A stretch of 64,000 nt of DNA from Limnomonas spitsbergensis (Eukaryota > Chlorophyta > Chlorophyceae > Chlamydomonadales), in contig JAYJMM010000009.1 of assembly GCA_037349105.1 (NCBI GenBank), positions 4,195,001-4,259,000 of the forward strand, given 5' to 3'. Position numbers and translations under genes: made by a program. Shown here piece by piece: positions 1-64,000 of this stretch; position 1 is the first letter of the stretch, and every line of letters begins with the position of its first letter. The notes under the pieces are model-generated. The model had not been told where the DNA came from. It saw nothing but the letters and a program-made list of their open reading frames with translations, and did no database searches.

Positions 1-1260
1 AGCAAGGCTTGCTGAGCCCGGCCCTCACAGCCATGAACCATGGTGCAGCACTTCAGCCAAGTCCTATCGTTAACGTAGACACCTGCATTCAGACACGTCT
101 CCGATGTGTGAATTCCAGAGATGGGCTTCATGCAATCCATACTTTTCGATTGGCGCCGTCCAAATGTTCTTCATTCAAATGCTTTTGGGCCTAAACACGC
201 GTGAGGAATGTTTGAATTCCAGTTTTCTGTGGACATGGGCATACATGTCACACTTGAAATTTTAAGTTCACGTCTGCCTATGGGCTTCGACCAGTGCTGT
301 GCCATTGCGCCGTAATTTATCTTTTGTGTAAGTAATTACGGCCCTTCCCTGGTAAAAGTAGCTGAATTTGCCTTGAAATTACGGTGACTGAAACTCTGGG
401 ATTGAGGGTTTAAAAAGCCAGGATAAACTTGCGGTGCAATAACAGAGGTGCCCTTCCTGTAAGGTGTAGGTCTAGCAGGCTAACAGTCAGTGCACACAGC
501 ACTGGCAGACGTGCCCTTCATGTAGGGGTTTTGGGATTAAGGGCTTAACAAGCCAGCATAAACTTGCTCTGCATTGACGGAGGTGCCCTTCCTGGAAGGT
601 GTAGGCCCTAGCAGACTAGCAGTCAGTGCACACAGCAATGACAGACGTGCCTTAATGTTGGGTTTTGGAATTAGGGTTTAAGATGTAGGGTCTTGCAGGC
701 TAGTACGTAACCCCACAATGACAGACATGCCTTTCTTCTATGGATTAGGTTTTAAGTTTCTAGGTTCAGGTCCTAGCATGCCAGCACTCACCACACGCGG
801 CAATGACAGGCGTGCCCTTCTTCTATGGCTTAGGACTTAGGGCTCTAGGTTCAGGTACTGGCATGCCAGCACTCACCACAAGCCGCAATGACAGACGTGC
901 CCTTCTTCGTGCCCTGATACTTCTCCCGGCACAGCATGATCCGCAGCTCATTGGCGCCTTCTTGAACCTCTCTGTTGGACGAGGGGGTAAAGGTTTCAAC
1001 ATGATCAGTCGCAGGCTATCGGATCGTTTCTGGCGAGACAATACATCAAATGATGGGGAGAAAGGGAGCACTTTCCAAAAACACTCGAGTCTGAAACCGT
1101 CCCCAAAAGATTCTTGAACCTCTCTGTCGGATGAGGGGTTTAAGGTTTGGACATGTTAAGCTGCAGCCTATTGGGTCCATTCTGGCAAGACATGTATGAT
1201 ATGTAGCTGAGTCACGAAAAAAGAAACACTGCAAGCCGGCACTGCTCACTCTGGTTTTTG
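1..1260. repeat. Degenerate tandem-repeat region, no gene recognised
   Basis: Several imperfect repeats follow one another. About 125-bp units with a conserved gaggtgcccttcctg core occur near 445 and 570. About 84-bp units ending in atgccagcactcaccaca occur near 778 and 864. A unit of about 150 bp beginning cttgaacctctctg occurs at 962 and 1113. No ORF here has a recognisable domain. These look like diverged minisatellites. Confidence 0.55.
293..392 (+). mobile_element. Solo end of a hAT-like MITE family
   Basis: The segment begins CAGTGCTGTGC, then GCGCCGTAATT and GTGTAAGTAATTACGG. The same order occurs at 40266-40374 and, reverse-complemented, at the right end of the complete element at 6031-6497. 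No matching opposite terminus is visible nearby, so this is probably a truncated copy. Confidence 0.5.
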
Positions 1261-1329
1261 CTTACTGTCCTAGTGTATCAAGTGCATGTACCGGTTTACG
1301 GGCACATGTCCCACGCATCAAATGTGATG

Positions 1330-1365
1330 CTCTGATGGACTGTAAAAACTTCACGAAACTTCACA
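1330..1365. repeat. 36-bp dispersed sequence, copy 1
   Basis: About 36 bp containing TGATGGACTGTAAAAACTTC is shared, with one mismatch, with 7273-7308. The flanks are unrelated. The copy at 7.3 kb interrupts a repeat array and has CGCTTG on both sides, which suggests a small inserted sequence. No function recognised. Confidence 0.45.
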
Positions 1366-1379
1366 CTAATGTCATTGCC

Positions 1380-2860
1380 CCAGACTGGCCTCCTTGGTGT
1401 AAGGGAACATCCTCCTCTTCCAGTCGGCCAGGGCACCTTTTGAGTACCCTTCCCCCACAACAGCCCATCCTGATACAAGGGATCATCCTCTACGGCCCAT
1501 CAACCACTGCACTCTCGCGTAACCCCCCCCAACGACCCTCTCGGGCGCATAGGAGCATCCTGAACTGCCAGTCGGCCACTGCATGACTGCACCCTTGCTC
1601 AATTTCCCTGCCACAAAATGGAACTTCCTCTTCTACAAGTCCGCCATAGCATACTCATGAACCCTTCCCCCGTCATTCCTTCCTGCTACATAGTAGCATC
1701 CTCTACGGCCACCGCACCACACCAAAGTGTGCCCCCCCAACAGACTTTCTAGCTGCATTGAACCCTCTTCCACCTCAGCGGCACTTCTTGTCAGTCCCCA
1801 GGCAGCCCTCCCTTCCTACCAGCACCCCTTCCTGCTTCATAGTAGCATCCTTTACAGCCACCGCACGACACCAAAGTGTGCCCCCCAACAGACTTTCCAG
1901 CTGCATTGAACCCTCTTCCCCCTTCCACCAGCGGCACTTCTTGTCAGCCCCCGGCAGCCCTCCCCCCAACACCCCTTCCTGCAACATAGCAGCATCCTCT
2001 ACAGCCACCGCACCACACCAAAGTGTGCCCCCCAACAGACTTTCCAGCAGCAATGAATTATGGTCCACCTCAGCAGCACATTGTCAGCCCCCAGGTAGCC
2101 CTTCCCCCCTGGTAGACCTTCAGCTACAAGGGAACGCATCCCCTGCCTCCAATGCACCCTCATGTTCTCAGTGACAGCCATCCCGCCTAGACCCTGCCAT
2201 CCAGCAGACCTCCCCCATCCCCTTGTCTCACATTTCCCGCAGCACACCTCTTAAAGTTCTCCATACGCTTACCGGTATCTCCTCTTTCACCCTCGACCCA
2301 AATCCTGTAGTTCTGCATGTGAATACCTCCTCTTTCAACTTAGCCCACAGCCTGGAGTCTCCACATGCCTGCATCCTGCGTCATCCTGGACCCACGTCCT
2401 CAAGTTTCCATGTGAACATCTCCCCCTGCACCCTGGACCCACAGCCTCAAGTTTCCAGGTGGACATCTCCACCCTCAACCTGGACCCTCATCCTCAAGTT
2501 CTCCATGTGAACATCTCCCCCGCACCCTGGACACAGCCACCTTCATTTCTGTACTCACAGCTTCAAATTCTTCCACATGGTCATGATTCCCCCCCTCGGC
2601 AGCCCATTCTCCTTCACTTATCACCCTAGACTCGAAGCTTCATACTTTTCCAGGTACTCATAACTTCAAAACCTCCCTCCATGCATGGCGTTCCAATGCC
2701 CTGCCCCTCCTTTCAAACCGCCACCCTATACTCATAAATTCAAGGTCTCCCCCTGCCAGCCCTTCCCCATCCTCTCTTCAACCCACCCCCTGTACTCACA
2801 ACTTCAAGTTCTCTCTCCATGTGATTGTCTCCCCAATTAGCGGCGCCTTCGAGGATTGTG
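1380..2860. repeat. C-rich minisatellite blocks
   Basis: Three units of roughly 120-160 bp start with catcctctacagccaccgc-like sequence near 1690, 1849 and 1992. Each contains caccaaagtgtgcccccc and cagactttc. They are followed (2230-2830) by shorter, about 60-bp repeats carrying ctcaagtttcc and acctcccc motifs. Open frames across this region are repeat translations and show no known domain. Confidence 0.6.
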
Positions 2861-3009
2861 CCTGCGAACATAAGTCGAACATGTTGTTTGTACTCTTGAA
2901 ACGGTTGATACAGCAGTGGTTCATGCTGCTCATATTATTCACTGGTTGCAGACAGCTGCTGTCGGTACATTTCTTTACATGAATGTGGCTTGTTTAGAAG
3001 GTCCATGGG

Positions 3010-3460
3010 ATCATCATGGTATTCCAGCCATGCATAGGGCAGACTTGCAAGGCCGCAATGAACCTACGGCCCTTCTCAAATGCACCACCCAAACTACAGA
3101 CATGCCATGCAATTTTCAGCAAGTATGCCATGCAGCAACCGCTTGGCAAAGTCACCCATGCAACCACTAGAACAGCAAGCATGCCCATGGAACCGTTCAA
3201 ACGTGCCCATGCAACCATTCAATCAGAAAACTGGCCCATACGCCACACATTCCCTAGTGTGGGCGTGCCCATGCAACCACCCTTTCGGAAACATATCTAT
3301 GCAGCCACCTATTTGGCAGGCACACCCATGCAAACACCCTTTTCGGCAAACAAGCTCATGCACACACCCAGTTTGCACGGGGCGCATGGATGCTTTAGGG
3401 TGCCTGAGCTTATTTCCAACATCCACACATGGAGAGTTGGCAATACCAAGCATTAATGCA
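3010..3460. repeat. ccatgcaaccacc-type degenerate array
   Basis: The words catgcaaccac, cccatgcaa and tgccatgca recur every 25-40 bp. Overlapping frames stay open because of the repeat. No protein family recognised. Confidence 0.5.
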
Positions 3461-3469
3461 GCATAGGCC

Positions 3470-4600
3470 TAGGATCTTCGTGAAGAGATCGAGGCGTTGG
3501 GAGCTGGTCTAGCCTCCTGCCCCCTTAAAGAGATACCGGAGAAATCTGCAGCAGTGGCATGTAAGGGTAGCACTGGCACCTGGCCCCAAAGAGTGATTTA
3601 TTTTGAATTTACCTTGATGTTGTGTGCTCCTCCCCGGATCTCAACTGCAGCGCAGGAGAGGGGGGGCATCGAGAGGCATGAGCTAGGGCGAGGGCCGTCT
3701 GGCGAGAGTGAGCGTTGGACATATAAAACAGGGCATGATGCAATACAGATGGCCTAGGTTGGCTACAGGCAGGCGCGAGGACGCCTGGTACCGGCTCGAT
3801 ACTTACAACACGTTGGTGGGGAAGGGAGATCGAGGAGAGGGGCAAGGTGTCAGCAGGGCAGAGCAGTGTGATGGGTCTTGCCCAGAGCTAGGTTGCGAAT
3901 CAATTTCATAATCCTCTCGCTGTATATAGAGTAGGGATTCTTGGGTGTGTGTGCTCGGTCGCGAATCAGGAGGCAGCTGTCTGCCCATGCGTGTCGCTGG
4001 GGCTCTAGAGCCGAGCACGATAGTCGCCCGCGCCAAACAGGCTGACGAGGCTGACGAGGACGGTCCGAAGCATCTCAAAATTTCAAAGGAAATACAATGA
4101 CGAGAACTTCAGATGCCAACCCAGGATGTCAACAGTTGCACTCCCCCTCATGCCGATCCATCCCCCCCAGCGACTCCCTTCGGGCACCCTTCCCACCCCT
4201 CCTCTCGCACCCCTGCAAATGTTCCCCTTGGCACATAGCCGTTTCCGACGTAAAGTGCGACATCCCTGCCTCCCCTGTCCCCAACGGTGCCTCGCACCCT
4301 TGACGAAAGCCTCGAAGGTAGTGGAGGAAGAGGTGTCCCAAGTGAACTGATCGTTGTTAGTCTTGCCGCTCGCTTCTTCCACCCGGATGAGCAGATGCCC
4401 CCGAATTCCCGTTTCCGCAGGTGGCATGGCGCAGCAGCTGGTCTGAGAGGTCGTCGTGGACGTCGCGTCTCGTTGCCGATCGGGTGGAGCGGGGGTATGA
4501 ACTTGGGTGTGGAGGAGGGGGGGGAGATCTTGGCTCAGTTTCAAACAGGTGTGGACACCATTCAAGTGTGGATACCAGCGACACCTGGGGCCCGATCACA
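3470..4600. other. No gene recognised
   Basis: Only short overlapping frames on both strands without a recognisable domain or exon pattern. I see no tandem repeat, tRNA or clear element end. Confidence 0.4.
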
Positions 4601-4609
4601 TTGGGGGTG

Positions 4610-5400
4610 ATCCGAGCCAAAAGTGGGCGATGTACAGAATCCTAAGAGATGATCCTAACTCGATCCACACTAGAGGTGCGAGTTGGGCGCGAGCTGGGCG
4701 ACAGTGTACTTTTGTGTACATCTAGGTTCATTTCAGAAACGACCTCCCGAGGTAGTGTTGAGAAATGAGCCAAATGATCCTGCATTCCTGCCACGCTGGC
4801 TGCCACGCTGCCACGCTGGCTCGGTTCAGGGTTTACGCAAACTCAAACTAAGTCGATTACGTGCATTATTGTCTCATTCGTTTACATGGTTGTTATCTTT
4901 TAACGAGTGTGATTAAACAAAATGTTTGATCGAGGCGGAACCATGCTGGACATTGTCAAAATGGAAAGTCTCGGTCAGTACGAGCTCTGGTACAAGCTCG
5001 AGATCCCTGAGCGATTTCTCTTGCGTTCACAGCAGCATTGACAAGCGCGCCACGACGATCGTGTTGTGCTCATAACAGAAGTTGGCTGTGAACTCGTCTG
5101 TGGCTGGCGGATTCCTGCAAGTAGCTGAAACTGGCGAGAAAGAGGGCAAAAATAATCCTGCCTAGTTCCACACTTGGGCCGCAAATGATCCCAACGAATG
5201 GATTGGGGCCAATGTGAACGCGCCAGCGTGGCAATATCATTTGGATCATTTTTCAACACTACCTCGGGAGGTCGTTTCTGAAATGATCCTAGATGTACAC
5301 AAAGTACAACGACTAACTGTCGCCCAACTCGCGCCTCTAGTGTGGATCTAGTTAAAATCATCTCAACATTCTGTACGGCGCCCACTTTTGGGTGTGGAGG
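4610..5400. mobile_element. Foldback element with ~190-bp inverted arms
   Basis: The left arm (4610-4801) and right arm (5222-5400) are inverted copies, sharing blocks such as AAAAGTGGGCG, GATCCACACTAGAGG, TGTGTACATCTAGG and ACGACCTCCCGAGGTAGTG. About 420 bp of unrelated sequence separates them, with no transposase. Indels between the arms show divergence. It could be a MITE or foldback transposon or an inverted duplication; I could not define a target-site duplication. Confidence 0.65.
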
Positions 5401-5401
5401 A

Positions 5402-5460
5402 ACGGGTGGAGGAACTTTCGAAAGGGTGGAGGGACGCATTCTTTTCCGTGGAGGGGACTA
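5402..5460 (+). repeat. Dispersed ~55-bp repeat, copy 1
   Basis: The stretch with GGTGGAGGAACTTTCGAAAG closely matches 20404-20462 in the same orientation. It abuts the right arm of the foldback and may be part of the same element family. Confidence 0.5.
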
Positions 5461-5686
5461 TTGCGCTCGTTGCCAGCGTGGCCGATATAAATTCCGCGTC
5501 TTTTCCTTTCTAGATGACGTTAATCGCAATTTCGTTCTTTACCTTGTGATGCCTTTCCGGCGATTTGGCGTGGATGGGGGCAGCAAACGACGGCTCTTTC
5601 GATGATGGAGCGAGCGATCTGCAGTCACACAAAACAGGGAGCGATCTACAACCACAAAAAAATGTGCTACTTCCATAGTCGGTCTG

Positions 5687-5720
5687 TTACAGCCCGTTTC
5701 CGATTGACCCCGGAAAATTC
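5687..5720 (+). mobile_element. Solo terminus related to the Harbinger-like MITE
   Basis: ACAGCCCGTTTCCGATTGAC at 5687 resembles the terminal repeat of the element at 19456-19993. No inverted partner is visible downstream, so this is a truncated or diverged copy. Confidence 0.35.
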
Positions 5721-6030
5721 AGCCAAATCGATCGATGGGCCCCGGAAAAATGGGGTGGTCGTTTCCAACTGATGTCATGAGACAGAATCTCGCGATTCCC
5801 CATTTTCTGTACGGTGTGTGGACAGCTGTATGGTGCCGTCTTTCTTTTGTGTGTCACATTTTGTGGGTACTGTTCTTGTGTTTCATGACCAAGATGATAT
5901 GTAGGGTTCGTGAGGCCGTTCAAAGAGAACAGCATCTGTTGAGGCTCCCAAGCATTCTGATACGGTGTGTGGCCAGGATCGTCCCAACGATCGCCGCTTC
6001 CAAGGCCCAGCATCGCATCAGCATCCGGAT

Positions 6031-6497
6031 CAGTGCTGTGCTTCCTCACGGTTCGTGAAATTACGGTTTGCAGTGACGGTACAATTTGCGCGCAATTTAC
6101 CAGGACCGCCCAGATTACACCGCAATTACTGCAAGTTGCTTTCGGCGTAACCACAGACGAAACTCTGGTTACGCACCACAAATGGGGTTTTCGGCTCGGA
6201 ACCTACCCGCCAATTGACGAAAAGTCATGGCACGTTAACGTGGAAGTTGTTCTGATCTTCACGATATCTTCCTATGAGTTGACGCACAACGATCCGCAAC
6301 TTCCCACCTTCAAAAATGAATGACTGATGTCCCCAAAAGACAGAAATCTACTAGAACGTGCTTGCGGTCTAGATTACAGCTCGCTCTTAATTGCGTGCAA
6401 GCTAAAAAGCCTTACTTGCGCGCAATTACGTGTTACGCCGTAATTGACCGTAATTACTTACACAAAAATCGGATGACGGCGTAATCGCACAGCACTG
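6031..6497. mobile_element. hAT-like MITE with 8-bp target duplication
   Basis: The element is 467 bp, begins CAGTGCTGTGC and ends with its inverse GCACAGCACTG. ATCCGGAT lies directly outside both ends (6023-6030 and 6498-6505). An 8-bp duplication and CAG-type ends are typical of hAT transposons. The duplication is itself palindromic, so it could alternatively extend the inverted repeat. There is no transposase. Subterminal GTAATTACGG-type words recur inside. Partial relatives lie at 293 and 40266. Confidence 0.7.
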
Positions 6498-6509
6498 ATC
6501 CGGATCATC

Positions 6510-7060
6510 CATGGCAGTCGGCGCGTTACCAATAAGCACTATACGGCAGTCGGCGCGATATCAGCAGAAGAATTCTAAGGGCCTTGCCAGGTGGACAACG
6601 GAAACACCCCGGATTTTTTCCGAGGAGGGGGCGGGGGGGCAGATATCGATCTCCCTTAAAAACGTACTTTTACTGTCCAACGTTTCAGTCAAATGACATG
6701 GCCCTCCGGACCCTGAAACCCTCTAACGCGTTAGAATCTAACGCTGTCGCTTACGACAGTCACCACCACGCCCTCTGCCTCGGCCTCGATATCGGCTCCT
6801 TACGACACACCATTCTTATTTCTTTGCCAACGTTGGCAAGTGAGTGACGTCATTTTTTCCTAAGTCCGTCATCTTTGAAGAGGAGCGCATGCCATTAAAT
6901 ACTTGCATTACTTGCTATTTATCGACCTCGATTCCGATCGTACCAAGTGCCCAGAGGGCCTCCATGGAAGCGAGTGTGTTCCAGGCGAGGGTGGACTAAT
7001 CGCTGCTGCAGCCCATCCTGATGCGCGATTATCTAAAGCTGCAGGTACTACTTTTACTGG
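6510..7060. other. No gene recognised
   Basis: Contains a short local duplication of CGGCAGTCGGCGCG near 6516 and 6543. I see no domain-bearing ORF, RNA gene or element end. Confidence 0.35.
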
Positions 7061-8350
7061 CATGAAGCGTGCCTGAACCTCTGCCTGCTACAAGAGCATT
7101 CACTGCATTTTGGTGTGCAGTTTCGGCCCACATGCACAGCATTGAGCCAGCTAACACAGCATCTCACCCTTTTGGGCAACATCTTGCATGCATGCGCAGC
7201 TTCCACCAGTACTGACAGCCCCCGAATGCATGCCCAGCCCCCTGCATGCATGCACGGTACCCCGCCCGCTTGCTCTGATGGACTGTAAAAACTTCACAAA
7301 ACTTCACCGCTTGCATGCACAGCTCCCACCCACATACACTCTGCCTACATGCACACACCCCTGCCCACATGCACAGCATCCCGCCTGCTTGCGGAGCGCC
7401 CCACACGCCTACGCATTCCTTGCATGCACATGTCCATGCCTGCATTCACAGCACGTAGCCGCGCTCGCGACCCTCCACATGCATTCTCAGCTCCTTCCCA
7501 CATGCAAGCACCCCGCCCGCATGCACACTACCTCCGCTTGCACGCACAGCCGCCTGGCGCCTGCCAATATGCTCTGCACCTCGCCCTCACAAACGGTATT
7601 TCAACCACATGAGCCATGCCCTACCCGTGTACACAGTCCACACCCCCATGCACATTTCCCGCACGCCCGCACGGCCCCCCAGTCCCCCATCGGCTTTCAC
7701 TGCTACCCACCCATAGACACAGCCCGTATGCACAGGCCCCCACTTGTATGTATTGTTACTCCCATCCGCTGGTACTGCCCCCCATCCCCATTCACATTCC
7801 GCATTCTGCAGACCCCCACCTGTATGCCATGTTACCCCCATCCGCCCGCACGGTCCCCCATCCCCCATCTGCAAACACTGTTATCCACCCATAGGCACAG
7901 CCCGTATGCACATGCCCTTATCTGTATGCGCAAGTCCCGCCCAAATGGGCGGCTCTCCGCCCGTATGCGCAGCCCCACGCTTGCACGCACAGCCCCCCAC
8001 CCGCATTCCTAACTTGTAAGCTATGCGTCCCGCCAACATATGCAGACTCTCGTCCACGTGCACATTCCCGCCCGCCCACACAGTCCTCCACCCGCATTAA
8101 TTGTTAACAGCGCCCTGCCGTATGTGTAGCTCTCCATTTGCATTTACTGCCCTACGACCGTATGTTTGTACAGCCTGTCTGGATGTACAGCCCCCGTCCG
8201 TATGCGCACAGCCCGTATGCATATTGCATAGACCATGGCCAGCATGCACAGACCCGAGCTTGCATGCACATGCATGGGTCACTGCATTTAGGCGGGGAAT
8301 GTGCATTCGGGCGGGAATGTGCATCACAGCAACCCGTCTCACGTGCAACG
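7060..8350. repeat. Degenerate catgcac/ccgcccg array
   Basis: Words such as TGCATGCACAGC, CCCGCCCGCATGCAC and CGTATGCACA recur irregularly for about 1.3 kb. This opens long low-complexity His/Pro/Cys frames on both strands, including a 274-codon plus-strand frame. I read it as a degraded minisatellite. A 36-bp foreign sequence interrupts it at 7273-7308. Confidence 0.65.
7273..7308. repeat. 36-bp dispersed sequence, copy 2
   Basis: Matches 1330-1365 with one mismatch. It is bracketed by CGCTTG on both sides and interrupts the surrounding array, consistent with a small insertion and target duplication. Confidence 0.45.
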
Positions 8351-8359
8351 CATGTCGGC

Positions 8360-9100
8360 ATGCTCATGCCCCTGCTCGAAGCTGTTAGCGAGGCAGAGGG
8401 TTGTGAGGCAGACTCTTTAGAAACAGCAAGCCATGTTGTACATTTATTCATTAGCCGAGACGGGTGCAAGCTCCATTGAGAGCTTGCATTTGAATGTGTT
8501 ATGGATATGCGAGCGGCTAGCGGAGTTCTTGCGGTATGTGGGTGTGCCATTCAGAGAACCAGCTGCTATCATGGCCACCCCTCCTGCCCCTACAGCCCAT
8601 GTAGCCCATGCAGCCCCATCAGCCTTCCTCCCCCAGGTTCATCTGAAAAGAGCATGTCCGCATCAGTCCAGGAGGCAGCTCTTTACATTGGCACTAGCCC
8701 AGAAATCTTGATAGCTTTTGTGCAGCCTTTGGGCCTAGATGGAAGGAATTTGGCATGGGCCATCTACCAGACTAACCCCTAGGTGTGGAGTCGACCAAGT
8801 TCGCAGTGGGTGTCATTGCATGGTCATGATGCGCAACCAACCTGCTCAGTCGGTTCTCATTCCCACCTTTTATTTTGTATGTTTTAAGCGGAATCACCAT
8901 GCAGATTATAATGCCTAGCCATGCCCTTTGTTTCGTGATGTTTGAGGCACCTTCATTTTGCTTGATACGCACGAGACATGCCTCTCAAGTAGAGGCTTTG
9001 AGCGGGGCTTCTGACTGAAATCTTGGTTTCCTGTTTTCCCCTCGAAAATTGTATAGTTCAGGATTCATGTGACGGTATTACGGCTTCAGATTTATTTCAT
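8360..9100. other. No gene recognised
   Basis: Overlapping plus-strand frames of 92-93 codons (8433-8782) show no motif I recognise and no clear splice context. Otherwise I see nothing in this stretch. Confidence 0.35.
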
Positions 9101-9109
9101 CACAATTAC

Positions 9110-9720
9110 GCTGATTTGCCCCAGGTATGCCACTCTAGGAGACCCAAGCAAGGCTGAATACTGAAATTTTAATTATGCTGATGCACCCTAGACATGCCAC
9201 TCTAGGAGACCCGAGGAGGTCTCTAGACTGAAATCTTAATTTTGCTGATGCGCCCAGGTATGCACCATAGGAGAAGTGAGCAAGGCTTTAGACTGAAATC
9301 TTAATTATGATGATGCGTCCCAGGCAAGCCACTCTACGAGACCCAAGCATGGCTCAATACTGAACCTTAATTATGCTGATGCGCCCTAGACATGCCACTT
9401 TAGGAGACCCAAGCAAGGTCTTAGACGTGAATCTTAATTATGCTGATGCGCCCTAGACATGCCACTCTAGGAGACCCAAGCTAGACTCAATACTGAACCG
9501 TAAGCATGCTGATGCGCCCCAGACATGCCACTTTAGGAGACCCAAGCAGGGCTCAATACTGAACCTTAAGCATGCTGATGCGCCCTAGACATGCCACTTT
9601 AGGAGACCCAAGCAGGGTCTTAGACGTGAAGCTTAATTATGCTGATGCGCCCTAGACATGCCACTCTAGGAGACGTGAGCAATGCTGTACACTGAAATCT
9701 TAATTATGTTGATGAGCCAC
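9110..9720. repeat. ~65-bp satellite, about nine copies
   Basis: Units contain GCTGATGCGCCCTAGACATG, then CCACTCTAGGAGACCCAAGC, then ctgaa-ttaattat. They start near 9114, 9178, 9243, 9309, 9375 and so on to about 9710, at a spacing of 64-66 bp and moderately diverged. Non-coding. Confidence 0.8.
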
Positions 9721-9729
9721 AAGCATTGC

Positions 9730-12700
9730 TATTTCTGTACCTTTCCACTTTTCAATACCAGTCATCTTTTGGATCTGAGTCACATGTTGGGCATTTTGTG
9801 TGGGGGGTCTCACTTATATCTCATTCCCTTGTAACATACATTGCAATTAGAAGGGAATCTCCATGTGCACACACTGTCGATTTTCAAATTGATGCCAACA
9901 AATAAAATCGCGGAAGTGTGCATGCATGTTCAGCATGACTGAGTGACAGCCCACATTATTCATCAAGGAAACCGCCACAGCTCACCGGTCGATTCTTTGC
10001 TTCTTTGTGGTTTATTTCAATAAAGTTTCCCCCCCCTTCCATTCCACACTGTTCCGTGGTTATGTGTTGGGATGTGTGGAATGGGGACACTGGATTTGCT
10101 GTTGCCGCCCTAGTTTGCTCGGTGCTTGAGCCTGTTCGCAAGCGCACTCTTCCAGTCAAAAATCACCCAAATGTGATGCTTTGCTGGACACAAAGTAATT
10201 CACGACACATCACTAGGTTCTGCCATGATGCACACCCTGGCTGAGGGCCACATCTTTTTCTGCACTGTGTTGCTGGACCTCTCCCGCTCTCCCACCACAA
10301 GCATTACACATACACTAACACCAAAACATCCTTGCCACAGCAAGGGCGGATGAAGGAGAATGCGGGACTTGAAAGCAAGGGTTTAAATGTTAAAAAATGC
10401 AGAGGAAGGATTCAGAGGCTGGCCTACACAACCGAACACATGATACCCTATATGAATTTAAACAAACAAAGCATTCAGAGTTAACTGCCAAACTGGTTAA
10501 ATAATGGCGGGATGAATACGACTAAAGCGATGAATGCTAGGCGATGATGGGTCGCCATTTAACTAGTCATGTAATTACGTTAATATGCTGTCTTGCCTGC
10601 ACTCCATACAGCAGGCTTTAGGGCCATTCTCAGCCCTATGAGATTTACCCCCCCCTGTCTTACTTTTCAAACAGTTACAACAAGTGCCGTGTGAAAAGTA
10701 AGGTGGGGGATATAAGCTCAGATCAGAAATAGCAACCCCATGAAAAAGGTCCTTAAGGGTCAAGGTTGCATGTTCTGTGGGTTAAGGCCTGGGCTTAATG
10801 TATTTAGTCTAGTGTTTAGGGTTTGGAGGTCTCCAATATTTCCTCCCACCTCCCCCTCCCCTCCCACGCCCTCCTCTAGAGAACTACCCTGGGCCGCTGC
10901 ACATAACATTATTTCGAAACTTGGAGAGCGGCCCATCTCATGAAGTCTCTTACGCGGGCGCACTGAGGGACTCAATCATCCGTCTCCCAGTTCCTGATTC
11001 GGCCATGGTATGTCCCTTCACCAGCGTCAGGACTAGAAGTAGCTTCGGCCACCTCGTCAAGATGTACCTGATCAACATCAGGAGCCGAATCAGGGTTTGT
11101 GTTAGTGCACTACAAACCACCTCATAAGGACCAAGCTTGCTTTGAGTGACCTGCTACACCCAGTGGCCCAAGCAGCAGGGTTTACTGCATGCACCAGGCC
11201 CCCCTTTGTATGCCATGATGTAGCTGCATTTTGGCACAAAGAGGTGCACACAAATTACTAACGGGCCAGACTGTAGGGTGAAGAGGGTTTATAATACATT
11301 GTGTCATTTTGGAGAAGCAGGGTTTCAGAGATAATGTGGGGTGAATCAAGGGCGGGCAAACAGACAGAGGAGACAGAGACATTATTCTATACACATGCAC
11401 TGCATGTACATAATTTACCGGAGGACATCGCCCTGTCGTAGCTCGGTCTGCCCAGCTCGCCACATTTCGCCGCGAAGGTGCTTCAAGGCAGCTTTGGCAA
11501 CATAATGTTTTTCCGGCGCGTGCGTGACAACGTTACGCACAAACCTGTGACCATGGAAAAGGAATAGGCTTCAGGATGCTAAGTCGAGAGCCCCATCCAT
11601 CCCCGTTTCTGTTTAAAACCCTGGACCTCAGTTAATACACAAACAATGCCGTATCTTGACAGCCCAAAGATGAATATTAAAAATAATAGTGTTTGTTCTG
11701 ACGACATAAGGGGGGGGGGGGGATTTATGACTTGCGCCAACGTCCTAGTAGTCCTATGTTGTAGAGCTTGACAGCATTTCCAATCTGGTTTACCGTAGAA
11801 CCGGTTTCACTTCGCGTTGAATTATTTACTTTACGGGTGCGCGGCCAGTCAGTCATGGGCCAAAACAATTGTTTTAGGGGTGTGTGGAGTAGTTTACCCG
11901 TAAGGATGGTTTACCGGTTAGTATACTAACTAGGAAAGAAGTCGCGCGCCAGCTTGCGAATGATTGATTGGACATCCGTCCATTGCTTGCTGACCATCGA
12001 TGGACAGTTCTTCCAGGCATCAAACCAGATTTTGTTTGAGTTGACAAACGTATACGTAGTGGCTATAAGCGTTGCGCGCAGTTCATTTTGCACCAGTGAT
12101 ATAAGCGTTGCACGGACCTAGTCTATTTTTTCGGACCGGCTGCGCAATTCAGCAATTCACTATTTAAATTTATCCAGCCAGATCTGGAACCAAAAATAGT
12201 GTTTATGATTTACGAATTGGATGATAAGAAGACTACATTTGAGTTGTGTGTGGAAATCTTTGACTTCCAGTTTTGAACTCAATGCCAGCGCCAAGGCCAT
12301 TTCTACGCATTGTCAGCGTCCCCTTCTCCTTGCATAAATGCAAGCTGCATGTTAGTTGTTGAACCTGCTGGACAACATTTCCAACGCGCATGCCCAGCAG
12401 CTTGGTCGACCTTTTTCTAAAAGAAAAAAACTAAATCTTACAAAACACGATCACTTATGTGCGCCCCCCTTTAATCCTCATGTTTTAAAATCTGCACTAG
12501 GCAATTACACCGTTATTGAGTGGGTCAGTTGTGAGAGCAGTAATTTGGGAACAAAAGAAAATAGTGGTGCCTTGTTAAACCGTAAGAAGCACCTGCACAT
12601 TCTGGCAGGGCTGGTATATACCGTATATTCTACCAATATATACACGTACATACGTGTATAAGCGTATATACCGTATACGTACATGAGGACCTCAAAATCT

Positions 12701-14600
12701 TTAAAAACCTTAAACCTAGGACATTTCATGCCTTGACCTCCACCTATCACTACATCAATAACAAATCTGAGCTGACTCACGTCAGCCTGAAATTCAGCTG
12801 AAATTCAAGTATCGAGTTCGCAGCCTCAGGGAACAGACATTTGCCGGACATGCGCAGCATGATCAGCGTCAGATCGTCAAGCCCTTTAGGCTACTGGCAG
12901 GCGGGCAGCCAATTAGTTGTCAGCAGCTGAGCATCATACAACAGGACCAGCTCCTCATCATGATGGGTCGTTCTCCTTATTTGCTGCCTGACGCAGTTTC
13001 AGCTTTCTCCACCTTTCTCATTCATATCGATCAGTATCACACAGGCGTCATGTGGGGGTGAGGTTTTAACGAGTCTGTACAGCTTGGCGATACGCGGGGG
13101 TAAACTAGATCCCATCAACAACAAATGCTGCTTATTTGTATATTGAAAGCGATTGAAAAGAGAAGAAACGAGTACGCTGATGCGGCATGGATTAACGAGC
13201 AAATGTGCAGAGCCGAACAGGGTGCGCACACAATTGAATTTTGTCTATATACGCATTACAAACATATATGTGTATTTGGAACTCGGATATACATTAAGAT
13301 ACGGTGTATACCGTATACGTATATTTGTATATTTCCATACACGCCATCGGCCAGCCCTTCATATCGGTAGTCATTCCTGCTGTGACGGACATGAACGGAA
13401 TGGTTTCTGAAAATCAGTGACATGACCATAAAGCCATGCCCTCCTTGTTCAAAATTGCTGATTTGATTGGCACTGGCGATGGGTAAGAGTCTTGATGACA
13501 GAAGATGCCCGTAAGCAACTAATAAACAGGGCCCGTATGCGCTCCGTATAGAATGGCCCTAATCGTTTATCCCAAACGGCCCTATGAGGTTTTATTGGTA
13601 GCTTTCCTCCTTTATAATGCATTTACGTTACAGTACTCACTTGAGCAGCCCACGCACAAAATTCCCATTGTAAAGTCCCCATTCTTCTTTTGCAGAGTTT
13701 GTGGACTTCGCCACTTTAATAGCTGTCCAGACATCTTTGTGGACCATGCGACGCCAATCATCTCCTTCGTCCCACAGATGGCACTTCAAGGTCTCCAAGT
13801 AGTCACTTTCGTGATGCCTACACATGATAGTGGATGAGTATCAGCTAGGGTCCAACAAGCAGAGGTTGCAATCTGCAAGATAGCCAGTGATTGTGCGGGG
13901 CAGCACATGCGCAATGCACATGGCAATTGATTTACACTACCTTCAAGTCATAAGACATGACATTGCGATGAAAACAGAATTTCAGCTGATAAATGAAAAC
14001 CCTTAGCAGCAAAAAAACACGCAATATTTACTCGTACAAATGCCTCTATGGCGGGCCTGCGCCGAACTTCAGCACAAACTAATTAATAGATGTTAGATCC
14101 ATCCAGGATGTTATGGGGGAAGGCCGTTGATGCTCGCGGAATTCAATGTGCAGAAACCCGGCCAATATGGTGGGCTGATTGCAGCTACCTTACTCCATGC
14201 CAAGTCTGTTTTACACAGCTGCAGGGTCACACAAAGATTCAATGTTTGCGGTGCAGGTGCCCCTGGCTGTTCGTGCCCCCATCGGCACCCCTTGAATTCC
14301 CTCCAGGTGTAAAAGGACAGCCAATAGGCAAACATGGTTCTTTGTTAAGTCAAAGACTACTCCCAGACGAGATTCACCTGTCGGCTTTTCTTGTGCAAAC
14401 AAAAATAATCATGGAAGGGCCTGCCAGCCCCCTGCTCATTACTCTTGCCTACCAATCCTCATCGATCGCTCTCCCACTTATTATACGTCCAGTTGCCATG
14501 CGACCCGGTGGGTTCTTCTGTAGACGTCCACTATGGTGCATTCAACTCACATGCCCCCTGAAGCCCCCTGCTGCCTCCACAATCACCTCTTGTACATCAA
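9730..14600. other. Long stretch without a recognised gene
   Basis: Almost 5 kb with only short frames. It holds a G14 run near 11710 and AT-rich segments with ACCGTATAC-type words near 12620-12690 and 13300-13330. The 3' end of the kinase-like gene may reach into 14.0-14.6 kb. A 297-codon plus-strand frame (14090-14983) overlaps a supported minus-strand exon and is not supported as a gene. Confidence 0.4.
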
Positions 14601-14646
14601 GGGCCTACCGACCCCTGACTTTCCCTTGCCCAACCAATTCTCTTAC

Positions 14647-17600
14647 CTGTCGTTTTTCCAGGTGGCGCACGTTTCATTCACAAAAAGAATCAAGCTGGCT
14701 TCAGTCTCCAGCTGCCACTGGCCGTCGAAGAGGGGCAGGCGGAGGAGGTCAGCACACGTCGGCCGCTGATCCTGCGGCGCTGTGTCAATGTATTGCAGCA
14801 CCCTTGCGAGCACCTCCACCAGGGCCCACTCGTCCGCAGGTGGGTCTTGGCCCTCAAAACCTTGTGCATCAGCGTATGGTAGATGGCAGTTTGGTGGCCG
14901 CAGGAATGATTGCTTGCCAGAGCAGGTTTGTAAACAGTCAGAAAGCATTCCATAGTGTTTTTTATGCTCATGCTGAAAAATGATTGGTTCACGATGCACT
15001 GCCTTATGGACATCTTGAACAATTGGCAGTGCAGCTCGTAACCATCCCCTTTCAACAGTTAAGCAGGGAGACTATGAAGAACTGTCCATGCTGAACATGG
15101 TTCGCCTGGCTAGAAACGTCCATGATATAGGGCAGGAACAGATGACAGAAAGAGCAGGCTGATCATGAAGGAGCCTTTGCAGCGCTCACAATTGATGACC
15201 ATGACAAATCGCTTACCAAGGTCTTGATTCACTGCCGACAAAACAAGTCCTTAACCCGAGCAAAAGCCTCAAACCCGTGTCCTGAAACTGCGATTCAAAA
15301 TCCCTGACTCATCATTGCCTCTTAACCCATAGCCCACAACATTTGAACCTCAAACAGCCATTTCTCCCAAGGCCCCATATATCAAACCTCGTTTCCCCAA
15401 ACACAAATCGTAACTCCTGAGCCCTGTACCTGTAGCCCTGACCCCTCAAATCAAGGAAGTGGGTGTTTGAAGGCTCCCAGTCACCTTCTTGAAATATGTT
15501 CAATTCCTTGTGTCCTTCCTGTTTGTGCCTCCCTCCGGAGTAGGCGAAGCTGAAGGTGCGGCCCCATGCAAACACGTCACCGGCAGACGATTGCACATCC
15601 GCCGTCCCGTTGTCTGTCCAGTAGGGGCCTCCCGGGGCCAATGAGGGGGCAGCTTTCGACACGAGGCCTGAGGGCAGGGGGGGGGGGCATCCTAAATTGT
15701 ACGCGTAGTATGGTGCTCTGTTTAGTCAGTTGCATTAGTTGGGTTGTTGGGGGTGAAACGATTTGGGCGTCACAACACAGGATGATGCCTGTCTGTCCTT
15801 GCATGACATGCATATATGCCAAGTAGGTACTTGATATGACGGCATTATTATGGTCAAGTGTGCTTACAAATAAACAAATTCACCTGGGATGTCCATGGGC
15901 ATCTCATGTACCGCCAGCCGCGGCTCAAACAGCTCCCCAGCCGCTCCACCGCCATTTGCCACAAAGCTGTGAGGCGACACCTCTCCGTGAATCCATGGCT
16001 CCCCGCTTGAGTGCAGTATGGAGAGGGCGGCCAGGCTGTGCCTCCCCCACTTCAGAACCTGCGCCCTCCTAGACTTGGGTGAGTTGTTTCTGCTTTCTGG
16101 AGTCAAGGCCCATGTGAAGAGCGTGATAGACCCATGGGGCCTGACAGTAACCTGCCAGTACTTCCCAACATTGGAGCCAGACTCGGACTGGGAGTTGCCC
16201 GGCAGGGTAGCAGATGCACCACGCAGAGAGGCCAGGCTGCGAAAGTCTAGGTGCGGTTGCATGGCATACAAGTTGGAAGAGCCGGAGAACACATTGTAGG
16301 CCTTTTCTGCCTGCACCAAGGAGGTGTGCTCGAGAGCGCGCGCGACGACAGGCATGCCGTTCTTGTCAGGGGAGCCGTTGTTCACAATATGCCCGCGGTA
16401 GGTGTCCGTGCCTGAGTTAGATCAGCAGGGCAACAGATAATTTTGAACTCCCCATGGCTAATCAGGTGTATTTCAGGATAATTCCAGGTGCATCAGAGGG
16501 AAATTCATGTACTTATCTGCTACTTGTTGGCCTGCGGCCAGAGAACCCATGCCCGGCCAGTCAAACTGTAAAGGCATGTGTCCGTAGGACCTTTAAATTT
16601 TCGCAACAGCAAGCCCTAGGCGGCCACAAGGCAGCGTATTGAAGGTGCAATTGTGGATACAAATATAGAACCTGGCAGCTAACACAATATGTTGTAGGCT
16701 GCGTTGGCTGAGGCGGGTGCCCAGTCAGGGTGGGGGGAAATCAGAAGTAGAGAAGTATGTATGCCTAGTATCCCTGCTTCTCATGCTTCCTCGGAAGTTT
16801 CACACATTAGCGTATGTTTTCTTTCAAATATCTGCAGCATACCCTATCAAACCCATGTGGCCATGCGGGTCCATGCCCATCAATCGAAACAGCTGCAGAC
16901 GCCCATCAAACTACAGCCACCGCTCCCAGGTTGGCCAATGGAGGACCAGCATGGATGATGCCGTTGTTACTTTTTATTCTTTAGCTCTCCTGGCGCCCGC
17001 AACTAGTGAGCTAAAGCTGTGGAAAGTCTTACCCCTGAGGTGCAGCGGAGGGTCCTTGGTCAGCACCAGGCCGCTGCGTGGCGGCGGGGGGGGTGCCACT
17101 GGCGCCTGCAAGACGGATAGCTGATTAGTAGCCTGTGACAATAATGTTTAAACTGTTAAACATAATTCTTTCTGGTAACTAATGAGTGGCTGTCTCCCAC
17201 AGTCTAACTTGTGGGAGACAGGTGGAATCGCTTCTTCTGGAAGATGACAATCAAGGGCCATTTGTCTTTCGGCAAGTGGGTTGACTACTTGACTCTCCAC
17301 TGCCTAGTGCTTGGTTGGCCAGTGCTACCAAGCCTTGTGGCCCCCTTGTCCCCCCCTCCCCACACGTAAATTCCAAAGGCTTGATTACGGTGAACCAAAA
17401 ATTGAACTGCCACGGCTCACTGATAGTGGCCTCAGTATTAGAGTACGCTAGCTCCAAGCATGGGTCTCCCATTGTACCCATTGTGGTCAAGATTAGTATG
17501 GCTGAACTGCACCCAAAACATGCTGACATAGCACTAGTAGCCATGGGGCAGCCAACAAGAGAGTAGTTTTACCTGCATAGGGACTCCAGGTAAGAAGGTC

Positions 17601-17959
17601 GTTGTCTCTGACCCCTCTGACTTGATTTCAGGCTGGAATGCTGGTCGCTGGCCTCTCCCGCCACCAGTAATAGGAGGAAGGGCATCGCGCATTGGGCTAG
17701 AAAGTCTGCCGCCGCGGCCCCCGGATGCTTGAGGGTTGAACGAAGGCATAGCCGAGTTGAGCGGAAGCACGCGTGAGGAAGGCAGGGACTCGGCTGAGGA
17801 GGCAGGGATCACAGAATTGGACTGGTCATGCGTCTGTGTTTCGGCGGCCTCAGCCTCTTCTGTTGGAGGAGGGGGCTGTGGGTTTTGCGCTCTGTTGTGA
17901 GAGGCCAACAAGTTGCCATCAGTGTCCACCTGGCCCGAAGACGGGTTGACCTGATTTCT
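14647..17959 (-). CDS. Kinase-like protein, probably a pseudokinase (partial, five exons)
   Basis: Five minus-strand exons join with matching phases and GT-AG junctions: 17959-17573, 17105-17033, 16411-15884, 15667-15485 and 14860-14647. The first encodes a Ser/Pro-rich region; the second is poly-Pro. The third starts GTDTYRGHIV, a glycine-loop-like segment, and contains VVARAL where VAxK is usual and WIHGEVSPHSF where the HRDxxxxN catalytic loop is usual. The fourth has LAPGGPYW and GDVFAWG, matching the APE and DVxxxG segments. The fifth has RPTCADLLRLPLF, the usual C-lobe end. No catalytic Asp or DFG triplet is seen, so I infer a pseudokinase. First and last exons are unresolved, so both ends are incomplete. 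Kinase-fold assignment is fairly secure; cellular role unknown. Confidence 0.62.
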
Positions 17960-18109
17960 CTGCCCAAAGCAGCAGATTCCACACCCAGGTTGACTCTGCA
18001 GCAGGCAGAGGTGTGCAGGCCAGCATTGTGAAATGTTTGAACTGTAAACAGTCCAGCTGAGCGTCCCAGTGCATGCAAGGGACAGTTTAAACATGTGCCC
18101 ACAGACCGG

Positions 18110-19450
18110 GTATAGCTCTAACGTAATAAGAAGAGGAATTCGTCAATAAGCCACTTTCTCTGTGTATCACTGATAGTAAGGCCTAATACCATACATAGAT
18201 GTGCAGTTATGCCGTCGATCATCTACTGTGTAGTCCCCTTGCTGGGTCAGTTCTCACGTACGAAAGGCACCACTCCCTTGACCACTGGCATACTTAGTGC
18301 TTGGCATGTCCTTGCTGACCTGATGTAGTAGACTTGTAAGTGTCCCGGCCCTCATCTATCAGCACCCATGTCCACCAATCCATACACTCATGTGCCCCCC
18401 TTAACAATGTTGTCTGGGCACTTTGCCACTCCCTACTCTTTCTGTCTTTACAGCTCTTTTACAACTCCAGTCCCGGAGCATTTGTCTTCCGGGGAAAGTG
18501 TGAAACGCATACCCCGGAAATTTCCATTTCCGGGACATTCCACCTCCCCGAAACCTCCAAAGTCCCCGGAAACGTCTAAGGCAAATTCAATTGTCTTTAT
18601 ATATGGTAAGGTATCGCCACACGTTTCGGCCCATGAACTTTTCGGTCGGTGGTGGGGCGACCATGGAGAAACTGTGCGTTCTGCCCCGCCCCAGCAAGGC
18701 CGCGTCAATCTATCAGGCTTAGTTCGAACTTTCGAAGGAAGGGGTCTCGCTACGGGGTCGTCACGTCGAAAACCAACCACACAGGAACGTTCACGAAGTC
18801 CATGATACCGGTACCTTTCACGCCCCTGTCTGCTGGTTCATCACGTATCCGTCTCTCCCCGGCGGGGTGCATAATTCGGGAACAGGTTGCCTATTGAACG
18901 CGAAGGTGGATAAACCCGCCATCGGTTCTTAAAGGTATCACAACACTGGCCACCCCTCCATCCAGAGTTCCAGACATACACTGGACAATCATGCAGCATT
19001 ATTAGTTGCAACCCAACATACAGCGATGATTTCCAATCACCTCTTGCTCGGCATGTCCGTGGGCTCGTGCCTTATCAGACGGACTTTGGCAACACCCTAG
19101 AAGAGCTCCCTTGATCTTGAGCAACATGTTGAGGACTCTGAGGTTGCGATACTGAGGCACGTGGGGAGGATGAAGTTGCTACGGCTTCATGATCATGCTC
19201 ATGCGATGTCTGAGAACTTGTCAGTGGAACGAATACAGTACGTTGTAATATAAAAATCAGAAGCACACGAACAGCGTGGGACGGAGCGGTTCATGCGGAC
19301 AGATGAACACGCTTCTCTTCGAATGGGCTTCGAATAATGATTTCTGGCTCTAGCCAAGCGTCGCATCCCAGATAGAGATCGTACTTCGCGGATGTGTTTG
19401 TTCCTAGTCGTATTCACAGTACAGTCTTGGTGTACACGTGTCAACTTTCA
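18110..19450. other. No gene recognised
   Basis: Upstream exons of the kinase-like gene could lie here but I could not support any. A 110-codon minus-strand frame (18448-18780) shows no recognisable domain. Confidence 0.35.
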
Positions 19451-19455
19451 GATAA

Positions 19456-19993
19456 CAGCCTGTTTCTGATTGACTGCGGAGAAAAAAAATGTACGACGGT
19501 CTAATGGCCTGCGGAAGAGTTCCGCATAGGTCGTTTCTGATTGGACCCTGCGGAACGAGACCGTGCAGGGTTCAGGGCGTACTGTGGTATTGCCGATTGT
19601 GTGCACATTATCCCTTCATTTATCTTTCTCTTCACAACGTTTCGACCACATCTCTTCCTAATAACAATATGCCTCCAATGGCTGTCGATACCCTCGGTCT
19701 TATCCTCGAAGGTTCGTAGAAGGATGCCTGACGCGGCCTTTATCCAGGGTCGCCGCCACGGCCACTGCCCGATAGGTCCATGGACAGAAGAATATAGGGG
19801 TTCTTATATATAATTAATGTCAATTCGAAGGCCTAAAATGTTCCGCAGACTGTGGAAGTTCCGAGGAGGGGGGGGGTCCTCGGAAAAAAGGCCGCACGTG
19901 GGTCTTCTAAAGGTCTGTGGAGCAGTTCCACAGACCCCGTTTCTGTACGACAGGGCCTGCGGAGGAGTTCCGCAGTCAATCAGAAACAGGCTG
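19456..19993. mobile_element. Harbinger-like MITE, 538 bp, TAA target duplication
   Basis: The left end CAGCCTGTTTCTGATTGAC and the right end are perfect inverted repeats of about 25 bp. TAA flanks both ends (19453-19455 and 19994-19996), the 3-bp duplication expected of PIF/Harbinger-type elements. The interior is built from shorter inverted words (TGCGGAAGAGTTCCGCA, CTGTGGAGCAGTTCCACAG), so it would fold strongly. No transposase. Confidence 0.68.
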
Positions 19994-19999
19994 TAAGTC

Positions 20000-21319
20000 T
20001 GCCACTCAAACTCTAAGGTCGTGTTTCCACTGGTATTCTGTCGGGCAACCGACACGGTTTAAGGCCCAATTTCGACCCAACTGCCGCAAACCGACACGGT
20101 TTAGCCTTTCTGAAACCACGCATTCGAGAATAGCCTATACCTCGTCGATGACCAGGTTTAAGCTATTCTGTGAGTTGGTTGCCTCTTGGTTTAAGGAACC
20201 ATCTCAGCGCGAAAGATCGTTCGGCATTAAAGACGCCATTTATATAGCCAGATCGAAATAATCGGCGACACTTGTGGTTCCGAGGTCACGAATCGTCGCA
20301 GAACGTCTCGGCGCCCCTAGATCAGACCTCTGGCGGCAGGAAGTTCGATGTGAACTTCCTGGATTTCAATGGAAACAGTTTTGGAATAAGGCGTGAAAAA
20401 ATCACGGGTGGAGGAACTTTCGAAAGCGTGGAGGAACGCATTATTTTCCGCTGAGGGGGGGGGCGTCGCGCATCAGCTAAAATAATGTTTTTCCATCCGC
20501 GCAGCACTTTCAGCCAGTACAGTGAAACTCCCTGGCCAGTTCCTAGCCTCAGGAAACGTGTGGCTGTTGGGGCCCCGAAACGTCAGCAGTTGTCAGCACC
20601 CGTTTCTGTTCCCAGGAGGTTAGGCGTAAGGACCACTCGACGGATGTCATATCAAACAGTCGCGCACTAGCGCGCAGCTTTTTTACACTTGCTGTTTTTA
20701 ATTCTTAGCGCGCACCTCCAAAATAGTTGTTTGTGCACCTGACTGACACTCCGCGCAGCGGCACTTTCTGAACTATTGTTAGCGCGCAGCCATGTCCGCG
20801 CAGGCCAATAATAATTAAATTTGAGCGAATTATATGTGGTTCTACGGTATTTAGGAAAATACTAAGTCGATAATGACGCGAATGGATGCCTCCCTGATTT
20901 TCGGTCTTTAAATCTGTTGCAGGCATGTCAGGTTGGAAGATGGGCTTTAGAAACCGCTATAATTGCTCATTTAAGGGTTTAGGTTCGGGTCGCGTTAGGG
21001 TCGAGCGAACTCTGCCATGGAGACAACGGACCATACTACCTCAATAAAGCCTATTTACGGGCACTCTTCTCGTCATAGGTCTCCCCGAGAGCCACATGGG
21101 CGAACCAGGCGTCTGAATCTCTTAATTATATCAATAGGAAACACATCATGAATTATAATCCGGGGGACTGGTCAGACCCCCTAGGTGACAGGGGTCTTGT
21201 CGTGCGGCTTAACTACATCATTAAAATCTGGGATTTTCGCCCTGTGATAGCACAGTAAATGTTCCAACAGCGGTACCGGTATTCTTATCGTCATGCAACA
21301 TGCATTATTGCGTTCCCTC
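20000..21319. other. No gene; one dispersed repeat
   Basis: Holds the second copy (20404-20462) of the ~55-bp repeat found at 5402-5460. Otherwise only short frames. This is the left flank of the retroelement; its last four bases (21320-21323) are CTAT. Confidence 0.4.
20404..20462 (+). repeat. Dispersed ~55-bp repeat, copy 2
   Basis: Matches 5402-5460 in the same orientation around GGTGGAGGAACTTTCGAAAG. It is followed by a G-rich run. Confidence 0.5.
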
Positions 21320-21323
21320 CTAT

Positions 21324-22194
21324 TGTCGCACCATAAAGCAGTAAACGGGCTAATATGGTAAACTCCGGAATCTCCGGTAAAGGCGCCTTAGAGAGGTGTC
21401 CTTCTACTCATAAACACGGTACATTACCGTACACACAGACTCCTTGTACTTCAGACAGGAGCTGTAACTGGCTACTGTAAGGTTCAGCCCTAGCAGGAAG
21501 TCTCTCTGCCTAGAGGTAAGGCCTGGGTGTCCCTGTCTTGAGGGTACCGCCCCCACTACTTTACTCGCGATGTGCGCTTCAGGTCCGTGGCGGACTTCTT
21601 TCCTCACGGCAGTGATGGACGCCTACGGGCAGGCTCAGTGACTCTTCACTGGCTGCGAGTGCTCAGCGAGTTAAGCAGCTAACTGGTTGTTTGTATGTAT
21701 AGCAATTGACTAAGGTAGCATAGGCCTTCTGGCCGTCTGGGCGCGATCCAGCTGGGCTATGTTAAGGGCACTTACCGCGCAACACGCGGTGAGGTAGACG
21801 GGACGTAGTCTGCGTACTTCTTCTTCGGCAGGGTCTCGGTTCTCTACTGGGGTACTTGTCTCCAGCTAGATCAGCTGATGCTGAGCTAGGCTTGACTCGG
21901 ATTAAGGTACTGACTTAAGTGAAAGCTGCTGGTCTCGAAGACGGCCGGTGCTTGTTACAAATAGAGGTCTGTCCTTTAGAAAGGGACGAAGTAACTAGCC
22001 TAGGCAATTGCCGGGATACAGGGACCCGGCAGGCCCAATTCAGAGTACGGTAGAACCTGTCAAATCATCTTGCGTAAGCGGGTTTCTAGGTCTCAGCTCA
22101 AACCCGGAGACTCCGCAGAGAAGCTGCGGAGGCTCCGTGGCCGCTAGTGGCGGCTCCAACGGTTCTGTCACGTATACGGTAATATACTGTGACA
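21324..22194 (-). repeat. Full 871-bp terminal repeat (A2-B2)
   Basis: TG...CA-bounded repeat. Bases 21324-21568 equal block B (copy at 22197-22441) and 21566-22194 equal block A (copy at 39204-39832); the blocks share CGC at 21566-21568. The end carries a near-palindrome (TGTCACGTATA ... TATACTGTGACA, 22165-22194). It also contains the 22-base site (21971-21992) complementary to the putative primer-binding site. Confidence 0.9.
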
Positions 22195-22196
22195 GC

Positions 22197-22441
22197 TGTC
22201 GCACCATAAAGCAGTAAACGGGCTAATATGGTAAACTCCGGAATCTCCGGTAAAGGCGCCTTAGAGAGGTGTCCTTCTACTCATAAACACGGTACATTAC
22301 CGTACACACAGACTCCTAGTACTTCAGACAGGAGCTGTAACTGGCTACTGTAAGGTTCAGCCCTACCAGGAAGTCTCTCTGCCTAGTGGTAAGGCCTGGG
22401 TGTCCCTGTCTTGAGGGTACCGCCCCCACTACTTTACTCGC
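22197..22441 (-). repeat. 245-bp partial repeat block B1
   Basis: Matches 21324-21568 base for base in length, with three substitutions. It is separated from the full repeat by the dinucleotide GC, making the perfect palindrome GACAGCTGTC at the joint. Internal element sequence begins immediately after 22441. Confidence 0.9.
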
Positions 22442-22453
22442 CCCCCGCTCCCC
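22441..22453 (-). promoter_or_regulatory. Putative polypurine tract
   Basis: On the coding strand, GGGGAGCGGGGGG lies directly against block B1. In LTR elements plus-strand DNA synthesis starts at such a tract at the 3' LTR boundary. Its place here implies that the replicative repeat would begin with block B, not at the TG of the integrated end. Inference from position and composition. Confidence 0.6.
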
Positions 22454-23131
22454 AGCGTTAAGCCCTCCGGGCATGCGCGGGGAGCCGGAAAAGGGGTGGT
22501 ACTGAAAGAACTTCTGGAAAATTATGTACGTAGAAGCTCAAATCGTCTCAGCAAATCTGCCTGGTTCAGGACTTCTTCAAACAGAACTAAAAAAAGAAAA
22601 AAATCCACCGAGTCTCAGCTGAAGCGCAACGCGCAGAATCCTACAAATTCAAGCTGTTCAGCCCACTACTGGCTAGCAAACAGAGAAATTTCAAAGTTAT
22701 CAGGCCAAGCTAAGAACAACCGCTGCTCTCGCCCCACTGCGCCATAGCCGCCTGGTCTTCAATGGCCACAGGAATTGTGCGCCGTAGCAGCGTGATCCGC
22801 CCCCTACTGTGCTACCATTGCCCTAGTTGACTAATTCTCCTCGCTCATCATCGTCATAACATATGTACTACCGTAGCCTTGCTGCTATGGTGTTTGGAGA
22901 AACCAAATTTTCACTATGCTGCTGCGATAGATTTAACTCCACTCCTGCATCTTCCGTCTTTGGTCCGCTGGCTGCCGGCCCACTGCCTGCCGGGTACTAG
23001 GACAAGCCACGCTGCGTCTGCATTCCTGCTCTGTAGGCGCCTGCCCGTTCCTTGCCAGTTACGGCGTGGGTGACGTCACGTGCTCAGCGGCCTTGCCGCT
23101 CTGGGCTCGGCCTCAGGTCTCGGTAAGCTCT
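22442..23131 (-). other. 3' untranslated part of the retroelement
   Basis: About 690 bp between the integrase stop and block B1. No long open frame on the coding strand and no recognisable domain. It includes the purine tract at its far end. Confidence 0.5.
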
Positions 23132-25147
23132 TCAAGGGCTGACTCCTCTTCCTCCCTTGCTGCTTCTTTGGCCACCTTGGCCCCTTCTTGTAACTGCTCT
23201 CGGGGTGACATTGGCCTCTCCCCGGCCAGTGGTGTACGAGATGTCGTACAATCCGTTCGCCATTGGTCTTGCGATGCCCCGCTCCATTTGCCTTGTTGCT
23301 GGGTTGGTGGCCATGACTTCCACCTCAGGCCTGTCCATGACGTTGGCCTCCTGGGCTGTCCTGGCAGCCGCTCTGGCTGCTGGGCTCGGCCTCCCCTGGA
23401 CCTGCAAACTGCGATCTTCTGCAGCGGGTCCTGCCCTTGCCGCGGGCTCAGCTCCCTTGTCCTTAGGCGCGCAAGTTGGGCACAACCACTGGCCCTCGGG
23501 CACCTCCTCGAGTACTGGTACCAAGCAATCCATGTGCCACCCTGTATTGCAGGCATCACACAAAAGCACCACCTCTCCGCGATCAGGCAGCTGGCACACC
23601 TCGCATGACAGGCTGTTATTGGGTCTGGTTCCACTGAAATCAACCACTCCCCTGAGGTTGGGCAAGTGGCATGGAGAACAATTGACAGCATTCTCTGTTA
23701 CTGTGAGGCCATCTGCCCCCTCCAACACCAAGGTTCCCGTCGCCCCCAGTGTTTTGACCCTGAGGATCTCAGGCCTGGCCTTGGGATCGAGGCTACGTCG
23801 CTCTGATGAATACTTCACATACACGTAATCTCCCTCTGCAAAACGCCTGACCTGGGGGACAAACCCTCCCCCACGAATGCGTGCATATCGCAGCTTGTCG
23901 CGGTGCTGCGCAATTTTTAGATGCTCACCCGCGATTGGCAGTGCCTCTTTGATCCTGGCCACTCTGGCCAAGAGCAGGTCTGCTGCCTCCTCTGCTGTTG
24001 CCACCTTGGCTGTGCTCCAGAGGTCCGCCCCCACTCTGGAGGGAAAGGTGGGTCTCTGCCCGAACAGCACCTCGTACGGCGCCATGCGCGTGGCCTGCTG
24101 CGGCGAGCACCGGAAGCCTAGGGCTACCCAGGGCACCATCTTGTCCCAGGACTCGTCGCTGCTGCCCTCCTCGCAGCACTTGCGCAGGCCTGCCTTGAGG
24201 GTCTGGACAGCCCTCTCTGATAGCCCGTCTGCCTGGGGGTGGTTGGCAGAAGTGGTGCGGTGGTCAATGAAGCAGTCCAACAACATGTCCTGAAATTCAC
24301 CCTGGAACTCTGTTCCCTGGTCTGTCACCACTTCTGCGCATCCCCCGAATCGTGCAACAACATTTTGAAAGAACGCTAAGGCCGTCACATCAGACGCCTT
24401 GCTTGGAATGGGGATCAACTCCACCCATTTGGAGTAATGCTCCACACAAACCATCACAAACCGATTGCCCCTGGAAGTGGTCGTAAATGGACCACACAGG
24501 TCCACTCCCCACCGGAAAAACAACCCCTCAATGGGTAGTGGGTGCAGGTTGGGCTGTATGTGATTGAATGTGGACGCCCTGGCCCTGTCACACACACCAC
24601 ATTCCTGCACTGCCTTCTTGACTGCTGCTCTGAGCCCCCGCCACCAATGCTGCTGCATGACCATGAAGGCCGTGCGGTGGCTGCCAAAATGGCCCGTACC
24701 GGCATGGGCTGTCTGGATCACTGCAAGCCTGTCCTCTGGCCTGGGCACCACACAACGTCTACCGTCAGGCATGAGTCTCATCAGCACTCCTCCCCTCTCT
24801 GATTCCCACTGGAATGGCGCAGCTCTGCGCTGTATTCTGGTCTGTTCTCCTAGCTCTGTTCCCTGAACAAATGTCTTCTCACGGAGAAACCTCAAAACAG
24901 GTTCATCTGCCCACACATCAACCCTGACCGATGGTCCTGCAGGGCATCCTAGCGGGTCCTTCTCACCCTCTGTGTCCCTGGTCACCACGATTTCAACATC
25001 AACTTGTTCCTCAGGCGTGTTCCCACCTGGTTCCTGTGCCGCGTCGGCCCAGTCTGCCGCAGCCGATTCTCCCAGGCACTGCCTGAGTGTATGACGCGGC
25101 CACTTCTCCGCTGCCAGAGCATGCGTTTCCTGCAGTAGCAAGGGCAT
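23132..25147 (-). CDS. DDE integrase with C-terminal PHD finger
   Basis: 671 codons from an ATG; the frame also overlaps the preceding ORF upstream. An HHCC zinc-binding domain is visible (H148, H153, C183, C186). The catalytic core has D216 (GVDLCGP), D276 (VVTDQGTEF) and E311 (ADGLSERAVQ), with exact D-35-E spacing. This is followed by a basic C-terminal domain (GDYVYVKY, about 439-500). Residues 515-559 form a C4HC3 PHD finger (C515, C518, C530, C533, H538, C541, C556, C559) with Trp554 before the last pair. Integrase inserts element cDNA into chromosomes. PHD fingers commonly bind histone H3 tails, so this one may steer integration to particular chromatin, in the position chromodomains occupy in chromoviruses. 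The tail after the finger is low-complexity and basic. Expression probably depends on a +1 shift from the methyltransferase frame. Confidence 0.9.
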   Translation of the reverse strand: MPLLLQETHALAAEKWPRHTLRQCLGESAAADWADAAQEPGGNTPEEQVDVEIVVTRDTEGEKDPLGCPAGPSVRVDVWADEPVLRFLREKTFVQGTELGEQTRIQRRAAPFQWESERGGVLMRLMPDGRRCVVPRPEDRLAVIQTAHAGTGHFGSHRTAFMVMQQHWWRGLRAAVKKAVQECGVCDRARASTFNHIQPNLHPLPIEGLFFRWGVDLCGPFTTTSRGNRFVMVCVEHYSKWVELIPIPSKASDVTALAFFQNVVARFGGCAEVVTDQGTEFQGEFQDMLLDCFIDHRTTSANHPQADGLSERAVQTLKAGLRKCCEEGSSDESWDKMVPWVALGFRCSPQQATRMAPYEVLFGQRPTFPSRVGADLWSTAKVATAEEAADLLLARVARIKEALPIAGEHLKIAQHRDKLRYARIRGGGFVPQVRRFAEGDYVYVKYSSERRSLDPKARPEILRVKTLGATGTLVLEGADGLTVTENAVNCSPCHLPNLRGVVDFSGTRPNNSLSCEVCQLPDRGEVVLLCDACNTGWHMDCLVPVLEEVPEGQWLCPTCAPKDKGAEPAARAGPAAEDRSLQVQGRPSPAARAAARTAQEANVMDRPEVEVMATNPATRQMERGIARPMANGLYDISYTTGRGEANVTPRAVTRRGQGGQRSSKGGRGVSP

Positions 25148-27329
25148 AGTGGCTGGACATCAAAGTTGCACCCAGCACTGGGTCCCTGTCCGGGCCTGGC
25201 AGCCTTGCCCTGCGTTTCAATTCCTCTGGTATGATTGTAGCACACTCAAGTGCCACATTGAGCCATGCACCCAGTGCCCACGAATCCATGCACCTGCCCA
25301 AGGCTGCCCTCCTGGCTGCCTCTGGGAAGTCTGGGCGCGGCAATGTGGACCCCACAGCGTACCCCATGGCTCGCTCACGCTCGTTTGCGTTGGGCTCCTG
25401 CAAGTCCCCCATGGGTCTGTACACCATCCCATTTTGCCCGTTTCGAAAAGAATATGATGAGGGCGTGGCCATCAAACATGGCAGCACCTTCCTGGGCTGG
25501 CCTGTTACGTTGATGCGGTACCCCCCATTGTCCGGACATGAGACTACCTGGGCCTTGTTGCCCTTGTCCAGAATGTCGTCTACTATCCCCTCGTGGGGTC
25601 TGGTCGACGCACGAATCACAAACTCAATATCTGCTGCAGGGGCGATATTCCCCCAATAGTTGCGGGTGCGGTGGGCGTAAGACCCCACCTGCGCTGCGTC
25701 AAACAACGCCGGTGTCCCCAGAATCCTGCACACCTCCTGAAAAGCCTCAACACTGGCCTTCACACTCTTCTGATTCAATTGCATGGCCACATTCTCAATC
25801 AGGTACGCTGGCGGCCTAGGCCCCTGCAGGAACTGTAGTGTACCCAACAGCTTGACTAGCGGGAAGAAAGACTTGCTTCTCTCTCCCGCGAGCCCACGCC
25901 CCTTGCCAGCTGACGAGAGGTCCTGGCACTCCCAGCCTGCTACCATGAACCACTGGCGCCCCCCCTGGGCACCCGCCTCCTTGAGGTGCTCCGCCGTAAT
26001 GGCATACACATCTTGGGGCAACGCTCTGAAAGCCTTATCAAACGCTTTGACCGGAAGCAACTGAGGGTATCTCCTGTGCAACTGCAACAGGCGACCCCCT
26101 GCGATCTCTCTGACTTCCTCACTGATATCAGCATACAAGTACTGCACCACTGGGATACCTGCCCTGAGCACCATTTCCAGCCCTGAGCACATACCTCCAA
26201 AGGGCTCGAAAATGACGACTCCCTCGGTCTCCATGGCCCGCACAGCCCCACTCGACAGGCAAGCTGTGTCCAGGCCTGCATGTAAATGAGGGGGCGTCAC
26301 CCGAGGCAGGTCAGCAAGAACATCACTGATCATTGTCCTGGCCCGCTCCTTGTTGCTGAATGCCTGTTCTGCCGTACTGACAGGCTGCGCCTGCTCATCA
26401 TCGTCAGTGGCGGCAGAGGATATCTCCTGCCCCACCTGCGCTGTCACGCAAGCTGCCTCTGCAGCTCGCAACATCTGTACTCTCCTTCTGCCCTCCTGCG
26501 CCATGCGCACTATCTGGTCTGCATGCCACTGGTTCACTCTGCCCAACCCCGTGAGCAAAGCTACTTGTTTCCCACCTGCCTCCTCCTGGACTGCTGGCTC
26601 GGGAGCGGCTGTGTCGAGCCTGGCCCCTGTGCGGTCAGCTGAGGATGGGAGTGGCGATCTGGACGGGATGTCCGCATTCTGGTGGCATGCCCCTGAGCGG
26701 TGGACAATGGTAATGTCCAGTTCTTGAAGCATGAGAGCCCACCTAGCATGCTGGCCCACCAACGTCTGATTGTCCATGAGGTAAGTGAGCGGCTCATGGT
26801 CAGTGATGAGATGCACCTTGCATCCAAACAGCATGTGGCGGTATGTGCGTGCTGCATACACTGCGGCCAGCATCTCCCCCTGGAACGAGGAATAGTTCCT
26901 CTCGCTCTTGTTCAGGGATCTGGACGTGCATGCCACCATATACTCCCGCCCGCTGTCGTCACACTGCCCTAGCACGGCGCCTATGCCTTGCTTAGAGAAA
27001 TCTGTGTACAACAGAAACGGCCTTGGCGGCCTCTTGCCGTCTGGCCCTGTCCCACTGTAATCTGGTCTGCGCAGGACTCTTCCGCCCTCGCACATCTCTG
27101 TTTTGATCAACTGGAACGCCTGCGACTGCTCTGGCCCCCACACAAACGGGACCCCCTTGACCAGTAATGCGTTGATGCATGCCGCCTTTTTCGAGAAATC
27201 CGGGACGTAGCACCGGTAGAAATTCAAGAATCCCATGACCTCCTGAATGTTTTTCACCGATGTGGGCTCTGGCAGCGCCATAACTGCTGCTATCTTGGCT
27301 GCGTGCGGCGTGAGCCCCTGGGCCGACAC
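25011..27329 (-). CDS. RT thumb/RNase H joined to a C5-cytosine methyltransferase
   Basis: 772 codons, open upstream of the first possible start, so it is read as a continuation of the RT frame. The N terminus (about 1-60) is the RT thumb. RNase H spans about 104-225 with D110 (LLYTD), E152, D177 (ITDHEP) and D220. From about 371 it is a C5-cytosine methyltransferase: motif I FEPFGGMCSG (374-383), motif II YLYADIS, motif IV GWECQDLS with candidate catalytic C468 (Glu replaces the usual Pro), motif VI ENV (512-514), motif VIII RTRN (554-557), and late motifs ERERAMGY and ALGRC. All key residues except the PC proline are present, so it may be active. No separate protein start is seen, so it is probably released from a polyprotein. 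Capture of such enzymes by algal and other eukaryotic retroelements has been reported; I cannot say whether this lineage is one of those. Confidence 0.88.
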   Translation of the reverse strand: MSAQGLTPHAAKIAAVMALPEPTSVKNIQEVMGFLNFYRCYVPDFSKKAACINALLVKGVPFVWGPEQSQAFQLIKTEMCEGGRVLRRPDYSGTGPDGKRPPRPFLLYTDFSKQGIGAVLGQCDDSGREYMVACTSRSLNKSERNYSSFQGEMLAAVYAARTYRHMLFGCKVHLITDHEPLTYLMDNQTLVGQHARWALMLQELDITIVHRSGACHQNADIPSRSPLPSSADRTGARLDTAAPEPAVQEEAGGKQVALLTGLGRVNQWHADQIVRMAQEGRRRVQMLRAAEAACVTAQVGQEISSAATDDDEQAQPVSTAEQAFSNKERARTMISDVLADLPRVTPPHLHAGLDTACLSSGAVRAMETEGVVIFEPFGGMCSGLEMVLRAGIPVVQYLYADISEEVREIAGGRLLQLHRRYPQLLPVKAFDKAFRALPQDVYAITAEHLKEAGAQGGRQWFMVAGWECQDLSSAGKGRGLAGERSKSFFPLVKLLGTLQFLQGPRPPAYLIENVAMQLNQKSVKASVEAFQEVCRILGTPALFDAAQVGSYAHRTRNYWGNIAPAADIEFVIRASTRPHEGIVDDILDKGNKAQVVSCPDNGGYRINVTGQPRKVLPCLMATPSSYSFRNGQNGMVYRPMGDLQEPNANERERAMGYAVGSTLPRPDFPEAARRAALGRCMDSWALGAWLNVALECATIIPEELKRRARLPGPDRDPVLGATLMSSHYALATAGNACSGSGEVAASYTQAVPGRIGCGRLGRRGTGTRWEHA

Positions 27330-27372
27330 ATTGTGACCCAGGTACTCTACTGTTGCACACCCAAACAGGGAC

Positions 27373-29331
27373 TTAGTTGTCGGGGTGCGCCCTTAATCCT
27401 ACACTGTGGAGCATGTCCAACATCAGCTCCACATGCCTGATGTGTTCTGCCGGTGTGTCACTGTACACTAGCAGATCGTCAATGTATGCCACGCAGAACG
27501 CACTCAGGCCTGCCCTGGCAATCTCCTCTTCCATCATACGCTGAAAGAAGGGAGGCCCATTGCGCAGACCGAAGTTGAGCTTTGTGTACATGCAAAGCTC
27601 AGGTCCCATCCAGAAAGCTGTCTTAGGCTGGTCCTCGACCTTTATAGGGATCTGCATGAACCCCGACCGGAGATCAACCTTGCTGAATATCTTGGCAGTG
27701 CCCAGGTTCTGAAAAATAGTCTCCATCCTGGGGATTACAAATTCCTGCTTAGCCGTACGCTGGTTTAACCTGCGCATATCGTGCGCTATCCGATGGTCTG
27801 TCCACTCCCCCGTCTCAGCACTCTTCTTGGCTGCTACTACTGAGTTGGCTGCAAACTTGATAGGCCCCCCCTGGGGCACCTTGACTACTATGATGCCTGC
27901 CTCAATCATCGGTTGACACTTTTCCTTAAAAATCGCCGCCTTAGGCGGTGGCATATCCCTGGACTTCTGAAAGCACGAACTGACCTCGTCTTCTAAAGCC
28001 AGCGTAAACTCACCCTGCGTGCCGCAGTAGCCTGGTAGATCCTCCATGGAGTAAGCGAATGCTCCTTGGCGATCCCGGAGGCTCTGCTCCAGGCTCTCCT
28101 GCTGCTCCGCAGTGAAGTCGGGGTGCTGGCCCAGCAGCCACCCCTCCTTGGTCTTGACGTACTCCGCGGGCGGCTCCACTACTCCCCCCGGCTGGAACAT
28201 GTCGATCATCTCAGCCGCCTGCGGGTCGTCCTCCGCGGGCGGCTCTTCCCTGCCAGTGGTGTTGCGGCTGTGCCAGCTCTCCTGCTGGCTGCAGGCACCC
28301 CTCCTGCTGGTACCCCCCATGGGGATGACTGCTGGCGGGCGCAACCATCCAGACGACAGCTTCGCTGCTGCCTCTTGTCCAGACACAAAAGCCCCTTGGC
28401 CTGCTGTAAATCCTCGTCCTCGTACCCCCTGCTCGGTGGCTCGCGCCCCCGGCACACACACCGACAGCAGGAGCCACACCAGTATCAGCTGGAGCGTCCC
28501 CGTAAGGATCCCCTTAAATGCTGTACAGGTGAGGAGTCCTCTGCAAGCTGGCATCTTCCTCGTGGGTTGCTGCGGTAGGTGCTCTGTGGGCTGTACGCAT
28601 GGCTCTGCACTCTGCGCTGGCCTCTGCTGCCCCCTGGCCCATGTGATCTCCAGGTCTACCTTGCTGATCCTGAGTGGCAGGACTGGGCAGTCCATTCCTG
28701 GCCTGCTGCCACGGTTCCTGTCCGCGGCTGCCCTCTGCGCCTTTCCTGCGCGTCGCCTAGCCTTCTTTGACTTTTTCCCCCGCAACTCGGCAGTGTCAGC
28801 CCAAGCCGCACCGGCCCTTTCTGGCCCTGCTCCTGGGATCTGTCCTGTGCTGCCTTGTGCCAGCCGCTCCTGCCTGTGAGTGGCGCGCTGCACCGTCTTG
28901 CTGCTGCCGGCACCCGCGGGCTCCTCTGGCCCACAGCCCTGTCGCATGGATTCCCGAGCGCTGGCAGCCCTCCTTGCAAGGTCCTCCCCCCTGCTGGTTC
29001 GGGCTTGGCTGCTGCGGCTGTCCGACGGCTGTTGGGTGTCCACTCCCTTTGCTCCCATCGTGTTGAGGGCTGATATTCTCTCCGTCAGCTCCTCCTGTAG
29101 CTCCCTGACCGCCCTGCTGTAACCTCCCATCCTGGGGTTTGGATCGGGCTGTGGCAGCATTCTGAGTCGGAAAAGCAGGCTAGCCTCCTGGCTCTTCCAT
29201 TCCATCTGCATCCCCAGCATCAGCTCTTGTGAGGCTGATCCTTGCTGGGAACGGGCTTCCGTCAGCACCCCACTCCTCTTCCGACTCTGAATCCTGCACC
29301 AGTGATGGTGGCCCTTCCGAAGGGTCTTCAT
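27373..29331 (-). CDS. Reverse transcriptase (palm) with basic N-terminal extension
   Basis: 652 codons with an ATG at 29331, overlapping the previous ORF. Residues 1-260 are basic, Gln/Ala-rich and unrecognised. A hydrophobic stretch (about 266-297, ending CVPGARA) looks like a membrane segment or signal. RT follows: DHRIAHDMRRLN, SKVDLRSGF with D553, and YIDDLLVY with D618/D619. The frame ends at HPDN-stop, and the thumb continues in the +1 frame from KSLFGC. The join is inside one folded domain, so either a +1 frameshift is used or one base was gained. Function: copying element RNA into cDNA. Confidence 0.88.
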   Translation of the reverse strand: MKTLRKGHHHWCRIQSRKRSGVLTEARSQQGSASQELMLGMQMEWKSQEASLLFRLRMLPQPDPNPRMGGYSRAVRELQEELTERISALNTMGAKGVDTQQPSDSRSSQARTSRGEDLARRAASARESMRQGCGPEEPAGAGSSKTVQRATHRQERLAQGSTGQIPGAGPERAGAAWADTAELRGKKSKKARRRAGKAQRAAADRNRGSRPGMDCPVLPLRISKVDLEITWARGQQRPAQSAEPCVQPTEHLPQQPTRKMPACRGLLTCTAFKGILTGTLQLILVWLLLSVCVPGARATEQGVRGRGFTAGQGAFVSGQEAAAKLSSGWLRPPAVIPMGGTSRRGACSQQESWHSRNTTGREEPPAEDDPQAAEMIDMFQPGGVVEPPAEYVKTKEGWLLGQHPDFTAEQQESLEQSLRDRQGAFAYSMEDLPGYCGTQGEFTLALEDEVSSCFQKSRDMPPPKAAIFKEKCQPMIEAGIIVVKVPQGGPIKFAANSVVAAKKSAETGEWTDHRIAHDMRRLNQRTAKQEFVIPRMETIFQNLGTAKIFSKVDLRSGFMQIPIKVEDQPKTAFWMGPELCMYTKLNFGLRNGPPFFQRMMEEEIARAGLSAFCVAYIDDLLVYSDTPAEHIRHVELMLDMLHSVGLRAHPDN

Positions 29332-32300
29332 TTTCCTCTCCTAGCAGCCCCCTGCCCTCCTGGCGGTGGCGCAGTTCTGTGCTGGGCCTTGGCTCCCCGC
29401 TGTCCAGGTCTCCTGCAATTGGTCTGCTGGGGCTGTCCGGGGGTGTCTGGGGCTCCGCCCGATCCCCGGTCTCAGCCTCCAGGGCTGACACCTCCATGTC
29501 CCCCATGGGCTCCAGCCATTCCCATGAGGATGCGGCTGCCCCTAATGTGGTGACGAATGCTGGCTGGTTCCCTAGGGCTTCCAATTCCTCCTCAATGCCG
29601 ACCTCCCCTGCTCCTCTGAACAGGGGGTGCAGCGTGCGCACCCCTGCCGGATGCGCCTGTCTCCACAACTGCATTGTTATGGCGTCTGCCTGCCAATAGG
29701 GTAGCACGCTGCTTGCCCTGTTGTCGTGCCACGCTCTCCTCTCCTGACGCACCCACTGGAGCACGCATGCTTCCAGCTGTTCCACTGCGAATGGCGAGCG
29801 CGCAAGCTCCTCCTCTCCTTCCCACATGGCTCCCGATGCTGGTGTCCTTTGTGGCCCGTAAGGCCAGGTGGGACAGGCTGTTATGGCAATAGGAGCCCAC
29901 TGCTCCTCTACGCCCCACACGTGCCGCATGGCCACTGACAGTTGTCCTGGAAGCAAGGCTCGCTGCAGCGCCAGAAGCATGAGCGTCCACACTGTAGGAT
30001 CTGCGCCCCTGGCGTATGTGTAGGCATGGAACTCTGCCTCATCCACCGACTCGCATTTAGTGATTGCCACATTGTCCTGGTGCCTTGCGAACAGGTAGAC
30101 GGGCTTGTCGTCCTGAGTGGCGTGCATGTGGACCCATGCTGCTGAAACAGGTACCTCCCCATCTTCCACCTCCTCATAGTAGTAAGTTACTAGCTGTTGG
30201 ACCGGGATGGCTGACCTGGCCTCCCCGGGTGCCGGCCCCCATGGCACTGCCTGTCCTGCGACCATCCTGGGTATGACAATGGATGCCTCAATGGTCGCCT
30301 CACACCGCCTTTGCCTGCCTGGATGGCACAGCCCTGCCCCAACTGGGGCCTGCTCTGCTGTTTCCTCAAATCTCTCGTACTCGCCCATGGCTTGGACTGG
30401 CACATAAAATGCGCGGTCTCTGAGAGCTGGGTGCCCCATCAGCTGATGGACACAATCCATCGCCCACGGCGTGCGCATGAACCCGGGCTGCGCGCCCTGC
30501 CACATCCCCTCGGCCCGCGTAATGTCTGGCATGTCCGGGTGCGCCCAGCCGGCTGCGTCCACCGCTGTGATGCCTGCTGTGATGGCTAGACCCACCATCT
30601 CGCTAACGCAATATGCATAGATGGGGTGCCGCGACCATCCCCTCTGCATATAATCTGCCATATTTGTGCTGGGCTGGATGTATCCTTTGAGCGCAGCGCC
30701 CAGCAGGACAGCTGTCACCGCGCCCCACGGGAAAATCATCATGGCCACTGCCTGCATGGCTGCTGCTCTGTTAACACATGTCTGCGCCCCGCCTCCCAGG
30801 AGCCTGTGGTTTTGCAACCGACATGGCCCGTCCTTGGACTGTGCTGGCATAGTCAGCATGGCCATGGAGGTGGACGCCTCTGGCATCTCTTCCCCCAGGC
30901 GGAAGTACTGCACAAAGGGCTCGCCTGCTGGCAGTGACGGCGGGAACGGCTGTACGTGGACACGTTCTCTGCTGTAGGACCTGTCTCTGCTGAAGGACTG
31001 GTCAAGCTTGCTGTCCTCGCCCCTTGCGTCAGACCTCCCTCCCCTTTCACTGCTGCGCTGCGTCTCTCCGTCCTCGTCTACTCCTCCCCAAGCATTGCAC
31101 CGAGAGGTAGTGCTTTTATGGGTCCTAACGGGCCCCGCCAGAGCTTCCAGCTGGCTCCCTGCTACGGCCCCTCTGGCCGCTGGGCATCGAGACACCACGC
31201 TGGTCGGCTCCCTGGTCCCGGCGGCTGCTCCCGCTACCCCTCTGCCTGTGTCTTGGTTGCCCTCCGGGGTACCTGGACATAACAGGGCAAACTCTGCCTC
31301 ACGCAATGATGATGGTTCTCTAGGTTCATATCTGCCTGCTGACAAGATGGAACCGGAATCGGTCTCCCACCCGTCTACGCTGTGCTGGGGTACTGCCTCC
31401 CGCTCGCGTCTCTCAAACTCATCCCACTGTTCATCATACGTGTCCCATTCCCTGTCTAGGAACCTCTGCAACAGCCCTGGCCATCCTTCACACGGAGCTG
31501 GGCACCCCCTCCTCTGGAGATCCTTCAAGAATTCCATCGCATGTGTCACAGATCTGGCCGACCCTGCTGGCATGGTCCCATAATGGTTCATGGCCAACGC
31601 CTCTACTGCCATTGTCCAGTGGTTTACCTGACTGGCCACCTGCCCTTCTGGCACCCTCTGGTGAGCCACCTGAACTGGTCCTGCCTGACTGACCTCAGCC
31701 TGGTATGTACCCTTGTCCTGGCTAAATGCCGCTGCTGCCTGCTGGCCGCCCCCTTCGCGGGGTGTTCCCATAGCCGTCTCGAAGTCCCGGCGCCTGTTCC
31801 CCTCGGGTACCTCCTGGCTCCTGCCGGGCCCCTTGGCTCCATAGCCCCGTGCTGGGCCTGCATGTGCCCCTGGCCTGTCGCCTGTTAGCACGGCCTGCTC
31901 AGGGTTGGTGCACTCGTTGGCAAAGTGCCCTGGCTGGCCGCACTTGAAGCAGACTCCACCATGGCGGGGTCCTAGGTTACGCTTAGGCTCTGCCATCCCA
32001 CTGCCTCCTGCCTGGGCCCTGCCCGGCGGACTCAGGCCTGGGCCTCTCTGGTGCCCCGGCCCCTGCCTGTAAGGCCTGGCAAACTCCTCTGGTCGCCGCT
32101 CCCTGGACCTGCCCCTGGGCTGTTCCCTGCTGGGTGACTGGTGCCTGCGGTCCCTTTCGGGAGACTGCCGCCTGCGGTCCCAGCCTTGCCCTTCGCTGGT
32201 GTTGCACTGCTCCTTGCCCTGCCGCTGGGCCCTGGCCTCCGGTGTTGGCACCGTCCCGCGACGCTCCTCACTGATGGCCCTTTGCGCGCTTCTGCTGCGC

Positions 32301-33961
32301 TGTCGGAGTCTTCTGTTCCCTGAGCCGCTGGAGCCGTTGCTCCTAGCTTCCTGCTGACCCGCAGCCTGTTGTTGTTCTCCCTGCGGCTCCCCCTGGTCGG
32401 AATGCTCGCTCTCCGCGTTTGATAACGGGGACGGGGTCGCCATCATTTTCCTGAAGTACCCCGCCATCTCTGGGTCCACTTCAACTGGGAGCGGCTGCCC
32501 GTGGTTTGGCAACCCCCCCAAGTGCTGTGTTCCCAGGGCTTCCTGCAGCTTGGTCAGCTCATCTGCACGCAGGATGTACTGCTGATGGACCTCTGCCATG
32601 GCTTGCTGAGCATCCTGGATGCTCTTCCACCTGCCCAGCTGGCCTCCTAGGTACTCGACGATTCCTGCTGCCTGCTTCCACATCTGTTTTTCTCTCCACT
32701 TGAGAGCTTTTTTCAGCCCGTCAACTTGCCCGGTCAGCCTGCCGATGTGCCCGTCTCTACTGCTGGTCCCTGGCTCTGGGACCTTTTCGACGCTGCACTC
32801 CTGCTCCTCCTCTTCCATCTCTTCCTCCTGCGCCTTGCTAGCGCTGCCGCTTGCTGGTTGCGCAGTAGGCCTTGCTGCCCTTGGCTGCCCCTGCAGCTGC
32901 TGCTGTTGCGCCTGCCTGCCATCGCCGTCGCTGGCCTGTTGCACACTAGGCCCTGCCACCTGTGGTTGCCCTTGCAGCTGCTGCTGCTGCGCCTGCTCTC
33001 CCCTGCTGAGCACTGATTTTACTTGTGCAGCTCTGTCGGCTGCTGCTGTGCCATATCTCCTCTGCTTTGCGGCAGGCGACGCTGCCTGCACCGCAGGCGC
33101 TGTTTCTGGGATCCGCGAAAGGACCTGAATCCTCCTGTCGCACTCCTCTGCCGAGTGCCTGGCTGGCTTTCCGCACAAGGCGCACGGGTGGCTAGGGCAT
33201 GCTGGCATGAAGCCCCTGACAAACTCTCTCTCCTTGTCAGAGATTCCCGCGGCTCTGCGCGCTCTGGTCACCTCCTCTGAGGTTGCTGCGCCGGCCTCTG
33301 CCACTGCTGCCTCGATTGGCACCAGCCTTTGTCTTTGTAGCCTGGGGTTGACCGTGTTGCCCGGTCCTGCGTCCTGTCCAGCTCTCATAGCGGCACCTGC
33401 GCGCGTGGCCATGGCATGCTGTAAGAGCGGCTCGTGCTCTGTTTCAACTGTTGCAGCGGGCCACCCCTCTCTTTCTGCGAATCCACACTGGATTCCTGCC
33501 CATGCCACTGCTGCTGCCTGGTACCCCCCTGCTGGAGATGCCCGCATTAGTGGCAGCGTAAGGTCCCTGACCCCTTGCGCTCTCTGTGGGCCCTCTCTGG
33601 GTCGTAAGGTCAGTCTTCCTGCTGCCTCTAATACCCCGTTATACTTGAGGAACTCCGGGTTCCCTACCAAGTGCTCATATGCGTCTGGTGGCGTCTTAAC
33701 GACCCTGACCACCGTGGGCTCCATAATGGCATTGGGCCCCCCATATCCATACACCACATAAATGAACAGCACTCCATACAGATCTGCCCCTGCATTGTCT
33801 GTGGTACGTATCTTCTCATCTGTACGCACCAGCTCCGCCCCCATGGCAACTAATTGCTCTGCAATATTGACAGTGATGACATGGCACGTGCATGCTGAGT
33901 AACACCAGGACCTTCCCTTTGACCATAAGTCCCACACACTGCTCCAGGTTGCTTCTGTCAT
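29180..33961 (-). CDS. Protease remnant plus very long unidentified region with zinc knuckles
   Basis: 1593 codons. The first ~125 residues align by pattern with a retropepsin: CHVITVNIAEQL follows where the D-S/T-G triad should be, and LVGNPEFLKYNGVLEAAGRL resembles the C-terminal flap and ILG-like region. The catalytic triad itself is not visible in this or the overlapping frame. Next come an atypical CCHC cluster (C260, C263, H269, C274), Gln-rich repeats (QAQQQQLQGQP, about 325-360), an acidic run, a predicted coiled coil (about 408-478), an Arg/Ser-rich stretch (about 548-625) and a canonical CCHC knuckle (C671, C674, H679, C684). The last ~900 residues I do not recognise. Gypsy elements normally have little between protease and RT; this looks like a second Gag-like nucleic-acid-binding protein or acquired genes. 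Confidence 0.7.
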   Translation of the reverse strand: MTEATWSSVWDLWSKGRSWCYSACTCHVITVNIAEQLVAMGAELVRTDEKIRTTDNAGADLYGVLFIYVVYGYGGPNAIMEPTVVRVVKTPPDAYEHLVGNPEFLKYNGVLEAAGRLTLRPREGPQRAQGVRDLTLPLMRASPAGGYQAAAVAWAGIQCGFAEREGWPAATVETEHEPLLQHAMATRAGAAMRAGQDAGPGNTVNPRLQRQRLVPIEAAVAEAGAATSEEVTRARRAAGISDKEREFVRGFMPACPSHPCALCGKPARHSAEECDRRIQVLSRIPETAPAVQAASPAAKQRRYGTAAADRAAQVKSVLSRGEQAQQQQLQGQPQVAGPSVQQASDGDGRQAQQQQLQGQPRAARPTAQPASGSASKAQEEEMEEEEQECSVEKVPEPGTSSRDGHIGRLTGQVDGLKKALKWREKQMWKQAAGIVEYLGGQLGRWKSIQDAQQAMAEVHQQYILRADELTKLQEALGTQHLGGLPNHGQPLPVEVDPEMAGYFRKMMATPSPLSNAESEHSDQGEPQGEQQQAAGQQEARSNGSSGSGNRRLRQRSRSAQRAISEERRGTVPTPEARAQRQGKEQCNTSEGQGWDRRRQSPERDRRHQSPSREQPRGRSRERRPEEFARPYRQGPGHQRGPGLSPPGRAQAGGSGMAEPKRNLGPRHGGVCFKCGQPGHFANECTNPEQAVLTGDRPGAHAGPARGYGAKGPGRSQEVPEGNRRRDFETAMGTPREGGGQQAAAAFSQDKGTYQAEVSQAGPVQVAHQRVPEGQVASQVNHWTMAVEALAMNHYGTMPAGSARSVTHAMEFLKDLQRRGCPAPCEGWPGLLQRFLDREWDTYDEQWDEFERREREAVPQHSVDGWETDSGSILSAGRYEPREPSSLREAEFALLCPGTPEGNQDTGRGVAGAAAGTREPTSVVSRCPAARGAVAGSQLEALAGPVRTHKSTTSRCNAWGGVDEDGETQRSSERGGRSDARGEDSKLDQSFSRDRSYSRERVHVQPFPPSLPAGEPFVQYFRLGEEMPEASTSMAMLTMPAQSKDGPCRLQNHRLLGGGAQTCVNRAAAMQAVAMMIFPWGAVTAVLLGAALKGYIQPSTNMADYMQRGWSRHPIYAYCVSEMVGLAITAGITAVDAAGWAHPDMPDITRAEGMWQGAQPGFMRTPWAMDCVHQLMGHPALRDRAFYVPVQAMGEYERFEETAEQAPVGAGLCHPGRQRRCEATIEASIVIPRMVAGQAVPWGPAPGEARSAIPVQQLVTYYYEEVEDGEVPVSAAWVHMHATQDDKPVYLFARHQDNVAITKCESVDEAEFHAYTYARGADPTVWTLMLLALQRALLPGQLSVAMRHVWGVEEQWAPIAITACPTWPYGPQRTPASGAMWEGEEELARSPFAVEQLEACVLQWVRQERRAWHDNRASSVLPYWQADAITMQLWRQAHPAGVRTLHPLFRGAGEVGIEEELEALGNQPAFVTTLGAAASSWEWLEPMGDMEVSALEAETGDRAEPQTPPDSPSRPIAGDLDSGEPRPSTELRHRQEGRGLLGEENEDPSEGPPSLVQDSESEEEWGADGSPFPARISLTRADAGDADGMEEPGG

Positions 33962-35318
33962 TTTTGAAATACTGCAGCTGGGGTGCAGCTGTCATCGTTC
34001 TACCCTCTGGCCTGGTGTTACTGGTCTCACCCTTGTAGTCGTAGTTGTCTGCCTCCATTGGCATCGTGGTGAAAGACAGCGCTGAGAGCCTCTCGTTCAG
34101 CTTGAACACCTGTAAGCGGATGTCGGACATATCGTCAGCTAGTTTACTCAATACCAGCCTCTTTGCCCCCTTCCTGGAGGAAGGTTCCACGAATCCTGGC
34201 ACCGGTTCCTCCTCCTGAAAAGGTTCTGGCCTAAACGACTTAGGACGGGCGTTATGAACCGCCTGTTTGAAACCCGCAGGCTTGGGTGCCAGCCCAACCT
34301 GCGTCATGAGTGCCACGGACTCGCTGAGCATCTCTGCCATGGTCTGGTGCCAGCCTTCCGGCTCAGCCTGCACCGTTGCATTGCTGAGATGCGACACGTG
34401 GGCCGCCTGCTGCGCCTGACCCCCCTGGCCAGGCCCAGGCCTTGGATACTGCCTATTGTTCTGATTCCTTTCATACGGCCTGCATGCAGCCTGTCCCTGC
34501 TGCGGCCTTGGCGGTAGAGGGTACTGCTGTTGCTGCGGATACTGCTGTTGCGGCGGATACTGCTGTTGCGGCTGTCTGGCCGGTCCAGGTGTGATGTCTG
34601 TAACCAGGGGCATAGGCCTGCGCTCATCCCTGGCCCTGGGCGTCCTACAATCCCTGGCCAGGTGCGCCGTGCTACCACATTGGTAGCATGCCTTGGCTGC
34701 TCCCAAGGCGCCCTCTGCGCTGTAATTTGCCGTCCCTGTCTGGTCCGCCCAGGTAACTCCTCTGGGTTTACCATCCACCCGCAACTGTGGTACTGCTGCT
34801 GAGCCTGCGGGGTGCACTACTCCCTCAAGGCGTGTCCGCATCTCCCACTGTCCCGTTCTCTCTTTTCTGCCCCTGTTGGGCTGTGTATCTCCCTGGCCCG
34901 GCCCGCTGTTGGTTATTTGCCTGAAGCCGGTCCCTCCCAGGTCACCCATTTCCAGGGCAAACCTCTCCCACAGCACCACCTGCTGTGTGAGTACTGCGAT
35001 CTGGTCTTCATCGTTCATGCTGAGGTACCCGGGCACCGTCATGACGAACTTGCTCAGCTTGGCTCTAGCAACAGCTGGGAGTCCGTCGTGGAACATGCGC
35101 GAGACAGAGTGGCTTCTGCCGAAGTGATCTACTGCATCCCTTGAGATCTGCAGCAACTCTGCCGTTGTCAGCACTCTGTGAGCAAATGCTTCCACCGTCT
35201 CTTCTGGCTTGACGTCCGGATCTAGAGTAGTCTTTACTCCTAGCCTGAGGTTGGTGATGGCTGTCCTCTCCTCTGAAGTTGGTTTTCCCACTTCCGCCTG
35301 GACCACCCTGATCCACAA
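33816..35318 (-). CDS. Gag: capsid-like region and CCHC zinc knuckle
   Basis: 500 codons in the same frame as the upstream Gag ORF, from which one UAG separates it; no ATG is needed if read through. Residues about 10-125 resemble a gypsy-type capsid domain (ETVEAFAHRVL, MFHDGLPAVARAKL). Residues 211-224 form a CCHC knuckle (C211, C214, H219, C224) that would bind element RNA. Between them and after them are Pro/Gln-rich linkers. The C-terminal ~40 residues enter the protease (VGLMVKGKVLVLL) before the frame diverges, so a +1 shift near 33905 would continue into the next ORF. Confidence 0.78.
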   Translation of the reverse strand: MWIRVVQAEVGKPTSEERTAITNLRLGVKTTLDPDVKPEETVEAFAHRVLTTAELLQISRDAVDHFGRSHSVSRMFHDGLPAVARAKLSKFVMTVPGYLSMNDEDQIAVLTQQVVLWERFALEMGDLGGTGFRQITNSGPGQGDTQPNRGRKERTGQWEMRTRLEGVVHPAGSAAVPQLRVDGKPRGVTWADQTGTANYSAEGALGAAKACYQCGSTAHLARDCRTPRARDERRPMPLVTDITPGPARQPQQQYPPQQQYPQQQQYPLPPRPQQGQAACRPYERNQNNRQYPRPGPGQGGQAQQAAHVSHLSNATVQAEPEGWHQTMAEMLSESVALMTQVGLAPKPAGFKQAVHNARPKSFRPEPFQEEEPVPGFVEPSSRKGAKRLVLSKLADDMSDIRLQVFKLNERLSALSFTTMPMEADNYDYKGETSNTRPEGRTMTAAPQLQYFKNDRSNLEQCVGLMVKGKVLVLLSMHVPCHHCQYCRAISCHGGGAGAYR

Positions 35319-35342
35319 AGTGAGCAGCGAGGCCTCGCAACC

Positions 35343-37328
35343 CTACCCCTCTGCTGGGGCGATCCACTGCTGCCCGATCCGTTCCACTTCTCTGGCAATT
35401 CTGTTTCCTGCGTGGGGCGCTGCCCTGATGGCTGCCATCAGTGGCCCCATGCTGGCCGGCTTGCTGTCCCACAGCTTGACCAGCGACTTGATAAGCAACG
35501 TCATAGCTGACGGCGACTGGCATGATCCAGCTATTTCACCGGCCACCACAGCCAGCGCTGGCTGGTCATCCGACATTGCCAGCCTGTTGTGCGATCCCCA
35601 GTATCCACACGCCTGGCAATACTTCCTGGCTGCAACTGCGCCTGGGTGTGACATATCCAGGACTGGTACGTTGCCTTGGATGGCTGGGATCTTGGTGACC
35701 TTGGCTACCCCTGCCAGCTGAAGGACCATCTGCTGCTGCAGCTGCAGGTTCACCCTTGCCTGCTCCCTATCGAGCCTTTTCATTTCCTGGTCGCTGGACT
35801 CCTGCCTGGTTCTTGGCCTGCGCCTGTCCGCTCCCCTTGGATCTGAATTCGGTGATTCTGAGCGCGATCCATATCCACCTCCGCTGCCTCCTGACGGGCT
35901 GCGTCCTGGACGGTATCTATCAAATCTGTTGTCATTGTCCTCCTGATCATCCCTTGATGGCTGTCTGCCTGCTCTTCCTGCGGAGCTTCGACTCCCGTCG
36001 CGCGGCTGCCTCCCGGTCTCACTTCTGCTTGGTCTGTCGCTCGACCCGGGTCTCCAAGGATGTGCTCTGCCTGGTCCTGCCTGCTCCCTGGGCGGTTCCT
36101 GGCTTTGCCGATCCTGCTGTGCTCCCCTGCTGTATGCATTGGTTCCTCTGGGTTGCTCCTGGCTTTGCTGCCTTGGCTGTTCCCAGCTGTCTGCCTGCCC
36201 CCTGGGCGGCTCCTGGCCTTGCCGCTCCTGCTGTGCTCCCCTGCTGCATTCATCGGCTCCTCTGGGTTGCTCCTGACTTTGCTGCCTTGGCTGTTCCCAG
36301 CTGTCTGCCTGCCCCCTGGGCGGCTCCTGGCCTTGCCGCTCCTGCTGTGCTCCCCTGCTGCATTCATCGGCTCCTCTGGGTTGCTCCTGACTTTGCTGCC
36401 TTGGCTGTTCCCAGCTGTTTGCCTGCCCCCTGGGCGGCTCCTGGCCTTGCTGGTTCGGCTGTTCCCTGTTGTATCCCTGCTCTCTGGGTATTTCCTGGCT
36501 TTGCCAGTATTGCTGTCCTTCACTGCTTGCTTGCCCCCTGGGCTGCCCTCTGTACTGTCTTCCTGGCTGCGTTCCTCCTGTGTAATTCCTGGCGAAGGAA
36601 TCAGATTGCGTTTCCCCTCTGGCTTCCTGCCTTCTTGATCCGCTGCTGCGCACACTGCCTGCTGGCTCACCCTGTTGCGCTCCTCTTGCTGCTCCTTCTT
36701 GCCTGTTCCTCAGGAATTCCTCAATGTTATCCAACTGGGTTTCCTGGCATGTGTTCTCTTTGTCCTCGACGATGCGCAGGAGTGCATAGGATTCCTGCCT
36801 GGTTGCTCTGCGCGTTGCTACGCCTTGCTCAGCCATCCTGGCCAGTGATCGGCTAGTCAACTCCACTCTTTCGCTGGCGGCTGGGCTACTGGCCCTGGGT
36901 TCTTCCCTGCCCCTTGGCCGCCCCCTGAGGCTTGGCTCACTGCTGACCTCAAAAAACTCCGATCTGGGTGTCGGTGTTGGCGCGGACCTGGCCTGCTGCT
37001 GCCACCTCTGGACTTCCCTGAGATCTGCAGGTTGTTGCGCTGCTGTTTCGAATCCTTCCCACACCTGGTCCTCCTCATCATCTGGTTCGGAAGCGTGCTC
37101 CACTGGATGTCCTATCACCTCATCACACCACTCATCTGCGAAAGCCTTGACAGCTAGGGCTGCTTCACGTCCTACCCTTCCCTTGGACACCTGTCCAAGG
37201 GCGGCCAACAGCGCTGCTCTGTCCTGCCCTGTGTGGGACATACCCATCATGGCCTTTGTTGCCCATCCCTGCAGAGGGGGGGTTCTTGGGCCCCCAAGCA
37301 GTAAGGGGATGGGCCCTGAACTCCTCAA
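35343..37328 (-). CDS. Gag N-terminal region with 38-residue tandem repeats
   Basis: Up to 661 codons. It overlaps the previous ORF by 164 bp in the +1 frame, so it is probably a continuation. The middle is Gln/Glu/Pro/Arg-rich and contains a 38-residue repeat (GQEPPRGQADSWEQPRQQSQ core) about three times, followed by RS/RG-rich sequence. The C-terminal 150 residues (YCQACGYWGS, LIKSLVKLWDSKPASM) look folded and run into the in-frame TAG at 35343-35345, beyond which the same frame stays open for 500 codons. Confidence 0.6.
   Translation of the reverse strand: MRSSGPIPLLLGGPRTPPLQGWATKAMMGMSHTGQDRAALLAALGQVSKGRVGREAALAVKAFADEWCDEVIGHPVEHASEPDDEEDQVWEGFETAAQQPADLREVQRWQQQARSAPTPTPRSEFFEVSSEPSLRGRPRGREEPRASSPAASERVELTSRSLARMAEQGVATRRATRQESYALLRIVEDKENTCQETQLDNIEEFLRNRQEGAARGAQQGEPAGSVRSSGSRRQEARGETQSDSFARNYTGGTQPGRQYRGQPRGQASSEGQQYWQSQEIPREQGYNREQPNQQGQEPPRGQANSWEQPRQQSQEQPRGADECSRGAQQERQGQEPPRGQADSWEQPRQQSQEQPRGADECSRGAQQERQGQEPPRGQADSWEQPRQQSQEQPRGTNAYSRGAQQDRQSQEPPREQAGPGRAHPWRPGSSDRPSRSETGRQPRDGSRSSAGRAGRQPSRDDQEDNDNRFDRYRPGRSPSGGSGGGYGSRSESPNSDPRGADRRRPRTRQESSDQEMKRLDREQARVNLQLQQQMVLQLAGVAKVTKIPAIQGNVPVLDMSHPGAVAARKYCQACGYWGSHNRLAMSDDQPALAVVAGEIAGSCQSPSAMTLLIKSLVKLWDSKPASMGPLMAAIRAAPHAGNRIAREVERIGQQWIAPAEG
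36077..36420 (-). repeat. 114-bp coding minisatellite in gag
   Basis: Three near-identical 114-bp units (boundaries near 36191, 36305 and 36419) encode 38-residue repeats in frame. The copy nearest 36077 is more diverged. Equal multiples of three preserve the reading frame. Confidence 0.8.
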
Positions 37329-38229
37329 TGGCTGCTATTTGATCCTGGAGTTGCGAGAACGTCCTGGTGCATATTTCTTTCCACAGGTTTGTTGCCCACT
37401 GCAAAAGTCCTGCCCAGCCGAGCGGCTGCATTTGCTTCTCTGGCTCTTTTTCGACGCTGACTTCTTCCACTGCCCTGGAGCGCTCTGGCTCTCTAGGTCT
37501 GGCATCCTGCGCCTGCGCTGGTCTTGGAAAAAATCCATGCCGGAATCCCTCGTCGCTGCCGCCTTGCATCTGGTTGCTAGATCCCTCCTTGGGTGTCTGC
37601 ACAGGTCTGCCCACACTGGGCGCAAACTTGGACAGCGGTGTCCCGTAGACTGTGGATCCCACCCCTCTTTTAACCAGCACCTTGCGTGGTCGCATTGGCT
37701 GTCTTTGGCGCAGTCCTGTCACTGGCTGCCGTTCCTTCTCTTCTTTTATCGGCTGAGGCAGCTCCTCCTCAGATATTAGGTCAGCCCACGGCTTTCCCAC
37801 TGGTACAGCTGACTTTTCCTGTGGTTTCCTGCTGCTCCGCGGGACCTGCCTGGTTCCCGCCGTTTGGATCTCAGCTTCCATGCGTGTGACTTCTGCAAGT
37901 ATACTCTCAATTTCCATGTCCTCTGCTTCCATTCGCTGTTTGTCTGGGCAGGTTTTATCCTTGCCTGCAACCCCGCCTGGGGCTGCGGCTACTTTGGCCC
38001 TTAGATCCGGTTGGCTGGGCTCTTTTTTAACCCGTTGTGCAACACTTGCCACCCTGGGCAGGCTCTGCTGCGGCGCGGCCTCCGGTTCACCTCTCTGTCG
38101 CGTGTCACAGCTCTGGGACGCTTCCGTTACTTGATCCAAGATCAGTTCTGGAGTTCCCGCTTGAGTCTGCCACTGCTCGAAATTCAGACTGCTGTCTGAA
38201 CCAGCGGGCAATGGACCCCCCCCGACCAA
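37165..38229 (-). CDS. Gag-region ORF, function unknown
   Basis: 354 codons without an early ATG; open upstream in the +1 frame of the first ORF, so probably translated by frameshift. Charged, low-complexity, with basic segments (RQRQPMRPRKVLVKRG), an acidic/Glu-rich region with regular Met/Leu spacing (MEIESILAEVTRMEAEI) that may form a coiled coil, and WAGLLQWATNLWKEI, an amphipathic helix. I recognise no family; its place fits a matrix-like part of Gag. Confidence 0.5.
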   Translation of the reverse strand: MVGGGPLPAGSDSSLNFEQWQTQAGTPELILDQVTEASQSCDTRQRGEPEAAPQQSLPRVASVAQRVKKEPSQPDLRAKVAAAPGGVAGKDKTCPDKQRMEAEDMEIESILAEVTRMEAEIQTAGTRQVPRSSRKPQEKSAVPVGKPWADLISEEELPQPIKEEKERQPVTGLRQRQPMRPRKVLVKRGVGSTVYGTPLSKFAPSVGRPVQTPKEGSSNQMQGGSDEGFRHGFFPRPAQAQDARPREPERSRAVEEVSVEKEPEKQMQPLGWAGLLQWATNLWKEICTRTFSQLQDQIAAIEEFRAHPLTAWGPKNPPSAGMGNKGHDGYVPHRAGQSSAVGRPWTGVQGKGRT

Positions 38230-38485
38230 TGCCTTTGCGCGTTACGAGCACTGCACCATCTGCCTGCGCCCCTGCCTCTCTGGGCGGTACGCGGCCCGGC
38301 TCAGGCACCTCTGCAAATGGTTCCGCTGGCCCTGCCAGCTTCTCCGCCATTAACAGGGCTTCTGCAGCCATCTCATCACTAGCTTCCATCAGGTTTACAC
38401 CCGGCTCCAGCCCCCTCAGACGCCCACTTCTCCTTTGGGCGTCAGGGTGCTGGTGCCTATCGGGATTTAGATCTACGTCTGTCAT
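38105..38485 (-). CDS. First ORF of the retroelement (Gag start)
   Basis: The first ATG in this frame is at 38485 (MTDVDLNPDR), giving 126 codons to TGA at 38105-38107. Acidic N terminus, Ala/Glu-rich centre. It is the most 5' ORF with a good ATG, about 700 bp after the putative primer-binding site, so I take it as the translation start of the element. Overlaps the next ORF by about 125 bp, which lies in the +1 frame. Confidence 0.5.
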   Translation of the reverse strand: MTDVDLNPDRHQHPDAQRRSGRLRGLEPGVNLMEASDEMAAEALLMAEKLAGPAEPFAEVPEPGRVPPREAGAQADGAVLVTRKGIGRGGSIARWFRQQSEFRAVADSSGNSRTDLGSSNGSVPEL

Positions 38486-38497
38486 ATCTACAGGCAA

Positions 38498-39180
38498 TTA
38501 ACGAACCGCACGGTCCTGCAAGCGTGCTGGCGACACCCTCTACAAGATCTGCTAACGCTAGGCTTCTGCTCCCTTGTTCCTACTGCAATCTGGTGAGGGC
38601 TTGCAAGTCAAGATCGGATGGCAGGTGCAGCACTATGCAGGTTAGGCCTCGCCCTCCTGCTTTTCTGCTCACTAGTTTTAATCTGGCGGAATCCTCCTTC
38701 GCCCTTTCAGTTCTTCCCACCTTGCTGGTCGGGCTGCTTCTAGATGTCTCGCGTCCCGCGTGAATGTCACACGCCCTGCGTGGATGTTGCCTCTTGCGTA
38801 GTGTCCGCTCAGCTCTGCGTTCCTGCGGGGATCCTTTGGCACACCCACAAGATTTCAAACTTGGATGTTCTATCCACAAGTTCACTTCTGTCAATGATGA
38901 AAGATTGGATCCACCTGATCACAATCTGCAGTCACACAGGAAATTATCTGCTGGGTGTATAAATCCACAGCCAGATCTTCAAGCCACTCCTGGACTCAAC
39001 ACTAAGCTGCCACGCTCAGTGATTCTCAGGGTTTAACTTGGCAACCTCTCTATGGAGATTACCACAGCAAAGTGCAGTTCAAATGCTGTCCAAGGTCGTT
39101 TGCATGCAAACAAATTTCCAATTTCGCTGCACAAGCACCTTTAGCAGGAATTGGCAAATTAAGCTGATCAGGCTAAATCC
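38498..39180 (-). other. Retroelement 5' leader
   Basis: About 680 bp between the putative primer-binding site and the first supported ATG. A 104-codon minus-strand frame (38580-38894) has no recognisable domain; the leader may carry packaging or translation signals. Confidence 0.45.
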
Positions 39181-39202
39181 ACTTCGTCCCTTTCTAAAGG
39201 AC
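39181..39202 (-). promoter_or_regulatory. Putative self-primed primer-binding site
   Basis: One base downstream of block A1 on the coding strand lie 22 bases that are a perfect inverted repeat of 39609-39630 inside A1. An RNA starting near 39630 would have a 5' end able to fold back and prime reverse transcription here, as in Tf1-type self-priming elements. There is no TGG start as expected for tRNA 3'-end priming. Confidence 0.62.
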
Positions 39203-39203
39203 A

Positions 39204-39832
39204 CGCGATGTGCGCTTCAGGTCCGTGGCGGACTTCTTTCCTCACGGCAGTGATGGACGCCTACGGGCAGGCTCAGTGACTCTTCACTGGCTGCGAGTGC
39301 TCAGCGAGTTAAGCAGCTAACTGGTTGTTTGTATGTATAGCAATTGACTAAGGTAGCATAGGCCTTCTGGCCGTCTGGGCGCGATCCAGCTGGGCTATGT
39401 TAAGGGCACTTACCGCGCAACACGCGGTGAGGTAAACGGGACGTAGTCTGCGTACTTCTTCTTCGGCAGGGTCTCGGTTCTCTACTGGGGTACTTGTCTC
39501 CAGCTAGATCAGCTGATGCTGAGCTAGGCTTGACTCGGATTAAGGTACTGACTTAAGTGAAAGCTGCTGGTCTCGAAGACGGCCGGTGCTTGTTACAAAT
39601 AGAGGTCTGTCCTTTAGAAAGGGACGAAGTAACTAGCCTAGGCAATTGCCGGAATACAGGGACCCGGCAGGCCCAATTCAGAGTACGGTAGAACCTGTCA
39701 AATCATCCTGCGTAAGCGGGTTTCTAGGTCTCAGCTCAAACCCGGAGACTCCGCAGAGAAGCTGCGGAGGCTCCGTGGCCGCTAGTGGCGGCTCCAACGG
39801 TTCTGTCACGTATACGGTAATATACTGTGACA
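39204..39832 (-). repeat. 629-bp partial repeat block A1
   Basis: Matches 21566-22194 exactly in length with three substitutions. Its outer end GTGACA abuts the CTAT duplication. The inner boundary shares CGC with block B1. It contains the self-priming complement at 39609-39630. Promoter activity is likely here but no TATA-like signal is evident. Confidence 0.9.
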
Positions 39833-39836
39833 CTAT

Positions 39837-41100
39837 CCATGGTTACCCAGTACGACCGTTCGGGTCCAAATCCCGTACCGTTCACCGTATCGTATCGCAC
39901 CGTTTAACAATACGGTACTGTGTTAAAACACCGTGTTGGCCATTTTCTGTCATTTTGGCCGTACCATGTTCGTATCCCTACCGTACCGTGTCACCGCACC
40001 GTATTTCCGTACAGGGTAACCCTGCTCCTATCCTTGCGGTTCCTATGCATTTAAGCGCTAGCGACGCGCCAGCCTCCCATTTCAGGTACTTTGCGGATTA
40101 TCCCTGTGGCTTCATAAAAAATACTTTTGGGCCATGCGGTTAAAAATAATCATGATGGCCCAGTTGCAAACCGCCAGCACTTCCTTTTGATTTGCGTGGA
40201 TAGCCCATTATTGCGAGCCCAGTGGTTTATGGCACTAAATCCTACCAAACGAGTGTATTACAATCAGTGCTGTGCTGTTGCGCCGTAATTCAGAAATCGT
40301 GTAAGTAATTACGGTCCCTTACTGGCAAATGTAGCTGAATTTGCCTTGAGATTACGGTGGATGGAACTCAGCTTAGCAATTCAGCCACCGTATGGACCGT
40401 GAAAAATCGGCACACTATATTGCAATGCTCTTTGCACTCCGTCAGTTGATACCCAGCAAAGGCGTTACCATGATTCAATCCAATAAATAATTCATTGATG
40501 TCTCATACCGGTATGGCGCCTTTTCAAAGCATGCTACCCCACGACTCTCATCACACTCAATCCAAGAAACTTGGTTTCTACTTTTTAGACAAGCCAGTAC
40601 TCCATTGATATTCGTAGTCATTCCAACCATGGGCATAAATGCATGTGGAAACAAATACAACACGGCATTTCATAAATTATCTGCATGCCCACAAGGTGTA
40701 GACAACCATTTCCATGCCGGTACTAGTAGTTCATGCCAGCAGGCACATATTCATAACGACAAAAATACATATGGGCCAGCAAAGGTCACGGTCGAGTTAG
40801 TTGTACTCGCATCACACCTCCGCGCTATGCCCACCGTCAAGCAAAATGATTGGGCATTGTGGCAGAAGGCCCTATTACAAGCATTTGTCCAATGCTGTTC
40901 TCTGAAATGATAAAATCTGAAAGGCTATAGATGGGCTGATGCATGGACTGTTCTCCATGCATTTGCAAGGGGGACCCCAAATCACTATATTTTGTCTAGT
41001 CAGCATCATGTGTGGGAAGAAGCCCAGACGATGTCAGCCTGCACTAAATATCATTCTTGTTGTTGCTACAGGTGACAGGCAACATATCAATCAATCAAAT
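39837..41100. other. No gene; ACCGTA-rich DNA and a MITE end
   Basis: 39840-40015 is rich in TACCGTACCGT-like words. A hAT-family end lies at 40266-40374. The rest (to 41100) has only short frames without recognisable domains; it is the 3' side of the GDSL gene. Confidence 0.4.
40266..40374 (+). mobile_element. Solo end of a hAT-like MITE family
   Basis: Starts CAGTGCTGTGC and continues GCGCCGTAATT, GTGTAAGTAATTACGG and TAGCTGAATTTGCCTTGA, in the order seen at 293-392. No matching far terminus seen. Confidence 0.5.
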
Positions 41101-41103
41101 AAT

Positions 41104-44100
41104 CTACTTCTTCTTGTTTGCACCAGTGGTGATGGGCAGCAGTCCGTTCATAACGAGCGTATCCTGCATCCTGCCGGCCATGACCTTGTGCATGTAGTGG
41201 GCGGGGTGAATGCCATCCCTGCAATCAGCACATGTTTTCAAGATCTCAGTCGACTTATAGCTGGATAAGGAAAATGAAAAAAATCTGAATGATGACTGAA
41301 GGGGTGGGAATGTCAAAATGCATGCCATTTTTGCAGGCATAGTTTGCAATTGCTGAAAGAGCAGGGGAGTGGTGGGAACCGGTGAGAAAACAAATCAGAA
41401 CAGTAAGCCGCCGTAATCAATTATCATGTGTCTTCTTTTTCTCACGGTAACGTCGTAGATGTGGCTTCAGCCCAGGCTGCACTGTTTCCTTAACTCTCAC
41501 GCCTCCCACAGGGCGTAGCTCTTTTTCTTTCTTTAGCAGGGGAGTGCAAGGCAAGGTCGAGACTCGAGGCAGGTCCCATGAGAAAGATGGGTTGGTCCCT
41601 TAGGTCACTGAACATCACAGCCCTCCCCGCTTCAATAAAACCGGACGAAGGCCTCACACAAATATAGCAGTTAACACTGCCACAGATTGAGACCATCATG
41701 ACAAAAGGCCCTTCCAATATCTGCCAGCAATGCACGCTGCTCAGGAAGAGAGGGAGAAGACATGCAGGGGCTTGCATGTGCACTTATCTTCGCCTCACCA
41801 GAAATAAGTAAGAAGTAGAACTACGCATGCTTTCCAATCCTTCGTGCTTATTAACGAATCCCTAGGTATAGGCGATCCCGAGGGACCTTCCCGTACAGGA
41901 TACGCGCATTCTTCACGTTGTCATTGCAATTGTGGATCAATCACTCAACCTCACCATAACAGGTGCCACAGATGTAGACCCACCTTGACAACGTGACGTC
42001 CAGACTTTTTAGCCTACAAATGTCTGAACTCTGAAGCATGTGGAAATATAAAACAAAGTCCTCATTCGTCAAGGAATCTCACCAGAACAGGTAATGGTTG
42101 GCCTTGCCACAGATGGAGACCAGTGTGACATTTGGGATGTTGCTGTTGAAAGGCGGGTTCGTCACCATGCAGTTGGCAGTGACGTTCTTCAGGCCGTAAA
42201 ACGAAGGATCCGCGACTGCAGGAATCAGGGTTCCAGATTTAGGGTTCAAATCATGCAGTTGTCATTGAAGTTAAAAAAACTATAGATCTGCAACTGTTGA
42301 GGAGCAATGCAGAGGGTTGACGGCTGAACTGCTTCCCACCAAAGAGGATGCAGATTGATGAGCAACTGCAGCCGTGGGGGGGCGGGGGCGGGGGGGCTTT
42401 TATTGCGGTACAGAAAAATACGTTGGGGGATATCCATTCCTTATCTGGTGCTTGAATGTGGGGCATGGGTGCAACCTGATTGTCCACTCCTCACCCATTC
42501 TCGATTTCCACCCGATTCTAACTCGATGGTGTAGGTGAAAGCTTTTCCTCTTCAACTTACGTCATTGGGGGTAAAAGATTCCAATACATCTCGAACTCAC
42601 CACCACCCTTGAGGCCCTGGCCTGCTTTAGTGAGGATCCAAATCAAGGGCTCTTATCGTGACTGCTTGACATGCCCCAGACCTCCCCCAACCTTCTCCAC
42701 CCTTGCTGCATTTAACCCACTATAGGGCCTAGGACTAAACTGCAACATAACCTGCCCCTCCTACCCCTGGCTGCGTCAGGTCAGCATTTCGGATTAAGGC
42801 ACAACCTTAGCTCGTGCTGTCAGTGGTTGCGTCAACTTTGTAACAACAACCTTAACTTCCCTCTTGACCCCTCCCAGTGGCTTCATTTCAACCAGCTTGC
42901 TGCCAAGGGTTCTCGTGTCTTCCTTACTTCCTTTTCCCCCAGTTGCTGAATCTCACCCAAAAGAAACTCCTCCACCCCGGCTACATCTCACACAGGTGAG
43001 CAAGCAGGATCAAAATACGACCTGGTCCATCCACCCTCAATGCAATTCACCCGGCCCAAGTATAATCTTGTGCACGTGGGCAGAGCGTTACCTACTTACC
43101 TCCTCTAATTCCCCGTTCCTATCTCATTGGCGTCCGAGGTGAGGCCATGCACACTCAAAAAAGAGACCATGCCACATATGGACTTCGACGTGGAAGGGGT
43201 GATGCCGGCAGACCCAGTTCAACCCTAATCTCTGAACCCTGGCTGTGCCTCACCGGCATCAAAGATGAGGGCGTGCACATCAAATAGCGTGAAATTGGCG
43301 ACGCCTGCAAACTTGATGTTCAGCGCCAGAACCACCTGCTCGCAGAGATGCAGCCAGGGGAAAGAGGGAAGTGAAATTGTCACCAACATTGCTGTTCTTC
43401 ACTACTGGCAGTACCACTTAGATCATATAATGGGGCATCACATGGGGGGCATCAGGAGTGGGCTTCACAAGTGTGACATTATATTTTCACCGCAAATTAA
43501 ATAGGGATGGATCAGGAGTGTGATTCGAAAGAGTGATGGGGGGGGTTAGCATGCAGGCCTGTTGCTGCTTTGGCCCACAGCGGGACTAGGTGCTGCTTTT
43601 ACCCACATATATGGGGTTCTGCATCTCATATGTATGGTTTTCAGTCCAAAACCTGAACCGCTGCACCCCCAACCCTCGACATCAGCAGCCCACACTACCT
43701 GGTTGATGCCTGCGTTGAGGCCCTGTATGGCCACATTTTGTTGGGCACGCGTCGTCGCATCCACCGTCTGCAGCATGAACGGCGTCTTGTCAATGGGCGG
43801 GATGTTAACAACAATGACGTTCTGGACGCCTGTGAGTGCCACCGCGGACGCAAGCTCGCCAATGCCTGTAACGATGCCGTTGAAGAACTGCAGCAGCGCG
43901 GTGTAGTTGGAGGCAATCTCCGGGTGCTCAGCCAGATAAAGGAAATCTGTGAGGGGGGCATGCAGCATTTGTTTGGACAAAACACTGTTTATGATCCATT
44001 CTCCATGGCTGAATTCTCCCCAGGCTCAATGGCAGCGGCAGGAAGGTTGATAAACTGCAGCCGAGCCTCTAAACAGTTTGCGTGCATCCTCCCATCACCA

Positions 44101-46695
44101 TTTGCAACCCTCTCAAATTATGCCAGGCAGACAAAGTGTGCACCCCTCCCACACAATCCGCCCTGAACTCATCCAGGCAGACAACATGCATGCAACCTCC
44201 TCGCCGTGAGCACCAGAGTTGCCCAGACAGACAAAATGCATGCAGCTTGCCCTCTTGCATGCAACCTGCCCTCCTTATTACAAAATGCCTGAGCCCGCGC
44301 CTCACCGTTGGATCCAAACTCGATGACTGCAGCAGAGGGCCCTTCAAACGGGCCGTAATGCTGTAGGTGATCTTCGTAGGTGGCAAGCTGGGTCATCTGC
44401 GCAGCAATCAAGCACAGATGTGTGATGTACAAGTGTGACTACGTGGTAGGCGACCAGCTGGTCCAAATGCGCAACACCATGTGTGTACACATGCACAAGA
44501 GTGGACACATAGTGTGAACAAACTATCTTAATACAAATGGTTTCCACCGCCATTTGCCGCCCTACAGAGCAGCGTATCCTACAAAACAGCCCGAGTCTAA
44601 CCAAAGACACATCTGATAACCATACAATCTGCATGTGTCTCTATGACTGACTGAGCATCTATCGCAAAGTGGACATCCCTTTCCCCCCTGACACTCCCTC
44701 GTCTTGCCGAGGTTGCCTAGCGCAATGTCATTGACATACGCAGGCACTCTCAATCTCAAATCAACTCACCCCAGTGCTAAGGGAGTCTGGGACATCGGTG
44801 ATCATGGCTGAGCCCCGTGCGAACGATGTAAGCTGTACACCAGTGTTCTTGGAGAGGTATATGCTCCACACTGCATAGGGTTCAGGGTAAGGGCTTGAGT
44901 AAAGTGTTCAGGGCTAAGGTCCACACTCCTGGCATGGGGCAGGCATCATTTTCATCCAGGGGGACTTGTTGGTGTGCTACTGTACTGGCTCCACACTTAA
45001 GTCCATAATGGTCCACACACATGGGATGGGTCCAGGGAAATAACTATATCCAATGAAGAAGAGTTAAACAGATCCGTCATAGAAAAATGACGGCACAGAA
45101 ATCCTATGTTTGGGGGAAATGTTTTTTGTTTCCGCAGCAGGCATTCGTAGGACTCAAGTATCACGAAAGAATCCCGAAGATCGATTAAGAAACATACTGC
45201 TGCGAGGCACCAGCAATGCCAGTTCCCCTCCACGTGTAAAGGCGGCATCCTTGCATGTCCTTCCAGCACACTCTGAACCGCCATCCTCACCTTTCCTGTC
45301 GGTAAAGCGACCTGCAAAATAGAATGAGAGGGGAGGAGGGGGCAGACAGGAAGATCAGACCTAGGGGAGGAGGCAGTTCATACAGCAAACGATTGAGGTG
45401 GGCAAGCGATAGAAAAAATACGAGTGCAAATAGAGCATCAGCGTTTGAGGCACAGGTAGGTGTGTTATTTTTCATGGCAGCCTAGTACGGAATGTGCAGC
45501 ATGGTTGAGAGCTACAAATGGAAGAATAATGAATTTGCCTGGACTTTGAAAGGTGTGACGCCGGCTGCCCAACCCTACAAAACCTGAGACGCTAACATAA
45601 AAAATCCCGGGTGCACATGTGGCGCATGGTGTGCAGATTGACGGAAAATCCAACTTGCTCGTCAGACTTTGAACCGTTGGCTGTTCAGCCCGGTGTACAT
45701 AAGTAAATTAACAATCCATGGTCCGACCGCATCAAATCAGCTTATTGCAGTCAGCGCTCACTCTCTCTTCCTTCACTTCCTGTGTAGGCTTGCTGCCCAC
45801 AGGCCCGAGCTAGTGTGCACCATGCTGCAGGGTTCTTGGCTGTTCAGCCCGATGTACCGCGGTATGCCATAACGCGGCGCTATCAATTCCAGCAATGAAC
45901 CCATTGCAGTAGACTGTGCTGCAACAACAAGTTACCCTTACCTTGGCTGTATCCCAGTTTGTAATAGGGAACTGTCTTGTTGTTGACGCTCCAAAGACCA
46001 TGGGGCATGCCTGGGCCGCAGGAACATAAGTAGGAATGCTCAGCAGCAAATGGCAAGGAATAGGAGAGAGGTTCGCAGGGGGGTTATAAATAAGTAAACG
46101 TTGTAAAACACATATTAAGTTGTGTGTAGTGTGTAGCCGCATACAGTTCAGTTAGAAGTATTTGTCCCTCCTGCTGACACTTTCTAAGGTCAGAATAACC
46201 AGGGCTGCTTCAATCATTTCTGGCAGCCTTGGCATGGATATCGTCTTCAGCTTGAATGCCACAGACAGCCATCAAATTTGAGTGATGCCTTATTGATCAG
46301 ATAATGCCAAGTGCAGTCCCCTGCACGTGACATTTCTCTGAATCTCGACATGACATTTCGTCCCGCACCCACCCTGCCCTCTGATGTTGGCTCGCCCCAC
46401 GGACAGTGGGGCACCCTTGGATGCGGCGGGGTAGCGAAACGCATTTAATATCCTAAACCAGTAAATGTTGTTTATGCAAGTTAAGCACTGTACCTGCGTC
46501 AGAAATGCTGTCTCCGAAAACTAAGAGATTTTTGATGCAGTCGGCGCATGTGTCGTGTGGGTGTGTCAGCAGTCCGCGAACATGGCCACGCGATGAGGTA
46601 GCGGGCGCCGCTGAGCCTGCCAGCAGGAGCACTGCCAGCAACAGTGCAGATGTCGAGATCATACCGGACGTGGAGGACGCGGGTGAAGCTGCCAT
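41104..46695 (-). CDS. GDSL (SGNH) esterase/lipase, nine exons, complete
   Basis: Exons: 46695-46494, 46010-45942, 45311-45291 (21 bp), 44870-44770, 44396-44306, 43946-43699, 43335-43254, 42215-42083 and 41218-41104. All have GT-AG introns, phases join exactly, and the sum is 1062 nt (353 aa plus stop). The start is the first in-frame ATG. A hydrophobic signal-like segment (ALLLAVLLLAGSA) suggests secretion or ER entry. Catalytic Ser63 lies in FGDSISDAG, the oxyanion block GSND has N161, and the Asp/His pair is D317/H320 in WDGIHPAHY. The order and the FGDS...GxND...DxxHP spacing match plant-type GDSL hydrolases, which cleave ester bonds in lipids or cell-wall substrates; the substrate cannot be read from sequence. 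Ends in a Lys-rich tail (GANKKK). All catalytic residues are present, so probably functional. Confidence 0.9.
41443..41534 (-). repeat. Dispersed ~95-bp repeat, copy 1
   Basis: Inverted relative to 53045-53148, sharing CCTGTGGGAGGCGTGAGAG and TTAAGGAAACAG. It lies in the last intron of the GDSL gene. May be a SINE or MITE fragment. Confidence 0.55.
45545..45620. repeat. Dispersed ~75-bp repeat, copy 1
   Basis: Shares GGCTGCCCAACCC and AAAAAATCCCGGGTGCAC-like sequence with 60085-60160 in the same orientation. Located in an intron of the GDSL gene. Confidence 0.5.
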
Positions 46696-46809
46696 TATGT
46701 ACAGCACCGTGGCCGTGATGACCTGGATAAAGTAAGGAGAGCAGCAAGCCTTGAACAGTGTGTTCAGATCTGCAACAATGCAGTTTATGCCTTTTAACAC
46801 AAAGTAGCT

Positions 46810-49640
46810 GCCTCGTTATGGTGGTTGGTGTGGGACCAGGTGTGGGACCCTCTTGTTGTGGGGGTTTACCTGGTTGTACTGGGTTAGAAGAAATCAGCGA
46901 TCGTGCGCGATTGCCTGTAGACCTTTTGGTTGCAGTTGCTGCACGATGTTGGCCAAGAATTGCTGGATCTTGAAGACTGATTCAGAACTGCGGCTCGAGT
47001 GCCTGATCTTATAAAGAGGCCAATGGGACGTCCCTGTCTAGGATACAAATCTAGCAAGGTGTTGAGAATAGGAGGAAGTGCATGTCTACCGTTCAAGGGC
47101 CTGACATATCCCATGTCTAACCTGTTCAAAAGTGACGCGTCGCTGCTCGGTAGCTACGGTACCAAGGATTCGTGCTTTGGGATCTGCTGGTGAGATCTAA
47201 TACCGGTATCCTGTCCGCTTCCGCTTCTTAGCAGCTGCACACGCTCGCGCGACACTTCATGCAGGGGCGACTACTAGCTTCAGCTGCCCCTGCATAATTT
47301 AAATCGACAGAAGTATGACACCACACAAACTTCAGGAGCGGTTCCGGCATCTTGTCCGCATGAGGCACCCACCCCCTGCCCAGCACTGCTGCTCAATCCA
47401 AGTTCAAGTTGACCAAGCAAGACAGCCGGTGGGAGAGACTTCTGCCCACGCCGGAAGTGCCAACTGCCAGCTAGGCAGATAGTATTTCAAGGATTTCAAG
47501 GAGTGCCCGGTAGGTATCGATATACCGGTAGCGGTAATGAAAGACTGTTTCCAATATTCCATAGGGCCTGAGGGTGAAATTAGGTATCTGGTTACCAGCA
47601 CTTTTTAACAGTAGAGCTGTTCATGAATTAATGCAGGCCCATTCCCTCACATTATACACGTGACGTTTCTCACCAGTTTTTGACTGACCAGCCTCCTGTC
47701 AGTGTGTGCATCTTTTTCCTTACCTAGAAAACAAACCAGAGACCTCGCGCCACTGAACAGTGAGCACAGGTATGCAACATCATATAATATCTGGCTTCAG
47801 CCGACAGCGGGCGCCCTGCAGGCGCACTCAAGTATTCAGGGTCACTGGTACCTCGTGACACTGATACATAGTGCTGATGCCAAAGATGTTGGGCAAGAGG
47901 TGATGGCGAGCATACGGAGGACGCGCTGCATGATTTCAGCCAATGCCCTAGCACCAAGGTGAAGCTACGGTAGCTACACGAGCGTGCTTGAGCAGGCCCA
48001 CGGGGGGCGCCACAGATTTCTAGGAGTTGAACCTGGTCAGTTATGGGTAGGATGCCCTAGCTACAATGGAGAATGTGGTTGACATCGTTGAGGGCTACAC
48101 CCTGCAGAGGCAGGGGATTGGGGAACATTGGCGTTCCTGTCTTCTCGGGCCTTGTCATTGTCCCATTATCGCACTCCCTTTCCATATTTCACCTTTTTAT
48201 TCATCTGCCCCCCCCCCCCCCGCCTGTAACGCTTCCTACCGCTGTCCTTTTATCCCAATCAGGCAGTTGGGCTCCCACACGGCCGACCCTTTGAGCTGAG
48301 CCCAGAGGTATCATGTCATCCTCAATGTCTCCATGCCAATGGAGCTCTTCAAGAGTATCGCTCTTCAAGAGTACCAGGACTGGCTGACTGTTGTGTCAAA
48401 TGGCATCGGTACAGACATTCTTTCACAATCGTGTGCTCGCTGGAGGGTTCCCTGGGGACCGTACGAGTAAAGTCTGCGGCCACATACTGCCTGGTTTCAG
48501 CTTACGGCAGGCGCCGGGAGCCACAACAGCAACTTGGCTTGTGCAGTTGTGCTCGTATGCGCACGAACTTACGGTCGTGGCTCTATGCGTTTAGCACGGC
48601 TCACACCAGAGGACGGCGCAACTGTCAACAGCATCAAACACGCTGCTTCTAGCACTGCTGGGCAAGGGGATTTGGCGAGCATGTGGAGGATGCGCTACAT
48701 GATTGCCTCCATAGCCCTAGTGTCAAGTAGAAGCCGAAGGAAAGGGGTTGGTCAGGCCGGCCCCCCAGAGGGCGCTACTGACTTTCACTGTTTGTAACGG
48801 GGCAAGCATGGGCGGAAGTCCCTGGCCATGATGGATGATATGGTAGACATTAAGACTGCCGCGGTAAATAGGTGCACCAAAGGAACATTGAGGGCTATTT
48901 TCCAGTGGGACTGGGGAATCTGATTTCTTTTCCGTTCTTCTGTGAGTCTTTTTCTGTTTGGTTATCTTCGGCGTTATCCCCTTTTTAGTTTTGACTTACT
49001 GAGGGGTCTTGGGGAATCTTCCGACTGCCTTTCCTTTGGGGAGGTCTTCCTTGATCTTTTCCTCGGTGTAGCTCTATGTCTGTCACTTACCCTCTTTTCT
49101 TTCCCCTCTGCCCCTGGTTTCATTTTTTTCCCGCCAGAGTGCCAGACCTTTTTGAGCAGGGCCCATACTGAGAGGTGTTACATCATGAACAGTGCATATT
49201 TTCACGACATTCAGGGAACTGCTCTTGCCAATTTTACTTGCCGTGCCCTGGGAGTGTCTGATCCCCCCTGGTCTGATCTCAATATTGTTCGATGCCAGCA
49301 TCATGCCGGTTTCAAGCTGCATTTTCTTGAAAGAAACCGGCAAACCGCTACCAACCAGTTGTGGAAAAGTAACTCCCCAAGCTGGTGGACAGCAGGTGCG
49401 CAGCTGGCGCACCCTGCGCCACAAAATCACTGCAGCCATTGAAATGCCTGGCGACAAGATAGGAAGACAGTCACGATTTGTCTATCCAAACGATAACACG
49501 GCGTTTAATCCAGCAATTGGTCCGTCGCTGCAATTTCACTCCTGTTGAGATTATTCATCCAGATATAGCGCCAGCCAAGTGCTCAGCGAGAGCACCACCC
49601 ACTGATCACCCTCCCACACGCGCTTACCCAACCAGCGAGA
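46810..49640. other. No supported gene; weak tandem duplication
   Basis: Two diverged segments near 47.75-48.13 kb and 48.48-48.89 kb share an order of words (tggcttcagc, ggcgagcat-gaggacgcgct, gccctag, gttgacat-like). They translate to similar short peptides (MASIRRTRCMIS and LASMWRMRYMIAS), suggesting an old duplicated, possibly once-coding unit. I see no domain, and a C11 run lies near 48210. Confidence 0.4.
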
Positions 49641-49651
49641 ACTATCTCAAG

Positions 49652-52600
49652 ATGCTTCTCTCAAGCCCAGTCTGCCTCATGCTGCCCTCATCGGCCACTA
49701 CAGCGCGCCCCACCCTCCTATCCCTCCAGTTGGCCCACCGAGCACCTCCGATCAGCTCTGCGAGGTTCTCTCGAAGACAGCCCTTGGGTAGTTTCGTAAA
49801 GGCTGTATCATATACCAACCCGACAGTGACCCGACGATCGCCCTCTATTCGATCCCGACTACTGCCAGGACAATCGGCCCCGTCAAAAGACACAGTCCCC
49901 AGGGCAACTCCTTCCAACCAAGAGCCAGGGTCCGTCAATGATACAGCAGGGGTAAGAGAGCAAGCGAATAGAGCTGTCTGTCTCACACATTTTTTCTATC
50001 CACCTTACTCCTGCCATTTCTTGTGCTGCTAGGGGCCTTGTTTCGCATGGGGCCTTGCTGCATGGGGCTTTCATATGCATGGTACCTAGTTGCTTATGGC
50101 GCTTCTGTGTTGGACCTTGCTGCATCATGGTTTGTTTGTACGGGACCTTACAGCAAGACGTCATGCCCTGGGTCCCTGTGTCAATTTAGTGCGCACCAGA
50201 ACTGTTTGGCAGGCCGCTGCGCAGCCACCGCTGGGCTTCTGGAAACCAAGCCTTGAGCAGCCAACAGTCGATGAGCCAGGTTTCCACATCAGGAACCTGC
50301 AGTCGTAGGCTGTGGGGTAGCTGAATTGTAGCTGAAGCACCCCATGTACAAAACCGCGGCCTGCTGACTGCTAGCCCTATTGCCCATGTTCGCTTTGTGA
50401 ACTCAGTTACTGGATGCGTTATTGGGATCGCCATCTCCTGTGGCAGAAACTCCCGCCGCTTCTGGAGGATTCCGCACACCAAGCGTAGCTGCAGCCGAAG
50501 ACGACGAGATCTCTTGGGTGGCCGCGCCAATGCTCCCGCTTAAGGGCCGTCCTTCCTCGCCGTACCTGGCGCTGTCGATGCGCTTCCCGAAGGCTGCCAC
50601 GGAGGCTCAGCGGAAGCGGGGGCAAAGCGGAGTATCACTGGACTTCATTCTGGATACAGGTGGGTGGCTGTGAGAGTAGGGCTGGGGAAAGAGGATAAGC
50701 GGGTTGGTGGGCAGGAAGGGCAAGGGGGGGAAGGGGGTATGGAAAATCAGCGGGGTCAGAGCTGTTTTCTTTTTCATCATTCTGGATACAGGTGAGTGGC
50801 TGCGATGGAAGGGCTGGGGAAAGAGGATAAGCGGGTTGGTCGACAGCAAGGGCAAGGGGGGGAAGGGGGGATGGGAAATCAGCGGGGTCAGTGCTGTTTT
50901 TCTTTTTCATCATTCTAGACACAGGTGGGTGGCTGCGATGGTAGGGCTGGGGAAAGAGGATAATCGGGTTGTGGGCAGCAAGGGCAAGGAGGGAAGGGGG
51001 GATGGGAAATCAGCGGGATCAGTGTTTCCCCCCCCCATCATTCTAGACACGGGTGTGTGGCTACCAGGGCAGAGCTGGGGTGCACCGGAAGCAGGGGTGG
51101 AGCAGGAGGCTCAGTTGGGGCGAGGGACGGAATTGGGGAAAGAGGATAAGCGGGTTTAAATCTGGGGGGTAGCAGAAATAGAGGCGGAGCTGGGGATAGA
51201 GTATCAGGGGTTTCAAAGCTCAGGCCTCACTGGAAGTACGGAGGTGGAGCTTGGGATAGAACATCAGCAGGGGCTGAGCTGGGTTTTCCAATACTCTAGA
51301 CACAGGTGTGAGGCTGTAAGGGTAGAGCGCGAGGGCAGCTGTAGCAGCGGGAACAGGGTCAGGGCAGAGGGCTCAGTGGAAGCAAGTGTGTGGAGTGGAC
51401 GAAGTAAGATATTCTGCCCCCTCCCGCCCTCCCTTTCGGGCTATGCAGGCTCGTCTGTGATCATTCTCAATCTAGCAGGATGGCAAGAGCTGACCCAGTC
51501 TCTAACCTCCCTCACATATGTCTTACAATGTTATGTGTAAAGTGCCATCCCTTAAAGCTGTGTGTATATTCCTTACCCATTTCAGCTCCGTAGAAGGGAA
51601 GCATCTTACCCCTGCACCCCTGCCACTTTCAGGTGAAGCCACCTGTTTTCGGACCACCCATCTTTAACACCCTCTGTATGTAGCAAGCAGGCTCTTAACC
51701 AGTCCAGCAGTAGAGAGGCAGCTGGCTTGTGCACCCCTGGCCACTCCTGGGCCACATCCTGTTTTCAAAAATAAAATCGCAAGCGTCCTTCATGTGTGAT
51801 ATGCAGGCTCATCCGTGAACATTCCCAACCCGGCTGTGAGGAAAGAGCTGGCCGCTGCATCCCTTGCCACTCGCAGATGAAACAAATCAGTTTCGAACCA
51901 CCATCTGAGCCACCTCCCTTTTTGACATGCACGTTCATCCATGGACATTCTCAACCCGGCTGTCGGGAGGGAGCTGGTCGCTGATTCCCTTGTCACTCCC
52001 AAATGAAACAAACTGGTTTCAAAACACCTGTCTCAAACATCCCCTGCATATGTTACGCAGGCTCATCCGTGAACATTCTCAACCCGGCCGTGGGGAAGGA
52101 GCTGGCCCTGCCTACCGTGGGAATGCAGGCAGCAGGGGCTGGAGCAGCCGGTGAGTCACTGACTGAAATACGACATTGGATTCTAAACTCTGAATAAAGC
52201 CTGAATGCCATACCTTGATTTGATGGTGGGTATGCAGCCAGCACCAGCAGGGATAGCTGGTTTGATGCAGGCTCGTATGGGCCCTCAACCCTGCATGCTG
52301 CATCTTTATTTGATCATGGGCATGCAACCAGCACCAGCAAGCAGCAGGGACAGTTAATGAGAAGCAAGCTCAAACAAACCCTCCTCTTTTAATAGCCTTC
52401 ATCCCTGGACGTCACACCTTTATCCCTGGATGTCACACCTTTATCCCTGGATGTCACACCTTTATCCCTGGATGTCACACCTTTATCCCTGGATGTCACA
52501 CATTTATCCCTGGATGTCACACATTTATCCCTGGATGTCACACCTTTATCCCTGGATGTCACACCTTTATCCCCGGATGTCACAACTTGATTCGCTGCAA

Positions 52601-55600
52601 CATGGTCACCTATAGCCCTGATCACAGAAATGCAACCTTGGACTCTAAACCCATAAGCCTGAGCGTCATTCCATTCATTTGATCGCGGGGCATGCACCCA
52701 GCACCCGCAGGTTCAACTAGTGAGATGCAGGCTCAAATAGACCCTGAACCCTTAAAAGCCCCTGTCCCTGGAATTTATTGCAACCTCCCCCTCCCTAGGT
52801 GCCATTGCCCAGTCCCCAATCTTCCTGCTGGGTGATGTCCAGCTGGACCACCTCCCTGCCGAGGAGCGATTCACCTTCATGTCCGGGCTCCTGGTGAGGG
52901 TACAAAGACCCTGGCCTCACATCAGGAAGATTGGGCAATGCACGGTTGTGACGGCCGGCCTGATTAAGATGCCACGCAATTTGTACGGTTATATAGACAG
53001 AATACCACTGTTCACTATGCGACAGGCCATCTCACGTCACACCTGAAAGAAAGAAAGCTACCCCCTGTGGGAGGCGTGAGAGTTAAGGAAACAGCGCAGC
53101 CTGGGCCGAAGCCACATCCGCGCCGTTATACCGTTACACCTGAGTCTATTTTACTGTGTCAGAGCTCAACACTGAACAGGACCAACCATGATTCAGCCCC
53201 ATTTAGCCCCTAGACTTGTTCCTGCTTTTGATGGGTGTGCAAGCATATATGGCTACTTCACTCAAACGGCTCATCTAAGCTCAACACAGAACAGGACCAA
53301 CCATGATCCAGCCCCATTTAGCCCCTAGACTTGTCCCTGCTTTTGATGGGTGTGCAAGCATATATGGTTACTGCACTCAATTGGCTCATCTTAGCCTACG
53401 CATCGGCCCCCTCTGTGACAGTTTGACCCTCCCCTGACAGCTGACATGGCTGTACCGTCCCTGGGTTGTGCAGTCTCGTAGAGGATTGAAAGGAGAGGGG
53501 TGGATGTCATACCTTGATTGGAAAACATCCACTCCCCACCCCTGGCCCCTGGCCCCTGGCCCCTGGCCCCTCGCCCCTGCCCTCATTTGATTTGTCTTGC
53601 AGGCTTCCATCCTGGAAGTGCTGTCTCCAGGACAGGGACTGGTCATGCTTATTCAACTTTTTTCTGCTTCACATACATCTTAACGCCCACATGCAGGCAG
53701 CTGGCCTTCAAGTGCCCTCCCCAGGACATACATCAGAGTTGCTTCCCTGAGTTCAACTTTAGTATATGCCTCACACGTATCGCACCCTTATTTTGTACCA
53801 CGTGCAGGCAGCTGGCCTTCAAGTGCCCTCCCCTGGTTGTGCTGGCATCCTCGGTCGCCCCTTCATCGACAGCTTTCAAGCCGTGGAGCTCTATTTCGGG
53901 ACTGTCCTTGGATCCAGATCCGACACAAATGGGCCTGTTACAGCTATGGACGGCGTTGCCGCGGATGAGACAGCAGCTGCAGTGGGAACGGTGGCATCAG
54001 CCTTCGACCCAGCGGCGGCAACTTCAGCTGCAGCCGCAGTGGGATCAGTCGCGTCAGCCCTGAATCCTGCTGCAGAAGCAGGCGCAGCAGGAGCAGTGGC
54101 TTCGGCCCTGGATCCGGAAGCAGCTGCACCCGCAGCAGCAGCGGTAGGATCAGTAGCAGCTGCCCTAGATCCTGCAACGTCAGCCACTGCGTTGGATCCT
54201 TCCGAGCGAATCGAAGCCCAAAATGAGGTACGGTTCCACCAGGAGTACACCACCCACCACAGCCTACTCAAAGGCAGCGGCGGTGGTGCCGCTGGACTTT
54301 CCGCCGCGGTCCAAATGGGAGTGTTGGGTGAGACTGGGCTGTGGGGCGTTCAGCTGCGGGTCTCAGTGCCCATCCCGACTACCCCTTCCTCTTCCTCGGA
54401 CCCAAACTCCCCTGCACCGACTGCTGATGCTGCCAGTGGTGGTCGTGGTGGTGAGAGGGCCGGGTACCGTGAAGTGATTGTCCCTGCACTCGTGGACACG
54501 GGCGCCCCCGGGACCATCCTCAACCGCGCAGCTGCGTTGCAGCTGGGCCTGATAGATGCCCAGCCGCCTCCAGCACTGCAGCAGCAGAAGAGGGAGGAGC
54601 CCAAGGGCTTGTTCGGGAAGCTGGTCGCAGGGATTGGCTCTGCGGTGGCTGCGCGGCCTCAGCCGGTGGTGGGTGCGGTGATGGGCCTGCAGCTGCCGGG
54701 CAAGGAAGTCATGTTGGAGGTGCAGGTGATCAAGGTAGGCATCAGTGGAGTGGGTGGGAGGGGCGCAGCAGGGGGTGAAGAGGTGGGTGGATGTGTGAGT
54801 TGGTGTTGCGATGGGCCTGCAGCTGCTGGGCTAGGTGGTCATGTTGGTGCAGGTGACCAAGGTAGGCATCAGTAAAGTGGGTGGGAGGGGCGCAGCAGGG
54901 GGTGAAGAGGTGGGCGGATGTGTGGGCAGGTGTTGTGGCAGGCCTGCAGCTGCTGGGCAAGGAGGTCATGTTGGAGGTGCTGGTGCAGGTGGGAGGTATC
55001 AGTGGAGTGGGTGGGAAGATGGAGGGTGGGGGGGCAGCAAGGGTTGGCTTGCGCTGTGGCGAGCCTGCGGCTGCCGGGAAAGGAAGTCATGATGGAGGTG
55101 CAGGTGATGAAGGTAAGCATCAGTGGAGTGGGTGGGAAGGGGGCAGCAGGGGTGAAGAGGTGAAGAAGTGGGTGGATGTGCGGGCTGGCGCTGTGCAAGG
55201 CCTGATGCTGCCGGGCAAAGAAGTCATGTTGGAGGTGCAGGTGCAGGAGGTCGGAATCAGTGGAGTGAGTGGGAGGGGGGCAGCAGGGGTGAAGAGGTGG
55301 GTCGATATGCTGGCTGGCGCTGTGCCAGCCTGCTGCTGCTGGGCAAGCAGGGCTCGTCGGCCCGCCTCGGCCCGCCTCTGGGCCCTGAGGCCCGCCTCGG
55401 CCTGGGATTGCAAGGACGCCAGTAGGACACCTAAGCTAGCCCGCTTCAGAGAACCAGCGGGATCGCTCAGGGGGATCCGCCACGGTTCTATTAGCTACTG
55501 TACCGGCCCTTTGGGGGGGGGGGGAGCAACTTTACCCCGATAACTCTCTAAAGCGCATCGCGACCTTCACGTATGGGACCCAAACAGTGCCTGAAGGGTT

Positions 55601-56441
55601 ACCGGGCAGGTGATGAAGGAAGGCGTCAGTGGAGTGGCTGGGAAGATGGAGAGTGGGAGGGCAGCAGGGGTGGAGAGGTGGGTGGATGTGTGGGCTGGCG
55701 CTGTGTCAGGCCTGCTGCTGCTGGGCAAGAGGGTCTTGTCAGAGGTGCTGATGCTCAAGGTGGGTGGGTACAGCAGGGGTGGTGAGGTGGGAGGTGGGTT
55801 GGGTGGGGGGATGTAATAGCAGCTGGGGCATGTTGGAGGTGCTGCTCGCAAGGTGGTTGGGTGGTGGGTGCGTGGATGAAGCGGATCTACCGGTAATGAG
55901 TAGGGATGTGGTTTAGGTGCCTTAGGGGGTCCAACGGCGAAGTGGTTATGGGAGGGGGGGGGGCTGCTCAAGGAGGGGGGGGGGGGTCGATGTGGGCTTT
56001 AGGGAGCACGCTTCGTTACTACTGGTAAGCTGTGGTCAAAATCGTCGCATCAACAATGCCATTTGATGACCTAACTGCCCCGCCAATTTATCGCAGGCGG
56101 CTGGAGCAGTGGGAGTGGAAGGTACTGCAGGCGACGCCGCCTCTTCGAGTGGTGCAGGCCAGGACGAGACGGCCATCGGGGCTGACGGAAGCAGCAGCAG
56201 CAGAAGTGCCGAGGCATCATCGTCCCCAAGCAGCAGTGACAGCAGCAGTGGGGATAGCAGCAGCAGCAACAGTGTGGACTGGGCTCCTGTCGGTTGTGTG
56301 AAGCCTATGGTGGGGGATCTGCCTGGGTTTGCGGTGCTTGGGGTTACACCGGGGCAGCCGGCCGCGATTCTGGGTCTGGATGCCTTTCTCGCTTTGGGTA
56401 ACGTTGTTTTCTGCCCCAAGGAGAGGCTCATGCTGTTTTGA
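49652..56441 (+). CDS. Aspartic-protease-like protein with two DTG motifs, six exons, complete
   Basis: Exons: 49652-49951, 50407-50659, 52061-52150, 52799-52893, 53808-54734 and 56097-56441. GT-AG introns, exact phase joins, total 2010 nt (669 aa plus stop). The N-terminal ~95 residues are Ser/Thr/Arg/Pro-rich with almost no acidic residues, like a plastid transit peptide. First motif FILDTGSSVNIL (D183; split by intron 2). Then a Gly/Ala linker, IFLLGDVQLDHLP, and AGILGRPFIDSF (ILG-like). An Ala-rich repeat linker (AAVGSVASALDP, about 295-380) follows, then the second motif PALVDTGAPGTILN (D476) and a C-terminal ILGLDAFL. Two DTG lobes, each with an ILG-like hydrophobic block, fit a bilobal or duplicated retropepsin-like aspartic protease. 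I do not know a specific name or substrate. Exon edges are heavily tandem-duplicated (see repeat entries). Confidence 0.82.
50647..51300 (+). repeat. ~132-bp array repeating the exon 2 end and its donor site
   Basis: The sequence attctggatacag-GTGGGTGGCTG recurs near 50647, 50779, 50912 and 51040, with a weaker copy at 51291. Each has the coding end for the ILDT motif and a GT donor. Later copies read ttctagacac, changing the protease motif codons little, and keep a GT. Confidence 0.75.
51449..52150 (+). repeat. Repeated copies of exon 3 with acceptor site
   Basis: gcag-GCTCATCCGTGAACATTC-like starts occur at 51449, 51807, about 51932 and 52061. Only the last gives an exon in frame to the next donor. 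The third has lost the AG. Copies one and two keep the acceptor but run into stops. Spacing of the last three is about 125-129 bp. Confidence 0.75.
52217..52780 (+). repeat. Intron 3 minisatellites (~95 bp and 21 bp)
   Basis: A gcatgcaaccagcaccagca unit occurs near 52217, 52312 and 52677. Between them (52397-52585) lie about nine perfect or near-perfect 21-bp repeats with the core CCCTGGATGTCACACCTTTA. The 21-bp unit is a multiple of three, so spurious open frames arise in both strands. Confidence 0.85.
53045..53148 (+). repeat. Dispersed ~95-bp repeat, copy 2
   Basis: Inverse orientation to 41443-41534, highly similar across CCTGTGGGAGGCGTGAGAG and CAGCCTGGGC. In intron 4 of the protease-like gene. 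Confidence 0.55.
53160..53400 (+). repeat. 117-bp tandem duplication in intron 4
   Basis: Two units beginning agctcaacac-gaacaggacc and containing CCCCATTTAGCCCCTAGACT and GTGTGCAAGCATATATGG follow directly, with few differences. Confidence 0.85.
53603..53830 (+). repeat. Repeated copies of exon 5 start with acceptor site
   Basis: Exon-start-like sequences after AG lie at 53603 (more diverged), 53697 and 53808, sharing GCAGCTGGCCTTCAAGTGCC in the last two. Only the last continues in frame for 309 codons. Spacing is 94 and 111 bp. Confidence 0.7.
54687..55780 (+). repeat. ~125-bp array repeating the exon 5 end and its donor site
   Basis: About seven units beginning gcctgcagctgccgggcaagg and including an aaggtaggcatcagtgga donor context, near 54687, 54817, 54943, 55063, 55201, 55329 and 55709. 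The first is the exon 5 end; later copies lie in intron 5. Many keep an AAG-GT-like donor. Confidence 0.8.
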
Positions 56442-56640
56442 GCCTTGTATTTCGGTCATGGTCCTGTCTGGACATCCCACATCGTTGGCGAGGCGCTGTT
56501 CTGCCCCAAAGAGAGGCTCATGCTGTTTTGAGCCTTGTATGGCGGTCTTGGTCCTGTCTGGACATTCCACATCGTTGGCGAGGTGCTGTTCTGCTCCAAG
56601 GAGAGGCCTCTGCTGTTTTGAGCCTTGTCTGGACCTGAAC
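56411..56640 (+). repeat. 90-bp array over the stop codon of the last exon
   Basis: CTGCCCCAAGGAGAGGCTC followed by atgctgttttgagcc (containing the TGA stop) recurs at 56411, 56501 and 56591. Only the first is in the gene; the others are in the 3' flank. Confidence 0.85.
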
Positions 56641-56649
56641 GGACACTTA

Positions 56650-59600
56650 TGGCGAGAGGGCCAGGCAGTGCGAAACGGAGGGAAACAAGCCACAAGAACC
56701 AAAACCCAAAACAGCAATACGGAGGCAAAAAGTATTATATCTGAAGGAGGGGCTCTTGACTAGTGGTGCTGTCTTGAAAGAAAGGGAAAGTGTGACACCC
56801 GAATGGAAACCTGCTGTCCATCATTTGTTGTGGGTAGAGAAATAAAAAGACGCGCGTCTGTGGGCGCAGACTTAGGGAACCCGTTATGCTAGCAACAGCG
56901 GGTGTAGCTTGCCATTCTCCATGATTACGTAGGGAGCTTGTATCACTGTCATGTTGTTCTGAGGTTTCAGCCTCCTCTTTACAACTTGGACGTGAAAGGA
57001 AGAGTCTGATTGTAGGCAAGAGTTTGTCTCTTGACGTTTTGTTGCCACGTTTGGTTAAGAAGTTTGGCAGGTTGCTATGAGGGTCACTGAAGTCTTGAGC
57101 CTGCCTACTGTTTATTCTTCAAGGGACTGGCAAGATGGTGTTGAACCCCGAGGAGAAGCCCTTCTGTTTGTGATGGCTCCCACCCTAAAAACAATTGAAA
57201 ATGATAAATTCCCCACACCGTCATGTCTGCCTGCCCCTGGCACTACTTACCCACCCACATTGCCCTCACGAAAAATGATACCAAATCGGGCACAGGAGCA
57301 AGCCAATAACGTTACACCTCTGGGCCCGCTTAAAGCTCGGCCGCGTGGGCACATAACTGTCCAGAAGGAAGAAAATAATAAACTACAAGGAAGAGGGGGG
57401 GGAAGGAACAAAAGGAGAGGCCGGGAGGGCAAAGAAGACCAATTCCGACACCTGAGTTCCAGTAGAGAGTAGCCCTGAACAAAGCCGCTCAAAAAATGCC
57501 ACAAAAGCAAGCTTATGCCACCCCTGCTTAGCCGCGAGGGCGCCACTGATCAGAAGAGAGAAGAGAAGAAACTAAGAATGGGGCAAACAACATCCACAAC
57601 AACAAAGAAAAGCACATGAGCAGGTGCGCGGACACAGTAACCATAGCAAATAGACGTTTCATGCTGTAGTAATAAAGATAGGAGAGTGCTCAGTCTCTGC
57701 GTCGAAGGTAATGGCGCTTCTGTATTGAATTAAACACTGCAGCACACTAATTCACGAGCCCGGCCTAGAGAAAAAAACGCACCGTTCAATACTTGTTTGC
57801 AATAGGCCTGGTGTATGCGTGCTGCGGTGTCTCCTTCTACCTCAGCCAACTGGCGTAAACGATAATAGAGCAAGCGATATGCGCTTCTTTAGGGGGAGAG
57901 AGGGTTCAGAACTGCCGAACGCTCGGCCGCGTGGGCTGATGGGAATGACAATGCTCAATTCCAGGCACCAGGTCTTACCTTCTTCTTTGGACCATAGGTA
58001 GTAGTTGAGCAGGGCATGAGTAATGGACATGAGATACGGCAAGGCGAGGTATGGGAATCCACAGCCCCATAGACATGTGGAAGCGCGGCCTACAAAATAA
58101 AGTGCCTGTCTCACCAGCGTACTTACCTGTACTTAATGGAGGAGCTATACATGAAATTTGATGCATGCAAGAATAGCTCCGAACCTGCAGCGACTGACAT
58201 ACATACAGGTACCTAGGCTAGTATCTCGAGCTCTCCAAGGTCTAATCAAGTTCCTGTCTCTTTGATTTTGATTCATTTGTTATGGCCGTTCAACCAGACC
58301 GGTGAGACCGCACTCAAATCAGATATGCACCCTAGCACCAGCCAGCACTGACTGCTCTTTACATCGCTTTTGACACGTACGTCACCTGTAAATGGCCTGA
58401 AACTTCCTCCCCATGTGACGCGCAGCTGATTCCATCTTTGGTTGACACTTGGCACTTGGCAGGTTGGTTGAGTTACTTGAGTACGTACCAATGACCCATG
58501 CACAGTTATCGGCATGTGCTCTGAGTTTGGGCAATGACACTTGATCTCTGGGGGCTCAGTTCGCTAGCAAACAGCGTTTCTATCTCGACAACAGTTGCCA
58601 CGCAATGACTTCGTGTCATGCAGCTGTGTACTGCCAAATCAGGGTGTTGGGCATGTCAGACGTACCGTAGTCACGGACGTGTTTCGTTATTTCCGAATTT
58701 CGTTGTTGCTTAAAAAGTCGCAGTTTTGGCGATTTTTTTGATTCGTTGCCCCTTAACATGAAAAATTCCAGTCAAAAACATTTTCACGACTGATTTCGTT
58801 GCTCCTTGAAGAACGATCAAAATAACGAAATACGTCCGTGACTACGGTACTCAAAAATTGAAATGTCGACAACATGCCATCAGCGTGTTGCATGCAACAG
58901 GCGCGTGTATCGTCAACAGCACCACAACAAAGACGAAGCAAGTTCTACGTCTCGCCATGCTTCATTAATTCATGCATTGTGGAATCACGCTGAGGCGCAC
59001 GTCGAACGAGGCGAACCTCGAAATCGTGTACGGTACATCTGTGACTCTGTGTGATGTGTTCGCTTCGAGCCCGAGCTGCACTCCGTTGAACTGTCGCCTC
59101 TGTTGGTAGCTGGTGCTAGGTTAACGAACAAGGTAACGCTTGCTGCAGCAAATTAGGCACCCCAGGCAGCTGCCTGGTCTGTCTGATGACTGCCGTGGTA
59201 GGTCTCTGTCTTGGGCCGTCAGTCGGCAGACACAGCAGGAGAGACATGTGGTGAATCTGTTATTTAGCCCGGCGGCCCGTCAATTTCTAGGGATATGTAT
59301 GTCGTGGCTCCAGGCGTATGATTTTGTACCCCTACCTCCACGTGTTTGCAGACCTTCGTCTCGGCTCGCCGGGACTGACTTGCCAAGGTTGCAGGAGCGT
59401 TGCCGTACATCATCCGGCAAGCGTCACCGCAGTCGTCAGCTCCTCATCGGCATAGAAAGATTGGCGGTGGACGAAGGATATAAACACAAGGTCGGTGGTG
59501 GTTGCCAAGGTAGGCATCAAGCTAGCCTGATCCAGGCAACTGGATGTTGCCGGTAGCCCGGTATGTATGCGTAACCCAGCCACAAAGTGTACCGTACATC

Positions 59601-61080
59601 TTTGATAGTTTGCTATTTGGCGAGCCAATATGTGAAGAGAAGACAACGAAACCAGTAGATTTAATAAACCAGCAAGATTATTCTAGCCTGTTTGTCTGTG
59701 TGCAAGGCGATTTGTTTATGTTTTTTTAGGCTATGCCTACATACTCACATTTCTGTCTTTCTGACGTCGAATGTGCAACGAAGTCCTTCGTCATCACGTC
59801 ATCCGAACACCATGCTATGAAGGGTGGACAAACTAGTTACCCTAGCATCCCAAACCTGCATTCGAGGAACCTCCAATTTCCCCCTTCTGGTCAACCCCTG
59901 CTCCATGGTGGCCAAGAAAAAAATCAGCATCTGCCCTTGGCGCCAGCTGCACCCTAGGGTCCCAGGAGGCATCCCAAAATATATGAATGTTAACTTGCAC
60001 CTTGTGATATTGCTCTATCGACCATGAAATGTCTGTGATGCGGATATAGATCTTCGGCTCATTTTTATTTTGCTGCGACTTAAAAAGGTGTGAGGCTGGC
60101 TGCCCAACCCCAGAAAACCCGAGAGGCAAACAAAATAAAAAAGCCCGGATGCACGTCTGGCCCTCGTCCGCAGCTGAGAAAAGGCGAGCAGGAACAGAAA
60201 AAGTACGCGACCAACAAGCACTCAAACGGCCGCAATAACTCAGGCGTAAAAAGTAAGAGAGTAATGAAGGTCTGAAAAAAAGTGAACTGGTGCCCCACCT
60301 CGGCACCATTCTAGCTAAACACACTACCGCCAAAAATCCACCTAAAGCGGTAGCCAACGTCTCCACCAAAACCGTAAAAATGGCACCCAACGACAGAAGG
60401 AGTCAAGAGCCAGAAAAGTAGCTGCCTGGACACTAAAAGGGAAAAAAGGGAAAATAAGACCCAAAGACACGGCCCCCCACCCTCAAAGACACAAATCGCA
60501 GACTAGAAGCTATAAGGCCAACTCACGAAGGGGCGAGAGGGGGCACAGCGACCGGAAGGCTCACTGCTCGCAGGCATGCAGCACATTTTCCTTGTTCACA
60601 TTTCCTTACATTTTCCCTTTCACACTGCCTGTCCCATTCAAAAAAGGCTATTTTGGGGTGGCCTGTAGCCCTGTACGCACTAGACGTCGTGACTACTGTG
60701 ACAGCAGCAGGAAATACCTCAATCCTGCAGGGGGGTGATGGCACCTAGCTCGGTATTTCCTAGGATGATGCCTTAGGAGCAAAACAAAAATAGTGATTAT
60801 TTAGTGCTTGCCAAACCACATTTTGGCTGCCCTTGGGATGCCCACTGGGCTGATGGGAGCCACAGCGTTGCCGGCCTATGGCCAGTGGCACAAGCAGCAG
60901 ATTTTGATACAACTGGGTCCCTCTGCCACAGGCCTGGATGCAGCTGAATTGTGATGGATACACCCCAACAAAAAACGGGATCTAACCCCGCAGTGATACC
61001 GTGCAAGTAGGGTCGCCTTGGCCTTAGGAGGCTTGATGCAGCAAGCCCTGTTGCTTGGGCGATGGAGCAATCATGGAGCC
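56650..61080. other. No supported gene
   Basis: Several frames of 60-180 codons (for example 57077-57472 plus, 59842-60390 minus) lack any domain I recognise and have no supported splice structure. A dispersed repeat lies at 60085-60160. A 58.6-58.9 kb stretch is AT-rich with a loose inverted repeat around cgtagtcacggacgt and acgtccgtgactacg (58667 and 58832). Confidence 0.4.
60085..60160. repeat. Dispersed ~75-bp repeat, copy 2
   Basis: Same orientation and order of words as 45545-45620, including GGCTGCCCAACCC and AAAAAAGCCCGGATGCAC. Confidence 0.5.
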
Positions 61081-61082
61081 TC

Positions 61083-61152
61083 CCTAAACCCTAAACCCCA
61101 AAGTCTCAACCCTTAACCCCCAAACCCTTAACCCTAATCCCTAAACCCTTGA
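61083..61152 (+). repeat. Interstitial plant-type telomeric repeats, degenerate
   Basis: About ten CCCTAAA-related heptamers (ccctaaa, cccttaa, ccctaat) in a run of about 70 bp. Divergence and unique DNA on both sides show an internal site, not a chromosome end. Confidence 0.65.
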
Positions 61153-61159
61153 GTGGAGG

Positions 61160-61920
61160 CCCGTTAGGGCTCGGTTTCCATCGGCCTGGTGGTGGCTGTC
61201 TGGTTGTCCGGCATATGTGATTTGACACAAACTAAAACAAACTCTGCCTACAAGTACTATATTCTTAAAAGGCAGAAACGGAGGACGTGACGTCATCTGG
61301 CAGGATGATTATGTATTTGAAGGAGTTTGGGACTGATTGGTGAGAGACCACTCAGGAAGCAATTGGGTAGGTGCTACATTTTTTGTGGGGAGCTGGTCTG
61401 AAGATGGTAGGTGCATGACAGCTTTGGTAGGTCAGAGAAACATAAGCAATATTCTTAGTGCGCTAGCCAATAATGTTTAAACTACCAGTTTTAATCCCAC
61501 TGACCCATGGATATGGGGGAGGTGAGTAGCAGTGAGCGCACATTATGCCCATACCGGTATGATAACATCAATAATACAACAAGAAACTGATGAGGGGCTA
61601 CCTGGAGAATTAGACTCACAACAGGGAGCACCTACTAGACGCATCGCTCCTGCACACCTTCTCTCTTATCCTAGCTTGGTGGCTCGAGCTTTTTACCGCT
61701 TCTGTATGTGTTCATGCATTTTTGGTCAGGGGTTGCGTTTTGTTTGTTTATCGAGGAGGAGGGCGGGGGGGCTGTTTATCCCCTCACTGTCCTGCTTCCC
61801 TGTGTAGCCTCGCCTATACCGCTTTGAGGGCCATACTCCCATGCATCAATTCCCTGCTGGACTGTGACAAATCATGAAACCTCCTCCAGCAGGCGGGGCC
61901 GGCCAGGGGAGAACGATCAT
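61160..61920. other. No gene recognised; 5' flank of the last gene
   Basis: Contains ACCGGTAT near 61552 and a 91-codon frame without a known domain. Probably the promoter and 5' UTR of the gene starting at 61929; no core promoter motif is clear. Confidence 0.35.
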
Positions 61921-61928
61921 CCATCATC

Positions 61929-63984
61929 ATGCCTGTCGAGGAGGAAGGGGAGCAGACCACCGCATTGGCGGTGCTAGCGGCATGGCCGCTGCCGCCGTCT
62001 CTAGAGGCGCGGTTAGCTGCACTTGCTGCTGCAGTAATGATTCCTGAACCTGAGGACATTTCTGGAGATTCAATCAACAAGGCTGCCCAGGGCTTGAAGG
62101 AGGTGGCTGGCAGCACCGTCACCGAATCCTCTGCCGCTAATGGCGGCGGCGGCGGAAGCGGCGTGGCGGCAGCTATCGCAGAGCTACTCAGGATCAGCCC
62201 GTCCTTCCGTAAAGAGCACGCGAGTACCCTTCGGCGCGCGGGAGTGGCCGGTCCGTTGGTGAGGCACATGGCCGGCCGGGCGCGTGGAGCAGCGGGGCAG
62301 CGGCTGGCGGCGGCGGAGCTGGCTGGCCGGCTGGCTGAGCTAGACCTGTCGATGCCAGAGCTGCTCGTGCGGTCTGGGCTGGTAAGAGAAAAGGCAGAAA
62401 TTAAAGCTACTGCAGTGGTATAATCAGCCATTGGTTATTTTGGTGCACCAGATATCCCTTGGGGGTAGCCAGAAGGCGGCCGCCACTGAGCCGATTGGGA
62501 CCAAACCTTAAACGGCCTACGGCTGGTGCCCGTGGCCCCCAAGACCAGCCAACCTTGGGCCGGTATGAAACTGAAATGCAGCTGTAGCCTAGCAGAATTG
62601 CCAGGGATATTAGCCACAGGAGCACTTGGTAGACACCGCCCCATCATCATTAATTAGAGGTACCGGATGCGAAAGAGAGGTACTTCTTGTGGGGCATGGG
62701 ACGTCATAAAACAGCGCAGCACATACAAGGCAACCCCTGTTTGTATTATTTTGCACGTTTGCAGATGCCGCTAGATGATGAATTCAGGATAGCACCATCT
62801 GGCTACCGGTAGTCAACATGCATCGTATCCGGATTTCGCTGGCTCTGACTTTGCAAAGTGCTCGGATTTTCTGTAACGGCAACGAGCACGCTCTGGTATC
62901 CTGCTCCAGAAACGGGCTGTTTCGTGCACCTTAGTCGAAATTCTCCTTTCACACCACCGGTTCACACCACGGGTTCACACCGGGATATCGAACCTGAAAA
63001 ATGCCAGGGGCGGACCAGGGTCACCGGATCATGGCCACAAGCGCACCCGGGCTGTTTTTTCCTTAACGTTTTCAGGTTTTCAAGGATAAAAGATATTATA
63101 TATATAAATAAAAGATATTCTATATATGATTAAATAAAAACATGCGGCAGATTTTACAAGATTTTGTTTTTAGCTACGCTAATGGTGTACGGCCAGCATC
63201 TAGGAGCCTTAGAAATAAATAAATAAATAAATAGACACACAAACAAGTGTGTGGTTTAGGGAAGCCGCCCATTTCGGCCGAAGCATGGGACATGGCTACC
63301 GTTTATGGGGCATGGTGCAGCCTTACTGCTCTAGAGAGGTATCTGTCCTCGCCAGTTTTCTGATGGCATTTCAAATTTGACCGATGCGTTTTTTTTTGTC
63401 ACTGCTGTTGCCCCTGTTGCAGGTGCGGGTTGTGTGCCTAGATGGGCTGCACAGCTCAAACTACATTGTGGTTGACGCGCAGGAGGATGGCAAGGTCACG
63501 GAAACGGTGCTGGTGGCCAGGTGCGCAAGAAGTAGCAGGGGGTAAGAGCGAAAGAAATAACGGGGAGAAGTAGCCGGAGAAAATACCGAAAGAAATGGCG
63601 GAAAACTGCACCCCACTAGGTATGGACATCATGCGGATTAAGGGAACAGCGCAGATCACGGTTGAGGCCAGGTGCCTTACTGTTGGTGTTCTGTTGGTGT
63701 TGCAGCTGTTAAAATGTATGCAAATCTTAGGCGTAAGATACCCCAAACCTCTGCCAGTTGCTTCCTTTTTTTCTTTCTTTTTAAGTTTCACTAGCACTAC
63801 TAGCACTGAACCAGTAACCCCTCACCATAAACGCTAAGACGCTGCTGATGCGCTATCCTGTAACCCCATTTTCATATGCTTTTGCAGTTACCTCAAGACG
63901 CTGCTGATCTGCATCCGAGGTCTGACATCCGGGTCCATTGAGGCAATTTTCGACACTTTGTTTAAGCTGGATGCAGTAACCAAG
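61929..63984 (+). CDS. 5' part of an unidentified helical-repeat-like protein (three exons, continues past the window)
   Basis: ATG at 61929 (MPVEEEGEQ). Exons 61929-62381, 63423-63520 and 63888-63984 have GT-AG junctions and matching phases, giving about 216 residues before the window edge. Exon 1 is Ala/Leu-rich and helical (SLEARLAALAAAV, GVAAAIAELLRIS, AAAELAGRLAELDL), with a Gly run; the pattern recalls armadillo/HEAT-type repeats but I see no diagnostic motif. Exons 2-3 read VRVVCLDGLHSSNYIVVDA and SYLKTLLICIRGLTSGSIEA. No known function assigned. Upstream start supported by the first in-frame ATG of a clean exon. Confidence 0.65.
62390..63415. other. Intron 1 of the last gene
   Basis: No ORF with a domain. 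Contains AT-rich sequence (63090-63130) and an AAAT microsatellite (about 63212-63233). Confidence 0.5.
63212..63233 (+). repeat. AAAT microsatellite
   Basis: About five perfect aaat units, within an intron. Confidence 0.8.
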
Positions 63985-64000
63985 GTCAGCGCCATACATC

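Follow-up and report, generated by a model that had tools for sequence, protein, structure and literature searches.

The genome of Limnomonas spitsbergensis contains a large family of LTR elements that carry a DDE integrase and are integrated in a permuted form with split direct repeats, an arrangement that recurs genome-wide. These are probably Ty3/gypsy-type LTR retrotransposons that, once integrated, are circularly permuted relative to an ordinary LTR element, an account in which we infer the circle, the priming and the cleavage. The integrated copies look as if the DNA had first been circularized and later reopened at a landmark built into the end-repeat.

Organization of the element

The element in the window (the whole stretch of 64,000 nucleotides that was analysed) is 18.5 kb long and reads, on the coding strand, B'-PBS-gag-pol(RT, RNase H, DNMT-like, DDE integrase, PHD)-PPT-A'-GC-B'-A'. 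On the plus strand the order is A1-B1-GC-A2-genes-B2 and, since the genes lie on the minus strand, reading along the coding strand gives B2'-genes-A2'-GC-B1'-A1', the same arrangement as in PAT with the labels changed. The features are as follows.

21320..21323: left 4-bp target site duplication (TSD), CTAT
21324..21568: A1, starts TGTCGCACC; on the coding strand an additional U3a segment that follows the 3' LTR
21565..21566: LTR/LTR joint TTTACT/CGCG, exact type; variable among other copies
21566..22194: B1, ends ACTGTGACA; on the coding strand U3b-R-U5 of the 3' LTR (putative division)
22191..22200: GACA-GC-TGTC palindrome within the LTR, proposed integrase site; GC spacer at 22195-22196
22197..22441: A2; on the coding strand U3a adjoining the purine tract
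22439..22451, minus strand: polypurine tract GGAGCGGGGGGCG, candidate plus-strand primer, beside AGTAAA; border predicted from the joints
23132..25147, minus strand: ORF with Integrase_H2C2, DDE integrase core (rve) and PHD finger
25011..27329, minus strand: ORF for a Ty3-type RNase H, also containing a DNMT3-like cytosine methyltransferase segment
27373..29331, minus strand: ORF with reverse transcriptase RVT_1, YIDD
29180..33961, minus strand: long ORF with CCHC zinc knuckle (putatively gag and more)
33816..38229, minus strand: further sense-strand ORFs of 500, 661 and 354 aa, without Pfam match
39181..39203, minus strand: primer-binding site (PBS) candidate TGTCCTTTAGAAAGGGACGAAGT, from the LTR end, complementary to a B' segment
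39204..39832: B2; 5' partial LTR (U3b-R-U5) when read on the coding strand
39608..39630, minus strand: candidate self-primer ACTTCGTCCCTTTCTAAAGGACA in B2', identical in B1 at 21970-21992
39833..39836: right 4-bp TSD, CTAT

An earlier note on this DNA had described split direct repeats with TG..CA bounds and CTAT flanks, and this description holds: A1 and A2 differ at 3 of 245 positions, B1 and B2 at 3 of 629, GC separates B1 from A2, the unit runs from TGTCGCACC to ACTGTGACA with ends of the TG..CA type, and CTAT stands at both flanks. The purine tract and the primer-site candidate, which the note had placed against the repeat blocks, do both adjoin them in the window sequence.

Coding capacity

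The assignment of a gypsy-type DDE integrase to the element was likewise confirmed. The rve match in the window ORFs (Pfam, E 4.5e-10) is accompanied by a zinc-binding H2C2 domain and the PHD finger, the catalytic residues are D216, D276 and E311 (34 residues separate D276 from E311), and the nearest solved relatives are Ty3 Gag-Pol and the integrase of prototype foamy virus (PFV). As in Ty3/gypsy elements, RT and RNase H are followed by an integrase of the Ty3/retroviral DDE type. No Pfam match to a tyrosine recombinase was obtained in the 7 window ORFs or in 2 open-frame pieces of copy C97b. The PHD finger is shared with proteins of Volvox and Haematococcus and with one labelled Chrzof1, which we take to be Chromochloris.

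Other copies and target site duplications

The sample was one assembled genome, in which the best 40 of 2192, 908 and 1000 candidates per query were scored. The A1-B1-GC-A2 layout occurs at dozens of other loci, and 18 of the 19 other two-ended copies (19 of 20 with the window) have their own 4-bp duplication at the outer ends; given these recurrences, the layout in the window is not due to chance. Matching TSDs also flank all three solo remnants that were fetched (two solo A-B, one A-B-GC-A-B). Other families of the same genome have the same permuted architecture, and a TSD match is seen in 7 of 8 copies from family 2 and in 2 of 2 from family 3, so that 31 of 33 two-ended or solo copies from three families carry 4-bp TSDs.

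The earlier note had named further insertions of the same order, each with its own 4-bp duplication, as support for its proposal, and ordinary full-length LTRs at both ends as evidence against it. The former were found, as counted above; none of the 38 left ends seen in context combines a full LTR of the ordinary kind with a matching duplication, and C86 is irregular. Identical full-length LTRs at both integrated ends, a mark of Ty3/gypsy elements, are thus not what these copies show, and the TG..CA ends with a short TSD of fixed length, another such mark, are present in 19 of 20 copies, the window included. The split direct repeats, A1-internal-B1-A2-B2, are those of the PAT/DIRS/Ngaro group; the absence of TSDs that goes with that group is not seen.

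Several copies are individual in other ways. C86 has B-GC-A with no A1 except its last six bases, and no TSD; C9 of family 2 is also without a TSD; C27:1259363 lacks the first 34 bases of A; the TSD of C36 matches although its ends are 31 kb apart; and L080 has its own PBS and an inverted piece after the LTR. L104, of which one end was seen, may by eye be an ordinary gypsy element, with a TGTAACA start beside a purine-rich stretch and without the palindrome. Tandem arrays on C41 and C34 were set aside as evidence, being larger repeated segments with truncated ends or equal flanks.

Repeat identity, joints and the palindrome

In 16 of the 20 copies, mean divergence within a copy is 0.4% (A) and 0.3% (B), against 5.3% (A) and 4.6% (B) between copies; the A and B repeats behave like LTRs.

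The LTR/LTR joint was read at 50 loci, where 36 are exact, 6 have an added T, 2 TG, 2 TGT, 3 A and 1 CG. Read on the coding strand, T, TG and TGT, at 10 of the 50 joints, are successive prefixes of the PBS (for +TG and +TGT the comparison is with the PBS prefix that 20 of 22 inner right ends show in other copies), and the 3 +A and 1 +CG joints do not match PBS prefixes. Joint type matches that of the nearest relative in 2 of 13 non-exact insertions (on average 0.79 in shuffles, 25% of which reach 2 or more), and a clear link of the T, TG and TGT additions to ancestry is absent. The site GACA-GC-TGTC with its GC spacer is constant in all 43 B-GC-A joints found, and it has the CA-2 bp-TG geometry of the proposed staggered cleavage.

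Copies also differ in the number of LTR units. Among the 18 other two-ended copies with a TSD the extra B-GC-A unit is absent in C80 and C41c and present more than once in three, and 7 of the best 40 hits for one query have no extra LTR unit; copies without it may be one-LTR-circle insertions or products of later A1 x A2 recombination. Copies with 2 or 4 units have the same joint at every repeat (both +T in C93; all exact in C22 and C124), and since this points to duplication, we rejected circles with more than two LTRs as the source of n = 2 and 4 in favour of later duplication as the more likely origin.

Primer-binding site and self-priming

In each of three families the PBS is complementary to the B' of its own family, over 23, 16 and 13 nt, compared with at most 9 nt in cross-family pairings and at most 10, 12 and 11 nt in shuffles; the 13-nt match of family 3 barely exceeds its shuffled maximum of 11. 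This self-complementarity varies across families and is consistent inside each. The purine tract and the PBS stand at the inner borders in all three families, and mark the borders of the replicated LTR, not those of the integrated ends. A tRNA primer was rejected on the PBS sequence, which begins TGT instead of TGG and has its match within the element. The B' segment that pairs with the PBS would lie in the 5' RNA of the element, and the PBS-prefix remnants at the joints offer indirect support for an RNA that is cleaved and used as primer.

The earlier note had further proposed that the replicated repeat is B-GC-A and that the integrated form equals an opened two-LTR circle. Joint variation, family-specific PBS pairing and the other families strengthen this proposal; that such circles exist, and that the integrase acts on them, is the part of it that we infer.

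Proposed mechanism

On this model the replicated LTR would be A'-GC-B' (U3a-GC-U3b-R-U5), and the RNA, with start and end as predicted here, would begin in B', leaving the LTR/LTR joint outside the expected transcript. A B' segment paired to the adjoining PBS would prime reverse transcription, yielding a linear cDNA, LTR-genes-LTR, that begins AGTAAA.. and finishes ..ATCGCG. Its two termini would be joined, mostly exactly and at times with 1-3 primer bases kept, to give the LTR/LTR joint of a two-LTR circle. The DDE integrase would then bypass the cDNA ends and cut GACA^GC^TGTC within the LTR with a 2-base stagger, so that both CA-OH ends, with 2-base 5' overhangs, would be produced simultaneously. 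Opening one of the two palindromes would give B'-genes-A'-GC-B'/A', and the opened element would integrate with a 4-bp duplication. There is good reason to think that at least three families here belong to a clade of Ty3-like retrotransposons in which the attachment site has moved from the LTR ends to a fixed palindrome in U3, and in which a joined-end circle is an obligatory intermediate.

It is possible, though unlikely, that the substrate is instead an end-joined linear concatemer, or permuted linear DNA coming straight from reverse transcription, with the internal palindromes still in use. A concatemer opened at two palindromes would give an identical product, C112 has a full LTR between two internal regions, and integrase matches of another family spaced 8.3 kb on C120 suggest tandem units. 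However, a concatemer requires two cuts where a monomer circle requires one, and the primer-base remnants at the joint fit end-to-end joining of completed cDNA rather than a template switch. Insertion of a PAT/Ngaro/DIRS-type element by a tyrosine recombinase would agree with the repeat order, which is that given for PAT and Ngaro (PMC8969392, PMC4157794), but DIRS elements are described as lacking TSDs (PMC8969392), whereas 31 of 33 copies here have them, and the element has a Ty3/PFV-like DDE integrase, with no recombinase match in the 7 window ORFs and 2 open-frame pieces of C97b; on TSDs and domain content together we consider this reading highly improbable and rejected it.

The TSDs also bear on two readings in which the permuted layout is secondary. 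That an 871-bp tandem repeat was there first and the 16.8-kb interior nested into it later is hardly credible: remnants do exist, two of them solo A-B and one A-B-GC-A-B, but the recurrence of the layout at many loci with different flanks, and with its own TSD in 18 of the 19 other two-ended copies, defeats the idea, as do the near-identity of A1/A2 and B1/B2 within copies, on average far lower between copies, and the purine tract and PBS at the inner borders in three families. Unequal recombination that turned ordinary LTR insertions into permuted ones is also very doubtful. The extra LTR units (n = 2, 4) do resemble later duplications, and the left side of C86 is B-GC-A without A1; yet no ordinary precursor with a matching TSD appeared among the 38 left ends, and the outer ends A1 (or A) and B2 bear matching 4-bp TSDs in 19 of 20 copies, which means that those ends were joined by integrase. 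Both readings were set aside on the TSDs at the same ends and the many differently flanked loci.

Comparison with known systems

With Ty3/gypsy elements (Metaviridae), among them the PHD-integrase elements of chlorophyte algae, the element shares RT, Ty3-type RNase H, H2C2 and DDE integrase, the PHD finger, TG..CA ends, a 4-bp TSD and the purine tract; it differs in that its integrated ends lie inside the LTR, the 5' end having only B' and the 3' end A'-GC-B'-A'. The repeat order A1-internal-B1-A2-B2 is common to PAT, Ngaro and VIPER, from which it differs in its DDE integrase, its 4-bp TSD and the purine tract and self-complementary PBS at its inner borders. The coexistence of a PAT/Kangaroo/Ngaro-like order with a DDE integrase, to which the earlier note drew attention, is real in the window, and the order recurs in other copies. 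Among chlorophyte retroelements, TOC1/TOC2 and REM1 of Chlamydomonas are reported to have an unusual repeat or gene arrangement. Toc elements are classed as PAT-type in PMC4157794, and the REM1 integrase is described in PMC2774666 as truncated and reversed. Split repeats with a DDE integrase are not named in the titles and abstract openings of the papers that searches of an open-licence library, which lacks most subscription papers, brought up.

Bacterial elements of the IS3/IS30 type pass through circle or joined-end intermediates, with a DDE recombinase acting on abutted ends across a short spacer; here, in contrast, the LTR itself encodes the spacer, and the intermediate would be cDNA made by reverse transcription. 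The self-primer complement of Tf1 is 11 nt, and relative to Tf1 and Tj1 the complement here is longer (up to 23 nt), lies 106-211 nt into B' and goes with permuted integration. Common to these self-primed LTR retrotransposons and to our proposal is a PBS that pairs with a segment of the element's own 5' RNA (PMC4600332). The PFV integrase is reported to cut both strands of the LTR-LTR palindrome in two-LTR circles, with 5' AT overhangs as the result, and shares the CA-2 bp-TG geometry, in which one staggered cut would give both processed ends with 2-base 5' overhangs (PMC1180852); its palindrome arises by the joining of LTR ends, whereas here it is fixed within each LTR, away from the joint. 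HIV-1 integrase is reported to cut its junction likewise (PMC1905944).

Implications

The two-LTR circle was argued over as integration precursor in the 1980s and decided against for retroviruses, the known members of which, by the account in PMC11054761, integrate from linear DNA. If our reading is true, a DDE integrase of the retroviral type uses the circle route long proposed, and then rejected, for retroviruses; the permuted layout is hard to produce unless the LTR ends are joined first. Since most insertions keep the LTR/LTR joint, end joining can be followed base by base in the genome sequence. Programs that look for repeats by a full LTR at each end would probably misannotate such elements. 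The split-direct-repeat layout, if the reading is true, would be no mark of tyrosine recombinases, and may follow from the position at which a circle is opened.

Anatomy of the element

The earlier note had read the locus as a retroelement with split direct repeats, bounded by TG...CA and flanked by CTAT on both sides. The arrangement is borne out, with 3/245 differences between A1 and A2 and 3/629 between B1 and B2, and the fetched sequence confirmed both the ends and the flanks.

G000:C9:4195001-4259000: the window, within the 260-Mb assembly (G000), which its retroelements and the relatives of these mark as eukaryotic
Window 25011-27329: DNMT3-like cytosine methyltransferase segment, between RNase H and integrase
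Window 52356-52612: array of a 21-bp tandem repeat, beyond the limits of the element

The genes lie on the minus strand, in ORFs with CCHC, RT, RNase H and the DNMT3-like segment, and integrase and PHD, and the layout on the coding strand (primed letters) is B2'-PBS-genes-PPT-A2'-GC-B1'-A1', in which the replicated LTR would be A'-GC-B'. The coding region of the window copy is broken into several ORFs; in the same genome, the top-scoring hits to a Volvox integrase, some of which belong to the window element's family (family 1), include uninterrupted frames as long as 5,291 aa. The methyltransferase segment has ECQ where the usual motif is PCQ.

Other copies and their target sites

We queried the genome with the LTR, the inner right end (the B2/PBS side of the internal region) and the inner left end (the A2/PPT side), and scored the best 40 of 2192, 908 and 1000 candidates, respectively, so that the sample represents the closest copies. 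Both ends were retrieved for 19 further copies, and 18 of these have matching 4-bp TSDs immediately beyond A1 (or A) and B2, the exception being C86, which lacks A1; with the window counted in, TSDs match in 19/20 copies. Between A1 and the genes the B-GC-A unit is present n times, n being 0 in two of the 20 copies, 1 in 14, 2 in two, 4 in one and undefined in one. Solo remnants without genes are also present at three loci, L065 and L067 as A-B and L068 as A-B-GC-A-B, and all three are flanked by a 4-bp duplication.

For a count free of bias toward A1 we classified 40 inner-left-end matches (the best 40 of 1000). A1 with at least one B-GC-A unit was found in 27 (one unit in 24, two in 2 and four in 1), and A lies directly at the host junction in seven, representing five distinct flanks. 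Three matches on C112 have B-GC-A, and in two of them B comes after another element's inner right end; one match (C27:1259363) has an A without its first 34 bases, and in C86 the B-GC-A unit is preceded by no more of A than its final six bases. Among the 38 of these 40 left ends whose context was visible, no ordinary full LTR was found beside host DNA with a matching duplication, C86 being the nearest approach.

Three copies have extra LTR units (L018, L014 and L041; n = 4, 2 and 2) whose joints are identical inside each copy, which looks like duplication after insertion. At G000:C41:3970000-4021000 matches recur at a spacing of 19,649 bp, with a truncated B in two of three units. A pair of elements at L074 and G000:C112:1860000-1902000, with a full LTR between internal regions, point away from a short shared centre; the pair could have arisen when a circle integrated into an element, or by autointegration.

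The A and B repeats act like LTRs. Leaving aside C86, C106 (its B2 is interrupted) and the two n = 0 copies, mean within-copy divergence over the remaining 16 of 20 is 0.4% for A1/A2 and 0.3% for B1/B2, compared with 5.3% for A and 4.6% for B between copies (smallest values 0.9% and 0). The closest match of B2 is the B1 of its own copy in 13/16; in the three exceptions it is the B1 of a close relative, at 0 or 2 changes.

The two joints

A pattern permitting 1-6 bases at the B-GC-A joint showed the spacer to be GC, no more and no less, with GTGACA on one side and TGTC (or TGTT) on the other, in 43/43 joints, a 44th match being host flank of L065. The A1|B1 joint, where an LTR end meets the start of the next LTR, is exact (..ACT|CGCG) in 36 of 50 loci (L021 and L044, which are inner right ends, excluded), a few with single substitutions nearby. 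Extra bases occur in the other 14: A in 6, CA in 2, ACA in 2, T in 3 and CG in 1; the plus-strand T joints L052 and L053 are similar in sequence and have the same six bases ahead of A1. Seen from the coding strand, A, CA and ACA become T, TG and TGT, which correspond to the initial one, two or three bases of the PBS alongside, TGTCC. This PBS was retrieved for 3 of these 10 copies (L015, L017 and L025) and begins TGT; for the other seven this prefix is assumed from the remaining copies (20/22 inner right ends).

The joint variants have no clear link to ancestry. L016 (+T) differs by 0.3% from L022 (exact), and L118 (+TGT) by 0.8% from L012 (exact); among 13 non-exact insertions, two (L113 and L115, both +T) have the joint type of their nearest neighbour, where shuffled labels give 0.79 on average and reach 2 in 25% of shuffles.

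Proposed self-priming

The 23 bases directly past the LTR end in family 1, TGTCCTTTAGAAAGGGACGAAGT, are complementary to a B' segment located 202 nt in. Family 2 has a different PBS, whose complement in that family's B' is 16 nt long, at position 211; for the PBS of family 3 the complement in its own B' spans 13 nt, at position 106. The match begins at the first PBS base in all three families; for family 2 this counts from an LTR end placed at ..ATCGCG on the model of family 1, and with the end taken as ..ATC the match would begin at base four. Cross-family matches are at most 9 nt, and the longest matches after shuffling the first 30 PBS bases 500 times are 10, 12 and 11 for families 1, 2 and 3. 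Among 40 B1 sequences of family 1 the self-complementary segment has a mean minor-base frequency of 0.009 vs 0.038 for the B average, with 91/607 B windows more conserved.

Other families in the genome

We sampled nine stretches downstream of integrase matches, and six (L078, L079, L081, L082, L083 and L106) contain A'...A' direct repeats 50-246 nt long, spaced 850-887 apart. L105 has the palindrome ~85 nt beyond nine consecutive G, and 8.3 kb separate its integrase matches; in L104 the palindrome was not found. Likeness to the window LTR is 82% for L082, 85% for L083 and 69-70% over ~750 bases for L078 and L079. The last two together with L106, assigned by its joint sequence, constitute family 2, in which open frames reach 5,514 aa. 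Family 3 comprises L081 and L080, 77% alike over 925 bases, neither giving a blastn match to the window LTR. 4-bp duplications were found in 7/8 pairs of family 2 and 2/2 of family 3.

L080, also one of the nine stretches, has an LTR with GACAGCTGTC, its own PBS and then an inverted LTR piece, as in a one-LTR-circle joint with autointegration. One copy (L076 and L077, G000:C97:1416950-1431350) lacks the RT-RNase H segment, ~1.7 kb when compared with the window, yet has an open frame listed at 4,738 aa, the TSD TTTA and a +T joint, and therefore probably moved in trans. The proteins P0007 and P0059, which are related to the algal-type integrase at 48% and 39% identity, are filed in Spirochaetia and Burkholderiaceae bins, probably through eukaryotic contamination.

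Proposed mechanism

A normal LTR cDNA would here be A'-GC-B'-genes-A'-GC-B'. It could yield B'-genes-A'-GC-B'|A' only after its ends had been joined. Such joining would give a two-LTR circle (or concatemer), from which a single cut at GACA^GC^TGTC would produce the observed form. The n = 0 form would arise from a one-LTR circle, or it could reflect later recombination between A1 and A2. If, as in LTR elements, the RNA starts and ends in B', the A1|B1 joint lies outside the RNA and would be remade every cycle; the T, TG and TGT found there may be bases copied from a primer not fully removed.

A two-base stagger at CA-GC-TG would leave both ends with CA-OH and a two-base 5' overhang, which is how PFV integrase acts on its own LTR-LTR junction, leaving 5' AT overhangs (PMC1180852); when HIV-1 integrase cuts the corresponding junction of its own, the overhangs are mostly of 4 bases (PMC1905944). 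According to PMC11054761, two grounds led to rejection of the retroviral circle model: the activity of linear DNA, and overhangs of 2 rather than 4 bases. With the 2-base spacer of the present elements, the objection from overhang length is removed here.

Classification

Split repeats are described in PAT, Ngaro and VIPER, each of them a tyrosine-recombinase element (PMC4157794, PMC6681497), and DIRS elements are described as without TSDs (PMC8969392). The present elements show neither mark: they have TSDs, and Pfam matches in seven window ORFs and two ORF pieces of copy C97b include no tyrosine recombinase. They agree with Ty3 elements, except in lacking a full LTR at each end. Searches of an open-licence library turned up no earlier report of such elements, Chlamydomonas TOC and REM1 being the first candidates for comparison. 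The present elements work as LTR elements, but opened at another point, and we place them within Ty3/gypsy as a new variant.
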